Assembly: GCF_016894385.1 (NCBI RefSeq)
Contig: NZ_CP069812.1
Location: forward strand, 3,410,001-3,474,000
Reading direction: 5' to 3'
Source of the DNA: Cupriavidus oxalaticus
GTDB taxonomy: Bacteria > Pseudomonadota > Gammaproteobacteria > Burkholderiales > Burkholderiaceae
DNA: 64,000 nt
Of this stretch, positions 1-64,000 are shown in pieces. Under the pieces are notes generated by a model. It was not told the DNA's origin and ran no database searches. It was given only the letters and a program-made list of their open reading frames with translations. Position 1 is the stretch's first letter, and each line of letters begins with the position of its first letter. The position numbers and the translations under genes were made by a program.

Positions 1-754
1 GCGCCAGCCCGCACGCCGTCACCACGCCGCCGTAGCGCACCTGCGCACACGCGTTGACCAGGGTATGCGAGCCGACCGAATCCACCACCGCGGCCCAGCG
101 TTCCTTCTGCAGCGGCTTGCCGGGCGCGCCCAGCTCGGCGCGGTCGATGACCTCGGCGGCACCCAGTGCCTTGAGGAAATCCGCCTCATTGGTCTTGCCG
201 GTCGACGCCACCACCTTGTAGCCCAGCTTGCTCAGCACCGCGATCGCGACCGAGCCCACCCCGCCCGAGGCGCCGGTCACCAGCACCTCGCCATCGCCGG
301 GCCGCACCGGGCCGTTGACGCCGCCGCGCTCCAGCGCCAGCACCGACAGCATCGCGGTATAGCCGGCGGTGCCGATCGCCATGGACTGGCGCGTGGTGAA
401 GGCATCGGGCAGGCGCACCAGCCAGTCGCCCTTCAGCCGCGCGCGCTGCGCCAGGCAGCCCCAGTGGGTCTCGCCCACGCCGTAGCCGTTCAGCACCACC
501 TTGTCGCCGGCCTGCCAGCGCGGGCTGGACGATTCCAGCACGGTGCCGGCCCCGTCGATGCCCGCCACCATCGGCCACTTGCGCACCACCGGCGAGCGGC
601 CCGTGATCGCCAGGCCGTCCTTGAAGTTGATGGTGGAGTAGTCCACGGCGACCAGCACGTCGCCCTCGGCCGGCAACTGCGCCTCGTCCAGCATAGCGAT
701 ATTGGCCTGGGTGGCGCCGTCGGCCTGGGTCAGCAGCAATGCCTGGAAGGTCAT
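1..754 (-). CDS. AcuI/YhdH-like NADPH-dependent acrylyl-CoA reductase or quinone oxidoreductase (3' part missing)
   Basis: Medium-chain dehydrogenase/reductase of the zinc-free YhdH/AcuI group. The N-terminal 251 residues are visible and the C-terminus runs off the left edge. The protein begins MTFQALLLTQADGATQ, has the family-typical substrate-side segment FKDGLAITGRSPVVRKWP near residues 45-65, and a nucleotide-binding loop VTGASGGVGSVA near residue 150. The Cys ligands of zinc-type alcohol dehydrogenases are absent. Family members reduce acrylyl-CoA to propionyl-CoA with NADPH or act as quinone reductases; which applies here cannot be told. ATG at 754 is preceded on the minus strand by an AGGAGACACC ribosome site. 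It lies downstream of the dsbC-like gene on the same strand, about 130 bp away. Confidence 0.85.
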   Translation of the reverse strand, partial: MTFQALLLTQADGATQANIAMLDEAQLPAEGDVLVAVDYSTINFKDGLAITGRSPVVRKWPMVAGIDGAGTVLESSSPRWQAGDKVVLNGYGVGETHWGCLAQRARLKGDWLVRLPDAFTTRQSMAIGTAGYTAMLSVLALERGGVNGPVRPGDGEVLVTGASGGVGSVAIAVLSKLGYKVVASTGKTNEADFLKALGAAEVIDRAELGAPGKPLQKERWAAVVDSVGSHTLVNACAQVRYGGVVTACGLA

Positions 755-882
755 GGTGTCTCCTTGTCGCCTGGCGGCGATCGCTTGGGAATGAGGGGAA
801 AGCGGAAAGCAGAACGGCCGGACAAGTCCGGCCGTCGCTCGAGCCGGGAGGATCGACAAGGTAATGCAGGTCCGGCGCGCGC

Positions 883-1641
883 TTATTTCTTGATGCTGGC
901 GAGCTTCTTCTCCAGCGTGGCCACGTCGGCCGCGCCCGGGATGCGGGTGCCGTCCATGAAGAACACCGCGGGCGTGCCGGTGACATTCATGCTCTGGCCC
1001 AGCGCCAGGTTCTCCTGCAGCGGCGTCTGGCAGCTGCCGTTGCCGGTCAACGCCACATGCTTGAGCATCCAGTCGCGCCACGCCTTGGTGCGGTCGGCCG
1101 CGCACCAGACCTGCTTGGCCTTGGTCTCGGAGTCCGGCGACAGCACCGGGTACAGGAAGGTGTACACGGTGATGTTGTCCATCTGCTGGAAGGTCTGCTC
1201 GATGCGCTTGCAGTAGCCGCAGTTGGGATCGGAGAACACCGCGATCTGGCGGCTGCCATCGCCCTTGCTCCACTTGATCGCGCGCGCCAGCGGCAGGTCC
1301 GACCACTTGATGCGGTTGATCTCGGCCATCCGCTCCTCGGTCAGGTTGGTGCCGGTGCGGGTGTCGATCATCTCGCCGTTGAGGATGTAGCGGCCGGTGC
1401 TGTCGGTGTAGACCACCTGCCCGCCGATATTGGCCTCGAACAGGCCCGGCACCGGGGTCTTGGTGATGCTCTTTACCTCGGCACGGCCGCCCAGCACCTT
1501 CTGCAGCGACTCCTTGATGCGGTCAGTACCGGGCTCGCCCGCCGCCATGGCATGCAGGGCAAAGCCGGCCGCAGCCAGGCCGCCAACGACGGCGGTGACG
1601 GCGGCGCTGCGGACAGGGTGGCGGCGCAGGAATTGAAACAT
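883..1641 (-). CDS. dsbC: Thiol:disulfide interchange protein, DsbC family
   Basis: Periplasmic disulfide isomerase of 252 residues. An N-terminal signal peptide (FLRRHPVRSAAVTAVVGG, ending near HAMAAG at about residue 35) leads into the DsbC dimerisation domain (QVVYTDSTGRYILNGEMID, about residues 75-95) and a thioredoxin-fold domain with active site CGYC (FSDPNCGYCKRIEQ, about residue 138) and the cis-proline loop TGTPAVFF near residue 220. A second Cys pair (VWCAADR and GSCQTP) matches the structural disulfide of DsbC. Length and domain order are normal for the family. It rearranges wrong disulfides in exported proteins and is normally kept reduced by DsbD, which is not in this window. It follows the UbiH-family gene with a 44-bp gap, so the two may be co-transcribed. 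Confidence 0.92.
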   Translation of the reverse strand: MFQFLRRHPVRSAAVTAVVGGLAAAGFALHAMAAGEPGTDRIKESLQKVLGGRAEVKSITKTPVPGLFEANIGGQVVYTDSTGRYILNGEMIDTRTGTNLTEERMAEINRIKWSDLPLARAIKWSKGDGSRQIAVFSDPNCGYCKRIEQTFQQMDNITVYTFLYPVLSPDSETKAKQVWCAADRTKAWRDWMLKHVALTGNGSCQTPLQENLALGQSMNVTGTPAVFFMDGTRIPGAADVATLEKKLASIKK

Positions 1642-1685
1642 GTGGACTCCAGGGGTATTCGGTGATCGTTCGGGGCGCGGTGGCG

Positions 1686-2981
1686 TCAGCCGAGCGCGTG
1701 CCCGATCAGGAAACGCTTGAGCAGCGGCTGGCCACCCACCGCGCGCATGCCGGTGTTGCGCACCACCCGCGCCACGCCGCCGGGCAGCGAGAACAGCCGG
1801 TGCAGCCCGTCGGTGGCCGCGGTCAGCGACAGCAGGTCGGTGGCGCGCGCGCGCTCGTAGCGGCGCAGCAGGCGCAGGTCGCCCTCGCTGCGGAAAGGTT
1901 CTTTGTCGGCCATCACGCGGCCAAGTTCCGCGACATCGCGCAGGCCCAGGTTCATGCCCTGCCCCGCCAGCGGGTGCACCACGTGGGCGGCGTCGCCGAC
2001 CAGCGCCACGTGCGGCTGCACGAACTGGTCGGCGCGCTGCAGCACCAGCGGGAAGCCCTGCGCCGGCGTCACGCAGCGCAGCGTGCCGAAGTGGCTGCCG
2101 ACCGCGCCGGCGGCGCCCTGCATCACGGTGGCGGCAAGCGCCTCGGGCGACAGCGCGAGCAGGTCGCGCGCGTGCGCTTCGTCTGCCGACCAGACCATCG
2201 AGACATGGTTGCCCGGCAGCGGCAGCATCGCCAGCACCTCGCCGTTGGCGGGCTCTTCGTCTGCCATCAGCTTTTCCGGCGCGCCCAGGAACCACTGCCA
2301 GGCGGTCTCGTGGTGCGGACGCTCGCAGGCGAAGTTGGCGACCACGCCAAGCTGGCGGTACTTGCGCGTGCTGACGCCGATATGGCACTGCTGGCGCAGC
2401 CACGAGCGCGCACCGTCGGCGCCGATCGCCAGCGCCGTGCGCAGCCTGGTGCCGTTGTCCAGCGTCAGGGTAATGCCCTCCGGATCGCGCTCGCACGCGC
2501 TGGCGGTGCCGTCGTGCCAGGTCACTTGGTGCTGGAAGCCGAGCGCGGTGTCGAGCGCGCGCTCGACATGGCTGGACTCGATGATCCACGCCAGTTGCGG
2601 CACCGCGGCGGCGTAGGCGGAGAAATGCAGGTCGCCGTCCAGGCCGGGCGAGGTTTCGGCGGCGCTGACATCGCCAAAGACACGCATGTCGCGCACCGGC
2701 TGGATGCGCGCCGGGTCCAGCGCCTCCCACACGCGCATCCGCTCCAGCAGCGCCTGCGAGCTGGCCGAGAACGCATAGATACGGCTGTCCCAGTCTTCCG
2801 GGCCGGCTGGCGCACGGCCGACGCCGCGGGGCGGCTTCGGCGCCACCAGTGCCACGTTCATGCCCTGCTGGGCCAGCAACAAGGCGCAGGACTTGCCGAC
2901 GATGCCGCCGCCGACGACGGCAACCTGGAAAGCGGAGGAATTGCGCGCAGCGGTGTGCGCGGACGCGTGGGATCGGCTCAT
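1686..2981 (-). CDS. UbiH/UbiF/VisC-family FAD-dependent hydroxylase (ubiquinone biosynthesis)
   Basis: Flavoprotein monooxygenase of 431 residues. It shows the N-terminal Rossmann FAD motif VVGGGIVGKSCALLLAQQG (about residues 22-40), the middle motif IGADGARSWLRQQ (about residue 240) and the C-terminal FAD/ribityl motif VGDAAHVVHPLAGQGMNLG (about residue 325), which is diagnostic of the UbiH/Coq6 group. These enzymes hydroxylate the octaprenyl-phenol ring during ubiquinone synthesis. The ring position (C1, C5 or C6) cannot be assigned from sequence alone, so no symbol is given. The ATG at 2981 gives a 20-residue lead before the FAD motif, and LGL/RDV follows the last motif as usual. Downstream lies dsbC on the same strand. 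Confidence 0.88.
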   Translation of the reverse strand: MSRSHASAHTAARNSSAFQVAVVGGGIVGKSCALLLAQQGMNVALVAPKPPRGVGRAPAGPEDWDSRIYAFSASSQALLERMRVWEALDPARIQPVRDMRVFGDVSAAETSPGLDGDLHFSAYAAAVPQLAWIIESSHVERALDTALGFQHQVTWHDGTASACERDPEGITLTLDNGTRLRTALAIGADGARSWLRQQCHIGVSTRKYRQLGVVANFACERPHHETAWQWFLGAPEKLMADEEPANGEVLAMLPLPGNHVSMVWSADEAHARDLLALSPEALAATVMQGAAGAVGSHFGTLRCVTPAQGFPLVLQRADQFVQPHVALVGDAAHVVHPLAGQGMNLGLRDVAELGRVMADKEPFRSEGDLRLLRRYERARATDLLSLTAATDGLHRLFSLPGGVARVVRNTGMRAVGGQPLLKRFLIGHALG

Positions 2982-3166
2982 GGCTGGATTATAGCCACGT
3001 CACTCCGGGCTCCTTCGGGCGGGAGGGAGGGGCGTTCGTTATTTCTTCAGGTCATTAGGCTTATGACAAAACTGTCGGTGCAAGGAGCCGAGTTCGGAAC
3101 TGCACAGCCTATATTGAAACGAAATGTTTCTGACCGGGGACGAACCACCTGAAGGGAGGTGGACCA

Positions 3167-3424
3167 ATGAAGAAGGCGCTTTGGATTGCCGCGGTGGGTA
3201 TCGCGGTTGCAGGGGGATCGGCATTCGGAGGCACGACTGGCCCGCGGGACGTTTACACCGATGGCGCCAAGGTCTCCAAGTTCGATGTGTATTCGGATGG
3301 AGCACGGTCAATCGACCGGCGGGACGTGTTCCTGGATGGTGCAAGGGCAATCGACAGGCGCGACATGTTTACGGACGGCGCCAAGACCACGGATATGCGG
3401 GACCAGTTCACGGACGGCGCATGA
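3167..3424 (+). CDS. Small secreted protein with five tandem D-x-(Y/F)-x-DGA repeats
   Basis: An 85-residue protein that I do not recognise as a named family. A Sec signal peptide is clear (MKKALWIAAVGIAVAGG, cleavage expected after SAFG near residue 22). The mature 60-odd residues are almost entirely five tandem units of 12-13 residues: RDVYTDGAKVSK, FDVYSDGARSIDR, RDVFLDGARAIDR, RDMFTDGAKTTDM, RDQFTDGA. Each has an acidic-aromatic-DGA core and a basic linker. The start is decided by a near-perfect ribosome site (AGGGAGGTGG) ending four bases before ATG. A strong terminator follows at 3465. It is a single-gene unit divergent from the UbiH-family gene. The regular Asp/Gly pattern could bind a metal ion or another ligand, but that is only inference. 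Confidence 0.8.
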   Translation: MKKALWIAAVGIAVAGGSAFGGTTGPRDVYTDGAKVSKFDVYSDGARSIDRRDVFLDGARAIDRRDMFTDGAKTTDMRDQFTDGA

Positions 3425-3464
3425 ACGTCGTGAACCTCGATTGAGCGGAAGCGGCGCTCACGCA

Positions 3465-3498
3465 ACGGCCAGGATGACTTCCTGGCCGTCTTGTTTTT
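3465..3498 (+). terminator. Rho-independent terminator after the DGA-repeat gene
   Basis: Perfect 10-bp stem ACGGCCAGGA / TCCTGGCCGT with a 5-base loop (TGACT), followed by CTTGTTTTTG. It lies 40 bp after the stop codon and insulates the small gene from ychF. Confidence 0.85.
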
Positions 3499-3719
3499 GT
3501 ATGCCGTGCAAATCGCCCCCGGCCAGCAACCCCGCAGTCCCGATAGGGTTACAATTATCGTTTTTCGTGGCAGACCCCGTACAGCCGTCGAGCGACGCTC
3601 GATGTGATGTGTTTGTCTCGTCCGATGCAGTCCCGTCACCGGCCCGCCAGGCGCCCCGTCGCCAACCCGCCCCGGCGCCGGACCGCGTCCCGCAACCCCC
3701 TGATTTCTAAGACAAGACC

Positions 3720-4811
3720 ATGAGCCTCAAATGCGGCATCGTCGGCCTGCCCAACGTCGGCAAGTCCACGCTGTTCAATGCCCTGACCAAGGCCGGCATC
3801 GCCGCCGAAAACTATCCGTTCTGCACGATCGAGCCCAATGTGGGCGTGGTCGAAGTGCCGGATCCGAGGCTCGCCAGCCTGGCCGAGATCGTCAAGCCCG
3901 AGCGCATCCTGCCGGCCACGGTCGAGTTCGTCGACATCGCCGGCCTGGTGGCGGGCGCGTCCAAGGGTGAAGGCCTGGGCAACCAGTTCCTGGCCAATAT
4001 CCGCGAAACCGACGCCATCACCCACGTGGTGCGCTGCTTCGAAGACGACAACGTGATCCACGTGGCCGGCAAGGTCGACCCGCTGTCGGACATCGAAGTC
4101 ATCAACACCGAACTGGCGCTGGCCGACCTGGCCACCGTGGAAAAGGCCCTGGCCCGCTACGTCAAGCCGGCCCGCGCCGGCGACAAGGAAGCGCAGCGCC
4201 TGGTCGCCGTGCTGGAAAAGGCGCAGGCCGTGCTCGACCAGGCCAAGGCCGTGCGCACGCTGGACCTGGCCCCGGAAGAGTGGGAGGCCATCCGTCCGTT
4301 CTGCCTGATCACCGCCAAGCCGACCATGTACGTCGCCAACGTGCGTGAAGACGGCTTCGAGAACAACCCGCACCTGGACGCGGTGCGCGAGTACGCCAAG
4401 CAGACCAACTCGCCGGTGGTGGCCGTGTGCGCCGCCATCGAAGCCGAGATCGCCGACCTGGACGACGCCGACAAGGCCGAATTCCTGGCCGACCTGGGCA
4501 TGGAAGAACCGGGCCTGGACCGCGTGATCCGCGCCGGCTTCAAGCTGCTGGGCCTGCAGACCTACTTCACCGCCGGCGTGAAGGAAGTGCGCGCCTGGAC
4601 CATCCATGTCGGCGACACCGCGCCCAAGGCGGCCGGCGTGATCCATACCGACTTCGAGCGCGGCTTTATCCGCGCGCAGACCATCGCCTACGACGATTAC
4701 ATCTCGTTCAAGGGCGAGACCGGCGCCAAGGAAGCCGGCAAGATGCGCGCGGAAGGCAAGGAATACGTGGTGAAGGATGGGGATGTGCTGAACTTCCTGT
4801 TCAACGTCTGA
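3720..4811 (+). CDS. ychF: Redox-responsive ATPase / ribosome-associated P-loop protein YchF
   Basis: OBG-family P-loop NTPase of 363 residues, the usual YchF length. It has the G1 motif [14 protein letters not shown] (residues 8-21), the switch region with [18 protein letters not shown] (about residues 70-87, containing the His-to-hydrophobic change that marks this HAS-NTPase), a central coiled-coil arm (about 130-200) and a C-terminal TGS domain ending [12 protein letters not shown]. YchF prefers ATP over GTP and binds ribosomes. The ATG at 3720 follows CTAAGACAAGACC with only a weak ribosome site. In many proteobacteria ychF follows pth; here it is preceded by a terminator and followed by another, so it appears monocistronic. 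Confidence 0.96.
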
Positions 4812-4825
4812 GCCGGCCCCCGACG

Positions 4826-4858
4826 ACAAAAAACCCGCGAACTCCGCGGGTTTTTTGT
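4826..4858. terminator. Bidirectional rho-independent terminator between ychF and the GDYXXLXY gene
   Basis: A 14-bp perfect inverted repeat ACAAAAAACCCGCG / CGCGGGTTTTTTGT with a 5-base loop. The A-tract and T-tract on either side let it terminate ychF (plus) and the convergent three-gene operon (minus). Confidence 0.9.
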
Positions 4859-4890
4859 TTCCTGCCGGGCGCCTGGCAGCACCTGCCGCC

Positions 4891-5388
4891 TCACAGCGTC
4901 TCCATCTCCTTCCCCCGCAGCCCCACCAGCAGCGCCTGGCCGTCCGCTCCCACGCGGAACTCCCCATACATGGCCCGGGCGAAGCGCTCGCCCTGGCCCT
5001 CCTGGAAGAAATACGCGTCGGTCGACACCTGCACCTGCGCCCCGCCCCAGCGCGACCGCGCCGCCTGGAAGCGCAGCAGCTGCTCGCCCACGCCCAGCGG
5101 CCCGCCGTCGTGCAGCCGCACGAAGCTGGCCACGCCCTGCGCGTCGCGCCGGATCACGGCCACGCCGTCGCGCGGCGGGCGCTGCGCCGGCCCCTGCGCC
5201 GTGCGGATCTGGTTGCCGAGGTCGAAGTTCAGCGCCATGTAGTCGCCCTGCATCAGCGAGCGCGGGTCGACCGGCGCGAGCCGCAGCAGCACGGTGTCGC
5301 CGCGTGCCAGCAGCGCTTCCTTGCCGGCGATGCCGACGGCGGCCAGCGCCAGGGTCAGCGCCCACGCGATCAGGATCCAGCGCTTCAT
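4891..5388 (-). CDS. GDYXXLXY-domain protein, last gene of a three-gene membrane operon
   Basis: A 165-residue protein with one N-terminal membrane segment (WILIAWALTLALAAVGIAG, about residues 4-22) and a periplasmic remainder carrying the defining motif MQGDYMALNFDL near residue 50. Function is unknown; the family is named after the motif. Its ATG overlaps the stop of the DUF4401 gene (ATGA), indicating translational coupling. In many proteobacteria the same three families (DUF2157, DUF4401, GDYXXLXY) occur together, so they probably form one membrane unit. No catalytic residues can be recognised. Confidence 0.85.
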   Translation of the reverse strand: MKRWILIAWALTLALAAVGIAGKEALLARGDTVLLRLAPVDPRSLMQGDYMALNFDLGNQIRTAQGPAQRPPRDGVAVIRRDAQGVASFVRLHDGGPLGVGEQLLRFQAARSRWGGAQVQVSTDAYFFQEGQGERFARAMYGEFRVGADGQALLVGLRGKEMETL

Positions 5389-6503
5389 GCGAACTCCTTG
5401 CCGGTGCGGCCGTGCAGCAGCCAGTAGCGCCCGGCCAGCAGCAGCACGCCCGCCGCGGCCAGCGTGACGGACTTGGCCAGCAGGGTCCAGTGCAGCGCGC
5501 TGTAGTACCAGACAAAGCCAATGGCAATGGCGGCGACGCCCAGGCCCATCCAGGCCATGGAAGCCCGGCGCAGGGCCAGCGCCAGCGCCAGCGCGCCGGC
5601 CACGACGGCAGGCGCAGCCGCCATCAGCGCGCCAAAGGCGAGCGTGCCGGCGAGCACTGCCGCCTGCATGGCGGAGCCTGCGGCCAGGCGGCGGCACTCG
5701 GTCAGGGCAAAGCCAGCCAGCACCAGCGTCAGCAGCGCGCCCGCGATCCAGTGCGCCATCGACAGGCGCCCCGCCTCCGGATCGAACAGCCACGCCATCG
5801 GGTGGCTCATCCCGGTCACGACCAGCGCCATGGCGAGCGCTGCCAGCAGCGTGGCATCGGCGAGCGGCTCCAGCAGGGCATGCCGCCCCGCCGCGCACAC
5901 GCGCGCTTCGGCCAGCGTGAAGCCGGTCGCCAGCGCGCAGCCCAGCGGCGCCAGCCAGCCGAGCGACCACGCCAGCGCCTGCCAGTCATCGGCGGACCCA
6001 TGCGGCAGCGCCAGGTGCACGGCGCCCGCCACCCCGATCCAGACGCCAAGCCCGGACAGCAGCCGGTGCAGCCGGTTGGTGACCAGCAAGGCCAGCGCGG
6101 CCTCGAACACCGCGATGCCGGCCCAGAAGCCGGCGGTCTCGGTCACGCGTGTAAAGCCCAGCGCCTCGACCCATCCATACACCGCCATCCCCTGCCCGCA
6201 CAGGCTGACCGCCAGCGCGAACTGGCTCGCCGCGATGCCGCCGCCACGCCAGTACAGCAACGCGGCCAGCGCGATCATGGCCAGCCCGGTCACGGCCATG
6301 GCGACGCCGTTTTCGCGCGCGGCCACGAACACCGTCCCGACCAGGAACATCTGGAAGAACAAGGCGCCGAGCCAGCCGGCCGCGCCCATCAGGCAACGCA
6401 CCGCCCACGGCGCGTGGCTGTGCTCCGGGCATTCGCCCTGCACCGCGCCGCGCGCGGCCAGCTCCTGCCATAGCCGTTGTTCGGTCTGCAAGGTGGTGCT
6501 CAT
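5385..6503 (-). CDS. DUF4401-type multi-span membrane protein
   Basis: A 372-residue integral membrane protein with about ten hydrophobic segments. A short soluble lead (MSTTLQTEQRLWQELAARGA) precedes the first span near residue 45, and the C-terminus ends in a basic cytoplasmic tail (LLHGRTGKEFA). It is assigned to the DUF4401 type by length, predicted topology and its position between a DUF2157-type and a GDYXXLXY gene. Both neighbours overlap it by four bases (ATGA), which is strong evidence for one operon transcribed 7546 to 4891. No function is known. Confidence 0.75.
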   Translation of the reverse strand: MSTTLQTEQRLWQELAARGAVQGECPEHSHAPWAVRCLMGAAGWLGALFFQMFLVGTVFVAARENGVAMAVTGLAMIALAALLYWRGGGIAASQFALAVSLCGQGMAVYGWVEALGFTRVTETAGFWAGIAVFEAALALLVTNRLHRLLSGLGVWIGVAGAVHLALPHGSADDWQALAWSLGWLAPLGCALATGFTLAEARVCAAGRHALLEPLADATLLAALAMALVVTGMSHPMAWLFDPEAGRLSMAHWIAGALLTLVLAGFALTECRRLAAGSAMQAAVLAGTLAFGALMAAAPAVVAGALALALALRRASMAWMGLGVAAIAIGFVWYYSALHWTLLAKSVTLAAAGVLLLAGRYWLLHGRTGKEFA

Positions 6504-7546
6504 GCCTGCTCCGGTTGGGCGCGCAGTTGGGCGCGCAGCTGCGCCCGATAGGCGCGCATCAGCCACGCCGCCGCGCCGGCGGCCAGCCCGATGGTGACCA
6601 GCCCGAGCAGCAGGAACGCGCCGAAGTCGCCCTTGCCCTCGAACAGCAGCTTGCCGAGGCCGGCCACCACCAGCACGATGCCCGTCAGGCAGGTCAGGCT
6701 CAGCACGACGATATCGAAGGCGCGTTGCCGGTACCACCACGCCAGTCCAGCCAGCACGGCCACCGCAACCACGAACGACGCCGCATCGAAGCGGCTGTCG
6801 AACAGGCTGGCCAGCCCCAGCGAGCCGGCCTGCACGCACGCCAGCGCCGCCAGCAAGCGGCTGCCGGTCTGTCCCCGGAAGCCCAGCCCGGGCGCGCGGA
6901 CGGCCAGCAGGTGCCACAGCGCCAGTTGCAGCAGCACCGCCCCCAGCAGGGCCAGGGTGGCGGTGCGCAGGTAGCGGCTGTCGAACAGCAGCGCGAACAG
7001 GCCATCCATGCCGAAACGGATGCTGAAGTAGCGCAGCAGCGCCACGTTGCCGACCACCAGCACCAGCCACCAGTGCGGCGCCGCGCGCGCCGCCAGTGCC
7101 CACGGCACCGCCAGCAGCGCCCACAGCGCAAACAGCTGCCAGGCATCGGCGCCGGTCTGGTAGGTCTGGCCCATTACGGCGAGCAGCACGCCGGACAGCA
7201 CCTGCGCGCCGCCCAGCGCGGCGCGGCCGGCGGCGTCGGCGGGACGCATCCAGGCGAACGCGGCCAGCACCGTGATGGCGGCAGCGAGCAAGCCGAATCT
7301 GGAGAACTTGTGCAGCTCTTGCCAGTTGAAGGCAAAGAAGACGATCACGCCGGCGCACAGCAGCGCGGTGCCCAGCGCCATCAGCGCCCGGTCGAGCCAG
7401 CGGCGCCAGTCGGCAGCGGCCGGCTCGGTGCGTGCCCAGGGCGCGGCGATCGCCTCGGCAGGCAGCCGTCCGTGTGCGCGCCAGTCGGCCAGTGCCCGGC
7501 GGATGGCGCGCCGTTCGCCGTTTGCCACGGTGGAGGTGACTTGCAT
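6500..7546 (-). CDS. DUF2157-domain membrane protein, first gene of the operon
   Basis: A 348-residue protein. The first 70 residues are soluble and helical (RRAIRRALADWRAHGRLPAE), typical of the DUF2157 N-terminus, followed by about ten membrane spans (first near LMALGTALLCAGVIVFFAF). I chose ATG 7546 over the in-frame ATG at 7585 because it has a purine-rich AAGGGCGAGC directly upstream and because family members start just before the helical lead. The stop overlaps the next ATG by four bases. The gene is divergent from the MTA/SAH nucleosidase gene, so 7547-7686 must hold both promoters; no clear boxes are visible there. Confidence 0.8.
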   Translation of the reverse strand: MQVTSTVANGERRAIRRALADWRAHGRLPAEAIAAPWARTEPAAADWRRWLDRALMALGTALLCAGVIVFFAFNWQELHKFSRFGLLAAAITVLAAFAWMRPADAAGRAALGGAQVLSGVLLAVMGQTYQTGADAWQLFALWALLAVPWALAARAAPHWWLVLVVGNVALLRYFSIRFGMDGLFALLFDSRYLRTATLALLGAVLLQLALWHLLAVRAPGLGFRGQTGSRLLAALACVQAGSLGLASLFDSRFDAASFVVAVAVLAGLAWWYRQRAFDIVVLSLTCLTGIVLVVAGLGKLLFEGKGDFGAFLLLGLVTIGLAAGAAAWLMRAYRAQLRAQLRAQPEQA

Positions 7547-7686
7547 GCTCGCCCTTGCGTGCCCGGATGCGTGGGACTTTAGCAAAGCGGCGCCCGGGCC
7601 GCACCCGTCTTGCGGCGCGCCGGCGCTATGCCTGGTGCATGAGCGCCGGTATGCTCTGGTTTTTCGCCTTCCGATCTGCCTGCCCC

Positions 7687-8475
7687 ATGACCCTGGGAAT
7701 CCTTGCCGCCATTCACGACGAAGTCGACGGCCTGGTGGCCGCGATGCGCCACGACGACAGCCGCGCCATGGTGCACACCATTGGCATGCGCGACTACTAC
7801 GCCGGCAACCTTTACGGCCAGCCGTGCGTGCTGGTGCTGGCGCGCATGGGCAAGGTGGCAGCCTCGGCGACCACGGTCACTTTGATCCGGGAGTTCGGCG
7901 CCACCCAGGTGGTCTTTACCGGGCTGGCGGGCGGCGTCGGCGCCGACACCAACGTCGGCGACATCGTCATCGCGGACCGGACGATCCAGCACGACCTCGA
8001 CGCGCGCCCGTTCTTCGACCGCCACGAAGTGCCGCTGCTGGATCGCGCCGAGTTCCCGGCCGACCCGGCGCTGACCGCGGAACTGGAAGGCGCGGCCGCG
8101 GATTTCCTGCGGCTCGACCTGGCCGCCGACGTGCCGCCCGAGGTGCTGGCCCGTTTCGGCGTGGCCAGGCCGGCCCTGCACAAGGGCATGATCGCCAGCG
8201 GCGACCAGTTTATCGGCGCCCCGGCCGCGGTGGCGGAACTGCGCGACCGGCTGCCCGGGCTGCTGGCGGTGGAGATGGAAGGCGCGGCGGTGGCGCAGGT
8301 TTGCCATGAATACGGCGTGCCATACGCGGTCATGCGCACGGTGTCGGACCGGGCCGACGATACCGCGCATGTGGACTTCGCGGCATTCCTGAAAGACGTG
8401 GCCAGCCACTATTCCAACGGCGTGCTGCGCCGGCTGCTGGCCGCGCGGGCCGAAGCGGATCCCGTGCGGACCTGA
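7687..8475 (+). CDS. mtnN: 5'-methylthioadenosine/S-adenosylhomocysteine nucleosidase
   Basis: PNP/UDP-phosphorylase-fold hydrolase of 262 residues that cleaves adenine from MTA and SAH in methionine salvage and the activated methyl cycle. The N-terminus [16 protein letters not shown] carries the catalytic-acid Glu region, residues [10 protein letters not shown] follow near 60, and the ribose/adenine signature is [15 protein letters not shown] (about residue 198), with the catalytic Asp in [10 protein letters not shown] near 222. It is longer than the E. coli enzyme (232 residues) because of an insert around residues 110-160. ATG 7687 is chosen because the family N-terminus begins there; in-frame upstream ATGs would add an unrelated lead. 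Confidence 0.85.
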
Positions 8476-8524
8476 CCAGGATCAAGCGGCGCGCAGATTT
8501 CCGAGCGCCGCGTCAGGGCTGGCT

Positions 8525-8770
8525 CTACCGTCCGCGCGGCCGGATTGCGCCCCAGGCACCCACCAGGATGGCGGCGCCGGCAATCACCGCCAGCCAGCTG
8601 CTGAGCTGTCCGTCGACGAACAGATGCAGCGCGCGGCCGCCGTAGAAGGCGGCCGCCGCGCCCGCCGCGCCCAGCACCAGCGCGGCCGGCAGGGTCACGA
8701 CGCGTCCTGCCGGATGCAGCCGGCGTGCCGCCAGTCCCACCAGCAAACCCACGATCAAGGTGCCCAGCAT
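8525..8770 (-). CDS. Small membrane protein resembling the GlsB/YeaQ/YmgE (transglycosylase-associated) family
   Basis: An 81-residue, three-span hydrophobic protein. The pattern [21 protein letters not shown], then a Gly/Ala-rich second span and a third span [17 protein letters not shown], matches the general layout of the GlsB/YeaQ family, whose members are stress-induced inner-membrane proteins of unknown activity. The ATG follows CAGGAGACGCGG. It stands alone, convergent with mtnN and divergent from hemA. Confidence 0.6.
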
Positions 8771-8865
8771 CCGCGTCTCCTGTGTAGCCTGAAGCACAGC
8801 CGTGACTGGCTGCGCCGTAACAATACTGCAAACCGGCGCGCCTGCGACGCATACTGGGTATGCGC

Positions 8866-8893
8866 CTGCAATCTGTGGTGCCGGCGGTATAAT
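8866..8893 (+). promoter_or_regulatory. Candidate sigma-70 promoter of hemA
   Basis: A perfect TATAAT (8888-8893) lies 45 bp before the hemA start, with a weak -35 candidate CTGCAA (8866-8871) at a 16-bp spacing. The -10 is convincing and the -35 is not. Confidence 0.5.
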
Positions 8894-8938
8894 GGCAACC
8901 GGTCCGGCCACGCTCCGGATCGTACCTGTCCCCAACCA

Positions 8939-10243
8939 ATGCAACTGCTCGCGATCGGCATCAACCACACGACGGCACCAGTCTCGCTGCGCGAGCGGGT
9001 GGCGTTTCCGCTCGAGCAGATCAAACCGGCACTGGGCACGCTGCGCGAGCACCTGTCCGGCCGCAGCGGCACCGAAGCCGCCATCCTCTCCACCTGCAAC
9101 CGCACCGAGATCTACTGCGCCACCGACGTCCTGAAGCCGGGGCAGGAAGGTTTCGAGCACACCCTCCGGTGGCTGTCGCAGCACCACAACGTGCCGGCCG
9201 GCGAACTGGCCCCGCACCTGTATGCGCTGCCGCAGTCCGAGGCCGTGCGCCATGCCTTCCGCGTGGCCAGCGGGCTGGATTCGATGGTGCTGGGCGAAAC
9301 CCAGATCCTGGGCCAGCTCAAGGATGCCGTGCGCACGGCCGGCGAGGCCGGCTCGCTGGGGACATACCTGAACCAGCTGTTCCAGCGTACCTTCGCGGTG
9401 GCCAAGGAAGTCCGCGGCCAGACCGAGATCGGCGCGCATTCCGTATCGATGGCCGCGGCCGCGGTGCGGCTGGCGCAACGGATTTTTGAAAGCGTCTCGA
9501 CCCAGCGCGTGCTCTTCATCGGCGCGGGCGAGATGATCGAGCTGTGCGCCACGCATTTCGCCGCGCAGCAGCCGCGCCAGATCGTGGTGGCCAACCGCAC
9601 CGTCGAACGTGGCGAGAAACTGGCCGAGCAATTGTCCGGCCAGGGCCTGACCACGCAGGCGATCCGCCTGACCGACCTGGGCGAGCGGCTGCATGAGTTC
9701 GACATCGTGGTGTCGTGTACCGCCAGCTCGCTGCCGATCATCGGCCTGGGCGCGGTGGAGCGCGCGGTCAAGCGCCGCAAGCACCGCCCGATCATGATGG
9801 TCGACCTGGCCGTGCCGCGCGACGTCGAGCCGGAAGTCGCGCGCCTGGACGACGTCTTCCTGTACACCGTCGACGACCTCGGCGCGATCGTGCGCGAAGG
9901 CAACGCGCTGCGCCAGGCCGCGGTCGCACAGGCCGAAGCCATCATCGAAAGCCGCGTGCAGAACTTCATGCACTGGCTGGAAACGCGCAGCGTGGTGCCG
10001 GTCATCCGCGAGCTGCAGACCAGCGGCGAGGCCATCCGCCAGGCCGAGCTGGAGCGCGCGCGCCGCATGCTGGCACGCGGCGATGACCCCGAGGCGGTGC
10101 TCGAGGCCCTGTCCGGCGCACTGACCCGCAAGTTCCTGCACGGCCCGACCCACGCGCTGAACCACACCCAGGGCGGAGACCGCGAGGCGCTGCTGCGCCT
10201 GGTGCCGGGCCTGTTCCGCCACAGCAGCCACTCCGAGCGCTAG
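8939..10243 (+). CDS. hemA: Glutamyl-tRNA reductase
   Basis: First enzyme of the C5 tetrapyrrole pathway, reducing glutamyl-tRNA(Glu) to glutamate-1-semialdehyde with NADPH. At 434 residues the length is typical. The catalytic Cys sits in [11 protein letters not shown] (about residue 50), the conserved [16 protein letters not shown] follows near 110, and the NADPH-binding domain begins at [17 protein letters not shown] (about residue 190), with a C-terminal dimerisation helix. The ATG at 8939 begins [14 protein letters not shown], the exact family start. It heads the hemA-prfA-prmC order common in proteobacteria and the gap to prfA is 109 bp. Confidence 0.97.
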
Positions 10244-10352
10244 CCGCGCTCAAGTCTTGCCGCGCGCCGACCGCGCCGGCACGCCACCGCCGCAATCCCG
10301 GCAGCCCCGGCCCACCGGCCTCCCCCACTCCCCCGCATCCCCCCGCATCCCG

Positions 10353-11435
10353 ATGAAAGCCAGCATGCTTGCCAAGCTCGACCAACTGGCCGAGCGACTC
10401 GATGAAGTCAACGCCCTGCTCGCGCGCGAAGACGCGACCGCCAACATCGACCAGTACCGCAAGCTCAGCCGCGAGCATGCCGAACTGTCGCCGGTGGCCG
10501 AGCAGTACGGGCAATACCGCCAGGCGCAGGACGACCTGGGCACCGCGCAGGCGCTGCTGGACGATCCCGAGATGAAGGACTTCGCCGCCGACGAGATCGC
10601 CAGCGCGCGCGCGCGGCTGGAAGCGCTGGAACAGAGCCTGCAGCGCCTGCTGCTGCCCAGGGATCCCAACGACGAGCGCAACCTGCTGCTCGAAATCCGC
10701 GCCGGCACCGGCGGCGAGGAAAGCGCGCTGTTCGCCGCCGACCTGCTGCGGATGTACACACGCTACGCCGAGCGCCAGCGCTGGCAGGTCGAGATCATGA
10801 GCGAATCCGGGTCCGACCTGGGCGGCTTCAGGGAAGTGATCGTGCGGATCGCCGGCGATGCCGCGTTTTCGAAGCTGAAGTTCGAATCCGGCGGCCATCG
10901 CGTTCAGCGCGTGCCCGCCACCGAGGCGCAGGGGCGCATCCACACTTCCGCCTGCACGGTGGCGGTGATGCCCGAAGCCGACGAGGTCGGCGAGGTCGAA
11001 ATCAACGCGGCCGACCTGCGCATCGACACTTTCCGCGCCTCCGGCGCCGGCGGCCAGCACGTGAACAAGACCGATTCGGCGGTGCGCCTGACCCACCTGC
11101 CGACCGGCATCGTGGTCGAGTGCCAGGACGACCGCTCGCAGCACCGCAACAAGGACAAGGCGATGAAGGTGCTGGCCGCGCGCATCAAGGACATGCAGAC
11201 CCGCGCCGCCCAGGCGAAGGAAGCCAGCACGCGGCGCAACCTGATCGGCTCGGGCGACCGCAGCGACCGCATCCGCACCTACAACTTCCCGCAGGGCCGC
11301 GTGACCGACCACCGCATCAACCTGACGCTCTACAAGATCGACATGATCATGGACGGCGACATGGACGAACTGCTGTCGTCGCTGGCCGCGGAGCATCAGG
11401 CGGACCAGCTGGCAGCCCTGGGAGAAGACGCATAA
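10353..11435 (+). CDS. prfA: Peptide chain release factor 1
   Basis: Class I release factor for UAA and UAG stops, 360 residues, identical in length to E. coli RF1. The stop-codon recognition tripeptide is PAT ([14 protein letters not shown], about residue 185), distinguishing it from RF2 (SPF). The catalytic GGQ lies in [17 protein letters not shown] (about residue 233), whose Gln is the target of the PrmC methyltransferase encoded downstream. ATG 10353 gives the family start [16 protein letters not shown]; a 96-bp in-frame extension upstream is rejected as non-homologous leader. It is co-directional with hemA. Confidence 0.97.
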
Positions 11436-11558
11436 AGGCGCAAGCGGCCCAGGCGTCGCCCGAGTCCTCTTTTTGCGCGAACTGCACGTAAAGTCCCACA
11501 AGACTTTGTATTTCTTGTAAATGCTTGAAACAGCACTGGTAGGGGTAAACGCGCTGTC

Positions 11559-11564
11559 TATAAT
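11559..11564 (+). promoter_or_regulatory. Candidate -10 element for the Ala-rich lipoprotein gene
   Basis: TATAAT in the context GTCTATAATCG, 68 bp before the lipoprotein ATG in a 196-bp intergenic gap that is visibly more AT-rich than its surroundings. No convincing -35 lies 16-18 bp upstream; the TTGAAA at 11525 is too far (28 bp). Confidence 0.5.
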
Positions 11565-11631
11565 CGATTTCGACCGGCAAACGGAGAAGGTGCCGGGTGA
11601 GTCTCTCCCAAAACACTTCTAGGACGAAATC

Positions 11632-11958
11632 ATGAAAAAACTGCTCGCGCTGTTGATGATCACTGCGGCCATGGCCGCTTGCAGCAAGAAGGAAGAAGCT
11701 CCCGCAGCTTCCAGCGCCGACAGCGCCATGCAAAGCGCCGCTGAATCCGCCAAGGCCGCTGCCAGCGACGCCGCCGCCGCAGCCGACAGCGCTGCCGACG
11801 CCGCCAAGGCTGCCGCCAGCGATGCCGCTTCGAGCGCCTCGGCCGCCGCCGAGAAGGCCAAGGAAGAAGCCGGCAACGCCATGGAAAATGCCAAGCAGGC
11901 AGCCAAGGATGCCGTCAATGCCGGCGCCGACAAGGCCAAGGACACCGTCAATAAGTAA
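11632..11958 (+). CDS. Alanine-rich small lipoprotein with LEA-like amphipathic repeats
   Basis: A 108-residue lipoprotein. The signal peptide MKKLLALLMITAAMAAC ends in a lipobox with Cys17 as the lipidation site. After a short KKEEAP linker the mature chain is very low in complexity: Ala, Ser, Asp, Glu and Lys in roughly 11-residue periods (AAESAKAAASD, AADAAKAAASD, AAEKAKEEAGN, NAKQAAKDAVN), which would make a long amphipathic helix or coiled coil resembling LEA-type or Lpp-like helices. No catalytic residues exist. It is inserted between prfA and prmC but has its own -10 (11559) and terminator (12035). Codons are strongly biased (GCC, AAG), suggesting high expression. I do not recognise a named family. 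Confidence 0.85.
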   Translation: MKKLLALLMITAAMAACSKKEEAPAASSADSAMQSAAESAKAAASDAAAAADSAADAAKAAASDAASSASAAAEKAKEEAGNAMENAKQAAKDAVNAGADKAKDTVNK

Positions 11959-12034
11959 TCGACCCGGCGGGGGCTTTATGCTGCCCGCCTCCGATGGGCG
12001 GTACACTTGGCGAAACGCCGGAAATCCCGCCTCA

Positions 12035-12069
12035 AAGCCCCGCCAGGCCCTGCGCCGGTGGGGTTTTTT
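12035..12069 (+). terminator. Rho-independent terminator after the lipoprotein gene
   Basis: Stem CCCCGCC / GGTGGGG (one G-T wobble) with a 12-base loop, followed by six T. It ends 30 bp before the prmC ATG, so prmC translation would depend on read-through or a promoter within this short gap. Confidence 0.65.
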
Positions 12070-12098
12070 GTGGCCGGCAACAGAACCGTCCCGACCAG

Positions 12099-12971
12099 AT
12101 GTCTTCCCCCAACACCGCCGCGCTGCCGGCCACGCCCACGCTGCGTGAAGCCCAGACCCTCGCCGCCATGGTGGGCCTGCCCACGCTCGAAGCGCGCATG
12201 CTGCTGACGCACGTGACCGGGCTCACCCGCACGCAGCTGATCACGCGCGATACCGACACGCTCACGCTGCCCCAGCGCGATGCCTTTGCCACGCTGCTGG
12301 CGCGGCGGCTCGCTGGCGAGCCGATGGCCTACCTGCTGGGCAAGCGCGAATTTTTCGGCCGCAAGTTCCGCGTCACGCCCGATGTGCTGATCCCGCGCCC
12401 CGACACCGAGATCGCCGCCGAAGCCTCGCTGGCCCGGCTGGCCGACGTGCCCCGCCCGCAAGTGCTGGACCTGGGCACCGGCTCGGGCATCCTGGCCGTG
12501 ACGCTGGCGCGCGAACGCACCGATGCGCAGGTCTGGGCCACCGATATCTCGCCCGGCGCGCTGATGGTGGCGCAGGACAACGCCAGCGCACTGGGCGCCG
12601 ACCGTATCCACTTCCTGGTATCCGACTGGTACGCGGCGCTGCCACCGGGCCAGCGCTTCCACCTGATTGTCAGCAACCCGCCTTATATCGCCGCGGGCGA
12701 CCCGCACCTGGCCGAGGGCGACCTGCGTTTCGAGCCCATCGATGCGCTGACCGACCACCAGGACGGCCTGTCCGACCTGCGCACCATCGTCGACGGCGCG
12801 CCGCAGCGGCTGCTGCCGGGAGGCTGGCTGCTGATGGAGCACGGCTTCGACCAGGCGCAGGCGACACGCGCGCTGCTGCAGGAGGCCGGCTTCACCGACG
12901 TCTTTACCGCGCGCGACCTGGCCGGACAGGAGCGCTGCACCGGCGGACGCTGGTCCGGGACGCAACCCTGA
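12099..12971 (+). CDS. prmC: Release-factor glutamine N5-methyltransferase
   Basis: SAM-dependent methyltransferase that modifies the GGQ glutamine of RF1 and RF2. At 290 residues it has an N-terminal helical release-factor-binding domain (about 1-85), the linker motif GEPMAYLLGKREFFGR, the SAM motif VLDLGTGSGILAVTLA (about residue 117) and the catalytic NPPY in VSNPPYIAAGDPHL (about residue 190). ATG 12099 (MSSPNTAALPATPTL) leaves a normal-length N-terminus. It lies downstream of prfA, the gene for its substrate, separated by the lipoprotein gene and a terminator, and upstream of grxD. Confidence 0.95.
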   Translation: MSSPNTAALPATPTLREAQTLAAMVGLPTLEARMLLTHVTGLTRTQLITRDTDTLTLPQRDAFATLLARRLAGEPMAYLLGKREFFGRKFRVTPDVLIPRPDTEIAAEASLARLADVPRPQVLDLGTGSGILAVTLARERTDAQVWATDISPGALMVAQDNASALGADRIHFLVSDWYAALPPGQRFHLIVSNPPYIAAGDPHLAEGDLRFEPIDALTDHQDGLSDLRTIVDGAPQRLLPGGWLLMEHGFDQAQATRALLQEAGFTDVFTARDLAGQERCTGGRWSGTQP

Positions 12972-13088
12972 AGCCCGCCGGCGATTCCGGTAAAATCGGC
13001 GGCAGATTCCCGCCACGTGGCTTGCCGCGCGGCATCCCTTTTCCCAGGCGGCGCCCGACGGCGGCGCCATCCAACTGAAAAGCAGACC

Positions 13089-13400
13089 ATGAGCGACGTG
13101 CAGCAAAAGATCGACCAGATCGTCAAGGGCAACCCGGTAGTCCTGTTCATGAAGGGCACCGCGCAGTTCCCGATGTGCGGCTTCTCGGGCCGCGCCATCC
13201 AGATCCTGAAGGCCTGCGGCGTCGACGCGCCGACCACGGTCAACGTGCTGGACGACGACGGCATCCGCCAGGGCATCAAGGAATACGCCAGCTGGCCGAC
13301 CATCCCGCAGCTCTACGTGAACGGCGAGTTCATCGGCGGCTCGGACATCATGATGGAGATGTACCAGAACGGCGAGCTGCAAACCCTGCTGAAGGGCTGA
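13089..13400 (+). CDS. grxD: Monothiol glutaredoxin (Grx4/GrxD type)
   Basis: A 103-residue class II monothiol glutaredoxin with the CGFS active site (FPMCGFSGRAIQIL, about residue 31), a cis-proline in WPTIPQLYVNGEFIGG (about residue 73) and the GGSDI glutathione-binding motif. Such proteins carry and transfer 2Fe-2S clusters together with BolA-type partners. Length is normal. It follows prmC by 117 bp and precedes ubiX by 7 bp, so grxD and ubiX are probably one transcript. Confidence 0.96.
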   Translation: MSDVQQKIDQIVKGNPVVLFMKGTAQFPMCGFSGRAIQILKACGVDAPTTVNVLDDDGIRQGIKEYASWPTIPQLYVNGEFIGGSDIMMEMYQNGELQTLLKG

Positions 13401-13407
13401 GCCCGCC

Positions 13408-14058
13408 ATGCCGGTGGACGCTGCCCCGCCCGCCGCGGCGGGGACTGTACCGCCGCGGCGGCTGATCGTTGCGATCACGGGCGCCACCGGCGCCATCTAC
13501 GGCGTGCGCCTGCTGCAGGTGCTGCGCACGGCGCCCGCGGTGGAAACCCACCTGCTGGTCTCGCCGGCCGGCGTGATGAACCTGCAGCACGAGCTGGACA
13601 TCGGCCGCGCCGAGGTGGAAGCGCTGGCCGATGTCGTGCACAACGTGCGCGACATCGGCGCCACCATTGCCAGCGGCTCGTTCCGCGCCCATGCGATGGT
13701 GGTGGCGCCCTGCTCCATGCGCACGCTGGCCGCGATCGCGCATGGCCTGTCGGACAACCTGATCACGCGCGCCGCCGACGTCACGCTGAAAGAGCGGCGC
13801 AAGCTGGTCCTGATGGTGCGGGAAACGCCGCTGAATCTTGCGCACCTGCGCAATATGACCGCGGTGACGGAAATGGGCGGGATCGTGTTCCCGCCGGTGC
13901 CGGGCTTCTACCAGAAGCCGCAGAGCATTGCCGAACTGGTCGACCATACGGTCGGCCGGGTGCTGGACCTGGTCGACCTGCCCGAGATCGGCCAGACGCT
14001 CACGCCCAGCTGGGGCGGGCTCAACGCCCGGCCCGGTGACGCGGCGGGCGGCAACTGA
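13408..14058 (+). CDS. ubiX: Flavin prenyltransferase UbiX (housekeeping copy)
   Basis: Makes prenylated FMN from FMN and dimethylallyl phosphate, the cofactor of UbiD decarboxylases including the one in ubiquinone synthesis. At 216 residues it has a 16-residue Pro/Ala-rich N-terminal extension before the flavin motif VAITGATGAIYGVRLLQ. Further motifs are ASGSFRAHAMVVAPCSMRTL (about residue 87) and the C-terminal LRNMTAVTEMGG region. A second ubiX-type gene sits at 50656 beside a molybdenum hydroxylase. The copy here, in the grxD operon and away from any UbiD gene in the window, is the likelier general supplier. Confidence 0.93.
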   Translation: MPVDAAPPAAAGTVPPRRLIVAITGATGAIYGVRLLQVLRTAPAVETHLLVSPAGVMNLQHELDIGRAEVEALADVVHNVRDIGATIASGSFRAHAMVVAPCSMRTLAAIAHGLSDNLITRAADVTLKERRKLVLMVRETPLNLAHLRNMTAVTEMGGIVFPPVPGFYQKPQSIAELVDHTVGRVLDLVDLPEIGQTLTPSWGGLNARPGDAAGGN

Positions 14059-14105
14059 ACGCTGTTGCCGGGCTCCCCGCCGCTGCTTCAATCCTGCCTG
14101 CCCGA

Positions 14106-14306
14106 CTACCAGCGACGATAGCCACGGCCGTAGTAGCCATAGCCGCCGTAATAATAAGGCCGCGGCGCGACCACGACCGGCGCGGGGGCAACATAGACCG
14201 GCGCGGGACCCACGGCCGGGCCGGCGGGAGTGGGATAGACGGCGCAGCCGCCCAGCAGGGTGACCGAAGCCGCCGCGGCAGCCAGTCCAATCGTCAGCAG
14301 TTTCAT
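14106..14306 (-). CDS. Small Pro/Tyr/Gly-rich lipoprotein
   Basis: A 66-residue protein: lipoprotein signal with lipobox LLGGC (Cys21), a mature N-terminus rich in Pro, Ala and Val (GPAPVYVAPAPVVVAP), and a Tyr/Gly/Arg-rich tail (YYYGGYGYYGRGYRRW). Such low-complexity surface lipoproteins are common in Burkholderiaceae, but I know of no function. The ATG follows TAGGAAAACACC. It is convergent with ubiX. Confidence 0.75.
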   Translation of the reverse strand: MKLLTIGLAAAAASVTLLGGCAVYPTPAGPAVGPAPVYVAPAPVVVAPRPYYYGGYGYYGRGYRRW

Positions 14307-14465
14307 GGTGTTTTCCTAGGGGACCTCAGGGTCGACCTCATGGCCGGAAACGGGCATGTGCCTGCCCTGCTGACGTTATACGGGCAGCATGCGTAATACG
14401 GCGTCAAAGGCGTGTAAGGCTTGTTACCGTTCCCTACGGCACCGGTGCCTCCCCCTGCCGCCCCT

Positions 14466-15983
14466 TCATATCTCGAACCTGATCCCCTGCGCCAGCGGCA
14501 ACGAATCGCCATAGTTGATGGTGTTGGTCGCCCGGCGCATATATCCCTTCCACGCATCCGAGCCCGACTCGCGCCCGCCGCCGGTCGCCTTCTCGCCGCC
14601 GAAGGCGCCGCCGATCTCGGCCCCGCTGGTGCCGATATTGACGTTGGCGATGCCGCAGTCGCTGCCCGCCGACGACAGGAAGCGCTCGGCCTCGCGCATC
14701 GACTCGGTGAAGATGCACGACGACAACCCATGCGCGGCGGCATTGTTCAGTGCGATCGCCTCGTCGAAGCTGGTGTACGGCATCAGGTACAGGATCGGCG
14801 CAAAGGTCTCGGTCAGCATGGTGTCGTGCTGCACGTCGGTCAGCACCAGCGCCGGCCGCACGTAGCAGGCATGCGGGAAGCGCCCGGCCAGCAGCCGTTC
14901 GCCGCCGGTGACGATGTTGCCCTGCGCGCGGCACGCGGCAAGCGCGTTGGCCATGGCGTCGCCCGCGGCGTTGTCGATCAGCGGCCCGATCAGCGTGCCG
15001 TCGTCAAGCGGATCGCCGACCGGCAGCCGGTCGAACACCGTGACCAGCCGGCTGGCCATGGTATCCATCAGGTCGGCATGGACGAAGCAGCGGCGCAGCG
15101 TGGTGCAACGCTGGCCCGCCGTGCCCGCCGCGGCAAAGGTGATGGCCCGCACCGCCAGTTCGATATCGGCCGAAGGCGCGACGATGGCGGCGTTGTTGCC
15201 GCCCAGCTCCAGGATGCTGCGCTTGAACTGCCCGGCGCAGGCAATGCCGACCTCGCGGCCCATGCGGGTCGAGCCGGTCGCGCTGACCAGCCGCACCGCG
15301 GCGTGTTGCACCAGGTGGTTGCCGAGCATGCGCCCGCCCGGCAGCACCGCGGTGATGCCGGCATGCTGCGGCGCCGCCGCGGCCAGCACGCGCTCGAGCA
15401 GCCCGTGCGCGGCCAGCGCGCTCAGCGACGCCTTCTCCGACGGCTTCCACAGCACGCCGTTGCCGCACACCAGCGCCAGCGCCGCGTTCCACGCCCACAC
15501 CGCCACCGGGAAGTTGAAGGCCGAGATCACGCCGCACAGGCCGTACGGGTGCCAGGTCTCGCGCATGGCATGCTGCGGGCGCTCCGAGGCAATGGTCAGC
15601 CCGTGCAGCTGGCGCGACAGGCCCACGGCGAAGTCGCAGATGTCGATCATCTCCTGCACCTCGCCCAGCCCTTCCTGCAGGATCTTGCCGGTTTCCAGCG
15701 ACACCAGCCGGCCGAGCGCGGGCTTGTGCTCGCGCAGCACCTCGCCGTAGCGCCGCACGATCTCGCCGCGCGCCGGCGCCGGCAGCAGCGCCCAGGTAGT
15801 CTGCGCGGCGTGCGCGCGGGCAATCAGCGCATCGGCCTGCGCCGGCGTGCAGGCCGGCACATAGCCGATGGCCTCGCCATCGACCGGCGAGCGCACCGTC
15901 ACCGTGCCGGCAGGCGTGCCGTCCTGCCATGGCCGCGGCAGGCCCAGCGAATCCCAGCAGGCTGCGAACTCTTGCGCTTTCAT
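14466..15983 (-). CDS. amaB: Aldehyde dehydrogenase, ALDH7 / L-piperidine-6-carboxylate (aminoadipate semialdehyde) dehydrogenase type
   Basis: NAD(P)-dependent aldehyde dehydrogenase of 505 residues. The catalytic Cys lies in TAGQRCTTLRRCF (about residue 300) and the general-base Glu in LELGGNNAAIV (about residue 265); GSTRMGREV closes the Rossmann fold. The segments YGLCGVISAFNFPVAVWAWN and GTSGAEIGGAFGGEKATGGG are characteristic of the ALDH7A1/AmaB group, which oxidises aminoadipate semialdehyde (in equilibrium with piperideine-6-carboxylate) to 2-aminoadipate in lysine catabolism. Its start overlaps the stop of the saccharopine-dehydrogenase-like gene (ATGA), supporting a two-step lysine pathway. 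The symbol follows the Pseudomonas enzyme. Confidence 0.85.
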   Translation of the reverse strand: MKAQEFAACWDSLGLPRPWQDGTPAGTVTVRSPVDGEAIGYVPACTPAQADALIARAHAAQTTWALLPAPARGEIVRRYGEVLREHKPALGRLVSLETGKILQEGLGEVQEMIDICDFAVGLSRQLHGLTIASERPQHAMRETWHPYGLCGVISAFNFPVAVWAWNAALALVCGNGVLWKPSEKASLSALAAHGLLERVLAAAAPQHAGITAVLPGGRMLGNHLVQHAAVRLVSATGSTRMGREVGIACAGQFKRSILELGGNNAAIVAPSADIELAVRAITFAAAGTAGQRCTTLRRCFVHADLMDTMASRLVTVFDRLPVGDPLDDGTLIGPLIDNAAGDAMANALAACRAQGNIVTGGERLLAGRFPHACYVRPALVLTDVQHDTMLTETFAPILYLMPYTSFDEAIALNNAAAHGLSSCIFTESMREAERFLSSAGSDCGIANVNIGTSGAEIGGAFGGEKATGGGRESGSDAWKGYMRRATNTINYGDSLPLAQGIRFEI

Positions 15984-17161
15984 ACGTGGGTCTCCTGCAG
16001 CGGATGCTGCGTGTAGTGGCGGCCGAAGCGGTTCTTGAGGAAGGCGTCGAGCGGCATCGCCTCCTGGCGCACGAAGCCGGACTGCGGCAACGCGCCCGTG
16101 GCCACCATGTCCAGCGCGGTGCAGATGCCCGCCGCGGTGGTCAGCTGGATCGCGTTGACGTGCCCGTCCTTGTTGTCGACCCCGCCGATGCGCGCCGAGA
16201 ACGAGGCCTGCGTCAGCGGCCCGCGCCCGCGTTCGCCGCCGGCCGGGTAGCCGGTGGCGGTGGCGAACACGATCACCACGTCCTGCTCGGTCACCGGGAT
16301 GGCGCGGTCGAAGATCTCGCGCAGCCAGTCGCGGCGCTCGCGCAGGCGCAGGTCGTTGAGCAGCAGCTTCATCAGCGCGCAGTGGCCGGGGTAGCGGATG
16401 GACTTGTAGTCGACGTGGCGCGCGCGCCCGGCCAGCGTCTCCGGCAGCGTGCCGAGGCCGCCAGATGTATTAAAGGCTTCGTACTCGATACCGTCCAGCG
16501 CGAAGCTTTCCAGCCCGTCCAGCGCCGGCAGCTCGACGCGGCGGCCGTCGACGATGGCTTCGCACGGATTGCAGTACTCGTTGATCAGTCCCTCGGTGCT
16601 CCAGGTCAGGTTGTACTTGAGCGCGTTGCTCGGATAGCGCGGCAGCGCGCCGACCCGCATCTGCAGGTCCAGCAGCTCGCCGCCGCCACGCAGGAAGCGC
16701 CGCGCCAGGTCATGGCCGACCACGCCGATAAAGCCCGGCGCGAGCCCGCACTGCGGCATCAGCACCGAGCGTGCGTTCTGCGCCAGCTGGCGGATCGCAT
16801 GGGTGGCGGCCACGTCCTCGGTCAGGTCGAAGTAGTGCACGCCCAATCGAGCGGCGACCGAGGCCACCGCGATGGCGGCGTGGAACGGCAGCGCGTTGAG
16901 CACCGCATCGGCGCCGGCCAGCAGCGCGGCGCAGGTGCCCGGTTCGGTGGGATCGCCGGCGCGCGCCAGCACGCCGCGCGGCAGGCCGTCGAGGCGGCGC
17001 GCGTCATGGTCGACCACGCTGACGCGGTAGTCGCCGCTGTCATGCAGCATCGCGGCAATGGTGCGGCCGATCTTGCCCGCGCCCAGCACCGTCACGTGCA
17101 GCGGGCGGTTCGCCTTGGGCAGGTCTGGCGGGGCCTGCCGGCCCAGGTTCGAGGGTTGCAT
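15980..17161 (-). CDS. Saccharopine-dehydrogenase-family enzyme, probable L-lysine 6-dehydrogenase
   Basis: Rossmann-fold oxidoreductase of 393 residues with the dinucleotide motif VTVLGAGKIGRTIA (about residue 23) and the family middle region GLAPGFIGVVGHDLARRF (about residue 150). Saccharopine-dehydrogenase-like proteins that pair with an ALDH7 enzyme act as lysine 6-dehydrogenases, turning lysine into aminoadipate semialdehyde, the substrate of the downstream AmaB-type enzyme. It overlaps that gene by 4 bp. The minus-strand ATG at 17161 follows GGAGACACC. It is divergent from an Lrp-family regulator. The assignment to lysine rests on this context rather than on a diagnostic residue. Confidence 0.75.
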   Translation of the reverse strand: MQPSNLGRQAPPDLPKANRPLHVTVLGAGKIGRTIAAMLHDSGDYRVSVVDHDARRLDGLPRGVLARAGDPTEPGTCAALLAGADAVLNALPFHAAIAVASVAARLGVHYFDLTEDVAATHAIRQLAQNARSVLMPQCGLAPGFIGVVGHDLARRFLRGGGELLDLQMRVGALPRYPSNALKYNLTWSTEGLINEYCNPCEAIVDGRRVELPALDGLESFALDGIEYEAFNTSGGLGTLPETLAGRARHVDYKSIRYPGHCALMKLLLNDLRLRERRDWLREIFDRAIPVTEQDVVIVFATATGYPAGGERGRGPLTQASFSARIGGVDNKDGHVNAIQLTTAAGICTALDMVATGALPQSGFVRQEAMPLDAFLKNRFGRHYTQHPLQETHV

Positions 17162-17236
17162 GGTGTCTCCGTCCACAAGAAAGGTTGTCCCGTGACTGGA
17201 GTATGGATAGCGGCGGCGACGGAATGAAGGCGCAAT

Positions 17237-17274
17237 AACGACGAAAACCCGCCATAATCGAACGAAACGACGAA
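17237..17274. promoter_or_regulatory. Candidate Lrp operator/promoter in the lysine divergon
   Basis: The 9-mer AACGACGAA occurs twice as a direct repeat (17237-17245 and 17266-17274), 29 bp apart or about three helical turns, flanking a -10-like CATAAT (17253-17258). It sits just before the Lrp-type gene and upstream of the divergent dehydrogenase operon, as expected for an autoregulated divergon. Confidence 0.45.
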
Positions 17275-17287
17275 CCTGTCCGACGTT

Positions 17288-17737
17288 ATGACCGAACTCG
17301 ACGTGACCGACCGCCACCTGCTGTCGCTGCTGCAGGCCAATGCGCGCGAAAGTGCCGCCAACCTCGCCCGGCAGCTGGGCATCGCCCGCACCACCGTGGT
17401 CGCCCGCATCGTCCGGCTGGAGCGCAGCGGCGTGATCGCCGGCTATGGCGTGCGCCTGGGGCAGAAAATGGAAGACAACGTGATCCTGGCCTACTGCGGG
17501 CTGTCGGTGCAGCCCAAGGCCGCGCCGGCGATCCTGCGCGCGCTGCAGCGCCTGCCCGAGATCGAAGAGGTCAACTCGGTCAGCGGGCCGGTCGATTACC
17601 TGGTGGCGATCCGCTGCGACACGCACGACCGGCTGGACCGGCTGCTGGACGAGATCGGCATGCTCGACGGCGTCAACCACACCACCACCTCGATCGTGCT
17701 GGCGCGCAAGCTCGACCGCCGGCGCGCTGCCGGCTGA
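17288..17737 (+). CDS. Lrp/AsnC-family transcriptional regulator, probable lysine-catabolism regulator
   Basis: A 149-residue regulator: N-terminal winged helix (LDVTDRHLLSLLQANARES, then the recognition helix in ARTTVVARIVRLERSGVI, about residues 5-55) and a C-terminal RAM ligand-binding domain with EIEEVNSVSGPVDYLVAI near residue 100. Length and domain order are standard. It is divergently transcribed from the lysine dehydrogenase/ALDH operon, the usual arrangement for an Lrp-type local activator sensing the amino acid. Starts at ATG 17288, close to the N-terminus seen in the family. Confidence 0.88.
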   Translation: MTELDVTDRHLLSLLQANARESAANLARQLGIARTTVVARIVRLERSGVIAGYGVRLGQKMEDNVILAYCGLSVQPKAAPAILRALQRLPEIEEVNSVSGPVDYLVAIRCDTHDRLDRLLDEIGMLDGVNHTTTSIVLARKLDRRRAAG

Positions 17738-17781
17738 AGCGGTATGCTCGCAGACCGAACAAGCCAAAGCGGAGATATCCA

Positions 17782-18591
17782 ATGAGCAATCCGATCCGTG
17801 TCGCCGTGGGCGGCGTGACCGGCTGGGCCGGCGGTGAACTGGCGCGCGGCGTGGCGCATGCCGCCGACATGACGCTGGTGGCAGGCCTGTCGCGCGGCGC
17901 CGCCGGGCAGCCGCTGGCGCAGCTGACCGGCCATGCCGACACGCCGGGCGTGGCTGCCGCCAGCATCGACGCGCTGGGACAGACGCCGTACGACGTCTAT
18001 GTCGAGTACACCAAGCCGGCCGTCGCCAAGCACAACATCCTGCAGGCGCTGGCGCACGGCGCGCACGTGGTGGTGGGTACCTCGGGGCTGACCGACGAGG
18101 ACTACGCCGAGATCGATGCGGCCGCGCGCAAGGCCGAGCGCGGCGTGCTGGCCTGCGGCAATTTCGCCATCACCGTGGTGCTGCTGCAGAAGTTTGCCGA
18201 GATGGCGGCGCGCCACCTGGAGCATTGGGAGATCATCGACTATGCCAAGGCCGGCAAGGTCGACGTGCCGTCCGGCACGGTGCGCGAGCTGGCGTACCGG
18301 CTCGGCCAGGTCAAGACCGCCGCGCAGGCGGTGCCGGTGGACCAGGTCAACGGCCCCAAGGAAACGCGCGGCGCCACCATGTCGGGCACGCAGGTGCACG
18401 CGGTGCGGCTGCCCGGTTACCAGCTCGGCGTCGAGGTGATCTTCGGCGCCGACGGCCAGCGCCTGCACCTCAAGCACGAGGCCGGCGACGGCTCCAAGCC
18501 GTATGTTGCCGGCGCGCTGCTGGCGATCCGCAAGGTCCACACCGTGCGCGGCGTGGTGCGGGGGCTGGACAAGGTGATGGAAGGTCTGTGA
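17782..18591 (+). CDS. DapB-like dihydrodipicolinate-reductase-family protein lacking the catalytic histidine pair
   Basis: A 269-residue protein with a DapB-type N-terminal Rossmann motif (VAVGGVTGWAGGELARGV), the mid-motif VVVGTSGLTDEDY, and the catalytic-loop remnant KVDVPSGTVRELAYRL (about residue 157). The Lys and Ser-Gly-Thr of DapB are kept, but the usual His-His before them is replaced by DYAKAG. The protein is therefore either a divergent reductase or a changed activity. It lies 44 bp after the Lrp regulator and beside lysine-catabolic genes. The ATG follows GCGGAGATATCC. The main dapB of the genome is probably elsewhere, since the usual neighbours are not here. Confidence 0.75.
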   Translation: MSNPIRVAVGGVTGWAGGELARGVAHAADMTLVAGLSRGAAGQPLAQLTGHADTPGVAAASIDALGQTPYDVYVEYTKPAVAKHNILQALAHGAHVVVGTSGLTDEDYAEIDAAARKAERGVLACGNFAITVVLLQKFAEMAARHLEHWEIIDYAKAGKVDVPSGTVRELAYRLGQVKTAAQAVPVDQVNGPKETRGATMSGTQVHAVRLPGYQLGVEVIFGADGQRLHLKHEAGDGSKPYVAGALLAIRKVHTVRGVVRGLDKVMEGL

Positions 18592-18621
18592 CGGCCGCGG
18601 GCCGGCACGGCCTCGCGCTGC

Positions 18622-19362
18622 TTACCAGCTGCCGGGATTGACCGGCTTGGCAGGCGGCTTGGCGGCCGCCTTTTCGGTCTTTTCAGACTTGTCAGCCTTG
18701 CCTTTCGCCGCGGGCGCCGATGCGGGGTTCAACTTGCCTTCCACCTCGGCATCCTTTTCCGCCATCAGCTGGCGCGCCTGGGGCAGCAGCATCTCGATGG
18801 TGCCGGTGGCCGGGTCTTCCGGCATCGCGTACAGCTCAATGGTCAGTGGCCTCTTCGTCCAGCCGGCATGGATCGTCTTGACGGTCTTGCCGGCCTTGTC
18901 GCGCATCTCTTCCTGTTCCTGGCGGAACGGCTTGCCATACAGCGCGTTGATGCTGTCGACGGCGGCCTGCTGCGAATTGGCGCCGGCGGTCGGGACCACC
19001 AGGCCGACCAGCGCATTGCGGTCGACAAAGGCCACCACATGCGGGCCATCCATGAAGCCCGGGCGCTTGTCGCGCGGCACGCCGACCTGGCGCACCAGGC
19101 CGTCGCCCTTCAGTTCCACGCAGAACGCGGTCACGTCGCGGCCGTCGGGCGAGCGCTTGTCGGCGCAATCGGGCAACGCGGGCAGCGGATTGCCGATCTC
19201 GAGCATGCCCAGCAGCGGCGCCAGCGCGCTGTTGTCCGCCTTGGCGGACGGCGCTGGTGTGGGTGCTGATGCGGCGGGGGCGGCGGGGGCGGCGGGGGCG
19301 GCAATGGCGCCGGCGGCGCCCAGCAGGCCGGCGAGCGCCAGCCCGGCAATGGGAAATTTCAA
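18622..19362 (-). CDS. Exported protein of unknown function with TTG start
   Basis: A 246-residue protein with a signal peptide (LKFPIAGLALAGLLGAAGAIAAP) followed by a Pro/Ala-rich linker, a globular domain of about 150 residues with two Cys (LPDCADKRSP and AFCVELKG) that may form a disulfide, and a Lys/Ala/Pro-rich C-terminal tail (AKGKADKSEKTEKAAAKPP). No ATG lies at the right place; TTG 19362 is chosen because it follows CCAGGAGTCTGAT, an AGGAG site six bases upstream, and directly begins the signal peptide. I do not recognise the family. It is convergent with the DapB-like gene. Confidence 0.75.
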   Translation of the reverse strand: MKFPIAGLALAGLLGAAGAIAAPAAPAAPAASAPTPAPSAKADNSALAPLLGMLEIGNPLPALPDCADKRSPDGRDVTAFCVELKGDGLVRQVGVPRDKRPGFMDGPHVVAFVDRNALVGLVVPTAGANSQQAAVDSINALYGKPFRQEQEEMRDKAGKTVKTIHAGWTKRPLTIELYAMPEDPATGTIEMLLPQARQLMAEKDAEVEGKLNPASAPAAKGKADKSEKTEKAAAKPPAKPVNPGSW

Positions 19363-19568
19363 ATCAGACTCCTGGAAAACGGCTCCGGGTTGGAGCGCGC
19401 CCCGCGCCGGGATGTTCCTGGGGCCGGGTGCGGCGCCGGTCACGCATGACAGCGAGGCAGCGGCATGAGTGCCGCGCAAGCCACCGGACGCCTGCGGATC
19501 GGGGGCGAGCGCTAGCTTAACCGATCGCCCCGGCGGCTCCTGCACATGCGTTGGTGTCAGCTGCGGCG

Positions 19569-21065
19569 TCAGGCCGGCGCCTTGCGCACCAGCGCCTGCG
19601 CCTCGCGCCGGAAGCCATGGCTCACCTGGTGGTAAAACGGACGCGGCGAGAACTGCCGCGAGATGAACGACGCCAGCAGCGACGCCGCCAGCAGGAACAC
19701 GGTCAGGTCCTGCGTGCGCGTCATCTCCATCACGATCACGCTGGCGGTGACAGGCGCCTGCGTGGCCGCGGCCAGGAACGCCGCCATCGACACCAGCGCC
19801 AGCACGCGCGGCTCGGCCATGCCGGTGACGAACTGCGCCACGTTCTGGCCGATGCCCGCGCCGATCGCCAGCGCTGGCGTGAAGATCCCGCCCGGAATGC
19901 CGGCAAAGTAGGACACCACCGTCGCCACCAGCTTGGCGATGCCGAACCACAGCGTCGCATGCGATTCGCCGTTGATCAGCGCCGCGGCCTGGTCGTAGCC
20001 GGTGCCGAAGGTAGCGCCCGCGGTCGCCACGCCGAGCGCTGCCACCACCAGCCCGCAGCCGAACGCGACCCACACCGGATGCTGCGCCGGCCAGGCGCGC
20101 CATTGCGCGGGCAGCAAGCCAGGCACGCCGCCGGCCAGCACCTTGGCAAAGAAGCCGCCCAGCACGCCATTGAGCAGCGCGCACACCAGCACCGGGCCCC
20201 ACGCGTTGCTCAGCGCCAGCATCGGCGCCTTGACCACGAAATACGGGTTGTTGCCCAGCACTGCCAGCGACAGGAAACCCGCGGTCAGCACGCCCGACAG
20301 CACCAGCCGGTCCCAGCGTACCGCGGTACCCCGCCCCAGCTCCTCGATGGCGAACACCACGCCGGCCAGCGGTGTATTGAACGCGGCCGCCAGTCCGCCG
20401 GCCGCGCCCGCGGCGATCAGCGCATTGGGATGGAAGCCGATGCGCAAGCGCAGCTTCTCCTGGCACCAGCGGCCCCACGCCAGCATACCCGCGGCGCCGA
20501 CCTGCACCGATGGCCCTTCGCGGCCCACCGACGCGCCGGCCAGCAACGCCAGCGTGGTCAGGAGCACCTTCCATATCGATTGCCGCAATGACACCAGCGC
20601 CGTCTGCGCCGGGCCATTCGGCGGCAGCGTAAACGCCGCGATCACCTGCGGGATGCCGCTGCCGCGCGCCTGCGGCGCAAAGCGGATCGTCAGCCAGCGC
20701 AGCGCGGCCAGCCCGAACGGCAGCATCACGAACGCCAGCCACGGCGTGGCCTGCGTCAGGTGGTGGTTCCAGCGCAGCGCCACCTCGGCGATCCACGCGA
20801 ACACCAGCGAGAACAGGCCGACACAGCCGGCGCCGAACATGAACACCGTGTAGCGCAGCGTGGTGCGCGATATGCGGCCGGCCTGGCGCGATTTGCGCCA
20901 GGCGGCGACGCGGGCGCGGCGGGTGAGTGCGTTGATGAGGCGGGGATCGGGGGGCGATGCGGCGGGGTCAGGCTGGGCCTGGGCGTCTGGACGCTGCCCC
21001 GGCTCCGTGGACGACGGATTGGCGGAATCGGGATCTTTGGGATCGGTGGGCTCGCGCTCGGTCAT
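19569..21065 (-). CDS. ClC-family chloride/proton antiporter or channel
   Basis: An integral membrane ClC protein of 498 residues from ATG 21065 (a start at 21089 would add eight residues). The Cl- selectivity motifs are present: GSGIPQV (about residue 135), GREGPSVQ (about residue 178, with the gating Glu) and GIFTPALAIGA (about residue 385). The internal glutamate pair (VVFAIEELG) typical of H+/Cl- exchangers is also present, so antiport is likelier than channel activity. The N-terminal 45 residues are Pro/Asp/Ser-rich and probably disordered. No C-terminal CBS domains. Such proteins support acid or ionic stress tolerance. Confidence 0.9.
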   Translation of the reverse strand: MTEREPTDPKDPDSANPSSTEPGQRPDAQAQPDPAASPPDPRLINALTRRARVAAWRKSRQAGRISRTTLRYTVFMFGAGCVGLFSLVFAWIAEVALRWNHHLTQATPWLAFVMLPFGLAALRWLTIRFAPQARGSGIPQVIAAFTLPPNGPAQTALVSLRQSIWKVLLTTLALLAGASVGREGPSVQVGAAGMLAWGRWCQEKLRLRIGFHPNALIAAGAAGGLAAAFNTPLAGVVFAIEELGRGTAVRWDRLVLSGVLTAGFLSLAVLGNNPYFVVKAPMLALSNAWGPVLVCALLNGVLGGFFAKVLAGGVPGLLPAQWRAWPAQHPVWVAFGCGLVVAALGVATAGATFGTGYDQAAALINGESHATLWFGIAKLVATVVSYFAGIPGGIFTPALAIGAGIGQNVAQFVTGMAEPRVLALVSMAAFLAAATQAPVTASVIVMEMTRTQDLTVFLLAASLLASFISRQFSPRPFYHQVSHGFRREAQALVRKAPA

Positions 21066-21217
21066 GACACGGGGGCGTTGCTGGGGCATCCGGCGCGGTG
21101 GCGGTACTGCGCGGCCGGGATCAGCGATGAACTATACGCTCATCGTTGCGGCGTGGGCCAAGGGTGGCCGGTGATCGGCTCGCGAGCAATTGAGTAAGCT
21201 GCCGCCCGTGGTGAACG

Positions 21218-21343
21218 CTCCCCTCTCCCGCGAAGTGGGAGAGGGGTGGGGGTGAGGGCCGGAGTGTCAACGAAGTCCACCCCCTCGGCATAGCCACCGC
21301 CTGCCCTCACCCCCTGCCCCTCTCCCGCGCGCGGGAGAGGGGA
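21218..21343. repeat. Pair of inverted REP-like palindromes
   Basis: Two head-to-head copies of the same element: 21218-21260 (CCCTCTCCCGC, short loop, GGGAGAGGGG, then TGGGGGTGAGGGCC) and 21303-21343, its inverted form (GCCCTCACCCCC, then CCCTCTCCCGCGCGCGGGAGAGGGG). Each has a 10-11 bp stem and a GC-rich tail, in a 285-bp intergenic gap between the divergent ClC gene and the convergent Bug gene region. A third copy is at 62996. The rest of the gap shows no gene. Confidence 0.8.
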
Positions 21344-21374
21344 GCAAACCCTCAGTCAGCGAAGCTGAGCGCAA

Positions 21375-22373
21375 TCAATCCAGCGAAATATTATTCGCCT
21401 TGATCACCTTCCCCCAATGCTCCCGGTCCGCCTCGACATACCGGTCGATCTCCGCCTGCGTGCGCGGCGGCTGCACGATCAGCCCGAGCGCGCTGAAGGT
21501 CGCGCGGAACTGCGGGTCCTTCAGCACGTGCGAAGCGGCCGCCTGCAGTTTGGCTACGGCTTCAGGCGGCGTCTGCGCCGGCACCGCCAGCCCGAACCAC
21601 GTCGCAGCCTGGAAATTGGGATAGCCGCTCTCGGCCACCGTCGGCACGTTGGGCAGCACCTCCAGCCGGGTGCGGCCGGTGACCGCCAGCGCCTTGAGCT
21701 TGCCGGCCTTGATATGCGGCAGCGAGGTGCTGACCACATCGACCATCAGCTGCACGTCGTTGGCCAGCAGCGCCGCCAGCGCGGGCGCGCTGCCGTTGTA
21801 GGGCACATGCGTGACGTTGATGCCCAGCTCGGTCTTGAGCATCTCGGTGGCCAGCTGCAGCGCATTGCCCAGCCCCACCGACGCATAGTTGAGCTTGCCG
21901 CCGGACGACTTGGCGTAGGCCGCGAACTCCTTGATGTTGCCGGCCGGCACCTGGGTGTTGGTCACCACCACCAGCGGCGCCTCGGCACCGATCGTGAAGA
22001 TCTTGAAGTCCTTGGGCGGGTCGTAGGTGATCTTCTTGTACAGCATGGGGTTCAGCACCATGCTGCCGTTGGTCGCCAGCACCATGGTGTAGCCGTCGGC
22101 GGGCGCGCGGGCCACGCTGTTGGTGCCGATCATGGTGGCGGCGCCGGGGCGGTTCTCGACCACCACGGTCTGGCCGAGCTGGCGCGACATGCCGTCGGCC
22201 AGCGCGCGCCCGAACTGGTCGGTCGAGCCGCCCGGCGTGTACGGCACCACCAGCTTGAGCGGCCGCTCCGGATAGGCGGCCAGGGCGGCGCCGCCCCACA
22301 GCGCCAGCGCGCAGCCGGCGCCGGCTGCCAGCGCGGCGAGCCAGGCCCGCCGTCCTCTCTTTTCCTCGTGCAT
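21375..22373 (-). CDS. Bug-family (tripartite tricarboxylate) solute-binding protein
   Basis: A 332-residue periplasmic receptor of the Bug/TctC family, which is expanded in Burkholderiales. The signal peptide (RAWLAALAAGAGCALALWGGAALA) ends near residue 32 and is followed by the diagnostic start YPERPLKLVVPYTPGGSTD, then VENRPGAATMIG and the ligand loop VPYNGSAPALAALLANDV (about residue 185). Members bind carboxylates. No TctA/TctB membrane genes lie nearby, so it is an orphan receptor. It sits 49 bp downstream of an acyl-CoA synthetase gene on the same strand, suggesting that an aromatic or aliphatic acid is bound and then activated. Confidence 0.92.
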   Translation of the reverse strand: MHEEKRGRRAWLAALAAGAGCALALWGGAALAAYPERPLKLVVPYTPGGSTDQFGRALADGMSRQLGQTVVVENRPGAATMIGTNSVARAPADGYTMVLATNGSMVLNPMLYKKITYDPPKDFKIFTIGAEAPLVVVTNTQVPAGNIKEFAAYAKSSGGKLNYASVGLGNALQLATEMLKTELGINVTHVPYNGSAPALAALLANDVQLMVDVVSTSLPHIKAGKLKALAVTGRTRLEVLPNVPTVAESGYPNFQAATWFGLAVPAQTPPEAVAKLQAAASHVLKDPQFRATFSALGLIVQPPRTQAEIDRYVEADREHWGKVIKANNISLD

Positions 22374-22422
22374 CGCGTCTCCTCCTGTGGTTGTCCTTGT
22401 GTTGCCGCGCCGCCCGGTACGC

Positions 22423-23916
22423 TTACACGCGCCGCTGGCGGCCTTCCCAGTATCGGTCGCGCAGCCGGCGCTTGGCGAGCTTGCCGGTCTCGTCGCGCGG
22501 CAGCTGCGGCTCGATCACGATGCTGCGCGGCACCTTGAAGCCCGACAGCCGCTGGCGCAGCCAATCGATCACGTCGGCCTCGCGGATCTCCGCGCCCGGC
22601 ATCGGCTGCACCAGGCCCAGCAGGCGCTCGCCGTACTCGTCGTCGGGGACGCCGAACACCACGCAGTCGGCCACGCCGGGATAGCGCACCAGCTCGTGCT
22701 CGATCTCGGCCGGGTAGATGTTGACGCCGCCGGAGATCACCATGTCGGAGGCGCGGTCGCAGATGAACAGGTAGCCGTCGGCATCGACGTAGCCCATGTC
22801 GCCCAGCGTCACCAGCCCGCCGCGGTCGATGGCGCTGCGCGCGGCGTCGTTGTTGCGGTAGCTGAAGTCGGGATAGGCGGGCTGGCGCACGTAGACCAGG
22901 CCGACTTCGCCCGGCGCGCACTCGCGGCCGTCTTCGTCCAGGATGCGCAGCTGCGCGTCGTCGACAGGCTTGCCGGCGGTGCCCGGGCGCGCGGCGGCGT
23001 CTGCCGGCGTGGCCACGGTGATCATGCCGGCCTCGCTGGAGGCATAGGTCTCATAGATGATCGGGCCGAACCAGTCGAGCATGGCGCGCTTGACCTCCGG
23101 CGCGCACGGCGAGCCGGTCGAGGCGACGAAGCGCAGCGACGACACGTCGTACTTCGCGCGCACCTCGGGCGCCAGCTTGAGCAGGCGCACGTACATGATC
23201 GGCACCAGGTAGATCACGTCGATGCGGTGCTGCTCGATCAGCGCCAGCACCTGCTCGGCATCGAAGCGCGGCGTGATCACCAGGCGCTCGGCCATCTGCA
23301 GCGCATTCTGGATAAACGAGCTTGGCGCGCTGTGATACAGCGGCGCCGACATCAGCGCGCGGCAGCCCGGCTCGAGGCCGTAGGCCTGCCGCACCAGCGA
23401 GCGCGCGCGCGCCTGCTGCGCTTCCAGCTGGTCCAGCGGGACCGCAGCGCGCACCACGCCCTTGGGCCGGCCGGTGGTGCCGGAGGTGTAGGCCATGTGG
23501 CCGCGCGGCGCCACGCGTGGGCCGTCATACGCGGGCTGCTGCGCCAGCCAGCCTTCATATTCGATCGCGCCCCCGGCGCTGCCGCCGACCGACAGGACGG
23601 TCATGCCCGCGGGCACCGCATCATGCATCGCGGGCAGCAGGTCGGACTGGACCAGCAACACCTTGGCGCCGCTGTCGGCCAGCAGGAAGCGCACTTCCTC
23701 GGCAGTGAAGTGCCAGTTGATCGGGCAGTAGTAGCAGCCGGCGGTCCGGCAGGCGTTGACCACGTCGGCATAGGCCGGATCGTTGCGCAGCAGCACCGCG
23801 ACCACGTCGCCTTGCTGCACGCCCAGCCGGCGCAGGCCGCCGGCGAGTTGCGCGCCACGCGCCACCAGTTCGCCGGCGCTGCGGTGCATATCTTCAAACC
23901 AGAGGTCCGTGGCCAT
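22423..23916 (-). CDS. AMP-dependent acyl-CoA synthetase
   Basis: ANL-superfamily ligase of 497 residues forming acyl-CoA from a carboxylic acid, ATP and CoA. Core motifs in order: P-loop YTSGTTGRPKGV (about residue 145), YETYASSEAG (about residue 285), the hinge region TLGDMGYVDADGYLFICDR with SGGVNIYPAEIE (about residues 375-405), and the catalytic Lys in LPRDETGKLAKRRLR near the C-terminus. The substrate cannot be read from sequence. It is divergent from a LysR gene (24046) and upstream of an orphan Bug receptor, a plausible small carboxylate-use unit. ATG 23916 follows GGAGACAACGG. Confidence 0.9.
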   Translation of the reverse strand: MATDLWFEDMHRSAGELVARGAQLAGGLRRLGVQQGDVVAVLLRNDPAYADVVNACRTAGCYYCPINWHFTAEEVRFLLADSGAKVLLVQSDLLPAMHDAVPAGMTVLSVGGSAGGAIEYEGWLAQQPAYDGPRVAPRGHMAYTSGTTGRPKGVVRAAVPLDQLEAQQARARSLVRQAYGLEPGCRALMSAPLYHSAPSSFIQNALQMAERLVITPRFDAEQVLALIEQHRIDVIYLVPIMYVRLLKLAPEVRAKYDVSSLRFVASTGSPCAPEVKRAMLDWFGPIIYETYASSEAGMITVATPADAAARPGTAGKPVDDAQLRILDEDGRECAPGEVGLVYVRQPAYPDFSYRNNDAARSAIDRGGLVTLGDMGYVDADGYLFICDRASDMVISGGVNIYPAEIEHELVRYPGVADCVVFGVPDDEYGERLLGLVQPMPGAEIREADVIDWLRQRLSGFKVPRSIVIEPQLPRDETGKLAKRRLRDRYWEGRQRRV

Positions 23917-24045
23917 CCGTTGTCTCCCTTTTTCGCTACGCTGACTGACAGCTTGCCACTGTATCGGCGGGGTCCTGCATCGACAATCACGCGCAGCGGA
24001 ATCACAATGTTGCGCCAGACTCGACAATCCCACAGGCAATCCCGG

Positions 24046-24966
24046 ATGGACCTCAACCTGATCCAGGCCTTCGTCGATATCGTCGACGCCGGCAACCTGG
24101 CCGAAGCGGGCCGGCGGCGCGGCGTGACGCGCTCGCAGGTCAGCCGCCAGCTGCGCGAGCTGGAGCACCAGGCGGGTGCCCAGCTGCTGCGCCGGACCAC
24201 CCGGCGGCTGGAGTTGACCGAGCCCGGCCACGCGCTGTACCAGCACGGCGTGCGCATCCTGCAGGAGGTGACTTCGGCGCAGGCGGAGATCGACAGCCTG
24301 GGCAAGACCCTGCGCGGCCATGTGCGCGTGAGCGTGCCGACCGGGCTGGGCGATGCCTATATCGCGCCATTGCTGCTGCGCTTTGCCAAGCTGCATCCCG
24401 GGATCACGCTGCGGGTGTTCTTTGCCAACCGCGTCAACGACCTGATCGCGGCCGAGATCGACGTGGCGCTGAAGGTCACTTCGGCGCCCCCGCTGGACCA
24501 TGTGGCGCGGGAAATCTGCGATATCCGCTGGCAACTGTACGCATCGCCGGAATACCTCGCGACCATCCCGCCGGTGCGGGTGCCGCCCGACCTGGCCGGG
24601 TGCAGCTTCCTTTGCCCGCCCTATACGCCACGCCAGTTCGCGCTGTCTCTGTACCGCGAGGGCCAGTGCGTCGACGTGGCGCTGACGCCGACGCTGCAAT
24701 CCGAGCACTTCCTGTTCCTGGCGCGCGCGGTCAGGGAGGGACATGGCATCGGCCTGCTGCCGGTCTATATCGGCTGGGAGGCTGTGCAAGCCGGTACGCT
24801 GGTGCCCGTGCTGCCGGACTGGCGGCCGGAAGGGCTGGGCAACCGGCTCTTCATCATCACCACGCCGAACCTGCATCCGTCGATGGCCACCCGGGCGCTG
24901 ATCGGGTTCATGCGGGAAGAGCTGGGCAAGCTGGAAGTCTTCGCCACCTCTGACAGCCGGGAGTGA
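24046..24966 (+). CDS. LysR-family transcriptional regulator divergent from the acyl-CoA synthetase
   Basis: A 306-residue LysR regulator. The N-terminal winged helix shows IQAFVDIVDAGNLAEAGRRR and TRSQVSRQLRELEHQAGAQLL (residues 5-55), followed by the effector domain typical of the CrgA/AaeR-like group (RVSVPTGLGDAYIAPLLLRF). ATG 24046 is preferred over an in-frame ATG at 24007 because the helix-turn-helix begins at its usual distance. The 130-bp divergent spacer contains the 9-mer TCGACAATC twice, a possible binding site. It probably controls the synthetase-Bug pair. Confidence 0.88.
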   Translation: MDLNLIQAFVDIVDAGNLAEAGRRRGVTRSQVSRQLRELEHQAGAQLLRRTTRRLELTEPGHALYQHGVRILQEVTSAQAEIDSLGKTLRGHVRVSVPTGLGDAYIAPLLLRFAKLHPGITLRVFFANRVNDLIAAEIDVALKVTSAPPLDHVAREICDIRWQLYASPEYLATIPPVRVPPDLAGCSFLCPPYTPRQFALSLYREGQCVDVALTPTLQSEHFLFLARAVREGHGIGLLPVYIGWEAVQAGTLVPVLPDWRPEGLGNRLFIITTPNLHPSMATRALIGFMREELGKLEVFATSDSRE

Positions 24967-25048
24967 CGTGCCGCCAGCGCCACGCGCTGGGTGAAATGGC
25001 CGATGATCGAACGGATTTGCGCAATCCATCGGCAAGCTGGTGCACGGA

Positions 25049-25097
25049 CTTGCATTCTGCAAGCTATGCTCGGGAGAACTTGCAAATTGAAAGCAAG
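25049..25097. promoter_or_regulatory. Two palindromic operators upstream of the HxlR-MATE operon
   Basis: A perfect palindrome CTTGCATTCTGCAAG (25049-25063) is followed 30 bp later by a second CTTGC/GCAAG pair (25079-25083 and 25093-25097, 9-bp spacer). Between them lies a -10-like TATGCT (25065-25070). The first half-sites are spaced three helical turns apart, and the HxlR gene starts 24 bp after the second site, a layout that suggests autorepression. Confidence 0.65.
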
Positions 25098-25120
25098 ACA
25101 TCGATCGAGGCGCCGAGACC

Positions 25121-25642
25121 ATGCCACCCACCCCAACCGATTTCACTTCGATGCCCTGCCCGGTCGCTCGCTCCATGGCGGTGCTGGGCGAGCGCTGGGC
25201 CATCCTGGTGCTGCGCGAGGCCTTCTACGGCAGCACGCGCTTCGATGAGTTCGAACGCAACCTGGGCATCGCCCCCAATATCCTCAGCGCCCGGCTCAAG
25301 ACGCTGGTGGCGCACGGCCTGCTGGCCCGCGTCACGCCAGAGGGCGGTGGCCGCCACGTCTACCAGCTGACCGGCAAGGGCCGTGACTTCTTCCCGGCCT
25401 ATGTCGCGCTCAAGGCCTGGGCCGATCGCTGGATGACCGATGACAAAGGTCCACTGACGCTGCTGCAGGACCGCCGCACCGGCCGGGAAATCGCCGAGCC
25501 CGCACTGGCACGCGCCGACGGCACGCCGATCACGCTGGACGACGTGCGCGTGCTGCCCGGCCCGGGCGCCGGCCGCTTCCTGCGGCGCCGCTTCGGCGAA
25601 CCCGACAGCGTGGGCCACGGCGCGGAGCACGGACATGAGTGA
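25121..25642 (+). CDS. HxlR-family transcriptional regulator
   Basis: A 173-residue MarR/HxlR-type winged-helix protein. The HxlR domain spans about residues 10-105: CPVARSMAVLGERWAILVLRE near the N-terminus, including the conserved Cys near position 12 that senses thiol-reactive compounds in several relatives, and the wing region LARVTPEGGGRHVYQLTGKG. A C-terminal extension of about 65 residues is Arg-rich and less conserved. It overlaps the MATE transporter gene by 8 bp and has paired palindromes just upstream, so it probably represses both itself and the pump. Confidence 0.9.
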   Translation: MPPTPTDFTSMPCPVARSMAVLGERWAILVLREAFYGSTRFDEFERNLGIAPNILSARLKTLVAHGLLARVTPEGGGRHVYQLTGKGRDFFPAYVALKAWADRWMTDDKGPLTLLQDRRTGREIAEPALARADGTPITLDDVRVLPGPGAGRFLRRRFGEPDSVGHGAEHGHE

Positions 25643-26993
25643 AGCCCGTGCCTTGCCCGCCGGCAGCGTCCCGGCCGAGGCAGTCCCCGCCAGCGAACTC
25701 GCCCGCCGCATCGGGCGGCTGGCCGGCCCGACCGCGCTGATCGCGCTGCTGCAGGCCGTGGGCCAGCTGATCGAAACCTGGCTGGCCGCGCGCCAGGGCA
25801 CCGCCGCGCTGGCGGGTTGGGCGGTGGTGCTGCCGTTTGCGCTGCTGCTGCAGCAGATGTCGACCGGCGCCATGGGCGGCGGCGTGGTCGCGGCAATCGC
25901 GCGGGCGCTGGGTGCCAACAAGCGCGACGAGGCCTCGGCACTGGTGATGCATGCGCTGCTGATCGCGGTCACGGCCGGGCTCGCCTTTGCCGTGGTGCTG
26001 GCCGGCTTCCCGCGTGGCGTGCTCGGTGCCGTGGCCGGCGCCACCGCTGCCGAAGCGGCCGCCACCTATGCGATCTGGCTGTTCGGCGCGGGTGCGATCC
26101 CGGCGTGGCTGGCCAATACGCTGGCCTCGGTGCTGCGCGGCGGCGGCCGCCATGCGCTGGCGGCGCGCGTGCTGGCGCTGATGTGGGTGGCCTTCCCGGT
26201 ACTGTCGTGGCTGCTGGCCGAGCCCGCCGGCATGGGGCTGGCCGGCATCGGCGCGGCGCTGGCGGCGGTCTCGTGGGCTGCAGCCCTGGCGATGGCGATC
26301 GTGGTCGCGCGTGGCGGCGCGGGCTTCGTGCCGGTGCTGCGGATCCAGCCGTCGTGGGCGCTGTTCTCGCGGATCCTGTCGGTGGGGCTGGTGGCGTGCG
26401 CGCTGGCTTCGGTGGCCAACCTGACCACCATCCTCGTCACCGCGCAGCTGCGCCATCATGGCACCGCGGCAGTGGCGGCCTACGGCATCTCGGCGCGGCT
26501 GGAATTCCTGATGATCCCGCTGGCGTTCGGCGTGGGCTCGGCGCTGACGGCGCTGGTCGGGCGCGCAGTCGGTGCCGGCGACTGGCATACGGCGCGCCGC
26601 ACCGCATGGGTCGGCGCCTTCCTCGCGCTGGCGATCGCGGGCACGGCCGGCGCAGCGGTCGGACTGGCGCCGGTGCGCTTTGCCAGCCTGTTCACCAACG
26701 ATGCCGAAGTCATCGCCATCGCGGCGCGTGCGCTGTCATGGGTGGGGCCGGCGTTCGGTGGCTTCGGGCTGGGCATGGCGCTGTACTTTGCCTCGATGGG
26801 CGCCGGGCGGATGCGCTGGCCGGTGGCGGCCGGGCTGTGCCGGATCGCGCTGGCGGCGGGCGGAGGCTGGGTGCTGGCGAATGTGTTCGGGATGGGGTTG
26901 GACGGGCATTTCCTGGGGGTGGCGCTGGGGATTACGGCGTATGGGGTGGTGACCGCGCTGGGGGTCAGGCAGGGGGAGTGGTCGGCGCGCTGA
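25635..26993 (+). CDS. MATE-family multidrug/toxin efflux transporter
   Basis: A 452-residue inner-membrane protein with twelve predicted spans in two six-span halves, each beginning with a MATE-type segment (IGRLAGPTALIALLQAVGQL for the first half, RILSVGLVACALASVANL for the second). It exports cationic drugs or toxins with Na+ or H+ in exchange. Translation is coupled to the upstream HxlR gene by an 8-bp overlap. The last 100 bases use more G-rich codons than the rest, without loss of frame. Confidence 0.9.
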   Translation: MSEARALPAGSVPAEAVPASELARRIGRLAGPTALIALLQAVGQLIETWLAARQGTAALAGWAVVLPFALLLQQMSTGAMGGGVVAAIARALGANKRDEASALVMHALLIAVTAGLAFAVVLAGFPRGVLGAVAGATAAEAAATYAIWLFGAGAIPAWLANTLASVLRGGGRHALAARVLALMWVAFPVLSWLLAEPAGMGLAGIGAALAAVSWAAALAMAIVVARGGAGFVPVLRIQPSWALFSRILSVGLVACALASVANLTTILVTAQLRHHGTAAVAAYGISARLEFLMIPLAFGVGSALTALVGRAVGAGDWHTARRTAWVGAFLALAIAGTAGAAVGLAPVRFASLFTNDAEVIAIAARALSWVGPAFGGFGLGMALYFASMGAGRMRWPVAAGLCRIALAAGGGWVLANVFGMGLDGHFLGVALGITAYGVVTALGVRQGEWSAR

Positions 26994-27038
26994 GGTGCCC
27001 GCGCGAACGCATCGACACCGACAGCTCGCGCCCCTCCA

Positions 27039-28481
27039 TCACCTCGCCAGCACCTTTGCATCCCCCTGCATGCCAGCCTCGCGCACGGCCCGCGGCACCG
27101 ACGGCCAGCCGCCGCCCAGCGACTTGTACAGCGCCGCGGTACTGGTCAGCACGTCCACCTGGCCCTGGATCGCCGCGAGCTGCGCATCGAACAGCTTCTC
27201 GCGCGCATTGGTGACCTCCAGGTAGCTCGAATACCCGCCCTCATACCGGGCAAAGGCCTGGTCGGCATAGATGAACAGGCTCTGTTCCTGCCGGCGCAGG
27301 CTGCCCAGCCGCGTGCGGGTCTCGACGCCGTTGGCGAGCGCGCTGTTCACATCCGCCAGCGCCGCCAGCACCGTGCCCTGGTAAGCAAACATGGCCTGGT
27401 TGCGCTGCGCGGACGCGGTCTGCACCTGCCCGCGGATGGCGCCGCCCTGGAAGATCGGCTGGGTCAGCCCCGCGCCAAACGCCCACACCCGCGACGCGCT
27501 GTCCCACAGCGCGCCCGGCGACGCCGCCACGGCGCCGAACAGGCCGCTCAGGTTGACCGCCGGCAGGTAAAGCGCCTGCGCCGCGCCCAGCTGCGCATTG
27601 GCGGCGATGGCGGTCTGCTCGGCCTGCAGCACATCGGGCCGGCGCGAGAGCAACGCGGCCGGCAGGTCGGCGCCGACCGGCGGCGCCTGCAGCTCGTGGA
27701 TCGGCTTGCCACGCTCGATCGGGCCCGGCGGCCGGCCCAGCAGCACCGACAGCGCGTTCTCGGTCTGCGCGATGGCGGCACGCAGCGGCGGGATCGAGCC
27801 CTCGGCCACGTAGTAGTCATTCTCGGCCTGCGCCAGTTCAAGCTGCGAGATCACGCCGCCCTCATAGCGCTGGCGGAAGATATCCAGCCCGCTCGCGCGC
27901 GATGCCAGCGTCTGCTGCGCGACGTCGAGCTGCGCATCGAGCCCGCGCAGCGTGGCATAGCCCTGCACCACGGAAGCCGCCAGCGCCAGCACCACGCCGC
28001 GGCGCGCGTACTCGGCATTCCACAGGCTGGCCTCGGCCGCCTCGGCCTGCCGGCGGATGCGGCCCCACAGGTCGATCTCCCAGTTGGCGTTGGCCAGCAG
28101 CTGGTAGGTATTGCCGGTGCCGCTGCCGAACTGCGTGCTGTTCAGGCTGCCGATGCTCTGGCGCGCGGCCGACGCGGAAAGATTGAGCTGCGGGAAAAAG
28201 CCGGCGCGCGCCACCATCAGCTGGCCACGGAATTCGTCGATGCGCGCGGCGGCGATGCGGATATCGTAGTTGCCGGCCAGCGCCGCATCCACCAGCGCGT
28301 TCAGCACCGGGTCGCTGAACTGGTTCCACCAGTCGCTGTCGGCCGCGATCGCCAGCGCGCTTGTGTCGAGCCGGTACTGCGCCACCTCCGGGGTCTCCGG
28401 GCGCTGGTAGTTGGGGCCGATCGCGCAGCCGCCCAGCGTTGCCGCGACGCTGGCCGCCAGCATCCACGCACGTGGGCTCAT
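27039..28481 (-). CDS. RND efflux outer-membrane factor (OprM/NodT type)
   Basis: An outer-membrane lipoprotein of 480 residues. The signal peptide ends with lipobox TLGGC (Cys19), followed by [17 protein letters not shown], the typical OprM/NodT mature N-terminus. Two OEP repeats follow ([21 protein letters not shown] near residue 60; [23 protein letters not shown] near residue 280). It forms the TolC-like channel of the pump encoded just upstream. The start overlaps the RND gene stop by 4 bp (ATGA), completing an MFP-RND-OMF operon. Confidence 0.94.
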
Positions 28482-31400
28482 AGCGCTTCTCCGGCAGGCG
28501 GCGTGGCGGGTGGCTGCGGCGCATCGCCCGCCTTGGCCGCCTTCCCGGGCTTGCCTTCGGACATGCGCTCCAGGCCCCAGAAGAACATCGGGATGAAGAA
28601 CAGCGCGATCACCGTGGCGCCCAGCATGCCGCCGATCACGCCCGTGCCGAGCGACTGCCGGCTGGCCGCCGAGGCGCCGCTGGCGATGGCCAGCGGCACG
28701 CAGCCGAGGATAAACGCCAGCGAGGTCATGATGATCGGCCGCAGCCGCAGCTTGGACGCATGGATGGCGGCGTCATACGCGCTCAGCCCTTCCTTCTCGC
28801 GCATTTCCACCGCGAACTCGAAGATCAGGATCGCGTTCTTCGCCGCCAGCGCGATCAGCACGGTCAGGCCGATCTGGAAGTAGACATCGTTCTCCATGCC
28901 GCGCATCAGGATGCCGAGCAACGCGCCGAACAGCGCGAACGGCACGGCCAGCAGCACGCCGATGGGCAGCGACCATTTCTCGTACTGCGCCGCCAGGATC
29001 AGGAACACCATCAGCAAGGCAAAGGCGAAGACGTAGACCGCGGTGGAGCCGGCGGTCTTTTCCTCGTAGGCCTGGCCGCTCCAGGCGTACGCGTAGCCCT
29101 GCCCCAGCACCTCCTGCGCCACTTCCTCCATCGCCGAGATCGCCTGTCCCGAGCTGTAGCCCGGCGCGGCGTCGCCCATGACCTTGGCGGCCGGGAAGTT
29201 GTTGAAGCGCGTGACGATGTCCGCCCCCGGCACATACCTGGTGGTGGTCACCGCCTTGATCGGCACCATCTCGCCGTTGTGGTTGCGCACATAGACCTTG
29301 TCGAGGTCTTCCGGGCGCGAGCGGAACTCGGGCTCGGCCTGCAGGATCACCTGGAACAGGCGGCTGTTCTTGGGGAACTGGCTCACGTAGAGCGAGCCGA
29401 ACATGGTCTGCAGCGCCGAATAGACATTCTCGACCGGCACACCCTGGGTCTCGGAACGCTCGCGGTCGACTTCGACCAGGAACTGGCGCGAGCGCGAATT
29501 GATGGTGGAATTCACCCCCCTCAGCTCTGGCCGCAGGCGGGCCTTGGCGATGAACTCGTGAACCTTCTGCTCCAGCTGCTGGTAAGTGCCGTCGGCCGTG
29601 CTCTGCAGCCAGAACTCGAAGCCGCCCGTGGTACCCAGCCCGGGGATCGACGGCGGATTCAGCGGGATCACGACGCCGTCCTGGTAGCGCGAGAACTCAT
29701 GCTGGGCCTTCTGCATCAGCTCGGCCGCCGTCTGGCCGGGACCACGGTCATGGAAGCCCTTGAGCGTGACGAACAACGTGCCCGCGTTGGCCTTGTTCTG
29801 CGAGTCGATCAGGCTGAAGCCATCGACCGTCGCCACCGACGAGACGCCGGGCTGCTTCGCGAACCACGTCTCCGCGCGCGTCGATAAGGTCTGGGTGCGA
29901 TCGAGGCTGGCCGCGTCCGGCATCACCACCGCGCCGAACAGGTAGCCCTGGTCCTCCACCGGCAGGAATGAGGTCGGGATGCGCATGAACATGACCACGC
30001 TGACCGCCACCATCGCCAGGATAATGGCGATCGACATCACGGTGCGCCGGATCACGATCTGCAGCGACTTGTCATAGCCGGCCACGAGGCGGTCGAAGGA
30101 ATTGTTGAACCAGGTGAAGAAGCGGTTCTTCTTGTGCTGGCCAGGCTTGAGCAGGATCGCCGCCATCGCCGGCGACAGCGTCAGCGCCACCACGCCGGAC
30201 AGCACCACCGACACTGCGATGGTGATGGCGAACTGCTTGTACAGCTGCCCGGTGATGCCCGACAGGAACGCCACCGGGATAAACACCGCCAGCAGCACCA
30301 GCACGATGGCAACCACCGGGCCGCTGACCTCGTCCATCGCCTTCTTGGCCGCCTCCTTGGGCGGCAGGTTGAACTCCGTCATGTTGCGCTCGACGTTTTC
30401 GATCACCACGATCGCGTCGTCGACCACGATGCCGATGGCCAGCACCATGCCGAACAAGGTCAGCATGTTGACCGAGAAGCCGAACGCGCTCATGCCGACG
30501 AAGGCGCCGATGATCGACACGGGCACGGCCAGGATCGGCACCAGCGTGGCGCGCAGGCTCTGCAGGAACAGGAACACCACCAGGATCACCAGGATCACCG
30601 CGTCGCGCAGCGTGTGCACCACCTCGTCGATCGACTCCTGCACGAACTCGGTGGTGTCGAGCGCGACCTCGTACTCCAGCCCCGGCGGGAAGCTCTTCTT
30701 CAGCTCCGCCAGCGTGGACTTCACCTGCTTTGCCACATCCAGCGCATTGGCCCCCGGCTGCTGGTACACCGCCAGCAGCGTGGCGGTCTTGCCGTTGTAG
30801 CGGCTGCGCAGCGAGTAGTCCTTGGACCCCAGTTCGGCGCGGCCGATATCCTTCAGGCGCACCAGCGCGGCGTCGCCGGACTGCGCGCGCAGGATCATGT
30901 TGTCGAACTCGGCCGGCTCGGTCATGCGGCCCTTGGTGGCGATCGGGAAAGTCTGCTGCACCGGCCCGGTGGTCGGCGACTGGCCGATGCGCCCCGCGGA
31001 GAACTGCTGGTTCTGGTTGGCGACCGCGTTCTTGACGTCCTCGGTGGTGATGCCCAGCGACGCCATGCGGTCGGGCCGCAGCCAGATGCGCATGGCGTAG
31101 TCCGGGCTGCCGAAGATCGACGACTGGTTGGCGCCGGGGATGCGCTTGAGCGCATCCAGCACGTAGATGTTGGCGTAGTTGCCGACGAAGGTCTGGTTGT
31201 AGCTGTTATCCGGCGAATAGATGGCAATCACCATCATGAACGCCGACGACCGCTTCTGCACCGAGACGCCCTGCGCCGTCACGGCATCGGGCAGCGTGGG
31301 CAGCGCCAGGTTGACGCGGTTCTGCACGTCCACCTGCGCGAGCTCGGGGTCGGTGCCGATCTCGAAATAGGTGGTCAGCGTCAGGTCGCCGGTCGAGGAA

Positions 31401-31651
31401 CTCGTCGAGTTCATGTACATCATGCGGTCGGCGCCGTTGACCTGCTGCTCGATCGGCGCGGCCACGTTCTGCGCCACCACCTCGGCGCTCGCCCCTGGGT
31501 ATCGCGTCGTGACCGTGATGGACGGGGGCGTGATATCCGGGAACTGGGCGATCGGCAGCTTGGTCAGCGCCACCAGGCCGCCCACCGTGATGATGATGGA
31601 CAGCACCGATGCGAAGATCGGCCGGTCGATAAAGAAATGGGCAAGCTTCAT
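28478..31651 (-). CDS. RND efflux permease, HAE1 family (AcrB/MexB type)
   Basis: A 1057-residue inner-membrane proton/drug antiporter, normal size for HAE1. It begins [20 protein letters not shown], with twelve spans and two large periplasmic loops. The proton-relay Asp pair is present in TM4 ([18 protein letters not shown], about residue 405), and the second-half signature [17 protein letters not shown] lies near residue 950. The C-terminal tail is Pro/Ala-rich. It is coupled to MFP (upstream) and OMF (downstream) by 4-bp overlaps. No TetR- or MarR-type regulator gene is adjacent, unlike many such operons, so control is probably distant or constitutive. Confidence 0.96.
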
Positions 31652-32886
31652 GGCTTGCCCCCGGTGGTGCTGGCGGCCGTGGGCGCGGCGGCGCGGGAGG
31701 CCGCTGGCGCCGGCCCTGCGGGCGCGGCCGGTGCGGCGGCGGCGCTGGCCGCGCCATGTGCGGCGACCTCGGCCGCCGGCACGGCCTTGACCGGGGCGCC
31801 CGGCATCAGGCGCAGGATCCCGCTCACGGCCACGCGCTCACCGGCCTTCAGCCCCGAGCGCACCACCCAGTTGCTGCCGGTCCATTCGCCCACGTCCACC
31901 ACGCGCTGCTGCGCCTTGTTGTCCGGGCCGATCACCCACACGGTCTGCCCGCGCGGGCCTTGCACGATGGCTTCCTGCGGCACCGCAATGGCCTGCGTGC
32001 GCATCGCGCCATGCACCTTGACCCGCACGAACTGGCCCGGCCTCAGGGTCCCTTGCGGATTGGCGACCTCGGCGCGGACCAGGTAGGTGCCGGTTTCCTG
32101 GCTGAACGAAGCGTCGGCAAAGGCGATCCTGCCGTGGTGCGGGAACTCCGTCCCGTCGGCCAGCACGATGACGATGTCGAAGGCTTCCTGCGCCGGGTAC
32201 TTGATGGCGCCGGATTTCTCCGACGAGCGGATCGACAGCACCTCGTTCTCGGACAGGCTGAAGTTGACCCACATCGGACTCAGCTTGGCAACATAGGTCA
32301 GCAGGCTGTTGGTGGTATCGATATAGGATCCCACCTGCCGCTTGGCAAAGCTCGACAGGCCCGCCACCGGCGACTTGATCGTGGTGTAGCTCAGGTTCAG
32401 CTTGGCATTGATCACATTGGCGCGCGCCTGCTCCACCGCGGCCGCGGCCTCCTGCTCCTTGCCGGTGGCGTCATCCAGGTCGCGCTGGCTGAGGGCATTG
32501 CGCGCCGCCAGCGGGCGCACGCGGTTCAGGTCGGCGCGGGCGGTGTTCAGCCGCGCCTGCTGCTGCGCCAGTTCGGCCTCGGCCGCCTTCAGCGTGGCCT
32601 CGAACGGCTTGGGATCCATCAGGAAGAGGGTCTCGCCCGCCTTGACCAGGGCGCCTTCCGTATACACCCGCTGCTCCAGGAAGCCATTGACGCGCGCGCG
32701 TATCTCCACCTGCTGCGAGCTCTGGGTCTGGCCGACGAAGTCAAAGATGAGCGGCACGTCGCGCAGCGCCACGGTGATGACGCCCACCTCGGCTGCCGGT
32801 GGCGCCACCGCTGCCGGCTTCTCCTTGCCGCAGCCCGCCACCAGCAGCAGGGCCAGCAAGCCCGCCGCGCCGCACCCGTTGAGCAT
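31648..32886 (-). CDS. RND efflux periplasmic adaptor (membrane fusion protein)
   Basis: A lipoprotein adaptor of 412 residues. ATG 32886 follows GTGAGGACA and directly begins the lipoprotein signal [19 protein letters not shown] (Cys19), so upstream in-frame ATGs are rejected. The HlyD/AcrA order is seen: first lipoyl half ([20 protein letters not shown]), alpha-hairpin (about residues 100-160), second lipoyl half ([20 protein letters not shown]), beta-barrel and membrane-proximal domains ([21 protein letters not shown]). The last 55 residues are Ala/Pro-rich. First gene of the three-gene pump operon. Confidence 0.95.
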
Positions 32887-33084
32887 TGTCCTCACGAAAC
32901 CTCCTCCGCCAGCAACCATGGCCGCCCCCCGATGCCAGACGCAGCGGCGCCCGCCGCCGATCCGGTGCCTGTTCAGGCAGGTTAAGGCGCGCCCATGGAC
33001 GCGCCAATTCAATCTTTCTTGTGCCCGTGTTTAGTCGTTTCGACAGTCGCGGCCAGGCCGGCTGCCCTCGCCCGGCAGTCCGCC

Positions 33085-35469
33085 TCAGCGCCGGAAGCCG
33101 CCATGGAACCGGCCCCCGCCGCGGAATCCCCCGCCGCCAAACCGGCCCGCGCCCTGCCACTGCTGCGCCATGCCGCTGAAGCGCTGCTGCCCCACTTCGC
33201 GCGCCTGGCGCTGCTGGTCCAGCCGGCCGGTCACTTCGTTGCTGGACTGCACCGGTTCCCAGCCGCCGGGCGTGTGCTTCTGCCAGCCGCTGTCGGTATG
33301 CTGGTAGACCGAGCCATCATGGCCGGCATAGACGTTGCCGTTGTTCCACACCAGGGCGTTGTCCTTGCCCGGGTTGGCGATGAAACCGCGGCTGCCGGCG
33401 GTGTGCGCGCCGGTCTGCGTGTTGCCGGCAATGCCAGCCTCGGCCGCGCCCACGCGGCCGATCTGCGCGTTGTAGCCGGCCGCCTGGCGCCCGGCTGCGT
33501 AGTCGCCGGTATAGGTATTGCCGGCAACGCCGCCGCGCGCGGCCCCCTCGCGCCCGGTGGAGGGGTTGGAGAACGAGCCCTGGCGGCCGGCGGCGTAGTT
33601 GCCGGAATACGGGTTGAACGCGGCACCTCGGCTGCCCTGGTAGCGCGCGCCGGTGGCCGGGTTGACGCCCGAGGCCGCGCTGCCGCGCCACTCGGTGCCG
33701 GTCCACGCGTTCCAGCCCTGCGCATGCGTCACCGTGCCCTGGCCCCAGCGGCCGTAGAAGTTGGCCTGGTTCACGTTGACGTAGTTCCAGTTATAGGGGG
33801 CGCCCCACCAGTACGGTCCCCAGTACGGCGACGCCGCACCCCAGAACGCGCCCGCGGCGAAGCCGAAGGCAAACCCCTCCGCCATGCCGATGCCGAAGCC
33901 CGCGCCGTAGCCGTAGGTAACCGGGTAGCCGTAGTAGGCCGCTCCGACATAGGGCGGATAGACGTAGCCGGTGCCGTACACGACCGTGCCGTCGGGACTG
34001 ACCACCACGCCCATGTACCCGGGGGTGTAGCCGACCACGACGGTTTCCGGCGTGACCGCGTAGATCCGTACATAGGTCACGTAGTAGAGCGGCGAGGTTG
34101 GCGGGATGGTGTAGATCGCCGACGGCACCTCGGTGGCGACGCGCCACGGTCCCGACGGTGCCGGCGCCGTGAACCAGACGCCATTGGCGACCGCGTAATA
34201 GTGGCTGGCATCGACCTCGATCACCGGCGTGCCCGTGTTCGCCGCATAGCTGAGCGAGGTGCCGGTGATCGGCGCAAAGCGCGGCGCGCCGTCGTAGGCG
34301 ACGTTCAGGCTGGCCTTGCTGCGCGAGACCGTGGCGGTCTGCGGGATGGTGGCGGCAATCTCGGCCTCGCGCGCCTGCGGCGTGCCCGGCACCGACACCA
34401 GCACGTTGGCCTTGGGGTCGGTCGCCGGAATCCTGGCGAAATCCGCCGGCAGCTCGCGGCCAGGCACGTATTCCCACGGCCCGGTCAGCATCGGCGCGCG
34501 GAACCAGCGGCCCGACACCAGTACGTAATACTGGTTGGTGGCCGGGTCGACGAAGATGGCGTGATCGGCATTGGAGACCGCCAGCAGGCCCACGCCGCTG
34601 ACCGGCGTCATCTGCGGCGCGCCGCTGGTAATGACCAGCTCGGTCGGCCGGGTGGCGAAAACGATATCCGGCGCCCGCGCGGGGCGCTTGCCGCCGGCGG
34701 GCAGCATGGCGTCAGGCTTCATGCCGGCGGCAGCCTTGGTGGCGGCATTCTCCAGCGCCTTCGGCACGGTCGTCATGACCTCCCACGCGCCGCCTGCGGA
34801 TTCGGAGCGGTACCAGTAGCCGGCAGCCTTCAGGTACAGCTCGCCGCCCGACTCGCGCAGCAACAGGGCACGGCTGTTGAGCGCGCGTTCATACTGCGTG
34901 CCGGGAACGGCGCGCCAGGCCGGATCGCCGTCGACCAGCACCAGCAGTGTCGGCGTGGTCGCAAACAGGATCTGCGGCGCGTCATTGCGGACCGGCACGC
35001 GGCCGGCGCGGGCCAGCTGCTGTGACACGGCGTAGCTGGCCTGCAACTGGTCCAGCGGCACGGTCAGGCCGCTGGCCGGCAGCCGGGACACCAGCGCCTG
35101 GCGTACCCGGTCGGCGGCGTCGGGCCTGGTGGGGACTTCCACGCTCTCGATGCGCAGCGCACTCAGCTGCACCAGCCCGGACGGCTTGTCGATATCGGCG
35201 GTGGCCGAGAAATGCACGACACCATAGGTGGGCGAGCCGCCCTTCTCTCCCACCGCCACGGCGGCCCGTCCCGACAGGCGGTTGCCGTCCCAGGTCTCGA
35301 CCTGCGGCTGATACAGCTCGACATGGTCGTTGGCGGCGTCGAAATTGCGCGGCCAGGCCAGCGTTGCAGCCGCCTGTGGCGGCGTCGTGGCGGCTTGCGG
35401 CGCCATCGGCGCCAGCGCAAGCCATGCCGCCGCAATCAGGGCGCTGCTCGGCTTGAGGCAAGAAGACAT
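33085..35469 (-). CDS. Large exported protein with Tyr/Trp-rich repeat modules and Gly-rich tail
   Basis: A 794-residue exported protein that I cannot name. After the signal peptide (SSALIAAAWLALAPMAPQAA) come at least three related modules marked by a Tyr-Trp/Phe core and Gly-Pro-Trp (GYWYRSESAGGAWEVMTTVP near 240; GRWFRAPMLTGPWEYVPG near 350; GVWFTAPAPSGPWRVATEVP near 460). A stretch rich in Gly, Tyr and Trp follows (about 510-610), then Asn/Gly/Ala repeats of the type G(A/N)xYxGxYAAGRQ and RVGAAEAGIAGNTQTG (about 620-700), and a GGGGFRGGGRF tail. It may be a surface or envelope scaffold. ATG 35469 follows CCGGAGAAATCC. The gene lies upstream of the RND operon on the same strand, about 200 bp away. 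Confidence 0.7.
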   Translation of the reverse strand: MSSCLKPSSALIAAAWLALAPMAPQAATTPPQAAATLAWPRNFDAANDHVELYQPQVETWDGNRLSGRAAVAVGEKGGSPTYGVVHFSATADIDKPSGLVQLSALRIESVEVPTRPDAADRVRQALVSRLPASGLTVPLDQLQASYAVSQQLARAGRVPVRNDAPQILFATTPTLLVLVDGDPAWRAVPGTQYERALNSRALLLRESGGELYLKAAGYWYRSESAGGAWEVMTTVPKALENAATKAAAGMKPDAMLPAGGKRPARAPDIVFATRPTELVITSGAPQMTPVSGVGLLAVSNADHAIFVDPATNQYYVLVSGRWFRAPMLTGPWEYVPGRELPADFARIPATDPKANVLVSVPGTPQAREAEIAATIPQTATVSRSKASLNVAYDGAPRFAPITGTSLSYAANTGTPVIEVDASHYYAVANGVWFTAPAPSGPWRVATEVPSAIYTIPPTSPLYYVTYVRIYAVTPETVVVGYTPGYMGVVVSPDGTVVYGTGYVYPPYVGAAYYGYPVTYGYGAGFGIGMAEGFAFGFAAGAFWGAASPYWGPYWWGAPYNWNYVNVNQANFYGRWGQGTVTHAQGWNAWTGTEWRGSAASGVNPATGARYQGSRGAAFNPYSGNYAAGRQGSFSNPSTGREGAARGGVAGNTYTGDYAAGRQAAGYNAQIGRVGAAEAGIAGNTQTGAHTAGSRGFIANPGKDNALVWNNGNVYAGHDGSVYQHTDSGWQKHTPGGWEPVQSSNEVTGRLDQQRQAREVGQQRFSGMAQQWQGAGRFGGGGFRGGGRFHGGFRR

Positions 35470-35728
35470 GGATTTCTCCGGCAGGGAGGGCACGATGCTG
35501 CACAACAAGCGGCCCATGCTGGCAATCTAAATTAGGCCGGACAGGCGAACAATCGCATTTGAAAACATTCAGGGGCGCCGCAAAAAAAGACAGATCAGGC
35601 CGGCGCGAGGATTCCACACGCGGCGCGGGTGTGCATCTTGCTTGGCCGGCGGCCGCCGCTTTCCGCCCTTGAAGCGCGCCCGCAGCGGCCTCATCTCCCG
35701 ATTCCACCCTGGCTCTCGCCGCGCCCCT

Positions 35729-36874
35729 ATGCCCCCTCGCACCACCATCCTGACCGCCGCCGTGATCACGGCTTTGCTGCACGGCTATATCGGGCTGCGC
35801 CTGTTGCCGGCGATGCCCGTGCCGATGCTGGTCAAGACGCTCGCCGTCACCTGGCTCGCGCTGTCCTGCGCGCTGCTGCCCGCCGGGCTGCTGGCACGCC
35901 GCTTCAGCCAGCCGTGGGCGGACCGGATTTCCTGGATCGGCATGCTGGCAATGGGATTCTTCTCATCCCTGCTGCTGCTGACCCTGGCGCGCGACGTCGC
36001 GCTGGCCGCCGCCTGGCTGGTGGGCAAGCTGCTCGGCTGGCAAGCCCCCGGGCTGGTCGCGGGCAGCGCCCTCGCCGTGCCGCTGCTGGCACTGCTGGTT
36101 ACGCTGGCCGGCTATATCAATGCCCGCCGCGTGGCGCGCGTGGTCGAGGTCGACGTGCCGGTGGCCGGCCTGCCCGAGGCGCTGCACGGGTTCACCATCG
36201 CGCAGATCAGCGACATCCACGTCGGCCCCACCATCAAGGGGCCCTACCTCGACCGCATCGTCGACCGCGTCAACAGCCTGAAGCCGGACGCCGTGGCCAT
36301 CACCGGCGACTTGGTCGACGGCACCGTTCGTGAACTGTCCGCCCATACCGCGCCGCTGGCGCGGCTGCAGGCTCGCCATGGCAGCTACTTCGTCACCGGC
36401 AACCATGAGTACTACGCCGGCGCACAGCCGTGGATCGACGAACTGCGCCGGCTCGGCCTGTGCGTGCTGATGAACGAGCACGTGGTGGTGCAGCACGGCG
36501 GGCAGCCGCTGGTGCTGGCAGGCGTGACCGATTACTCCGCCGGCCGCTTCCACGAAAGCCACCGCAGCGACCCGCACCGCGCCATCGCCGGCGCTCCGCA
36601 ACAGGCCGGCGTGCGCGTGCTGTTGGCGCATCAGCCGCGCACGGCAGTGGCCGCGGCCGAGGCTGGTTTTGACCTGCAGTTGTCGGGGCATACCCACGGC
36701 GGTCAATTCTGGCCGTGGAACCTGTTCGTGCCGATGCAGCAGCCGTACACCGCGGGGCTGGTGCGGCACGGCGCGATGTGGATCTATGTGAGCCGGGGGA
36801 CGGGGTACTGGGGGCCGCCAAAGCGGCTTGGGGCGCCGTCGGAGATTACGCGGGTGAGATTGGTGCGGGCTTAG
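35729..36874 (+). CDS. Membrane-anchored metallophosphoesterase (YkuE-like)
   Basis: A 381-residue calcineurin-like phosphoesterase with four N-terminal membrane spans (about residues 1-130) and a cytoplasmic or periplasmic catalytic domain. All five metal/catalytic blocks are seen: ISDIHVGPTIKGPYLD (about residue 160), GDLVDG (about 195), GNHEYY (about 225), the HQPRTA block (about 295) and SGHTHGGQFWPW (about 320). Relatives dephosphorylate UDP-sugar lipids or other phosphoesters; the substrate here is unknown. ATG 35729 starts the first span directly; an upstream in-frame ATG gives only a basic leader. Confidence 0.9.
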   Translation: MPPRTTILTAAVITALLHGYIGLRLLPAMPVPMLVKTLAVTWLALSCALLPAGLLARRFSQPWADRISWIGMLAMGFFSSLLLLTLARDVALAAAWLVGKLLGWQAPGLVAGSALAVPLLALLVTLAGYINARRVARVVEVDVPVAGLPEALHGFTIAQISDIHVGPTIKGPYLDRIVDRVNSLKPDAVAITGDLVDGTVRELSAHTAPLARLQARHGSYFVTGNHEYYAGAQPWIDELRRLGLCVLMNEHVVVQHGGQPLVLAGVTDYSAGRFHESHRSDPHRAIAGAPQQAGVRVLLAHQPRTAVAAAEAGFDLQLSGHTHGGQFWPWNLFVPMQQPYTAGLVRHGAMWIYVSRGTGYWGPPKRLGAPSEITRVRLVRA

Positions 36875-36908
36875 AGAGGATTGCCGCGTCGGCAACAAAA
36901 AGCGCCGC

Positions 36909-37814
36909 TCACTTGAGGCGGGGCTTGCGCATCTTGCTTGGGATCTTAGTGCCCTGTTGGCGGCGTTGGGAACCGGCGCGTCCTACTTGTCCTTCAGATT
37001 CATCGAGCTGAATGCCTTTCGAGCCAAGTCGGAGATACGTTTCTTGTTCCGCCTTAGCTCGGCGATTTCGGATTTCGTCAACTGTACGGAAACCGATGAG
37101 GTAACCCGCTTCATCCGCGGTGAGGGCGTGGGTGGCAATGCCGAAGATCTTGCGGATTTCATCGCCATACCTCCTTTCCAGTTCAAGAATTACCTGCCGA
37201 GGCGCCACCAGTCTACCAGAGCGTCCAGCGCATACCAGCACGATGGCAGCGACCACGTCGCCGCGCTGCGCCTGGATGTAGTGGGCCAGTTCCGCAAGCG
37301 TGCCGCCCATCGTGGTGACGTCGTCTACCAGCACATAACGTCCCCCCGGCACCACATACCCGGCGAATCGGGCACGCAGATTCATCCGCTCCATTGGATC
37401 TGCACCGGTGTGGAACACCTTCGTTGTCTGGACGATGGATTCGTCGACCTCCCCGTCCAGAGCGTGGTGCAGGTACATCGCAAACACCTGTGGAATAGCA
37501 TTCTCACCTTGGGCCTCCACGGCGTGGGGCGCCACATAGATGCATGAACTCGGAAAGTCTGCTTCGCGCAATTTCGCTATCAACGGCAGCGCAAGATCGC
37601 CAATCAGTCGTATCGCCGCCTCGGTGGATCCGGCCTTTGCCGCCTTGTAGCTAGGATGCGCCCTCAGTTCGGCAACAGAACGGTAGAGGAAGTATGGCGA
37701 CGACTCAGCCGATTTCGGGAATGGATGCTCGCGATCCTGGCGTGCTTCGAATAGCTGCCGGCCGAAACGCCCGCGGGGCCGCTTGAAGATGAGAAGGTGG
37801 ATTGACTTTCGCAT
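36909..37814 (-). CDS. Stand-alone type I phosphoribosyltransferase-fold protein, accessory-looking
   Basis: A 301-residue protein with the PRPP-binding loop YVLVDDVTTMGGTLAELAHYI (about residue 160), two Asp followed by TTMGGT as in type I PRTases. The N-terminal part (PYFLYRSVAELRAHPSYKAA, about residue 40) and the C-terminal basic tail (GSQRRQQGTKIPSKMRKPRLK) are not those of a purine or pyrimidine salvage enzyme that I know. Its base composition is visibly less GC-rich than both neighbours, with more mixed third positions, and it stands alone between the phosphoesterase and ettA. That suggests recent acquisition. Function unknown; a role in a mobile-element or defence context is possible but unproven. 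Confidence 0.7.
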   Translation of the reverse strand: MRKSIHLLIFKRPRGRFGRQLFEARQDREHPFPKSAESSPYFLYRSVAELRAHPSYKAAKAGSTEAAIRLIGDLALPLIAKLREADFPSSCIYVAPHAVEAQGENAIPQVFAMYLHHALDGEVDESIVQTTKVFHTGADPMERMNLRARFAGYVVPGGRYVLVDDVTTMGGTLAELAHYIQAQRGDVVAAIVLVCAGRSGRLVAPRQVILELERRYGDEIRKIFGIATHALTADEAGYLIGFRTVDEIRNRRAKAEQETYLRLGSKGIQLDESEGQVGRAGSQRRQQGTKIPSKMRKPRLK

Positions 37815-37899
37815 CCACCAAACCTACCCGGCATCACCTTAATGCCGAAGGCCTGGCGGCCACTTTCAGAATATTGGACAAGCACGCCGCTACGCGCCA

Positions 37900-37930
37900 T
37901 AAAAAAACCAGGCCCGCAGGCCTGGTTCCC
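37900..37930 (-). terminator. Rho-independent terminator of ettA
   Basis: On the minus strand, stem AACCAGGCC / GGCCTGGTT with a 4-base loop followed by seven T, 20 bp after the ettA stop codon. Confidence 0.9.
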
Positions 37931-37949
37931 TTTCACACTCAGCAGTCCC

Positions 37950-39617
37950 TCACCGCGCAATCGGCTTGTACCGAATCCGCTTCGGCTTGGCCCCTTCTTC
38001 GCCCAGCCGCTTCTTCTTGTCCGCTTCATATTCCTGGTAGTTGCCCGGGAAGAACTCCACATGCGAGTCGCCCTCGAACGCCAGGATGTGCGTCGCGATC
38101 CGGTCCAGGAACCAGCGATCGTGCGAGATCACCATCACGCAGCCGGCAAACTCCAGCAGCGCATCTTCCAGCGCGCGCAGCGTTTCCACGTCGAGGTCGT
38201 TCGACGGCTCGTCCAGCAGCAGCACGTTGCCGCCGGCGATCAGCGTCTTGGCCATGTGCAGGCGGCCGCGTTCACCGCCCGACAGCGTGCCGACCTGCTT
38301 CTGCTGGTCGCCGCCCTTGAAGTTGAAGCGGCCGATATAGGCGCGCGACGGGGTTTCGTAACGGCCAACGGTCAGCACGTCGGCGCCGCCCGAGATTTCT
38401 TCGAACACGGTCTTGGTGCCGTCCAGCGCATCGCGGCTCTGGTCGACAAAGGCCATCTTCACGGTCGGCCCGATCTTGATCTCGCCGCTGTCCGGCTGTT
38501 CCTTGCCCGTGAGCATCTTGAAGAACGTCGACTTGCCGGCGCCGTTCGGGCCGATGATGCCGACAATGGCGCCCGGCGGCACCTTGAAGCTCAGGTTTTC
38601 GATCAGCATGCGGTCGCCGAAACCCTTGCTGACGTTGTCGAACTCGATCACTTCGTTGCCCAGGCGCTCACCCACCGGGATGAAGATTTCCTGGGTTTCG
38701 TTGCGCTTCTGGTATTCCTGGCTGTTCAGCTCGTCAAAGCGGGCCAGGCGCGCCTTGGACTTGGCCTGGCGGCCCTTGGGGTTCTGGCGCACCCACTCCA
38801 GTTCCTTGTGCAGCGCCTTCTGGCGCGCCGACTCGCTGGCCTCTTCCTGCTTCAGGCGCGCTTCCTTCTGGTCCAGCCACGAGCTGTAGTTGCCCTTCCA
38901 GGGGATGCCCTGGCCGCGGTCCAGTTCCAGGATCCACTCGGCGGCGTTGTCGAGGAAGTAGCGGTCGTGGGTCACGGCCACCACGGTGCCCGGGAAGCGC
39001 GTCAGGAACTGCTCCAGCCAGTCGACCGACTCCGCGTCCAGGTGGTTGGTCGGTTCGTCGAGCAGCAGCATGTCGGGGCGCGACAGCAGCAGGCGGCACA
39101 GCGCCACGCGGCGCTTCTCGCCGCCGGACAGGTGGCCGACCTTGGCCTCCCACGGCGGCAGGCGCAGCGCGTCGGCGGCAATGTCGAGTTGCAGCTCGAC
39201 ATTGTTGCCATCGCTGGCGGCCAGGATCGCTTCGTACTTGGCCTGGTCGGCCGCCAGCGCGTCAAAGTCCGCGTCCGGCTCGGCGTAGGCCGCGTAGATC
39301 TCGTCGAGCTTCTTGCGCGCCTCGAACACGCCGCCCAGCGCCGCTTCCACCGATTCGCGCACGGTCTGCTCGGGGTCGAGCTGCGGTTCCTGCGGCAGGT
39401 AGCCGATGTTCAGGTTCGGCATCGGCGTGGCCTCGCCCTCGATCTCCTTGTCGAGGCCGGCCATGATCTTGAGCAGCGTGGACTTGCCCGAGCCGTTCAG
39501 GCCCAGCACGCCGATCTTGGCGCCGGGGAAGAACGACAGCGAGATGTCCTTCAGGATGTGACGCTTGGGCGGAACGATCTTGCCCACGCGGTTCATGGTG
39601 AAAACGTACTGTGCCAT
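37950..39617 (-). CDS. ettA: Energy-dependent translational throttle protein EttA (ABC-F ATPase)
   Basis: A 555-residue ABC-F protein, the exact length of E. coli EttA. Two ABC cassettes: Walker [17 protein letters not shown] (about residue 38) and [16 protein letters not shown] (about 355); signature [15 protein letters not shown] (about 160) and [15 protein letters not shown] (about 440). The interdomain arm and P-site tRNA interaction motif linker (about 240-320) contains [19 protein letters not shown]. EttA binds the ribosomal E site and gates the first peptide bond according to ADP/ATP ratio. ATG 39617 ([18 protein letters not shown]) is the family start; a further 16 residues upstream are rejected. 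Confidence 0.97.
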
Positions 39618-39754
39618 GGGTGCGTGTTGGGGTTGGTGCGGGAATGGCGGGAGTGTATCAGGCACGCCGGGGCGCGCAGCCGGCCCCAGCCAGCTTCGGC
39701 CCCCGCCGGTACAATGGCAGGTTCGATTTTCCGCAGATTTTCCGAGCCATCGCC

Positions 39755-39979
39755 ATGAGCAGACCCGCCCTGACCCTGAAGTTCAAGTGCAAGAAGTGCG
39801 CGAAACCCGTCACCCTGTACTTGCAGAAGACGTCCGCGTGCTCGCACATCACCCCGTACCAGGGCTTCTGCAAGTGCGGCGAGATGATGCGCCACGCCAC
39901 CGGCGACAAGGACGCGGTCGAGTCCTTCGTCAACTCGCTGGACAACAGCTGGATGCACCACCATCACCACCACCACTAA
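39755..39979 (+). CDS. Small Cys-rich protein with a natural C-terminal seven-histidine tail
   Basis: A 74-residue soluble protein. Four or five Cys are placed like a zinc ribbon ([10 protein letters not shown] near residue 11, then SACSH and [11 protein letters not shown] at about 29 and 40), and it ends SLDNSWM followed by seven consecutive His and a stop. The His codons are a mix of CAC and CAT, and downstream DNA continues as normal genome, so this is not a cloning tag. Zinc or nickel binding is likely. It is 10 bp upstream of the YgjP-like metallopeptidase on the same strand, so the two may be functionally linked. No strong ribosome site is visible. I do not recognise a named family. Confidence 0.7.
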
Positions 39980-39989
39980 GCAAGCCGCA

Positions 39990-40523
39990 GTGACGCAAAC
40001 CTGGCGCCCCGCCGGCAAGGACCCGATGCGCTTCCTGGGCGGCTACCCGCCCGAAGTGCTCGACCAGGTGCGCGAGCTCGCCGCCGCCGGCCGCCTGGGC
40101 GACCACCTGGCTCGCCGCTATCCCGGCCGCCACACCGTGCAGACCGATCGCGCGCTGTACGACTACGCCACCGGGCTGAAGCAGGAGTTCCTGCGCAACG
40201 CGCCGCCGCTGCACAAGGTCGGCTTCGATGCCACGCTGGACTCGGCGCACAGGGCGCTGGGCCTGCATACCGCGATCTCGCGCGTGCAGGGCGGCAAGCT
40301 GAAGGCCAAGAAGGAAATCCGCGTGGCCTCGCTGTTCAGGGAAGCGCCGCCGGAATTCCTGCGCATGATCGTCGTGCACGAGCTCTCGCACCTGAAGGAG
40401 AGCGACCACGACAAGGCCTTCTACCGGCTGTGCGAACACATGGAGCCGCGCTACCACCAGCTGGAGTTCGACACGCGCCTGTGGCTGGCGTGGCGCGAAC
40501 TGGAGCGCGCGCAAAAGGCGTAG
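39990..40523 (+). CDS. YgjP-like (DUF45/M48-type) zinc metallopeptidase
   Basis: A 177-residue protein with the zinc-peptidase signature VVHELSHLKESDHDKAFY (about residue 128): HExxH plus a downstream His in CEHMEPRYHQ, as in the YgjP/WLM group. The preceding strand (KKEIRVASLFREAP) is also typical. The start is uncertain: GTG 39990 gives the longest form but has no clear ribosome site, whereas ATG 40026 has AAGGA four bases upstream and would give a 165-residue protein. Function of the group is poorly known. It follows the His7 protein gene by 10 bp. Confidence 0.85.
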   Translation: MTQTWRPAGKDPMRFLGGYPPEVLDQVRELAAAGRLGDHLARRYPGRHTVQTDRALYDYATGLKQEFLRNAPPLHKVGFDATLDSAHRALGLHTAISRVQGGKLKAKKEIRVASLFREAPPEFLRMIVVHELSHLKESDHDKAFYRLCEHMEPRYHQLEFDTRLWLAWRELERAQKA

Positions 40524-40562
40524 CGGCGCGCGCTGCTTCGTGCAGCGCAGCACACAAGATTC

Positions 40563-40592
40563 TTGACGACCCCGCGCGCGCCTATGTATAAC
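40563..40592 (+). promoter_or_regulatory. Strong sigma-70-type promoter upstream of the amidohydrolase cluster
   Basis: TTGACG (40563-40568), an 18-bp spacer and TATAAC (40587-40592). This is the best consensus match in the window. The first start codon of the cluster is 240 bp downstream, implying a long untranslated leader. Confidence 0.7.
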
Positions 40593-40598
40593 GAGCGC

Positions 40599-40833
40599 GT
40601 GGGTAGAAGCGGTCGATTGGACAGCAGCGGTGCAATGCCGTGAGGTCCAACTGGAGATTGCTCACTGACGGAGTGTTTCGTCGGTGGCGCAGTGGTCCAA
40701 CGCTCTCCTGACAAAGACTCCCGAAATCAGCATGCGATAACGATCCGGCCCGGAAGCCGCATGGTGTTGCGCGCGCCTTTCCGCCCCGATCCCCGCATGC
40801 GTGTCCAACCTAGTCATTGTTAGGGGATCTCCC
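40599..40833 (+). ncRNA. Long structured 5' leader, candidate cis-regulatory RNA
   Basis: About 235 nt of presumed transcript before the first amidohydrolase gene with no good ORF. The 8-mer GGTCCAAC occurs twice exactly 50 nt apart (40644-40651 and 40694-40701), and a single upstream TTGGAC (40617-40622) can pair with the GTCCAA of either copy, giving two mutually exclusive stems. Between them ACTGACG / CGTCGGT forms a further hairpin (one G-T). A two-state fold of this kind resembles a riboswitch or attenuator. I could not match it to a known class. A ribosome site TAGGGGATCTCCC precedes the ATG. Confidence 0.4.
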
Positions 40834-41736
40834 ATGATCATCGACACCAGCTGTTATCCGACGAACCTGGTGGACCTGGCCTGGCGCCATGACGGCGAGC
40901 CATTCACCGGCGAGCGCCTGATCCAGATGATGGACGGCCCGTTCACCATCAACGGCAAGCCGCGCCGCATCGACAAAGCCTTTATCCAGCCCCCGCAGGG
41001 CAACACCATCTATACCTTCACCGACGGCGTGAAATCCGGCAGCGAGTCGATCGACGCCTACATGGCCTACACGGTCGAGATGGTGCAGAAGTACCCGGAC
41101 CGCTTTATCGGCTGCTTCGTCTACAACCCGCGCTGCGGCGTCGAGAACGGCGTCAACGCGATGGAGCATTACGTGAAGAAGCTGGGCTTCAAGATGGTCC
41201 AGTTCCAGGCCAACATGCACGCTTACCGCCCCGATCGCGCGCTCGACTGGCTGCGCCCCGCGCTGCAGAAATGCGCCGAGCTGGGCGTGCTGGTCAAGCT
41301 GCATACCGGCGACGGTCCCTACAGCATCCCGACCGAATGGGTGCCGATGATCAAGGAGTTCCCGACGGTGAACTTCATCATGGCCCACTTCGGCGTGCAG
41401 ACCGGCGGCGTGTATTGCTTCGAGCCGTTCCAGATGGCGATGGACATGCCCAACGTGTACTGCGAATCGGGCTGGTGCCTGCAGTCGCGCATCGTCGAGT
41501 TCGCCAAGGTGCTGCCGAAACACAAGATCCTGTTCGGTTCCGACACGCCGCCCAACGAGCCCGGCATGTGGCTGCGCCTGCTGGAAGTGCTGTGCTTCGA
41601 GCCGCCACAGGGCCTGAACCTGGACGAAGACACGCTGGAGGACTACCTGGGCAACAACGTCGCCCGGATGATCGGCCTGGCGCCGACGCCGGTCCCGCGC
41701 ACGCTGGAAGAAGCGAAAGCGCGCCTGACCGCCTGA
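40834..41736 (+). CDS. ACMSD-type amidohydrolase paralogue lacking the HxH metal motif
   Basis: A 300-residue TIM-barrel protein of the ACMSD/2-hydroxybenzoate-decarboxylase type. It is closely similar along its whole length to its downstream neighbour, but the strand-1 motif is MIIDTSCYPTN instead of MIIDTHLHPTN, so both histidines of the catalytic HxH are replaced (Ser and Tyr). The strand-5 His (VKLHTGDGPYSIPT), the AHFGVQTGG block and the late Asp (FGSDTPPNEPGMW) remain. It may therefore be a non-catalytic partner forming a heteromer with the second protein, or use a different metal arrangement. First gene after the long leader; 40 bp separates the paralogues. Confidence 0.85.
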   Translation: MIIDTSCYPTNLVDLAWRHDGEPFTGERLIQMMDGPFTINGKPRRIDKAFIQPPQGNTIYTFTDGVKSGSESIDAYMAYTVEMVQKYPDRFIGCFVYNPRCGVENGVNAMEHYVKKLGFKMVQFQANMHAYRPDRALDWLRPALQKCAELGVLVKLHTGDGPYSIPTEWVPMIKEFPTVNFIMAHFGVQTGGVYCFEPFQMAMDMPNVYCESGWCLQSRIVEFAKVLPKHKILFGSDTPPNEPGMWLRLLEVLCFEPPQGLNLDEDTLEDYLGNNVARMIGLAPTPVPRTLEEAKARLTA

Positions 41737-41776
41737 CCCCGTCAGCGCCAACGACAACGGACTCCGGAGACAAGAG

Positions 41777-42691
41777 ATGATCATCGACACCCACCTGCAC
41801 CCCACCAACCTCGTCGACGAAGCCTGGCGCCACACCGGCGAGCCCTTCACCGGCGAGCGCCTGCTCAAGATGATGGACGGCCCCTACATGATCAACGGCA
41901 AGCCGCGCCGCATTGACATGGGCTTTATCCAGCCGCCGCCGGGCAACACCGGCTATCGCGACGGCAACCGCCGCGGCCGCGAAGGCATCCGCGACTATAT
42001 GGCCTACGTGGCCAGCCTGTGCCAGAAGTACCCCGACCGCTTTATCGGCAACTTCACCTTCAACCCGCGCTGGGGCCCGGAAGAAGGCGCGCAGGAGCTG
42101 GAATTCCATATCAGGGAGTACGGCTTCAAGATGCTCAAGCTGCATGCCAACATGCACGGCTACCGGCCCGACCGCGCGCTCGACTGGCTGCGCCCGGCGA
42201 TGAAGGTCTGCGCCAAATACAACATCGTGGTGCTGATCCATACCGGCGACGGCCCATACACGATCCCGACGATGTTTTACCCGGTGATCCGTGAATTCCC
42301 GATGGTCAATTTCATCATCGGGCACTTCGGCATCCAGACCGGCGGCAACTATTCGTTCGAGGCGTTCTGGATGGCGATGGACACGCCCAACGTGTATTGC
42401 GAATCGGGCTGGTGCTTCCAGTCGCGCATCGTCGAGTTCGCGCGCCAGTTGCCGCGCGACAAGATCGTGTTCGGCACCGACACGCCGCCCAACGAGCCGG
42501 GCATGTGGCTGCGCGAGCTGGAAATGCTGTGCGGCCCCGCGCCGCAGGGCATGGACCTCGACGAGGACGGGCTGGAGGACTACATGGGCAACAACATCGC
42601 CCGGCTGGTCGGCATCGAGCCGACCGCACCGCCCAAGACGCAGGCAGAGGCACAAGCGCGGCTGAAGGACACGTACGCCAGCACGCGCTAG
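41777..42691 (+). CDS. ACMSD-type amidohydrolase (intact metal site)
   Basis: A 304-residue amidohydrolase-2 family TIM barrel with a complete metal site: HxH in DTHLHPTNLVDEAW (residues 6-8), His in VLIHTGDGPYTIPT (about residue 158), the GHFGIQTGGNY block (about 183) and the catalytic Asp in FGTDTPPNEPGMW (about 236). The family includes ACMS decarboxylase, resorcylate decarboxylase, isoorotate decarboxylase and true hydrolases, so either C-C or C-N chemistry is possible. The ribosome site is CGGAGACAAGAG. It precedes the UbiD-type gene by 109 bp and looks like part of the same transcript. Confidence 0.9.
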   Translation: MIIDTHLHPTNLVDEAWRHTGEPFTGERLLKMMDGPYMINGKPRRIDMGFIQPPPGNTGYRDGNRRGREGIRDYMAYVASLCQKYPDRFIGNFTFNPRWGPEEGAQELEFHIREYGFKMLKLHANMHGYRPDRALDWLRPAMKVCAKYNIVVLIHTGDGPYTIPTMFYPVIREFPMVNFIIGHFGIQTGGNYSFEAFWMAMDTPNVYCESGWCFQSRIVEFARQLPRDKIVFGTDTPPNEPGMWLRELEMLCGPAPQGMDLDEDGLEDYMGNNIARLVGIEPTAPPKTQAEAQARLKDTYASTR

Positions 42692-42800
42692 GCCCTTAGC
42701 TGTTCCGCAGGCAGGCATGGCACGGCGGCCAGGGAATTGCCAATTTCCCGGCCGCCGGGGCAGCCTTCGCCCTGGCCGACCCTGACCACAGGAGCCGTTC

Positions 42801-44225
42801 ATGAACTCGCCTTCAGCGCCCTTCGCTTCCACGTCGGGGCGCAAGCCTTTCCACGACACCTCGCAGGATTTCCACCAGTTCCTGGCCGCATACCGCGAGG
42901 CCTTTACCGAAGACGTCCTGCATATCCGCGAGCCGGTGGGCGCCGACCAGGACGCCACCGCGCTGGTGTGGGCGCTGGCCGCGCAAGGCCGCCATCCCGC
43001 GCTGGTGCTCGACCATGTCGACGGACTCGGTGTCCCGCTCGTCACCAACCTGTTTGCCTCGCGCGAGCGCGTGGGCCGGATGCTCGGCGGCGTGCCGCCC
43101 GCCGGCATCCATGCCGAATACCAGGCACGCAGCCGCCGCATGGTGGCGCCGCGCGTGCAGGACAGCGGCGCGGTGACCGGGCATGTCGAGACCCGCAACA
43201 TCGACCTGCGCACCATTCCCGCGATCCGGCACTTCGCCAGCGATCGCGGCCCCTACATCACCAATGCGATCCTGATCGCCGAGGACCCCGATACCGGCAT
43301 CGGCAACGCCAGCTTCCATCGCTCGATGCTGCATTCGCCGACCGGGATCGCCACCAGCCTGCATTCGCGCGGCCACCTGTGGCGCATGCAACAGCGCGCG
43401 GCGCAATTGGGCAAGCCGCTGCCGGTGGCGATGGTGATCGGCGCGCATCCGCTGTTCATGCTCGCGGGCGCGGCGCGCCTGCCGTTTGGCGTGGATGAGC
43501 GCCACGTTGCCGGCGGATTGTTCGGTGCGCCGCTGGAGGTGGTGCGCACGCCGGGCTACGGCATCCTGGTGCCGGCGCATGCCGAGATCGTGCTGGAAGG
43601 CGTGATCGATCCCGAGGCGCGCGTCGACGAGGGGCCGTTCGGAGAGTTCACCGGCTATTCGTCGGACCGCTCCACCAACAACCTGCTGCACGTGGAAAGC
43701 GTGATGCGCCGTACCGACGCGTGGCTGGTCGACGTGGTCGGCGGCAACTCCGCCGAACACCTGAACCTGGGCCGCATCCCGCGCGAATCAGAGATGGTGG
43801 AGAAACTGAAGGAGCGCTTTCCCAGCGTCACCGCCGTGCATTACCCGAGTTCGGGCACGCACTTCCACGCCTACGTCGCGCTGCGCCAGAGCCGGCCCGG
43901 CGAAGCGCGGCAGGTCATGCTCGGGCTGCTCGGCTGGGACCCGTACCTGAAGACGGTGGTCGCGGTGGACGAGGACGTCGATATCACCCGCGACGAGGAC
44001 GTGTTGTGGGCGATGGCGACGCACCTGCAGCCGCATCTCGATGTGGTGGTGGTCGACGGGCTGCCTGGCAGCGCGCTCGATCCTTCCGCCTCCGGCGCGG
44101 GCACCACGTCGCGCATGGGGCTGGATGCCACGCGCGGCCCCGGCTTCGACGGCGTGCGTGCGCGCATCGACGATGCAGCGATGGCGCGCGCGACTGCGCT
44201 GCTGGCCCGCCTCGATGTTCCGTAA
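42801..44225 (+). CDS. UbiD-family prenylated-FMN decarboxylase
   Basis: A 474-residue (de)carboxylase of the UbiD superfamily, which uses prenylated FMN with Mn2+/K+. The conserved Arg region is GNASFHRSMLHSPTGIATS (about residue 170), and the Glu-Arg-Glu network is in the segment VDEGPFGEFTGYSS (about residue 275). Members decarboxylate aromatic, heteroaromatic or acrylic acids. It lies downstream of two amidohydrolases and upstream of an NCS2 permease; a dedicated UbiX (50656) in the same gene neighbourhood can supply its cofactor. ATG 42801 follows CACAGGAGCCGTTC. It is distinct from the ubiquinone UbiD in length and context. Confidence 0.9.
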   Translation: MNSPSAPFASTSGRKPFHDTSQDFHQFLAAYREAFTEDVLHIREPVGADQDATALVWALAAQGRHPALVLDHVDGLGVPLVTNLFASRERVGRMLGGVPPAGIHAEYQARSRRMVAPRVQDSGAVTGHVETRNIDLRTIPAIRHFASDRGPYITNAILIAEDPDTGIGNASFHRSMLHSPTGIATSLHSRGHLWRMQQRAAQLGKPLPVAMVIGAHPLFMLAGAARLPFGVDERHVAGGLFGAPLEVVRTPGYGILVPAHAEIVLEGVIDPEARVDEGPFGEFTGYSSDRSTNNLLHVESVMRRTDAWLVDVVGGNSAEHLNLGRIPRESEMVEKLKERFPSVTAVHYPSSGTHFHAYVALRQSRPGEARQVMLGLLGWDPYLKTVVAVDEDVDITRDEDVLWAMATHLQPHLDVVVVDGLPGSALDPSASGAGTTSRMGLDATRGPGFDGVRARIDDAAMARATALLARLDVP

Positions 44226-44244
44226 GGGAAAACCCCGTTGAACA

Positions 44245-44281
44245 GGCGGATTCATCGTTAAACCCGATCGATAAATCCGCC
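44245..44281. promoter_or_regulatory. Long inverted-repeat operator upstream of the first NCS2 permease
   Basis: GGCGGATTCATCG (44245-44257) and CGATAAATCCGCC (44269-44281) form an inverted repeat with 12 of 13 positions matching and an 11-bp spacer. A 33-bp core (44247-44279) recurs at 46835-46867 with 25 of 33 identical bases and the same half-site spacing. It is a likely LysR binding site. Confidence 0.7.
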
Positions 44282-44456
44282 TCATCAGTTGTACCCTCGC
44301 GCCGCGGCTGCCATGCTGGACACATATCCAGGACAGGCGCGGGCATCGCACGAGAAGGATGGCAACTGACCATCCCGCACAGGAAACTGCCGGCGACCTT
44401 GGCGACACGTAAGCGTCTCGGGCGCGACCGGCGTGCTACCGACCAAAGGAGACAGC

Positions 44457-45848
44457 ATGACCCCCACCCTGCCTGCGCATGGGGCTGCCCCCGTGCATCC
44501 CGTTGACGAAGTCCTGCCCGCGCCCCGCCTGCTTGCCCTGGGCCTGCAACACGTGCTGGTGATGTATGCCGGCGCCATCGCCGTGCCGATGATCATCGGC
44601 GGCGCGCTCAAGCTGCCCAAGGACCAGGTCGCCTTCCTGATCGCCGCCGACCTGTTCTGCTGCGGCCTGGTGACGATGATCCAGAGCATCGGCATCTGGA
44701 AGGTCGGCATCCGCCTGCCGGTGATGATGGGCGTGACCTTCACCGCGATCGCGCCGATCATCGCCACCGGCTCCAACCCGTCGCTGGGCCTGCCCGCCGT
44801 GTTCGGCGCGGTGATGGTGGCGGGCGTCTTCACCTATTTTGCCGCGCCCTATGTCGGCAAGATGGTGCGCTGGTTCCCGCCGGTCGTGACCGGTACCGTG
44901 GTGCTGGTGATCGGGATCTCGCTGATGCGCGTGGGCATCAACTGGGCGGCGGGTGGCAATCCGACCATCAATACGGCTGCGGGTCCGGTGCCCAATCCCA
45001 ACTTCGGCATGCCGGTGAATATCGCCATCGCCACCGCGGTGTTGTGCACGGTGCTGGCGCTGGTCGCCTTCGCGCGCGGCTTCCTGTGCAACGTGGCGGT
45101 GCTGATCGGCATCGCGGTCGGCTTCCTGATCGCGCTGGCACTGGGCAAGGTCAGTTTCGACGGGCTGCACAACGCGCACTGGGTCGAGTTCATCACGCCC
45201 TTCCACTTCGGCTGGCCGACCTTCGATGCGATGACCGCGATCACGCTGTGCGTGGTGATGATGGTGATCATGATCGAAGGCGTGGGCCAGTTCCTGGCGC
45301 TGGGCGAGATCGTCGGCCGGCCGGTCGAATCGGAGGACATCGCGCGCGGCCTGCGTGCAGATGGCGTGGGCGCGCTGGTGGGCGCGGTGTTCAACACCTT
45401 CACCTATACCTCCTACGCGCAGAACGTGGGGCTGGTGCAGGTGACGGGCGTGCGCAGCCGCTGGGTCTGCGCCACCGCCGGCGGCATCCTGATCGTGCTG
45501 GGCTGCCTGCCCAAACTGTCGTTCTTTGCCGCGTCGATCCCGCAGTACGTGCTCGGCGGCGCGGCGCTGGTGATGTTCGGCATGGTCGCGGCCACCGGCG
45601 TGCGCATCCTCGGCCATGTGGACTTTGTCGAGAACAAGAAGAACGCCTATATCGTCGCGGTCAGCGTGGCGCTGGGCATGATCCCGCTGGTGTCGGACAA
45701 GTTCTTCTCGCAGATGCCGGAGTTGCTGGCGAAGTTTTGCCAGAACGGCATCCTGCTCGGCACGCTGACGGCGGTGCTGCTGAACCTGCTGTTCAACGCG
45801 CGTTCACCGGCCCCCCAGGCCCACGGGCTCGCGAAGGAGCCGGCTTGA
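44457..45848 (+). CDS. NCS2-family nucleobase permease (xanthine/uracil type), copy 1
   Basis: A 463-residue membrane transporter with about 14 spans. The NAT signature of TM10 is present as QNVGLVQVTGVRSR (about residue 320), with the E-x(2)-G-x(2)-L-like motif in TM8 (IEGVGQFLALGEI, about residue 277). The family takes up uracil, xanthine, urate or related N-heterocycles with protons. ATG 44457 follows AAAGGAGACAGC. The upstream region carries a large inverted-repeat operator shared with the LysR/molybdenum-hydroxylase promoter. A paralogue with a similar N-terminus (HPVDEVLPA/HPVDQVLPA) lies at 53709. Confidence 0.93.
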   Translation: MTPTLPAHGAAPVHPVDEVLPAPRLLALGLQHVLVMYAGAIAVPMIIGGALKLPKDQVAFLIAADLFCCGLVTMIQSIGIWKVGIRLPVMMGVTFTAIAPIIATGSNPSLGLPAVFGAVMVAGVFTYFAAPYVGKMVRWFPPVVTGTVVLVIGISLMRVGINWAAGGNPTINTAAGPVPNPNFGMPVNIAIATAVLCTVLALVAFARGFLCNVAVLIGIAVGFLIALALGKVSFDGLHNAHWVEFITPFHFGWPTFDAMTAITLCVVMMVIMIEGVGQFLALGEIVGRPVESEDIARGLRADGVGALVGAVFNTFTYTSYAQNVGLVQVTGVRSRWVCATAGGILIVLGCLPKLSFFAASIPQYVLGGAALVMFGMVAATGVRILGHVDFVENKKNAYIVAVSVALGMIPLVSDKFFSQMPELLAKFCQNGILLGTLTAVLLNLLFNARSPAPQAHGLAKEPA

Positions 45849-45862
45849 AGGAATAGGCCTGC

Positions 45863-46777
45863 CTAGCCCAGCCTGCCCCGTTGCCGCATCAGCAGGTCAC
45901 GGAAGGCCTGCGCCGGCGGCGACAATGACCGGTCCGCGTGCACCAGCAGCGAGATCTCGCGGTGGATCACCGGATCGGTCGGCATTACCGTGGCGAGGCC
46001 AAGCGCCGAAGTCAGGCGCGTGACTGCCGCACTCATTACCGCGATCCCCAATCCGGCATCGACCATTCCCACCATTGTCAGCGGCAGCAGCACCTCATGC
46101 AGCCGCTGCAGCGTGATGCCGCGCGCGGCCAGCGCGGTGTCGAGGCAATCGCGGATCGGATTGCCCTTGTGCGGGCCAATCACCGGGATGCTGGCTAGGT
46201 CTTCCCAGCGCAGCGTCTTGCGCCGCAGCAGCGGATGGTCAGCCTGCATCACGATCACGAACGGGTCTTCCATCAGCCGGTGCGCACTCAGGTCTGGCTG
46301 GCCTTCGGGAATGGTGCCGATGCCGAAATCGACCTCGCCCGAGCTGACCATCTTGGGCACCTCATGCTCCGACACATCGTGCAGCTCCACCTTCACGCCC
46401 GGATGGCCGACGCAGAACTCGCGGATAAAGCGCGGCAGCATCAGCGCCGCCTGGATCGACGACGCCGCGATCGACACGCGCCCGCGCCCGAGCGTACGCA
46501 GCTCGCTGGAGTTCTCGATCACGCTGTCGATGTCCGCCACCGCCTTCTTGACCAGCGGCAGCAGCTCGGCGCCGGCCTGCGTGATGTGGAGCTGCCGCGT
46601 ATGCCGATCGAACAGTTTCAGCCCGAGATTGCCTTCCAGTTCATGGATCAGCGCGCTGACCGACGACTGCGACAAATCCAGCTTCTCCGCGGCGCGCGTG
46701 AAATGGCGCTCCTGCGCCACGGCAATGAACGCGCGCAGCTGGCGCAGCGACACGTTCATGTTGCTGATGTTGGGCAC
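45863..46777 (-). CDS. LysR-family regulator of the putative heterocycle cluster
   Basis: A 304-residue LysR regulator: helix-turn-helix RQLRAFIAVAQERHFTRAAE and SQSSVSALIHELEGNLGLKL (about residues 10-60), and an effector domain of the CynR/CbbR-like type. GTG 46777 is chosen because GGAGG lies eight bases upstream; ATG 46759, six residues in, is a less likely alternative. The gene is divergent from the molybdenum-hydroxylase operon and convergent with the first NCS2 permease gene, 14 bp away. Its own promoter region and the permease promoter share the same 33-bp operator, so it is the obvious candidate to bind both. Confidence 0.88.
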   Translation of the reverse strand: MPNISNMNVSLRQLRAFIAVAQERHFTRAAEKLDLSQSSVSALIHELEGNLGLKLFDRHTRQLHITQAGAELLPLVKKAVADIDSVIENSSELRTLGRGRVSIAASSIQAALMLPRFIREFCVGHPGVKVELHDVSEHEVPKMVSSGEVDFGIGTIPEGQPDLSAHRLMEDPFVIVMQADHPLLRRKTLRWEDLASIPVIGPHKGNPIRDCLDTALAARGITLQRLHEVLLPLTMVGMVDAGLGIAVMSAAVTRLTSALGLATVMPTDPVIHREISLLVHADRSLSPPAQAFRDLLMRQRGRLG

Positions 46778-46834
46778 GTTGTCTACCTCCGGGTTCCTGG
46801 CGTGCGCGCTCTTTTCGTTGAAACGGCGGCGCAT

Positions 46835-46867
46835 CGGATTCAGAGGGTAACACGATCAATTAATCCG
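46835..46867. promoter_or_regulatory. LysR-type operator between the regulator and the Mo-hydroxylase operon
   Basis: A 33-bp element with CGGATT (46835-46840) and AATCCG (46862-46867) as inverted half-sites 21 bp apart. It shares 25 of 33 bases and the exact half-site spacing with 44247-44279. It is situated 58 bp before the divergent regulator start and about 105 bp before the FAD-subunit ATG. Confidence 0.7.
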
Positions 46868-46971
46868 TTTCGCTACCTTTACCGATGGACGCCATCCGCC
46901 CATCATGGCCTCGGCGGTTCGCGCCGCGCATTACGTGCGGACGCCACCGGTGGCAAAGACCAGGAGGAGCG

Positions 46972-47855
46972 ATGAGAGCGTTTGAATACTTCGAACCGGC
47001 CACGCTGGCGGAAGCCTCGGCCCTGCTGCACCGGTGCGGGGGCAGGGCCAGCGTGCTGGCCGGCGGCACGGACCTGCTCGTGCAGATCAAGGAGTCGGTG
47101 CGCAAGCCCGAGCAGGTCATCAACATCAAGAAGATCCCGGGCATGGACGTGCTGACGTTCGACCCGGTCAACGGCCTGCGCATCGGCGCGCTGGTGACGA
47201 CGCGCGCGGTGGAGACTTCCGGCTTCGTGCAGCGCCACTACGCCAGCCTGGCGAAGGCGGTGACGGACTTTGCCTCGATCCAGGTGCGGCATCGCGCTAC
47301 CGTGGTCGGCAATGTGTGCCGCGCGTCGCCGTCGGCGGATTCGATCGCGCCACTGGTGGCGGATCGCGCTTCGGTGCACCTGTACGGCATGTCCGGTTCG
47401 CGCGAAGTGCGCGTGGAAGATTTCATCACCGGCGTCGGCAAGACCGCGATCGCGCCCGACGAGATCGTCACGCGCATCACCGTGCCGGCGCCGCGCGCCG
47501 ACGCTGGAACCGGCACTGCCAAGGTCTACCTGAAGCATGGTCGCCGCGTGCAGATGGAACTGGCCACGGTTGGCGTGGCGGTGTCGCTGACGGTCGACGG
47601 CGGCCGCTGCACCGACGTCGGCATCGTGCTCGCTGCCGTGGGGCCGACGCCGGTACGCGCGGTACACGCCGAAAACCTGCTGCGCGAGCACCCCATCACC
47701 GATGCGCTGATCCTGCAGGCCGCCCATGCCGCCATGCGCGACGCGCGCCCGATCAGCGACGTGCGCGCCAGCGAAGCCTATCGCCGGCAGATGGTCAGCG
47801 TGCTGACGCGCCGCGCCCTGGAACAAGCCCTGCAGCAAGCCCTGGAGGCCGCAAC

Positions 47856-47868
<13 letters not shown>
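46972..47868 (+). CDS. Molybdenum hydroxylase, FAD-binding medium subunit
   Basis: A 298-residue CoxM/PaoB-type flavoprotein. The FAD motif VLAGGTDLLVQIKESV lies near residue 30 and the second motif TVVGNVCRASPSADSIAPL near 110; the C-terminal CO-dehydrogenase flavoprotein domain follows. It passes electrons from the Fe-S subunit to the acceptor. ATG 46972 follows CAGGAGGAGCG. It overlaps the 2Fe-2S gene by 13 bp. First gene of the operon medium-small-large-UbiX. Confidence 0.92.
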
Positions 47869-48370
<502 letters not shown>

Positions 48371-48371
<1 letters not shown>

Positions 48372-50659
48372 TGACCCACGCCGTGATCGGACACAGCGTC
48401 AAGCGCACCGACCTGCTCGACAAGGTGACCGGCAATGCTAAGTACGTTGCCGACATGCCGTTCGCCGGGTTGCTGTTCGGAAAGCTCAAGCGTTGCGATG
48501 TCGCCCACGCGAAGATCCGCCGCATCGACACCACGCGCGCGCTGGCGCTGCCGGGCGTGAAGGCGGTGCTGACGCACGAGAACGTGCCGCGCGTGCTGCA
48601 TGCGGGCTCGCCGCACCCGCGCTCGGCGTCGGTGACGTGCGACCAGTACATCCTCGACGACAAGGTACGCTACTGGGGTGAAGGCGTCGCCGCGGTGGCC
48701 GCGATCAGCGAAGAGATCGCCGCTCGTGCAGTGGAGTTGATCGAGGTGGAATACGACACGCTGCCTGCGGTATTCACCACCGAGGATGCGGAGCGCTCCG
48801 ACGCGCCACGCATCCATGACCGCGAGCCGGGAGGCAACCTGGTGCTGCCGCCGGTCATCATCAGGCGCGGCGACGTCGAGGCCGGCTTCGCCGACGCCGA
48901 CTTCATCCTCGAAGGCGTCTACGAAGGCGGCCGCCCCACCCCCGCCTATATGGAGCCCAACGTCTGCACCTGCAGTTGGGACGGCAATGGCAACCTGACG
49001 GTATGGATTTCGACGCAGACCGCCTTCATGGTGCGCGGCATCATGGCCGAGGTGCTGGGCCTGCCGCTGCACAAGGTACGCGTACTGGTCGACCATATGG
49101 GCGGCGGCTTCGGCGCCAAGCAGGACCTGTTCCAGCATGAGTTCCTGTGCGCACTGCTGGCGCGCGAGACGCGCCGGCCGGTGCGGATGGAATACACGCG
49201 CGAGGAAACCTTCCTTGGTGGGCGCACGCGGCATCCCGCCAAGATCTGGCTGAAGCAGGGTTTCCGCAACGATGGCACGATCACCGCGCGCCAGGCAAAG
49301 GTGGTGTTCAACTCCGGTGCGTATGGCTCGCATGGCCCGGGCGTGACCAATGTCGGCACCGCGGCAATGGTGTCCCTGTACCGCTGCGACAACGTGCTGC
49401 TCGAAGGCCGCTGCGTCTACACCAACAGCCCGATCGCAGGCGCCTTTCGCGGCTATGGCGTGGTGCAGACCTACTACGCGCTCGACGTGCAGATGGACGA
49501 GGCCGCCGGACATCTCGGCATCGACCCCTCCGAACTGAAGCTGAAGAACGCCGTGCGCGAGGGCGATATCGCGCCGTCGAACCATCCGCTGATCGGGCAC
49601 GGGCTGGAGGCCTGCATCAAGAAAGGGATGGAGATCGTCGACTGGCCTGCACTGCGGAAGCGCGCACGCGATACCAGCGGAGCGATCCGCACCGGCTGGG
49701 GCCTTGGCTGCGAGATGCATGGCAGCAGCGCCTACCCCGGCATCAAGGAACAGGGCAACGCCATCATCAAGATGAACGAGGACGGCACGGTGGTACTGCT
49801 GACCGGCGCCGCCGGCCTGGGTACCGGCGCGCACACGGCGCTCGCGCAGATCGTTGCGGAGGAACTGACGCTGCCGTTCGAAGCAGTAGCAGTCGTGCAC
49901 GGCGATACCGACGTGGTACCGTGGGACATCGGCGCGTTTGCCAGCCACACCACCTACATGGTCGGCAAGGCAGCGCAGATGGCGGCGGACGAAATCAAGC
50001 GCCAGCTGTTCGGGCGCGCGGCAAAGCTGCTCGAATGCGAGCCGGACGCGCTGTCGCTGACCGCAGGCGTGATCGCCGTGCGCGACCGCGATGGCCCCAC
50101 GCTGACGGTGCGCGAGGCCGTGATGCCGCGCAAGGGCATTCCCGCCGCGCAACTGGTCGGGACCGCAACCTATCACCCGACCAAGTCGTACTCGTTCGCC
50201 GCGCACTTCGTCGAAGTCGCGGTCGACACCGAGACCGGCTTCATCACCGTGCAGCAGGTGGTGCCGGTGCATGACGTTGGCAAGGTGATCCATCCGGTGG
50301 CGGCAGCTGGACAGATCGAAGGCGGTATCCAGCAAGGCATCGGCCATACGCTGTACGAGGACTACCAGATCGACATGCGCACGGGCCGCTCGCTCAACGC
50401 CAACTTTGTCGACTACAAGATGCCGCTGGCGATGGACATGCCGGAAATCCGCACGGTGATCCTGGAAGCCGCGCCCGACCCCGGCGGCCCGTTCGGCGCC
50501 AAGGGCGTCGGCGAAGACCCGATCGTCGCGATCGGGCCCGCCATCGCCAATGCGGTGTTCGATGCCATCGGCGTGCGCTTCCGCCACTATCCGATCAAGC
50601 CCGAGCAAGTCTTGCAGGCACTGGCGGAGAAAGCCGCGAAGGAAGGCGTCACGCCATGA
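48371..50659 (+). CDS. Molybdenum hydroxylase, molybdopterin-binding large subunit (xanthine-dehydrogenase family)
   Basis: A 762-residue large subunit. It begins GHSVKRTDLLDKVTGNAKYV, the normal family N-terminus. Mo-pterin motifs are DHMGGGFGAKQD (about residue 237) and AFRGYGVVQTYYALD (about 357), and the catalytic Glu is in GAKGVGEDP near the C-terminus (about residue 715). Homologues hydroxylate xanthine, nicotinate, aromatic CoA esters, aldehydes or CO; this sequence lacks the CO-dehydrogenase Cys loop as far as I can see, but no substrate can be assigned. ATG 48371 is preferred to 48368 because AGGAGG ends four bases before it. It overlaps UbiX by 4 bp. Confidence 0.92.
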
Positions 50660-51252
50660 CCCGCACGCAACGGCTGGTGGTCGCGATCACCGGCGCCAGC
50701 GGCGCGGTCTATGGCGTGCGCCTGCTCCAGGCTTTAAAGGCGCTGGACGCCTGGGAGACCCACCTGGTCTGCTCGCCGTCCGGCCTGCTCACCGCGCACC
50801 ATGAACTGGGCCTGCAGCGCCCGCAGATCGAAGCCATGGCCGACGTCGTGCACAACGTGCGCGATATCGGCGCCACCATCGCCAGCGGGTCCTTCCGTTG
50901 CGACGGCATGATAGTGGCGCCGTGCTCGATGCGCACGCTCGCCGCGATCGCCACCGGCCTTGCCGACAACCTCGTCACCCGCGCCGCCGACGTGGTGCTC
51001 AAGGAGCGCCGCCGGCTGGTGCTGCTGGCGCGCGAGACGCCCTTCCATCTGGTCCACCTGCGCAACATGACCACGGTGACCGAGATGGGCGCCATCGTCC
51101 TGCCGCCGGTACCGGCGTTCTACGCGCATCCGCAGTCGGTCGAAGACATCGTCAACCACACCGTGGGGCGCGTGCTGGATCTGTTCGATGTGCCGCATGA
51201 CGGGCTGGTGGAGCGCTGGGAAGGCATGCGTCCCAGCGTCGCCGCCGGCTGA
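50656..51252 (+). CDS. Second UbiX-type flavin prenyltransferase, coupled to the Mo-hydroxylase operon
   Basis: A 198-residue UbiX paralogue, with VAITGASGAVYGVRLLQ at the N-terminus, ASGSFRCDGMIVAPCSMRTL (about residue 75) and LRNMTTVTEMGAIVLPPVP (about 137). It is highly similar to the copy at 13408 but lacks that copy's N-terminal extension. Translation is coupled to the Mo-hydroxylase large subunit (ATGA). Making prenylated FMN here is best explained by the UbiD-type gene at 42801. Confidence 0.93.
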   Translation: MTRTQRLVVAITGASGAVYGVRLLQALKALDAWETHLVCSPSGLLTAHHELGLQRPQIEAMADVVHNVRDIGATIASGSFRCDGMIVAPCSMRTLAAIATGLADNLVTRAADVVLKERRRLVLLARETPFHLVHLRNMTTVTEMGAIVLPPVPAFYAHPQSVEDIVNHTVGRVLDLFDVPHDGLVERWEGMRPSVAAG

Positions 51253-51308
51253 CCACAAGGTTCGCCCCGTCGCATGCGGGGATCGCAGTACCCCAATCAG
51301 GAGACAAC

Positions 51309-52388
51309 ATGAACGCAACTGCCGTCGCACAACAGCCCCCCGTCCCCGTGACCATCCTGACCGGCTTCCTTGGCGCGGGCAAGACGACGCTGCTCAACCA
51401 TATCCTGACGCAGAAGCACGGCCACCGCATCGCCGTGATCGAGAACGAGTTCGGCGAGGTCGATGTCGACTCGGACCTGGTGATGACGTCGGACGAAGAG
51501 ATCTACCAGATGACCAACGGCTGCCTCTGCTGCGTGGTCGATGTGCGCACCGACCTCGTGCGCATCCTGCAGAAGCTGCTGGAGCGGCCCGAGCGCTTTG
51601 ATCACATCCTGGTGGAGACCAGCGGGCTGGCCGATCCGACGCCGGTTGCGGCGACCTTCTTCATGGACAACGACGTCGCGAAGCAGGTCACACTGGACGG
51701 CATCCTGACGCTCGTCGACGCCGTGCATATCGAAGACCATCTCGACGACCCGCAACTGACCGGCTTCGACAACCAGGCCGTCGACCAGATCGTGGCAGCG
51801 GACCGCGTGATCCTGAACAAGACCGATCTCGTCGGCGCCGCGCGGCTGGATGCGCTGGAGGCGCGCATCCACAAGCTGAACGAAGGCGCGCGGATCCTGC
51901 GCTCCAACTTCGCGCAGGTTGACCTGACCAAGATCCTGGGCATCGGCGGCTTTACGCCGGGCACGGCGCAAATGGAAGCGCATGACGACCATCACGGCCA
52001 CGATCATCACGACCACGTTTGCGATGCGCATTGCGACCATGCGCACGATGACGACGCTCAGCATGGCCACCGCCACGACCCGTCAGTGACGTCCGTGTCG
52101 CTGGTGTTCGACCAGCCCTTCGACCGGCAGCGTCTCGAGCATGGCCTGAAGGCCTTGCTGGCCGCGCAGGGCGACGATGTGTTCCGGATGAAGGGGATCG
52201 TCGCGGTCGATGGCGACGCGCGCCGCTACGTGCTGCAGGCCGTGCACCGGCTGATGGATTTCCATCCGTCGGAGCCGTGGAATCACGACGCGCCGCAGAG
52301 CAAGTTCGTCTTCATCGGCCGCCATCTGGACAAGCTGCGGCTGCAAACACTGCTCAAGGTCTGCCTGCCCGTCGCGCAGGCCGCCTGA
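51309..52388 (+). CDS. COG0523 (CobW/G3E) GTPase with His-rich loop, putative metallochaperone
   Basis: A 359-residue G3E GTPase. The Walker A is GFLGAGKTTLLNHIL (about residue 18), the ENEFGEVDVDSD block follows, the metal motif CxCC is in TNGCLCCVVDVR (about residue 73), NKTD gives the base specificity (about residue 172), and the C-terminal CobW domain is present. A His/Asp-rich loop (residues about 222-258; DDHHGHDHHDH, HCDHAHDDD) suggests Zn2+ or Ni2+ handling. It lies 56 bp after ubiX in the same direction. It might deliver metal to the cluster's amidohydrolases. Confidence 0.93.
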   Translation: MNATAVAQQPPVPVTILTGFLGAGKTTLLNHILTQKHGHRIAVIENEFGEVDVDSDLVMTSDEEIYQMTNGCLCCVVDVRTDLVRILQKLLERPERFDHILVETSGLADPTPVAATFFMDNDVAKQVTLDGILTLVDAVHIEDHLDDPQLTGFDNQAVDQIVAADRVILNKTDLVGAARLDALEARIHKLNEGARILRSNFAQVDLTKILGIGGFTPGTAQMEAHDDHHGHDHHDHVCDAHCDHAHDDDAQHGHRHDPSVTSVSLVFDQPFDRQRLEHGLKALLAAQGDDVFRMKGIVAVDGDARRYVLQAVHRLMDFHPSEPWNHDAPQSKFVFIGRHLDKLRLQTLLKVCLPVAQAA

Positions 52389-52406
52389 GGCACCACCTGA
52401 GGCACC

Positions 52407-53375
52407 TCAGCCGCGCTGCGGGTCCTGCGATGCAGCCCGCAGCGTCTGCGACGGCAACTCGCCGAACTCACGCCGGTATTCCCGCGAGAACAGGCTCAGG
52501 TGCGTGAAGCCGTGCCGTAGCGCGATCGCGCTGACCGTCCCCTTCCCTTGCCTGGCCTGCTGCAGGTCCGCGCGCGCGCCGTGCAGGCGCAGCAGCCGCA
52601 GGTATTCCATCGGCGTGGTGTTCTTGCTCTTGCGGAAACCCAGCTGCAGCGTGCGCGCCGACACCCCGCAATGCGCCGCGATCTACTCCAGCGTCAGCGG
52701 CTGGTCGAGGTGCGAGCGCAGGTACGCGATCGCGCAGCGCACATAGTCCGGCAGCACCGCCTCGAAGCGGCGCGGCAGCATATTGCCGTCCGCGGCGAAG
52801 CGGTCGAGCAGCAGCGTCGACAGCACGATGCGCTCGATGCTGCCATCCACCGCCTGCACCGCCCCGCCTTCGCGCCGCACCCGCGTTTCCGCACGCAGGT
52901 AGCTGACCAACGCCTGCCAGCGTTCGGCACGGCCATCGTTGGCTACCGGTTGCATGTCGAATTCGATCGGCGCGGGCGGATCGAAGCTGAACTGCTGGCG
53001 GAACGCCTCTTCGATCAGCTGGCGGCGAACCACCACGCTGAAGCGTTCGCAGCCGGGGTCGAGCGACAGCGTGGTCGGCACGGTGGGCGAGAACACGAAG
53101 GTCGCGCCAGGCGGCATCTCGGTCGCACCGCGCGGCGTTTCCACGCGGCACGTGCCGGCGAGCACGGTCTGGATCACGAATTCGTCCTTGTTGGGCTGGG
53201 GCTCGATCTGCACGGCCTGGTTGTAGGCGATCGTGACCAGCGTCAGGTGGCCAATGGTGCAGGTGTCGATACGGGCATCGAGTGCGGCATCGTTCTCTGC
53301 GGCACGCAGGCGCGTGGGGCCGAACACGCGGCCGGAGAGCGACTGGATGCGATCGAGATCGCCGCTAGGTGTCAT
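52407..53375 (-). pseudogene. AraC-family regulator interrupted by an in-frame amber codon
   Basis: The frame runs 322 codons but has TAG at codon 231 (52683-52685). Before it is an AraC N-terminal sensing domain of about 200 residues (VIQTVLAGTCRVETPRGATE, about residue 70) ending in the first helix of the DNA-binding domain (AIAYLRSHLDQPLTLE). After it the same frame continues IAAHCGVSARTLQLGFRKSK and GTVSAIALRHGFTHLSLFSR, a complete second half of the AraC helix-turn-helix. Since relatives have LTLEQIA at this point, a single CAG to TAG change would explain the break. The truncated product would lack DNA binding. It is divergent from the second NCS2 permease, which it probably regulated. 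Confidence 0.85.
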
Positions 53376-53708
53376 GTGCGTTGGAAGACCGAGACATTAG
53401 GGATTCTTGCCTGCGGCCGCGGCGGGCTCACGCCACAAGACATGCCAATCCTATTTCCCGCACTCGCAACAAGCAACCCAAGGGAAACCCCTGATGCCTT
53501 ACCCACACCTTTTGCGCACCCCATTGCGGCCCGATGCCACCGTCTTCGCAATAACGCTATAACCGCATGCCGCGCCCCGCTACTGTGCAACCATGCGCCG
53601 GCCAATGCGTCGCGCATGGCACCGTGACGGACCGAGCCCGGCAACCAGAGACCGGGCCAGCCGCCGCCGGCATGGCGCAACTCCCACACGCGGCAGGAGA
53701 CACCCATC
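53376..53708. other. Intergenic region between the broken AraC gene and NCS2 copy 2
   Basis: 333 bp without a gene. A -10-like TATAAC (53558-53563) is seen about 145 bp before the permease ATG, but no -35 at suitable distance and no copy of the CGGATT/AATCCG operator. Confidence 0.5.
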
Positions 53709-55058
53709 ATGCAACCTGCGGTTCACCCCGTCGACCAGGTCCTGCCCGCGCGCGCCATGGCCTCGCTCGGCTTCCAGCACATGCTGGTCAGTTATCTCGG
53801 CGCCATCGCCGTGCCGATGATCGTGGCCGGCGCGCTCAAGATGACGCCGGCGCAAACCACCATGCTGATCAGCACCGCGCTGTTCACGTCAGGCATCGCC
53901 ACGCTGCTGCAGACCGTCGGCTTCTGGAAGTTCGGCGTGCGGCTGCCGCTGATGCAGGGCGTGGCGTTCAGTTCGGTCGGGCCCGTGATCGCCATCGGCA
54001 CCGATCCGTCGCTGGGCTTCAACGGCGTGTGCGGCGCGATCATCGCCGCGGGCGTGATCGCGATGTTCCTCGCGCCGATCATCGGCAAGCTCAAGCGCTT
54101 TTTCCCGCCCGTGGTCAGCGGCTGCACCATCACCGCGGTGGGACTGTCCTTGTTCCCGGTTTCGTTTCACTGGTTTGGAGGCGGAAGGGGAGCGCCGGAA
54201 TTCGGTGCTCCCGTCTTTTTCCTGGTCGCCTTCGGCGTGGTGGCACTGATCCTGTTCATCAATCGCCATGGCGGCGAGCTGGTGCGCAACCTGTCCGTGG
54301 TGATCGGCCTGCTGGTCGGCGGCGCGGTGGCCTGGATGCTGGGCATGGGCAACTTTGACGAAGTCGCGCGCGCGCCATGGTTCACCATGGTGACGCCGTT
54401 TGCCTTCGGCATGCCGGTCTTCGACATTGGCGCCATCGTCACCATGGTGATCGTGATGGTGGTGCAGATGGTGGAGTCGATGGGCCTGTTCGTCGCCGTG
54501 GGCGATATCGTCAAGCGCCCGCTGACCGAGCGGGATGCCACCAAGCGCCTGCGCGCCAACGGCCTGGCCAGCGCCATCGGCGGCATGTTCGCGGCGTTCC
54601 CGTACATCGCTTTCATGGAGAACGTGGGCCTGGTCATCGTCACCGGCGTGCGCAGCCGCTGGGTGGTGGCCACCTGTGGCGTGATGCTGTGCGCGGTGGC
54701 GCTGGTGCCCAAGATCGGCGCGCTGTTCGCGTCGATCCCGTCGGCGGCGCTGGGCGGTGCGACCATGGTGATGTTCGGGGTGGTGGTCGCGGCCGGCATC
54801 AAGACGCTGGGCGAGGTGGAGTATGAGCGCAACCCCAACAACCTGTCCATCGTCGCCATCACGCTCGGCTGCGCGATGATGCCGGTGATGTTGCCCACTA
54901 TGCTGGAGAAGCTGCCCGGCTTCCTGCAGCCATTCGTCCACAGCAGCGTGATCATCGCCTGCGTGGTGTCCGTGCTGCTCAACCTGATTCTCAACGGCGT
55001 GCCCGCCCGTGAAGCCGACGAGCTGCCCGCCAATGCCGATAACGTACAGGGGGTCTGA
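53709..55058 (+). CDS. NCS2-family nucleobase permease, copy 2
   Basis: A 449-residue paralogue of the permease at 44457. NAT signature ENVGLVIVTGVRSR (about residue 305) and the TM8 motif MVESMGLFVAVGDI (about residue 255). The TM8 Glu is kept but the residues around it differ from copy 1, so the two probably have different substrates. ATG 53709 follows CAGGAGACACCCATC. It lies 4 bp before the AtzB-like amidohydrolase gene, forming a permease-hydrolase operon. Confidence 0.93.
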   Translation: MQPAVHPVDQVLPARAMASLGFQHMLVSYLGAIAVPMIVAGALKMTPAQTTMLISTALFTSGIATLLQTVGFWKFGVRLPLMQGVAFSSVGPVIAIGTDPSLGFNGVCGAIIAAGVIAMFLAPIIGKLKRFFPPVVSGCTITAVGLSLFPVSFHWFGGGRGAPEFGAPVFFLVAFGVVALILFINRHGGELVRNLSVVIGLLVGGAVAWMLGMGNFDEVARAPWFTMVTPFAFGMPVFDIGAIVTMVIVMVVQMVESMGLFVAVGDIVKRPLTERDATKRLRANGLASAIGGMFAAFPYIAFMENVGLVIVTGVRSRWVVATCGVMLCAVALVPKIGALFASIPSAALGGATMVMFGVVVAAGIKTLGEVEYERNPNNLSIVAITLGCAMMPVMLPTMLEKLPGFLQPFVHSSVIIACVVSVLLNLILNGVPAREADELPANADNVQGV

Positions 55059-55062
55059 AAAC

Positions 55063-56463
55063 ATGGTGCAGAACACCACTTCCGTCTCGTATGCCGGCGC
55101 GCTGCTGATTCGCAATGCCGCCGCCGTGATGACCGGCCGCGCGGGCGACGCCGCCCGCGCCGGCGCCGCCGACATCCGCATCCGCGACGGACGCATCGCC
55201 GAAATCGGCGCCGCGCTGCCGCGCCACGACGGCGAGGATCTGATTGACGCGACCGGCTGCGTGGTCTACCCGGGCTGGGTCAACACACACCACCATCTGT
55301 TCCAGAACCTGCTGAAGGCCGTACCGAGCGGGATGAACGCGGGACTGGAGCAATGGCTGGCATCGGTCGCCTATCCGCGGCTGGCGCGGTTCACGCCGGA
55401 GATCTTCCGCACCGCGGTGCGCCTCGGCATGGCCGAACTGCTGCTGTCCGGCACCACCACCTGCGCCGACCATCACTACCTGTACCACCACGGCCACGGC
55501 GCGGAGACCGGCGACGTGCTGTTCGAGGTCGCGGAAGAACTCGGCATGCGGCTGGTGCTGTGCCGCGGCGGCGCGATCCAGTCCGCCTCCGATCACCCCG
55601 GCATGCGCGCCACCGCGCTGGTACCGGAGACGCTGGACGAGATGCTCACCGATATCGAGCGGCTGAAGGCGCGCTATCACGATGCCTCGGGCGATGGCCT
55701 GCGCCGCGTGGTGGTCGCACCGACCACGCCGACCTTCTCGCTGCCGCCGGTATGGCTGCGCGAGCTGGCGTCGTTCGCACGCGGGCTGGACCTGCGGCTG
55801 CATTCGCACCTGTCGGAAACGGACAACTATGTTCGCTTCTGCCGCGAGAAGTATCAATGCACGCCGGTGCAGTTTGTCGCCGACCATGACTGGCTCGGGC
55901 CCGACGTGTGGTTCGCGCACCTGGTCACGGTGAATCCGGAAGAGATCCGCATGCTGGCGGTGACCAATACCGGCATGGCGCACTGCCCGGTGAGCAATGC
56001 GCGGCTGGGCAGCGGCATCGCGCCGGTGCGGGCGATGGCGGACGCGGGTGTGCCGATCTCGCTGGGCGTGGATGGGGTGGCCTCGAATGAATCCGGCAGC
56101 ATGGTGCACGAGGCCAACTTCGCGTGGCTGGTGCACCGGGCGCTGGGCGGAGCGGCGCAAACCCGCGTGGAGGAAGTCATCCACTGGGGCACGGCTGGTG
56201 GGGCGCGGGTGCTGGGATTGCCCGGGATCGGCACGCTGGCGCCCGGGCAATCGGCCGACCTGGCGATCTATGACGTCAGCGGGCTGCGCTTCCATGGCTT
56301 CCATGACATCGGCACGGCGCCGGTGGCGGCGGGCGAGCCGACGCCGGTGCGCGACGTGCTGGTGCGGGGGCGGCAGGTGGTGCGCGATGGCGCGGTCGTC
56401 GGGCTGGATCTGGAGAAGCTGCGCCGGGAGGCGCGGGAGGCGCTGGCGACGCTGGTGGATTAG
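55063..56463 (+). CDS. Amidohydrolase of the AtzB / 8-oxoguanine deaminase group
   Basis: A 466-residue cytosine-deaminase-like amidohydrolase. HxH metal ligands are in VYPGWVNTHHHLFQNLLKA (about residue 73), the group signature is TTCADHHYLYHHG (about residue 133), a metal His is in LRLHSHLSETDNY (about 250), and the catalytic Asp is in SLGVDGVASNESG (about 330). Characterised relatives deaminate 8-oxoguanine or hydrolyse amino groups from s-triazines. The upstream nucleobase permease (4 bp away) supports a purine or related N-heterocycle. ATG 55063 is chosen over longer frames that run into the permease gene. Confidence 0.9.
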   Translation: MVQNTTSVSYAGALLIRNAAAVMTGRAGDAARAGAADIRIRDGRIAEIGAALPRHDGEDLIDATGCVVYPGWVNTHHHLFQNLLKAVPSGMNAGLEQWLASVAYPRLARFTPEIFRTAVRLGMAELLLSGTTTCADHHYLYHHGHGAETGDVLFEVAEELGMRLVLCRGGAIQSASDHPGMRATALVPETLDEMLTDIERLKARYHDASGDGLRRVVVAPTTPTFSLPPVWLRELASFARGLDLRLHSHLSETDNYVRFCREKYQCTPVQFVADHDWLGPDVWFAHLVTVNPEEIRMLAVTNTGMAHCPVSNARLGSGIAPVRAMADAGVPISLGVDGVASNESGSMVHEANFAWLVHRALGGAAQTRVEEVIHWGTAGGARVLGLPGIGTLAPGQSADLAIYDVSGLRFHGFHDIGTAPVAAGEPTPVRDVLVRGRQVVRDGAVVGLDLEKLRREAREALATLVD

Positions 56464-56802
56464 GCGTTCGGCTATTTCCTGACGGGCGGCGCTGCTGCAC
56501 CATGCGCGGTCCGCATGGGAATGCGAACTGTCCTATCGAAATGCGAGCGGCAACACGCGAGACTGACATGGTCATCGCACAACGGTGGCCGGGTGTGGAA
56601 GCCCGTGTGTTACAGCTAGATGGTCGCGCCTGGCGACCTTCTTTGCCCATTCGGGCAAGCCATTGCTTTATGGCGGGCCGGACGAGACAGCCGCAAGGCT
56701 GACCGGCATTGGCTGTGACACCGGGCTTCCACCCTCGTCGTCAGGCCCGCCGCCCTCCCCTCACATCGTGCGGCAGGCCTTCATCCAACGATCGGAGGTC
56801 CT
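56464..56802. other. Intergenic region, nothing recognised
   Basis: 339 bp. No homology-bearing frame, promoter or terminator stands out. A GGAGGTCCT ribosome site at its end belongs to the next gene. Confidence 0.5.
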
Positions 56803-56991
56803 ATGTCGGGAAACACGTTATCCACAGCGGCACGGCTGAATCTTGAGTCCTTGGCGGCAGGCATCGAAGGCGTGCTTGGCATGCTTGACCAGCTGTGCGA
56901 CACATCGGAAGGCTGCTTCAGTGCGCTTTGCCTGCTTCGTCTTTTGAAGGCGCAGCTGGAAGGCATATTGGCGGAGGAGCTTGCCGCCTGA
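56803..56991 (+). CDS. Small helical protein resembling DUF1484
   Basis: A 62-residue protein, mostly alpha-helical in appearance (LNLESLAAGIEGVLGMLDQL, then two Cys in CFSALCLLRLLKAQLEGIL). A strong ribosome site, CGGAGGTCCT, lies directly before ATG, so it is likely to be expressed. The C-terminal helix with HCLLR/ALCLLRLLK-like pattern resembles DUF1484 proteins, which are common in Cupriavidus and Ralstonia and have no known function. Assignment is tentative. Confidence 0.6.
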   Translation: MSGNTLSTAARLNLESLAAGIEGVLGMLDQLCDTSEGCFSALCLLRLLKAQLEGILAEELAA

Positions 56992-57046
56992 CCGCAGCGC
57001 CCGCCGAAGGCTTGCCGGCCGCCCTGGCAAGCCGCCTGACGCCAAC

Positions 57047-58942
57047 TTACAGGAACCCGACCGAGAACCACGGCACCAGCGTCAGCAGCAACAGCGCAAT
57101 GCACAACGCCGCCATATGCGGCCACACGCGCGGCATGGCAACGTCCGGCGACACGCGCCCGATGGCGCAGGCGGCATAGAAGCCTACGCCGAACGGCGGC
57201 GCGAACAAGCCCAGCCCCATGGCGAAGATCACCACCATGGCATAGTGCACCTCATGCACGCCGACCAGCCTGGCAATCGGGAACAGCAACGGCCCGAACA
57301 GCACAATGGCCGGGATGCCTTCCAGCAAGCTGCCCAGGATCACGAAAGCCAGCGCCGACACCAGCAGGAAGCCGGTCTTCCCACCCGGCACACCGGACAT
57401 GACGCGGACCAGGTCCTGCGCAAAACCCGACTGCGTCAGCGCCCACGCCATGGTGGTGGCGCACCCCACGATCAGCAGGATCGCGCCGGACAACGCCGCC
57501 GTATCGATCAGGATCGGATAGACGCGCCGGAGGTCGAACTGCCGGTACATCAGCACGCCGGCCAGCACCGCATAGAAGATGCCGATGGTCGACACCTCGG
57601 TGGCGGTGGCCACGCCCTCCACCACGGCGGTGCGGATGATCACCGGCAGCGCCAGCGCCGGCAGTGCCACCACCAGCAATCGCAACAACCCGCGGCCCGA
57701 TGGCCGCACCGTGCCCCGCATGTCCTCCTTGCGCGTCTGCCACCAGACCACCAGCGCCATCATCGCCAGGCCGACCAGCGCCGGCATCAGCCCGCCGATG
57801 AACAGCGAGGTGATCGACACGCCCGTGACCGACCCGACCGTGATCAGCACGATGCTGGGCGGGATCGTCTCCGACATCGCGCCGGACGCCGACAGCAGGC
57901 CGATCAGGTCGCCATCCTTCGCGCCACGCTGCTTCATCTCCGGGAACAGCGCCGGCGCGACCGCCGCCATATCGGCGGTCTTGGAACCGGAAATGCCCGA
58001 GACGATATACATCGCACCAAGCAGCACGTACTGCAGCCCGCCGCGCAGATGGCCGAGCAGCCCGGCCAGGAACTGGATCATCGCGCGCGCCAGGCCCGTC
58101 ATTTCGATCAGCCCGCCCAGGAAGATGAACAGCGGCACCGCCAGCAGGATCAGGTGCGACATGCCCTCCTGCATGCGGTTCGGGATGATGGACAGCGGCG
58201 TGGCCGTGGACAACGCCAGGTAGCAGAGCGTGGAGAGCCCGAAGGCAAAGGCGATGGGCACGCCGATGGCGACGCAGCCAACCAGCATCAGCAGGAAGAA
58301 GATCACCAGGTTGGCATTGCCCAACCCCATCAGCACCGGCGAGAGCAACCACAACACACCGGCACCGAGCCCGACCAGCAAGCCGCTGATGGCCGCCTGC
58401 CTGCGGCTGGCGCGCTCCAGCAGGCGGATCACGGCAGTCACGAGCATCAGCACGGTGCCGGCGAGCACCGCTCCCGCGCGCCAGGCTTCGCTGACTTCCA
58501 GGGTCGGCGTCAGCACGTCCACATGTTCGACGAGGTGTTCCCACGCCGGCTGCACCAGCAGCAACAGGAACGCCACCACCATCCACATGCCGCAGGCATC
58601 CACCCACGCGCGCCGGTGCGGCGGCAGCTTGCTGATGAAGGTGGTGAGCTGCATGTGCGCGCTGCGCTGCAAGGCAATGATGGCGCCGAGCATCGCGAGC
58701 CACAGGAACAGGATGCCGGCAAGCTCCTCCGTCCACGGCAGCGGCGCGTGCAAGGCATAGCGCGCGAACGCGCCGCCACCGAGGATCAGGATTTCGGCCA
58801 CGACGATCAGCGCGGCCGGCAGTTCAACCAGGCAGGCCAGGATGCGGCCCCAGCGCGTGCTGGCGGGCGGCGGTGTGGGGGCGGCGCGGGCGCTATGGGC
58901 GCTATGGGCAGGCGGGACCAGGGTTTCGGCGGCGTGCTCCAT
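57047..58942 (-). CDS. TRAP transporter, fused DctQ-DctM membrane subunit
   Basis: A 631-residue membrane protein in which the small DctQ subunit (four spans, about residues 30-190; PLPWTEELAGILFLWLAMLG) is fused to the large DctM subunit (about 200-631; GVPIAFAFGLSTLCYLA, SGISGSKTADMAAVAP and EGIPAIVLFGPLLFPIA). It drives Na+-dependent uptake of organic acids. Two adjacent ATGs (58945, 58942) follow GAGGAAGAGGAGATC; 58942 has the better spacing. A start at 58966 is possible but has no ribosome site. Downstream of the DctP gene. Confidence 0.93.
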   Translation of the reverse strand: MEHAAETLVPPAHSAHSARAAPTPPPASTRWGRILACLVELPAALIVVAEILILGGGAFARYALHAPLPWTEELAGILFLWLAMLGAIIALQRSAHMQLTTFISKLPPHRRAWVDACGMWMVVAFLLLLVQPAWEHLVEHVDVLTPTLEVSEAWRAGAVLAGTVLMLVTAVIRLLERASRRQAAISGLLVGLGAGVLWLLSPVLMGLGNANLVIFFLLMLVGCVAIGVPIAFAFGLSTLCYLALSTATPLSIIPNRMQEGMSHLILLAVPLFIFLGGLIEMTGLARAMIQFLAGLLGHLRGGLQYVLLGAMYIVSGISGSKTADMAAVAPALFPEMKQRGAKDGDLIGLLSASGAMSETIPPSIVLITVGSVTGVSITSLFIGGLMPALVGLAMMALVVWWQTRKEDMRGTVRPSGRGLLRLLVVALPALALPVIIRTAVVEGVATATEVSTIGIFYAVLAGVLMYRQFDLRRVYPILIDTAALSGAILLIVGCATTMAWALTQSGFAQDLVRVMSGVPGGKTGFLLVSALAFVILGSLLEGIPAIVLFGPLLFPIARLVGVHEVHYAMVVIFAMGLGLFAPPFGVGFYAACAIGRVSPDVAMPRVWPHMAALCIALLLLTLVPWFSVGFL

Positions 58943-58987
58943 CATGATCTCCTCTTCCTCTTTCATGTCGGCTTGATGGCGCCTGCC

Positions 58988-60007
58988 TCAGACCAGCGGC
59001 CCGGTGTATTTTTCCAGCATCTCCCAGGCCTCGTCGCCAAACTTCCTGCGCCACTCGGCGTAAAAGCCCGCGTCCCGCAGCAGCTTGCGGAACGGCGCCG
59101 GATCCGGGCGGTTGAACGTGATGCCAAGCCGGGTCATCTCCGCCTGCGCTTCGACGTCGACCCGCGCGATATCCTCGCGCTGCTTCAGCGCCGCGGTGGT
59201 GAAGCGGGTCGTCAGCGAAGCCTGCACCTCGCGCGGCAGTGCCTTGAATTTTCTGGCATTGCCGAAGATAAAGTGGCCGTCCCAGGTATGCGCGGTCATC
59301 GAGCAGAATTTCTGCACCTCGTACAGCTTGCCGCTGCGGATCAGCGACAGCGGCGTCTCCTGGCCGTCCACCACGCGTGTCTGCAGCGCCGAATAGAGAT
59401 CGGCGAACGGGATGACCGTCGGCGCCGCGCCCAGCGTCCTGAACATCGAGACCCACAGCGGGATCGCCGGGACGCGGATCTTGAACCCCTTCAGGTCCGT
59501 CGGCGTGTTCACCGGGCGGCTAGCGGAAGTGATATTGCGATAGCCGTTGTCGAGACACTTCTCGAACACGTGCAGGTTCACCTTGCCCAGCGCGCTCCGG
59601 ACGTAAGCGCCCAGTCCGCCGTCCATCGCGGCCCACACCGTGGCGTAGTCCTTGAAGGCAAAGGCCACGCCATTGATGCTGGCGGCCGGCACACGTGTCT
59701 GCAAGTTGGTGCTGGCGGTCGACATGAAGTCGATGGCGCCGGCGAGGACCTGGGAAACCATGTCTGGCTCGCTGCCCAGTTGGCTATTGGGATAGACCTG
59801 CAGGTCGACCTTGCCGCCGGTGTCCTGACGAATGGCCTCGGCGGCCTCCTTGATGCGCAGCGTGCCCGGATGGTCGGCCGGAAATGCCGTGCCGTACTTC
59901 AGCTTGATGGTGGCGCTCTGGGCGAACGCGTTGCGCCCGGGCAATGCCAGAACCAGTCCGCCGGCGGCGAGTGCGCCGAACTGGCGGCGAGTGAACCGAT
60001 TGGTCAT
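58988..60007 (-). CDS. TRAP transporter solute-binding protein (DctP)
   Basis: A 339-residue periplasmic receptor. The N-terminus MTNRFTRRQFGALAAGGLVLA has a twin-Arg pattern (TRRQF), so export by Tat is possible. The ligand-binding Arg is in FKIRVPAIPLWVSMF (about residue 167) and the conserved VVDGQETPLSLI follows near 205. It belongs to the DctP family whose members bind dicarboxylates, sialic acid or hexuronates. It is 45 bp from the fused DctQM gene and follows the mannitol-dehydrogenase-family gene by about 20 bp, so the operon probably takes up a sugar acid. Confidence 0.93.
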   Translation of the reverse strand: MTNRFTRRQFGALAAGGLVLALPGRNAFAQSATIKLKYGTAFPADHPGTLRIKEAAEAIRQDTGGKVDLQVYPNSQLGSEPDMVSQVLAGAIDFMSTASTNLQTRVPAASINGVAFAFKDYATVWAAMDGGLGAYVRSALGKVNLHVFEKCLDNGYRNITSASRPVNTPTDLKGFKIRVPAIPLWVSMFRTLGAAPTVIPFADLYSALQTRVVDGQETPLSLIRSGKLYEVQKFCSMTAHTWDGHFIFGNARKFKALPREVQASLTTRFTTAALKQREDIARVDVEAQAEMTRLGITFNRPDPAPFRKLLRDAGFYAEWRRKFGDEAWEMLEKYTGPLV

Positions 60008-60028
60008 GACGTGCTTGTCTCCTGTTTT

Positions 60029-61492
60029 TCAAGTTGTGGCCGGGAAGGACAGCAATGCAGCCGCGCCGCGCTCGCGCAATACCGTCAGGTGTGCGGCAAG
60101 CCGGCGCCGGAAATGCTTCGGCCACGGGGCGTCGCCAAATACGGCGCCGTGCGCCAGCGCCCGGCGCACGGCGTCCGTATCGCTGTCTGCGCCGCGCAGC
60201 GCTGCGGCAAGTGGCGGCGCACCGGGATCGCTGGCGGCCAGCGGCTCGCCACGCTCGTTGGTGTCGCAGCGCAAATAGTGGAGCCACAGCGCCAGCGCAC
60301 GCTCCAGGCATGGCCGCTCGATGTCCGCGGCCAGGCTTTCGCGCAAGGCCGGCAGCCAGCGCACCGGGACCTTCTGCGTGCCATCCGTCGCGATCTGCGC
60401 GGTGTGATGCGCGATCGCGGCGTTGCGCAGGCGGCACAGCAACGCATTGGCGTAGCGGGCGACGTCGTACCCCGGCGGTGCGGTGACGGTGGCAAGCAGG
60501 TCCTCCATCACCCCACGCGCGAAGGCACCGAGGACCGGATCGGCCATCGCCCCGGCCACGGTCCCTATGCCGCACAACTGCGCGGCATAGGCGATCGCCG
60601 AATGCGTGCCGTTCAGCATCCGCAGCTTCATGGCCTGGAACGTCCGGACATCGCCGGTCATCAGCGCGCCGCCGGCTTCCCAGGCGGGCCGCGCTCCGGC
60701 GAAGCGGTCTTCGATCACCCACTGCGTGAACGGCTCACAGACAATGGCGGCTTCATCGCGCAGTCCGAGGCGCTGCTGCGCCCAGTTCAGCGACGCCGGC
60801 GTCGCGGCCGGCACGATGCGGTCGACCATGGTGTTCGGCAGCGCCACCTCGTCGTCGATACGCCGGGCGAGCGCCGGATCGACCTGTGACGCGTACTGGG
60901 TCAGCAGCTTGCGCAGCGTGTCGCCGTTGTCGGCCATGTTGTCGCAGCAGACGATGCTCAGCGGCGCGCCGGACGGCCGGCGGCGTATCCCCGCCGCCAG
61001 CACCCCAAGCGTGCTGCGCGGCGCGTCGGGATGGGCCAGGTCGTGCCGGATATCCGGATCGCTGGTGTCGAGGTCGGATGTCGACGGATGCCGGTGGTAG
61101 CCCTTTTCAGTCACGGTGCAGGTCACGACCGACGCGGCGGGATCGGCGATGGCACCGGTCACCTGCTCCAGGGCATGCGGCGCATACAGGGCCTGCACGA
61201 GGGCGCCCACGATGCGCCCCTTGGCCTCGGCACCCTGCCGCTCGATGACCGCGTACAGGCAATCCTGGGCAGTCAGCGCGCGCGCCATGCGCGGTTCCCG
61301 CAAGCTGACGCCCACGATGCCCCAACGCGTGTCGCCATCGTGGATCGCAGCCTCGGTGTACAGCGCCTGGTGCGCGCGGTGGAAAGCGCCAAGCCCGATA
61401 TGCACCATGCCGCGCGACAGACGGCTGCGCGCGTAGCCGGGCCGTTGCACGGCGGCGTCGGCGCTGCAAGCGGTACGCTGCGCCAGCCTCAT
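60029..61492 (-). CDS. Mannitol dehydrogenase-family oxidoreductase, probable fructuronate reductase-like (UxuB/PSLDR)
   Basis: A 487-residue polyol-specific long-chain dehydrogenase. The N-terminal NAD domain has VHIGLGAFHRAHQALYTE (about residue 32) and the catalytic Lys-Asn-His set is in KLRMLNGTHSAIAYAA (about residue 290). The family reduces fructuronate to mannonate or oxidises mannitol. I chose ATG 61492, which has GAGGGGCAGGGC upstream; ATGs at 61540, 61552 and 61567 have no ribosome site. With a mannonate dehydratase divergent at 61763 and a TRAP system downstream, a role in hexuronate or mannonate metabolism is the best reading. Confidence 0.85.
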   Translation of the reverse strand: MRLAQRTACSADAAVQRPGYARSRLSRGMVHIGLGAFHRAHQALYTEAAIHDGDTRWGIVGVSLREPRMARALTAQDCLYAVIERQGAEAKGRIVGALVQALYAPHALEQVTGAIADPAASVVTCTVTEKGYHRHPSTSDLDTSDPDIRHDLAHPDAPRSTLGVLAAGIRRRPSGAPLSIVCCDNMADNGDTLRKLLTQYASQVDPALARRIDDEVALPNTMVDRIVPAATPASLNWAQQRLGLRDEAAIVCEPFTQWVIEDRFAGARPAWEAGGALMTGDVRTFQAMKLRMLNGTHSAIAYAAQLCGIGTVAGAMADPVLGAFARGVMEDLLATVTAPPGYDVARYANALLCRLRNAAIAHHTAQIATDGTQKVPVRWLPALRESLAADIERPCLERALALWLHYLRCDTNERGEPLAASDPGAPPLAAALRGADSDTDAVRRALAHGAVFGDAPWPKHFRRRLAAHLTVLRERGAAALLSFPATT

Positions 61493-61762
61493 GCCCTGCC
61501 CCTCGATCGTTTGTATTGCGGCATCGTGCGTGACATCCATGCTGTGGACCATGGCAAAACGTACCATTGGGGAATGCTGCAGACGTGCAGCCGTTTCGCA
61601 AGATTTGTGCAGCCCGTGCGCTTTCCGGCTGCAGAATCCGCTCGTATCCGCCCGTGCCTTCGCGAGGTAACCTGCTTCGCATCGTTCCCATGCCGCCAGA
61701 CCCATGCGTGCCCCCGTATGCGATGACGCAGCGGCGGAAGCGCGCAACCGCCGGAGCACGTC

Positions 61763-62971
61763 TTGAAGATCGAACGGATACAAACCATCGTCACCTGTCC
61801 GGGCCGCAACTTTGTCACGGTCAAGGTGATGACGGACCAGGGCGTCTACGGACTAGGCGATGCCACGCTCAACGGCCGCGAGCTTGCGGTCAGCGCCTAC
61901 CTCGATGCGCATGTCATTCCCTGCCTGATCGGCCGCGACCCGCGCTGCATCGAAGACATCTGGCAATACCTGTATCGCGGCGCCTACTGGCGGCGCGGGC
62001 CCGTCACGATGACCGCGATCGCCGCGATCGACATGGCGCTGTGGGATATCCTCGGCAAGCTGGCGAACATGCCGGTGTACCAACTGCTGGGCGGCAAGAG
62101 CCGGCAACGGCTGCTGGTCTACGGGCACGCCAACGGCCGCGATCACGAGGAAGCCGTCGATGCCGTCCACCGGCATATCGCGGAGGGCTTCAAGGCAATC
62201 CGTGTGCAGTCCGGCGTGCCGGGACTCTCAAAGGTCTATGGCGTCGGCAAGCAGCCCGGCCACTATGAACCCGCGGAGAAGGGTCTCCCGCCGGAAGAGC
62301 CGTGGGACACCGCCCTCTACCTGCGCCACACGCCGGAGTTGTTCCGCAAGGTGCGCGATGCCATCGGCTTCGAGCCGCACCTGCTGCATGACGCGCACCA
62401 CCGGCTGACACCGATCGAAGCCGCCCGCCTTGGCAAGGCACTCGAGCCGTTCAGCCTGTTCTGGCTGGAAGACGCCACGCCGGCCGAGGACCAGGACGCC
62501 TTCCGCCTGATCCGCCAGCACACCACCACGCCGCTGGCGGTAGGAGAAGTCTTCAATTCGATCTGGGATTGCAAGGACCTGATCGGCAACCAGCTGATCG
62601 ACTTCATCCGCACCACCATCGTCCATGCCGGCGGCATCACGCATGTGCGGCGCATTGCGGACTTCGCCGCGATGCACCAGGTACGCACCGGCTTCCACGG
62701 CGCCACCGACCTGTCGCCGGTATGCATGGCGGCGGCGGTCAACTTCGGGCTGTGGGCGCCGAACTTCGGCATCCAGGAACTGATGCCGCACAACGCGCTG
62801 ACCGACGAAGTGTTCCCGCACAACTATCGCTTTGAGGACGGCTATCTGGTCATGGATGAGGTGCCTGGGCTTGGGGTCGAGATCGACGAGGCGCTGGCCG
62901 CCCGGTATCCCTATGAACGCGCCTACCTGCCGGTGGCACGGCTTCGCGACGGTTCGATGTGGAACTGGTAG
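61763..62971 (+). CDS. D-mannonate dehydratase, ManD/RspA group of the enolase superfamily
   Basis: A 402-residue enolase-superfamily enzyme. ManD features are all visible: N-terminal [11 protein letters not shown], the capping segment [20 protein letters not shown], active-site Arg and Tyr in [15 protein letters not shown] (about residues 147-161), metal ligands Asp ([11 protein letters not shown], about 210), Glu ([11 protein letters not shown], about 236) and Glu ([10 protein letters not shown], about 262). It dehydrates D-mannonate to 2-keto-3-deoxygluconate, though some RspA-type members have low or no activity on it. The start is TTG 61763 with GGAG seven bases upstream; no ATG is in place. 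It is divergent from the UxuB-like gene. Confidence 0.93.
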
Positions 62972-62995
62972 CCCCCTCCAACACCTGCCGGTTTT

Positions 62996-63037
62996 CTCCC
63001 TTCTCCCGCTTGCGGGAGAGGGGCGGGGGTGAGGGCC
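62996..63037. repeat. Third copy of the REP-like palindrome
   Basis: CTCCCTTCTCCCGC, TT loop, GCGGGAGAGGGGCGGGGGTGA and a GGGCC tail: same order as 21218-21260. It lies between the mannonate dehydratase and the RspB-like gene. Confidence 0.75.
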
Positions 63038-63107
63038 GGCGCCCGCAATAGCGAAGGCCTCCACGACACCCAAGCCACGACATCCTCCCAACCCACAGGC
63101 ACCCGGC

Positions 63108-64000
63108 ATGCTGAGCATCATCGTCGACGAACCTCACAGCATGGCCGTGCGCAAACGGCCCGTCCCCCACCCTGCCCCCGGCGAAATCCGCCTGCGCGTG
63201 CGCTACGCTGGCATCTGCGGCTCCGACCTGCATATCTTCCACGGCAAGAATCCCTTCGCGGCCTATCCGCGCGTCATCGGCCATGAGTTCGTGGGCGACA
63301 TCGACGCCGTCGGCGCGGGCGTCGGCCAGCATCGCATCGGCGAACGCGTCGTGGTGGATCCGGTCATCAGCTGCGGCGAGTGCCACGCCTGCCGCATCGG
63401 ACGGCGCAACGTCTGCAGCCGCCTGCAGGTGATCGGCGTGCATCGCGATGGCGGTTTCAGCGAATACACCTGCGTGCCGGCGTGCAATGCCTATGCGGTG
63501 CCAGCTGGCCTTCCGGCACCGGGTGCAGCGGTGATCGAGCCGTTCGCCGTCGCCGCCAACATTACGCACCGCACCGGCGTGCTGTGCGAAGACATTGCCT
63601 TGATCTACGGCGCCGGTCCCATCGGCCTCAACCTGCTGCAGGTGCTCAAGCGCGTGCACGGCATACGCGCCTTCATCACCGACCACGTCGACGAGCGCCT
63701 TGCGCTGGCACGCCAATGCGGCGCCGACGCGGACGAGGTCATCAATACCTCTCGCGAAGCCATCGAGCCGGCCCTTGCGAAACGCGGCGCGGCAAGCGGC
63801 CCGACATTGATCTACGACGCGGTCTGCCACCCATCGATCCTGGAGGAAGCGGTGCGCATTGCCGCGCCGGCAGGACGCATCGGCATACTGGGCCTCTCCG
63901 CGACGCCATCGGCCATCCCGCAACAGGAGCTGACCCGGAAGGAACTGACGCTCTATGCCTCGCGCCTGAACTGCGGGATGTTTCCCACCGTGATCGACTG
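63108..64000 (+). CDS. Zinc-type alcohol dehydrogenase, RspB-like (cut by the right edge)
   Basis: Medium-chain zinc dehydrogenase; the first 297 residues are visible. Catalytic zinc ligands are in YAGICGSDLHIF (about residue 38) and IGHEFVG (about 60), structural zinc Cys are in CGECHACRIGRRNVC (about residues 91-105), and the NAD motif is YGAGPIGLNLLQV (about 170). It closely follows the RspB pattern (GKNPFAAYPRVIGHEF). RspA-RspB style pairing with the mannonate dehydratase is known in enterics. The RspB-group enzymes oxidise hexonates such as L-gulonate or idonate; the substrate here is open. Confidence 0.88.
   Translation, partial: MLSIIVDEPHSMAVRKRPVPHPAPGEIRLRVRYAGICGSDLHIFHGKNPFAAYPRVIGHEFVGDIDAVGAGVGQHRIGERVVVDPVISCGECHACRIGRRNVCSRLQVIGVHRDGGFSEYTCVPACNAYAVPAGLPAPGAAVIEPFAVAANITHRTGVLCEDIALIYGAGPIGLNLLQVLKRVHGIRAFITDHVDERLALARQCGADADEVINTSREAIEPALAKRGAASGPTLIYDAVCHPSILEEAVRIAAPAGRIGILGLSATPSAIPQQELTRKELTLYASRLNCGMFPTVID

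Follow-up and report, generated by a model that had tools for sequence, protein, structure and literature searches.

The window analysed here is a stretch of 64,000 nucleotides from Cupriavidus oxalaticus (contig NZ_CP069812.1, positions 3,410,001 to 3,474,000), and the block discussed in this report occupies positions 40,834 to 56,463 of it, with the following genes.

40834..41736, plus strand: AH2a, PF04909 amidohydrolase-fold protein with SxY replacing HxH (PF04909, 122 bits)
41777..42691, plus strand: AH2b, PF04909 amidohydrolase with H6/H8/H155/H183/D235 intact
42801..44225, plus strand: UbiD-family prFMN decarboxylase (PF01977/PF20695/PF20696; R174, E277, E282)
44433..45848, plus strand: NCS2a nucleobase permease, xanthine-permease subfamily (TIGR03173 (pbuX), 539.9 bits, cut-off 414.15)
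45863..46834, minus strand: LysR-family regulator (PF03466/PF00126)
46885..47868, plus strand: Mo hydroxylase FAD subunit (PF00941/PF03450; start codon not fixed)
47865..48371, plus strand: Mo hydroxylase [2Fe-2S] subunit (PF01799/PF00111; start codon not fixed)
48374..50659, plus strand: Mo hydroxylase large subunit (PF02738/PF20256/PF01315; start codon not fixed)
50656..51252, plus strand: UbiX flavin prenyltransferase (NF004685, 289.1 bits, cut-off 188)
51309..52388, plus strand: COG0523/CobW GTPase (PF02492/PF07683)
52407..53375, minus strand: AraC-type regulator, frame interrupted (PF14525)
53709..55058, plus strand: NCS2b nucleobase permease (TIGR03173, 470.3 bits, cut-off 414.15)
55009..56463, plus strand: IXPD, COG0402 aminohydrolase, isoxanthopterin/pterin deaminase-like (nearest PDB entry 2paj)

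Profile searches of the block proteins recovered every family named in the preliminary description of this DNA, each at its position above. The two regulators it had counted are both there, LysR and AraC-type, but the frame of the latter, when read through, is broken by one in-frame stop between the ligand domain and the helix-turn-helix. The reported absence of a CoA ligase is borne out, as no CoA ligase or AMP-binding domain was found in the block proteins scanned against Pfam, and a furoate pathway was dropped on this ground. For the large subunit of the Mo hydroxylase a longer open reading frame begins at 48140, and the start of IXPD likely lies near 55066.

Neighbourhoods were fetched for the best 80 of 246 relatives. 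AH2a, AH2b and UbiD are grouped together in all 80 of these loci, in several gene orders; the UbiD of one locus, L115, is only a distant one (43%, 2.7 kb off). Among the accompanying genes, CobW was found in 76 of the 80 loci, UbiX in 75, an NCS2 permease in 67 and IXPD in 55, and a match to any subunit of the Mo hydroxylase in 71. The block is rare, turning up in 4 of the 300 Burkholderiales genomes sampled. The AH2/UbiD unit is found in members of the Beta-, Gamma- and Alphaproteobacteria, in most cases close to genes for a Mo hydroxylase and a permease; relatives of the AH2 proteins occur in actinobacteria and Chloroflexota as well. In six of the 80 loci NCS2 gives way to an ABC transporter that includes a BMP/PnrA-type protein, a replacement that fits a purine-like solute. 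A gene resembling arylmalonate decarboxylase/racemase lies near 24 of the 80, and we kept it out of our model since neither the block in the window nor most of the loci contain it. No IXPD was found within 10 kb in the full-length loci L057, L062, L064 and L067, nor in L115; in L059, which has a similar arrangement, IXPD lies right at the 10-kb edge, so some copies may have been overlooked. The block forms one conserved gene unit. The single catabolic system proposed in the preliminary description thus withstood the neighbourhood comparison that it had itself named as its test, with UbiD and the tandem amidohydrolases inseparable across three proteobacterial classes.

The same coherence is seen within the genus, for which 60 genomes were sampled (29 AH2-positive, 31 AH2-negative). 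The IXPD clade is present in 29 of 29 positive genomes and in none of the 31 others, one remnant-bearing genome aside, in which fragments of AH2, NCS2b and IXPD lie adjacent. In 26 of the 29 positives IXPD and AH2 lie on one contig at a distance of 7-17 kb, and a paralogue of IXPD (53-55% identical) has no link to AH2 (5/11). The large subunit of the Mo hydroxylase is found in 25 of the positive genomes, and so is missing in 4 of 29, against 1 of the 31 negative ones. Two genomes have an IXPD paralogue next to this same Mo hydroxylase and carry neither AH2 nor UbiD there, which ties deamination to hydroxylation. Fisher tests on these genus-level counts take no account of common descent, and their p-values are therefore not read as probabilities.

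The deaminase points to pteridines as the substrate. Its best match, PDB 2paj (E 3.4e-137, 52.8% identity over 451 aligned residues), is reported to be the isoxanthopterin deaminase Sgx9339a from an environmental sample, described by Hall et al. in 2010; the next matches are 3hpa (E 3.7e-85) and, in third place, 7ww2, an AtzB/8-oxoguanine deaminase entry (E 6.1e-82). T220 and T221, which we take to be contacts to the pteridine substrate, are conserved as Thr-Thr in 56 of 56 rows (54 loci, a further partial one being left out, plus the window protein and 2paj), and where IXPD reads APTT the 8-oxoguanine-type deaminases 3hpa and 7ww2 read APCS. IXPD passes the NCBIfam model NF009059 ('amidohydrolase family protein'; 792 bits, cut-off 543) and stays below the 8-oxoguanine deaminase equivalog PRK08203 (432.6 vs 532 bits). 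With 2paj far nearer, 7ww2 only third and the PRK08203 cut-off missed, the earlier label of an AtzB/8-oxoguanine-deaminase-like hydrolase was given up. Since IXPD is 53% identical to 2paj and much closer to it than to the 8-oxoguanine-type deaminases, we favor a pteridine substrate for the block, and this part of our reading is well supported. The candidates put forward earlier, isoorotate, s-triazines and pyridine or pyrrole carboxylates, were rejected because AtzB-type and cytosine-type enzymes are much more distant from IXPD than 2paj is.

The Mo hydroxylase of the block falls under all of the listed xanthine dehydrogenase cut-offs (NF043082, 660.2 against 780; TIGR02965, 314.6 against 849.5; NF043083, 215.7 against 310; NF043084, 185.5 against 217). 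A genuine xanthine dehydrogenase (1367.6 bits, cut-off 849.5) is encoded elsewhere in the genome, at locus L132, with XdhC, a guanine deaminase and a xanthine permease as neighbours. The block Mo hydroxylase is thus a different enzyme, and on both counts a role of the block in xanthine/guanine catabolism was set aside. The Mo hydroxylase is not a constant member of the unit, as nine of the 80 loci have no match to it, L103 and L106 being the untruncated ones outside Cupriavidus, and none is annotated in the 31 kb of Paracoccus TOH (L139).

The route that fits best comes from the biochemistry of the 1960s. McNutt, and Damle and McNutt, are said to have worked then on isoxanthopterin catabolism in Alcaligenes faecalis, including a tetrahydroxypteridine cycloisomerase, presumably EC 5.5.1.3. 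The route leads from isoxanthopterin through 7-oxolumazine, tetraoxypteridine and xanthine-8-carboxylate to xanthine, and we know of no genes or sequence for the cycloisomerase or for the route. A 2007 list of 228 reviewed orphan activities (PMC1940265) includes EC 5.5.1.3 and ranks it 'difficult'. We infer that the block is a pteridine-catabolic operon with this order of steps, ending in xanthine, and would give this reading a probability of about 0.47. Isoxanthopterin-type pterins would be imported by the NCS2 permeases, or by the BMP-type ABC transporter in other loci. IXPD (55009-56463) would take the 2-amino group off isoxanthopterin to give 7-oxolumazine (violapterin), and the Mo hydroxylase (46885-50659) would place a second oxygen on the pyrazine ring, yielding 2,4,6,7-tetraoxypteridine. 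The known conversion of lumazine to violapterin by xanthine oxidase (PMC9966888) counts in favor of this route too. The metal site of AH2b would then open the pyrazinedione amide, AH2a and AH2b together reclosing the product as an imidazole to yield xanthine-8-carboxylate (EC 5.5.1.3), which UbiD, using prFMN made by the UbiX of the block, would decarboxylate to xanthine, to be oxidised by the separate xanthine dehydrogenase. The COG0523 GTPase is presumed to be a metal chaperone for the amidohydrolases. The chemistry named in the preliminary description (hydroxylation, decarboxylation, ring hydrolysis) looks right for these enzymes. Its N-ring carboxylate pathway is kept insofar as UbiD acts on a carboxylate, but this need not be the starting compound, as the best-fitting route makes it by ring contraction.

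The ring contraction in this route would fall to the AH2 pair. AH2b has H6, H8, H155, H183 and D235 in 81 of 81 aligned rows, the HxH, His, His and Asp that we take to be metal and catalytic residues. In AH2a, S6 and Y8 replace HxH in 80 of the 81; the exceptional row, L108, is AH2b itself, a contig end having cut AH2a. The tandem ACMSD-type hydrolases of the preliminary description are thus two PF04909 proteins, as it held, but one of them lacks the HxH metal ligands. AH2a is predicted to be a TIM barrel (pLDDT 82.7), and the fold matches of the pair confirm the fold only. AH2a is nevertheless kept throughout, and the two apparently form an obligate pair of one 'live' and one 'dead' amidohydrolase, presumably a heteromer, with AH2a the presumed non-catalytic partner and AH2b the presumed catalytic subunit opening or contracting the pyrazine ring. 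The nearest solved relatives of UbiD are 6h6x/6h6v (PtHmfF) and 7p9q (AnInD), and the substrates of HmfF and AnInD are furan and indole carboxylates. The window protein has R174, E277 and E282, presumably the Arg-Glu-Glu triad, and UbiX is encoded at 50656-51252. UbiD is a presumed xanthine-8-carboxylate (or lumazine-6-carboxylate) decarboxylase. Taken together, the assignment of AH2a/AH2b as EC 5.5.1.3 in the form of a metal-bearing and metal-less heteromer, of the adjoining UbiD as xanthine-8-carboxylate decarboxylase and of the block as the pterin-to-purine genes is tentative, with the odds somewhat against it.

An alternative that we consider unlikely starts from pterin-6-carboxylate, a folate breakdown product, and forms no purine. 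The deaminase would give lumazine-6-carboxylate, the Mo hydroxylase would oxidise C7, UbiD would remove the 6-carboxylate and AH2a/AH2b would open violapterin by hydrolysis of its 7-oxo lactam, leaving pyrimidines. The AH2 and UbiD steps would remain adjacent, matching their inseparability, and a single hydroxylation at C7 would be enough, of the kind seen when xanthine oxidase turns lumazine into violapterin (PMC9966888). A review (PMC5270733) gives isoxanthopterin and pterin-6-carboxylate as substrates deaminated by the Hall 2010 enzymes. However, this alternative leaves the reported ring-contraction precedent unused, and the nearest UbiD relatives of known substrate take furan or indole carboxylates. 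AnInD was inactive on quinoxaline-2-carboxylate, a fused pyrazine carboxylate, and on pyrrole-2-carboxylate (PMC8988006), a weak argument from one narrow-range enzyme.

We are similarly doubtful that the block acts on some other N-heterocycle (purine-, pyrimidine- or triazine-like), its deaminase having drifted from pterin-specific kin. The identity to 2paj is only 53%, xanthine-type NCS2 permeases and BMP ABC transporters are not pterin-specific, and the alphaproteobacterial versions have a different, cytosine-deaminase-like COG0402 deaminase; set against this are the Thr-Thr pair, fixed in all 56 sequences including 2paj, and the presence of the deaminase, which follows AH2 exactly in the genus. 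It is improbable that the block holds two decarboxylases, with AH2b of the ACMSD/IDCase/resorcylate type, UbiD taking a second carboxylate and the ring being cleaved elsewhere. By profile and by fold, most of the closest PF04909 proteins of solved structure are indeed decarboxylases and not cyclic-amide hydrolases, but the profile matches are poor, with a best E of about 1e-4, a common fold shows no function, and no further ring-cleaving enzyme was found among gene clusters present in at least 18 of the 80 loci, rarer neighbours being partly annotated. That AH2a/AH2b is an O2-dependent hydroxylase like AibH1H2 (PDB 8ful), reportedly a heteromeric amidohydrolase-fold monooxygenase with a dinuclear oxygen-activating site and redox partners, is very improbable. 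AibH1H2 does not appear among the 50 listed fold matches of AH2a. Chance adjacency of unrelated units in one genome is hardly credible, for although NCS2a, LysR and the Mo genes separate UbiD from UbiX only in Cupriavidus-type loci (L040-L055), the unit is kept across classes in differing orders and its genes are present or absent jointly within the genus.

Pterins are widespread, occurring in folate breakdown, insect pigments and urine. We know of no prFMN enzyme acting on a purine, and the block UbiD would be the first. If the pterin-to-purine reading is true, the UbiD family would gain a purine-type substrate, bacterial pterin-to-purine catabolism would have a genetic basis, an amidohydrolase pair would have been retained with one partner lacking a metal site, and there would be genes for EC 5.5.1.3, an enzyme described decades ago and listed as an orphan (PMC1940265). 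No gene set for bacterial pterin breakdown was among the literature matches listed; the purine genes treated in PMC5596199, a paper found through Sinorhizobium locus tags, are not identified as the AH2/UbiD cluster.

Several known systems share parts of the block. AibH1H2 has two subunits of the same amidohydrolase fold acting together, but it is reportedly an O2-dependent hydroxylase with redox partners, for which the block has no candidate. The HmfF/AnInD branch (furandicarboxylate and indole-3-carboxylate decarboxylases) holds the closest solved kin of the block UbiD and shares its triad residues, whereas the block UbiD stands beside AH2a/AH2b with no furoyl-CoA pathway. The hmf furoate clusters also combine UbiD/UbiX with a Mo hydroxylase, but the block has no CoA ligase and has amidohydrolases, a deaminase and nucleobase permeases. 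The xanthine dehydrogenase/guanine deaminase locus L132 has the same families of Mo hydroxylase, COG0402 deaminase and NCS2 permease; it is separate, and its proteins score above the equivalog cut-offs for xanthine dehydrogenase and guanine deaminase, whereas the block proteins do not reach them. Sgx9339a (2paj) shares 52.8% identity over 451 residues and the Thr-Thr motif with IXPD, but IXPD sits in a catabolic operon and 2paj reportedly came from an environmental sample. The Alcaligenes faecalis route is reported as biochemistry with no genes known to us, and the block is assigned to it by inference; in its favor, every step can be matched by a class of enzyme that the block encodes, the setting is Burkholderiales and a xanthine dehydrogenase is available.

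The block lies in a genome of two contigs and 6.69 Mb, within a window of 68% GC, and runs as follows:

40834 onward: amidohydrolases AH2a and AH2b (both PF04909), the decarboxylase UbiD, the nucleobase permease NCS2a and a LysR-type regulator (minus strand)
Middle: FAD, FeS and large subunits of a Mo hydroxylase, then UbiX (the flavin prenyltransferase for UbiD) and the GTPase CobW/COG0523
Last part, to 56463: an AraC-type regulator (minus strand), the permease NCS2b and a COG0402 amidohydrolase, the deaminase IXPD

The AH2 pair, UbiD, UbiX, the Mo hydroxylase, the NCS2 permeases and the regulators were all identified where the preliminary description had placed these gene families. The AraC-type frame (52407-53375, minus strand) has one in-frame stop between its ligand-binding domain and helix-turn-helix, which is either decay or a sequencing error; the homologue in a C. 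gilardii locus (L056) is a 397-aa open frame. The window also holds a second UbiX-like gene (13408-14058, plus strand; PF02441, 148.5 bits), perhaps a housekeeping copy. Downstream of the block, at 57047-62971, a TRAP transporter, a mannitol-dehydrogenase-family gene and a D-mannonate dehydratase probably form a separate sugar-acid utilisation locus.

Genome contigs were scanned with AH2b and the best 80 of 246 relatives were retained with up to 10 kb on each side; these are the nearest relatives, mainly from Burkholderiales, with Pseudomonas, Marinobacterium, Crenobacter and Rhodoplanes also represented. Across these 80 loci the block is one unit. AH2a, AH2b and UbiD occur in 80/80, where L108 is counted for AH2a with the last part of the gene alone, its contig starting there, and L115 is counted for UbiD through a distant copy, 43% identical and 2.7 kb off. 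Of these best 80, 76 have CobW and 75 have UbiX; at least one Mo-hydroxylase subunit is matched in 71 loci, 67 hold an NCS2 permease and 55 hold IXPD. The nine loci that lack a Mo-hydroxylase match are L051, L056, L058, L060, L074, L081, L089, L103 and L106. Part of the IXPD absences is technical, since four loci (L081, L101, L117, L118) are short or truncated and the 16 loci L040-L055 stop before the position that IXPD has in the window. IXPD was not found within 10 kb of AH2b in L057, L062, L064, L067 and L115, and in L059, which is arranged similarly to the IXPD-negative loci, it sits at the very edge of the 10 kb. The usual order is AH2a-AH2b-UbiD-UbiX-CobW-NCS2-IXPD; 6/80 loci (Janthinobacterium, Massilia and relatives) have another order, and there a BMP/PnrA-type binding protein and an ABC transporter replace NCS2. 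An arylmalonate decarboxylase/Asp-Glu racemase-like gene adjoins the cluster in 24 of the 80 (e.g. L096 17147-17878 and L109 16942-17673).

The AH2a/AH2b/UbiD core, with most of the other genes, is also carried on plasmids or megaplasmids of Sinorhizobium, Ensifer, Paracoccus, Ponticoccus and Caballeronia. The plasmid collection gave 182 AH2 places in 91 records, two apiece in all 40 records listed. No Mo hydroxylase is annotated within the 31 kb examined of Paracoccus TOH, and NCS2 was not found in the Ponticoccus version of the cluster. On pSymB of Sinorhizobium meliloti ABS7 the UbiX match consists of two overlapping stretches in different frames (L123 18513-19080), which suggests a broken ubiX beside the AH2/UbiD set.

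The unit is rare, being present in 4/300 sampled genomes of the order and 4/398 of the phylum (own genome included in each), and it occurs in 29 of the 60 sampled genomes of the genus, where all counts come from genomes of shared ancestry and are not independent events. Among these 60, the IXPD clade (at least 82% identity) occurs in exactly the 29 AH2-positive genomes; AH2b and IXPD share a contig in 26 of the 29, spaced 7.0-17.1 kb, and are on separate contigs in 3, all draft assemblies. A distant IXPD paralogue (53-55% identity) in 11 genomes of the genus shows no link to AH2, which 5 of the 11 possess. One of the 31 AH2-negative genomes (G300) has adjoining decayed fragments of AH2, NCS2b and IXPD (L135 5417-6581), as if the cluster had suffered an internal deletion. 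The Mo hydroxylase large subunit is present in 25/29 AH2-positive genomes versus 1/31 negative ones (G337). Both G337 and G313 hold a second module, in which an IXPD paralogue is accompanied by a Mo hydroxylase of the same kind and by a porin:

L133 4027-13291 and L134 2162-11426: location of this module in the two genomes, both of the genus

A Pfam scan, done for L133 only, found ABC transporter genes there too, encoding an NMT1-like binding protein, an ATPase and a permease. The deaminase of L134 is matched in pieces that lie in different frames. Since the second module carries deaminase and Mo hydroxylase without AH2 or UbiD, there are two modules, deaminase with Mo hydroxylase and AH2a/AH2b/UbiD, and this is the pattern expected of consecutive pathway steps.

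The sequence of IXPD points to pteridine substrates for the block. Its closest solved relative is 2paj (E 3.4e-137; 52.8% identity across 451 aligned residues), which we take to be Sgx9339a, the isoxanthopterin deaminase of Hall et al. 2010, and 8-oxoguanine deaminase 7ww2 follows at 6.1e-82. A Thr-Thr pair, presumably contacting N5 and the C7 oxygen, is present in 56/56 IXPD rows (window, 2paj and 54 loci; the partial L059 left out), where 8-oxoguanine-type enzymes have Cys-Ser. In alphaproteobacterial clusters the deaminase slot is held by another COG0402 family, closest to cytosine deaminase 4r7w, whose five members examined are 63-76% identical to one another; Arad3529, of the broad cytosine-deaminase-like COG0402 type, is reportedly a pterin deaminase.

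The Mo hydroxylase was rejected as a xanthine dehydrogenase, as it falls below every cut-off listed for that enzyme and the true one has its own locus in the same genome (C2:935-954 kb; 1367.6 bits, cut-off 849.5), with XdhC, guanine deaminase and xanthine permease adjoining and a transthyretin-family gene (hydroxyisourate hydrolase type) nearby. In this same locus (L132), the neighbours of the guanine deaminase and xanthine dehydrogenase genes include the maturase of a group II intron and a transposase of the IS110 family (5413-6954 and 8079-9152). Pteridine hydroxylation is normal chemistry for the Mo hydroxylase family, since xanthine oxidase converts lumazine to violapterin, as described in the relevant passage of PMC9966888. 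Burkholderia/Pseudomonas-type clusters have a two-subunit Mo hydroxylase instead, whose large subunit starts, by eye, with a twin-arginine-like stretch.

In AH2b, H6, H8, H155, H183 and D235 are kept in 81/81 aligned rows and 75% of positions are invariant (98% level). In AH2a, HxH has given way to Ser and Tyr, and the positions of AH2b Lys121 and His123 are both Gln, in 80/81 rows (the exception, L108, is AH2b itself, AH2a being cut by the contig); H157, H185 and D237 are still present. Among the 120 database relatives listed of 299, 72 have HxH, 44 SxY and 2 AxH, and in 2 the motif region is missing. Both proteins were modelled as TIM barrels (pLDDT 82.7 for AH2a, 86.6 for AH2b), closest in fold to PF04909 decarboxylases and hydrolases. 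Their sequence profiles scarcely reach solved proteins (best E 1e-4), thus the subfamily has no close member of solved structure. The fold matches of AH2b include AibH1H2 (8ful), presumably a pair of amidohydrolase-fold subunits. In ACMSD, arginines of the neighbouring subunit are described as essential (4ifk). Given these two precedents, it is plausible that a metal-less AH2a would complete the AH2b active site.

The window UbiD has R174, E277 and E282, which we take to be the UbiD-family triad, and its closest solved relatives are 6h6x/6h6v and AnInD. In the relevant part of PMC8988006, 6H6V is PtHmfF, AnInD is grouped with HmfF, and quinoxaline-2-carboxylate and pyrrole-2-carboxylate are left undecarboxylated by AnInD; because AnInD is narrow, these failures say little for the UbiD of the block.

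The reading we prefer, tentatively and with a probability a little under one half, is a route through xanthine-8-carboxylate. The block has an enzyme class of suitable chemistry for every step, namely a deaminase, a Mo hydroxylase, a metal hydrolase pair that would open the cyclic amide, and a decarboxylase, UbiD, which would act on a heteroaromatic and is served by its own cofactor enzyme, UbiX. Ring contraction would be a net isomerisation, in which the pyrazinedione amide is hydrolysed and the amino group then closes the imidazole with loss of water. The main rival, in which the substrate is still a pteridine and UbiD takes the 6-carboxylate before ring opening, we consider unlikely; a review, in its passage on Sargasso Sea amidohydrolases, has isoxanthopterin and pterin-6-carboxylate both deaminated (PMC5270733). 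Taking the two routes together, a pteridine substrate is fairly probable. The earlier claim of one N-heteroaromatic catabolic system, working by hydroxylation, decarboxylation and ring hydrolysis, was right in kind, and its substrate is now narrowed to pteridines.

No such gene set tied to pterin breakdown was found among the papers listed from the open-licence literature, outside which most subscription papers lie; the search of that literature found xanthine-8-carboxylate and tetrahydroxypteridine in a single paper, within a metabolomics table. The xanthine-8-carboxylate route has its counterpart in the work of McNutt and Damle, whose Alcaligenes faecalis extracts reportedly converted isoxanthopterin to 7-oxolumazine, then to tetraoxypteridine and then to xanthine-8-carboxylate. 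The last of these steps is presumably EC 5.5.1.3. In the relevant passage of a 2007 review, EC 5.5.1.3 is one of 228 orphan activities and is graded 'difficult' (PMC1940265).
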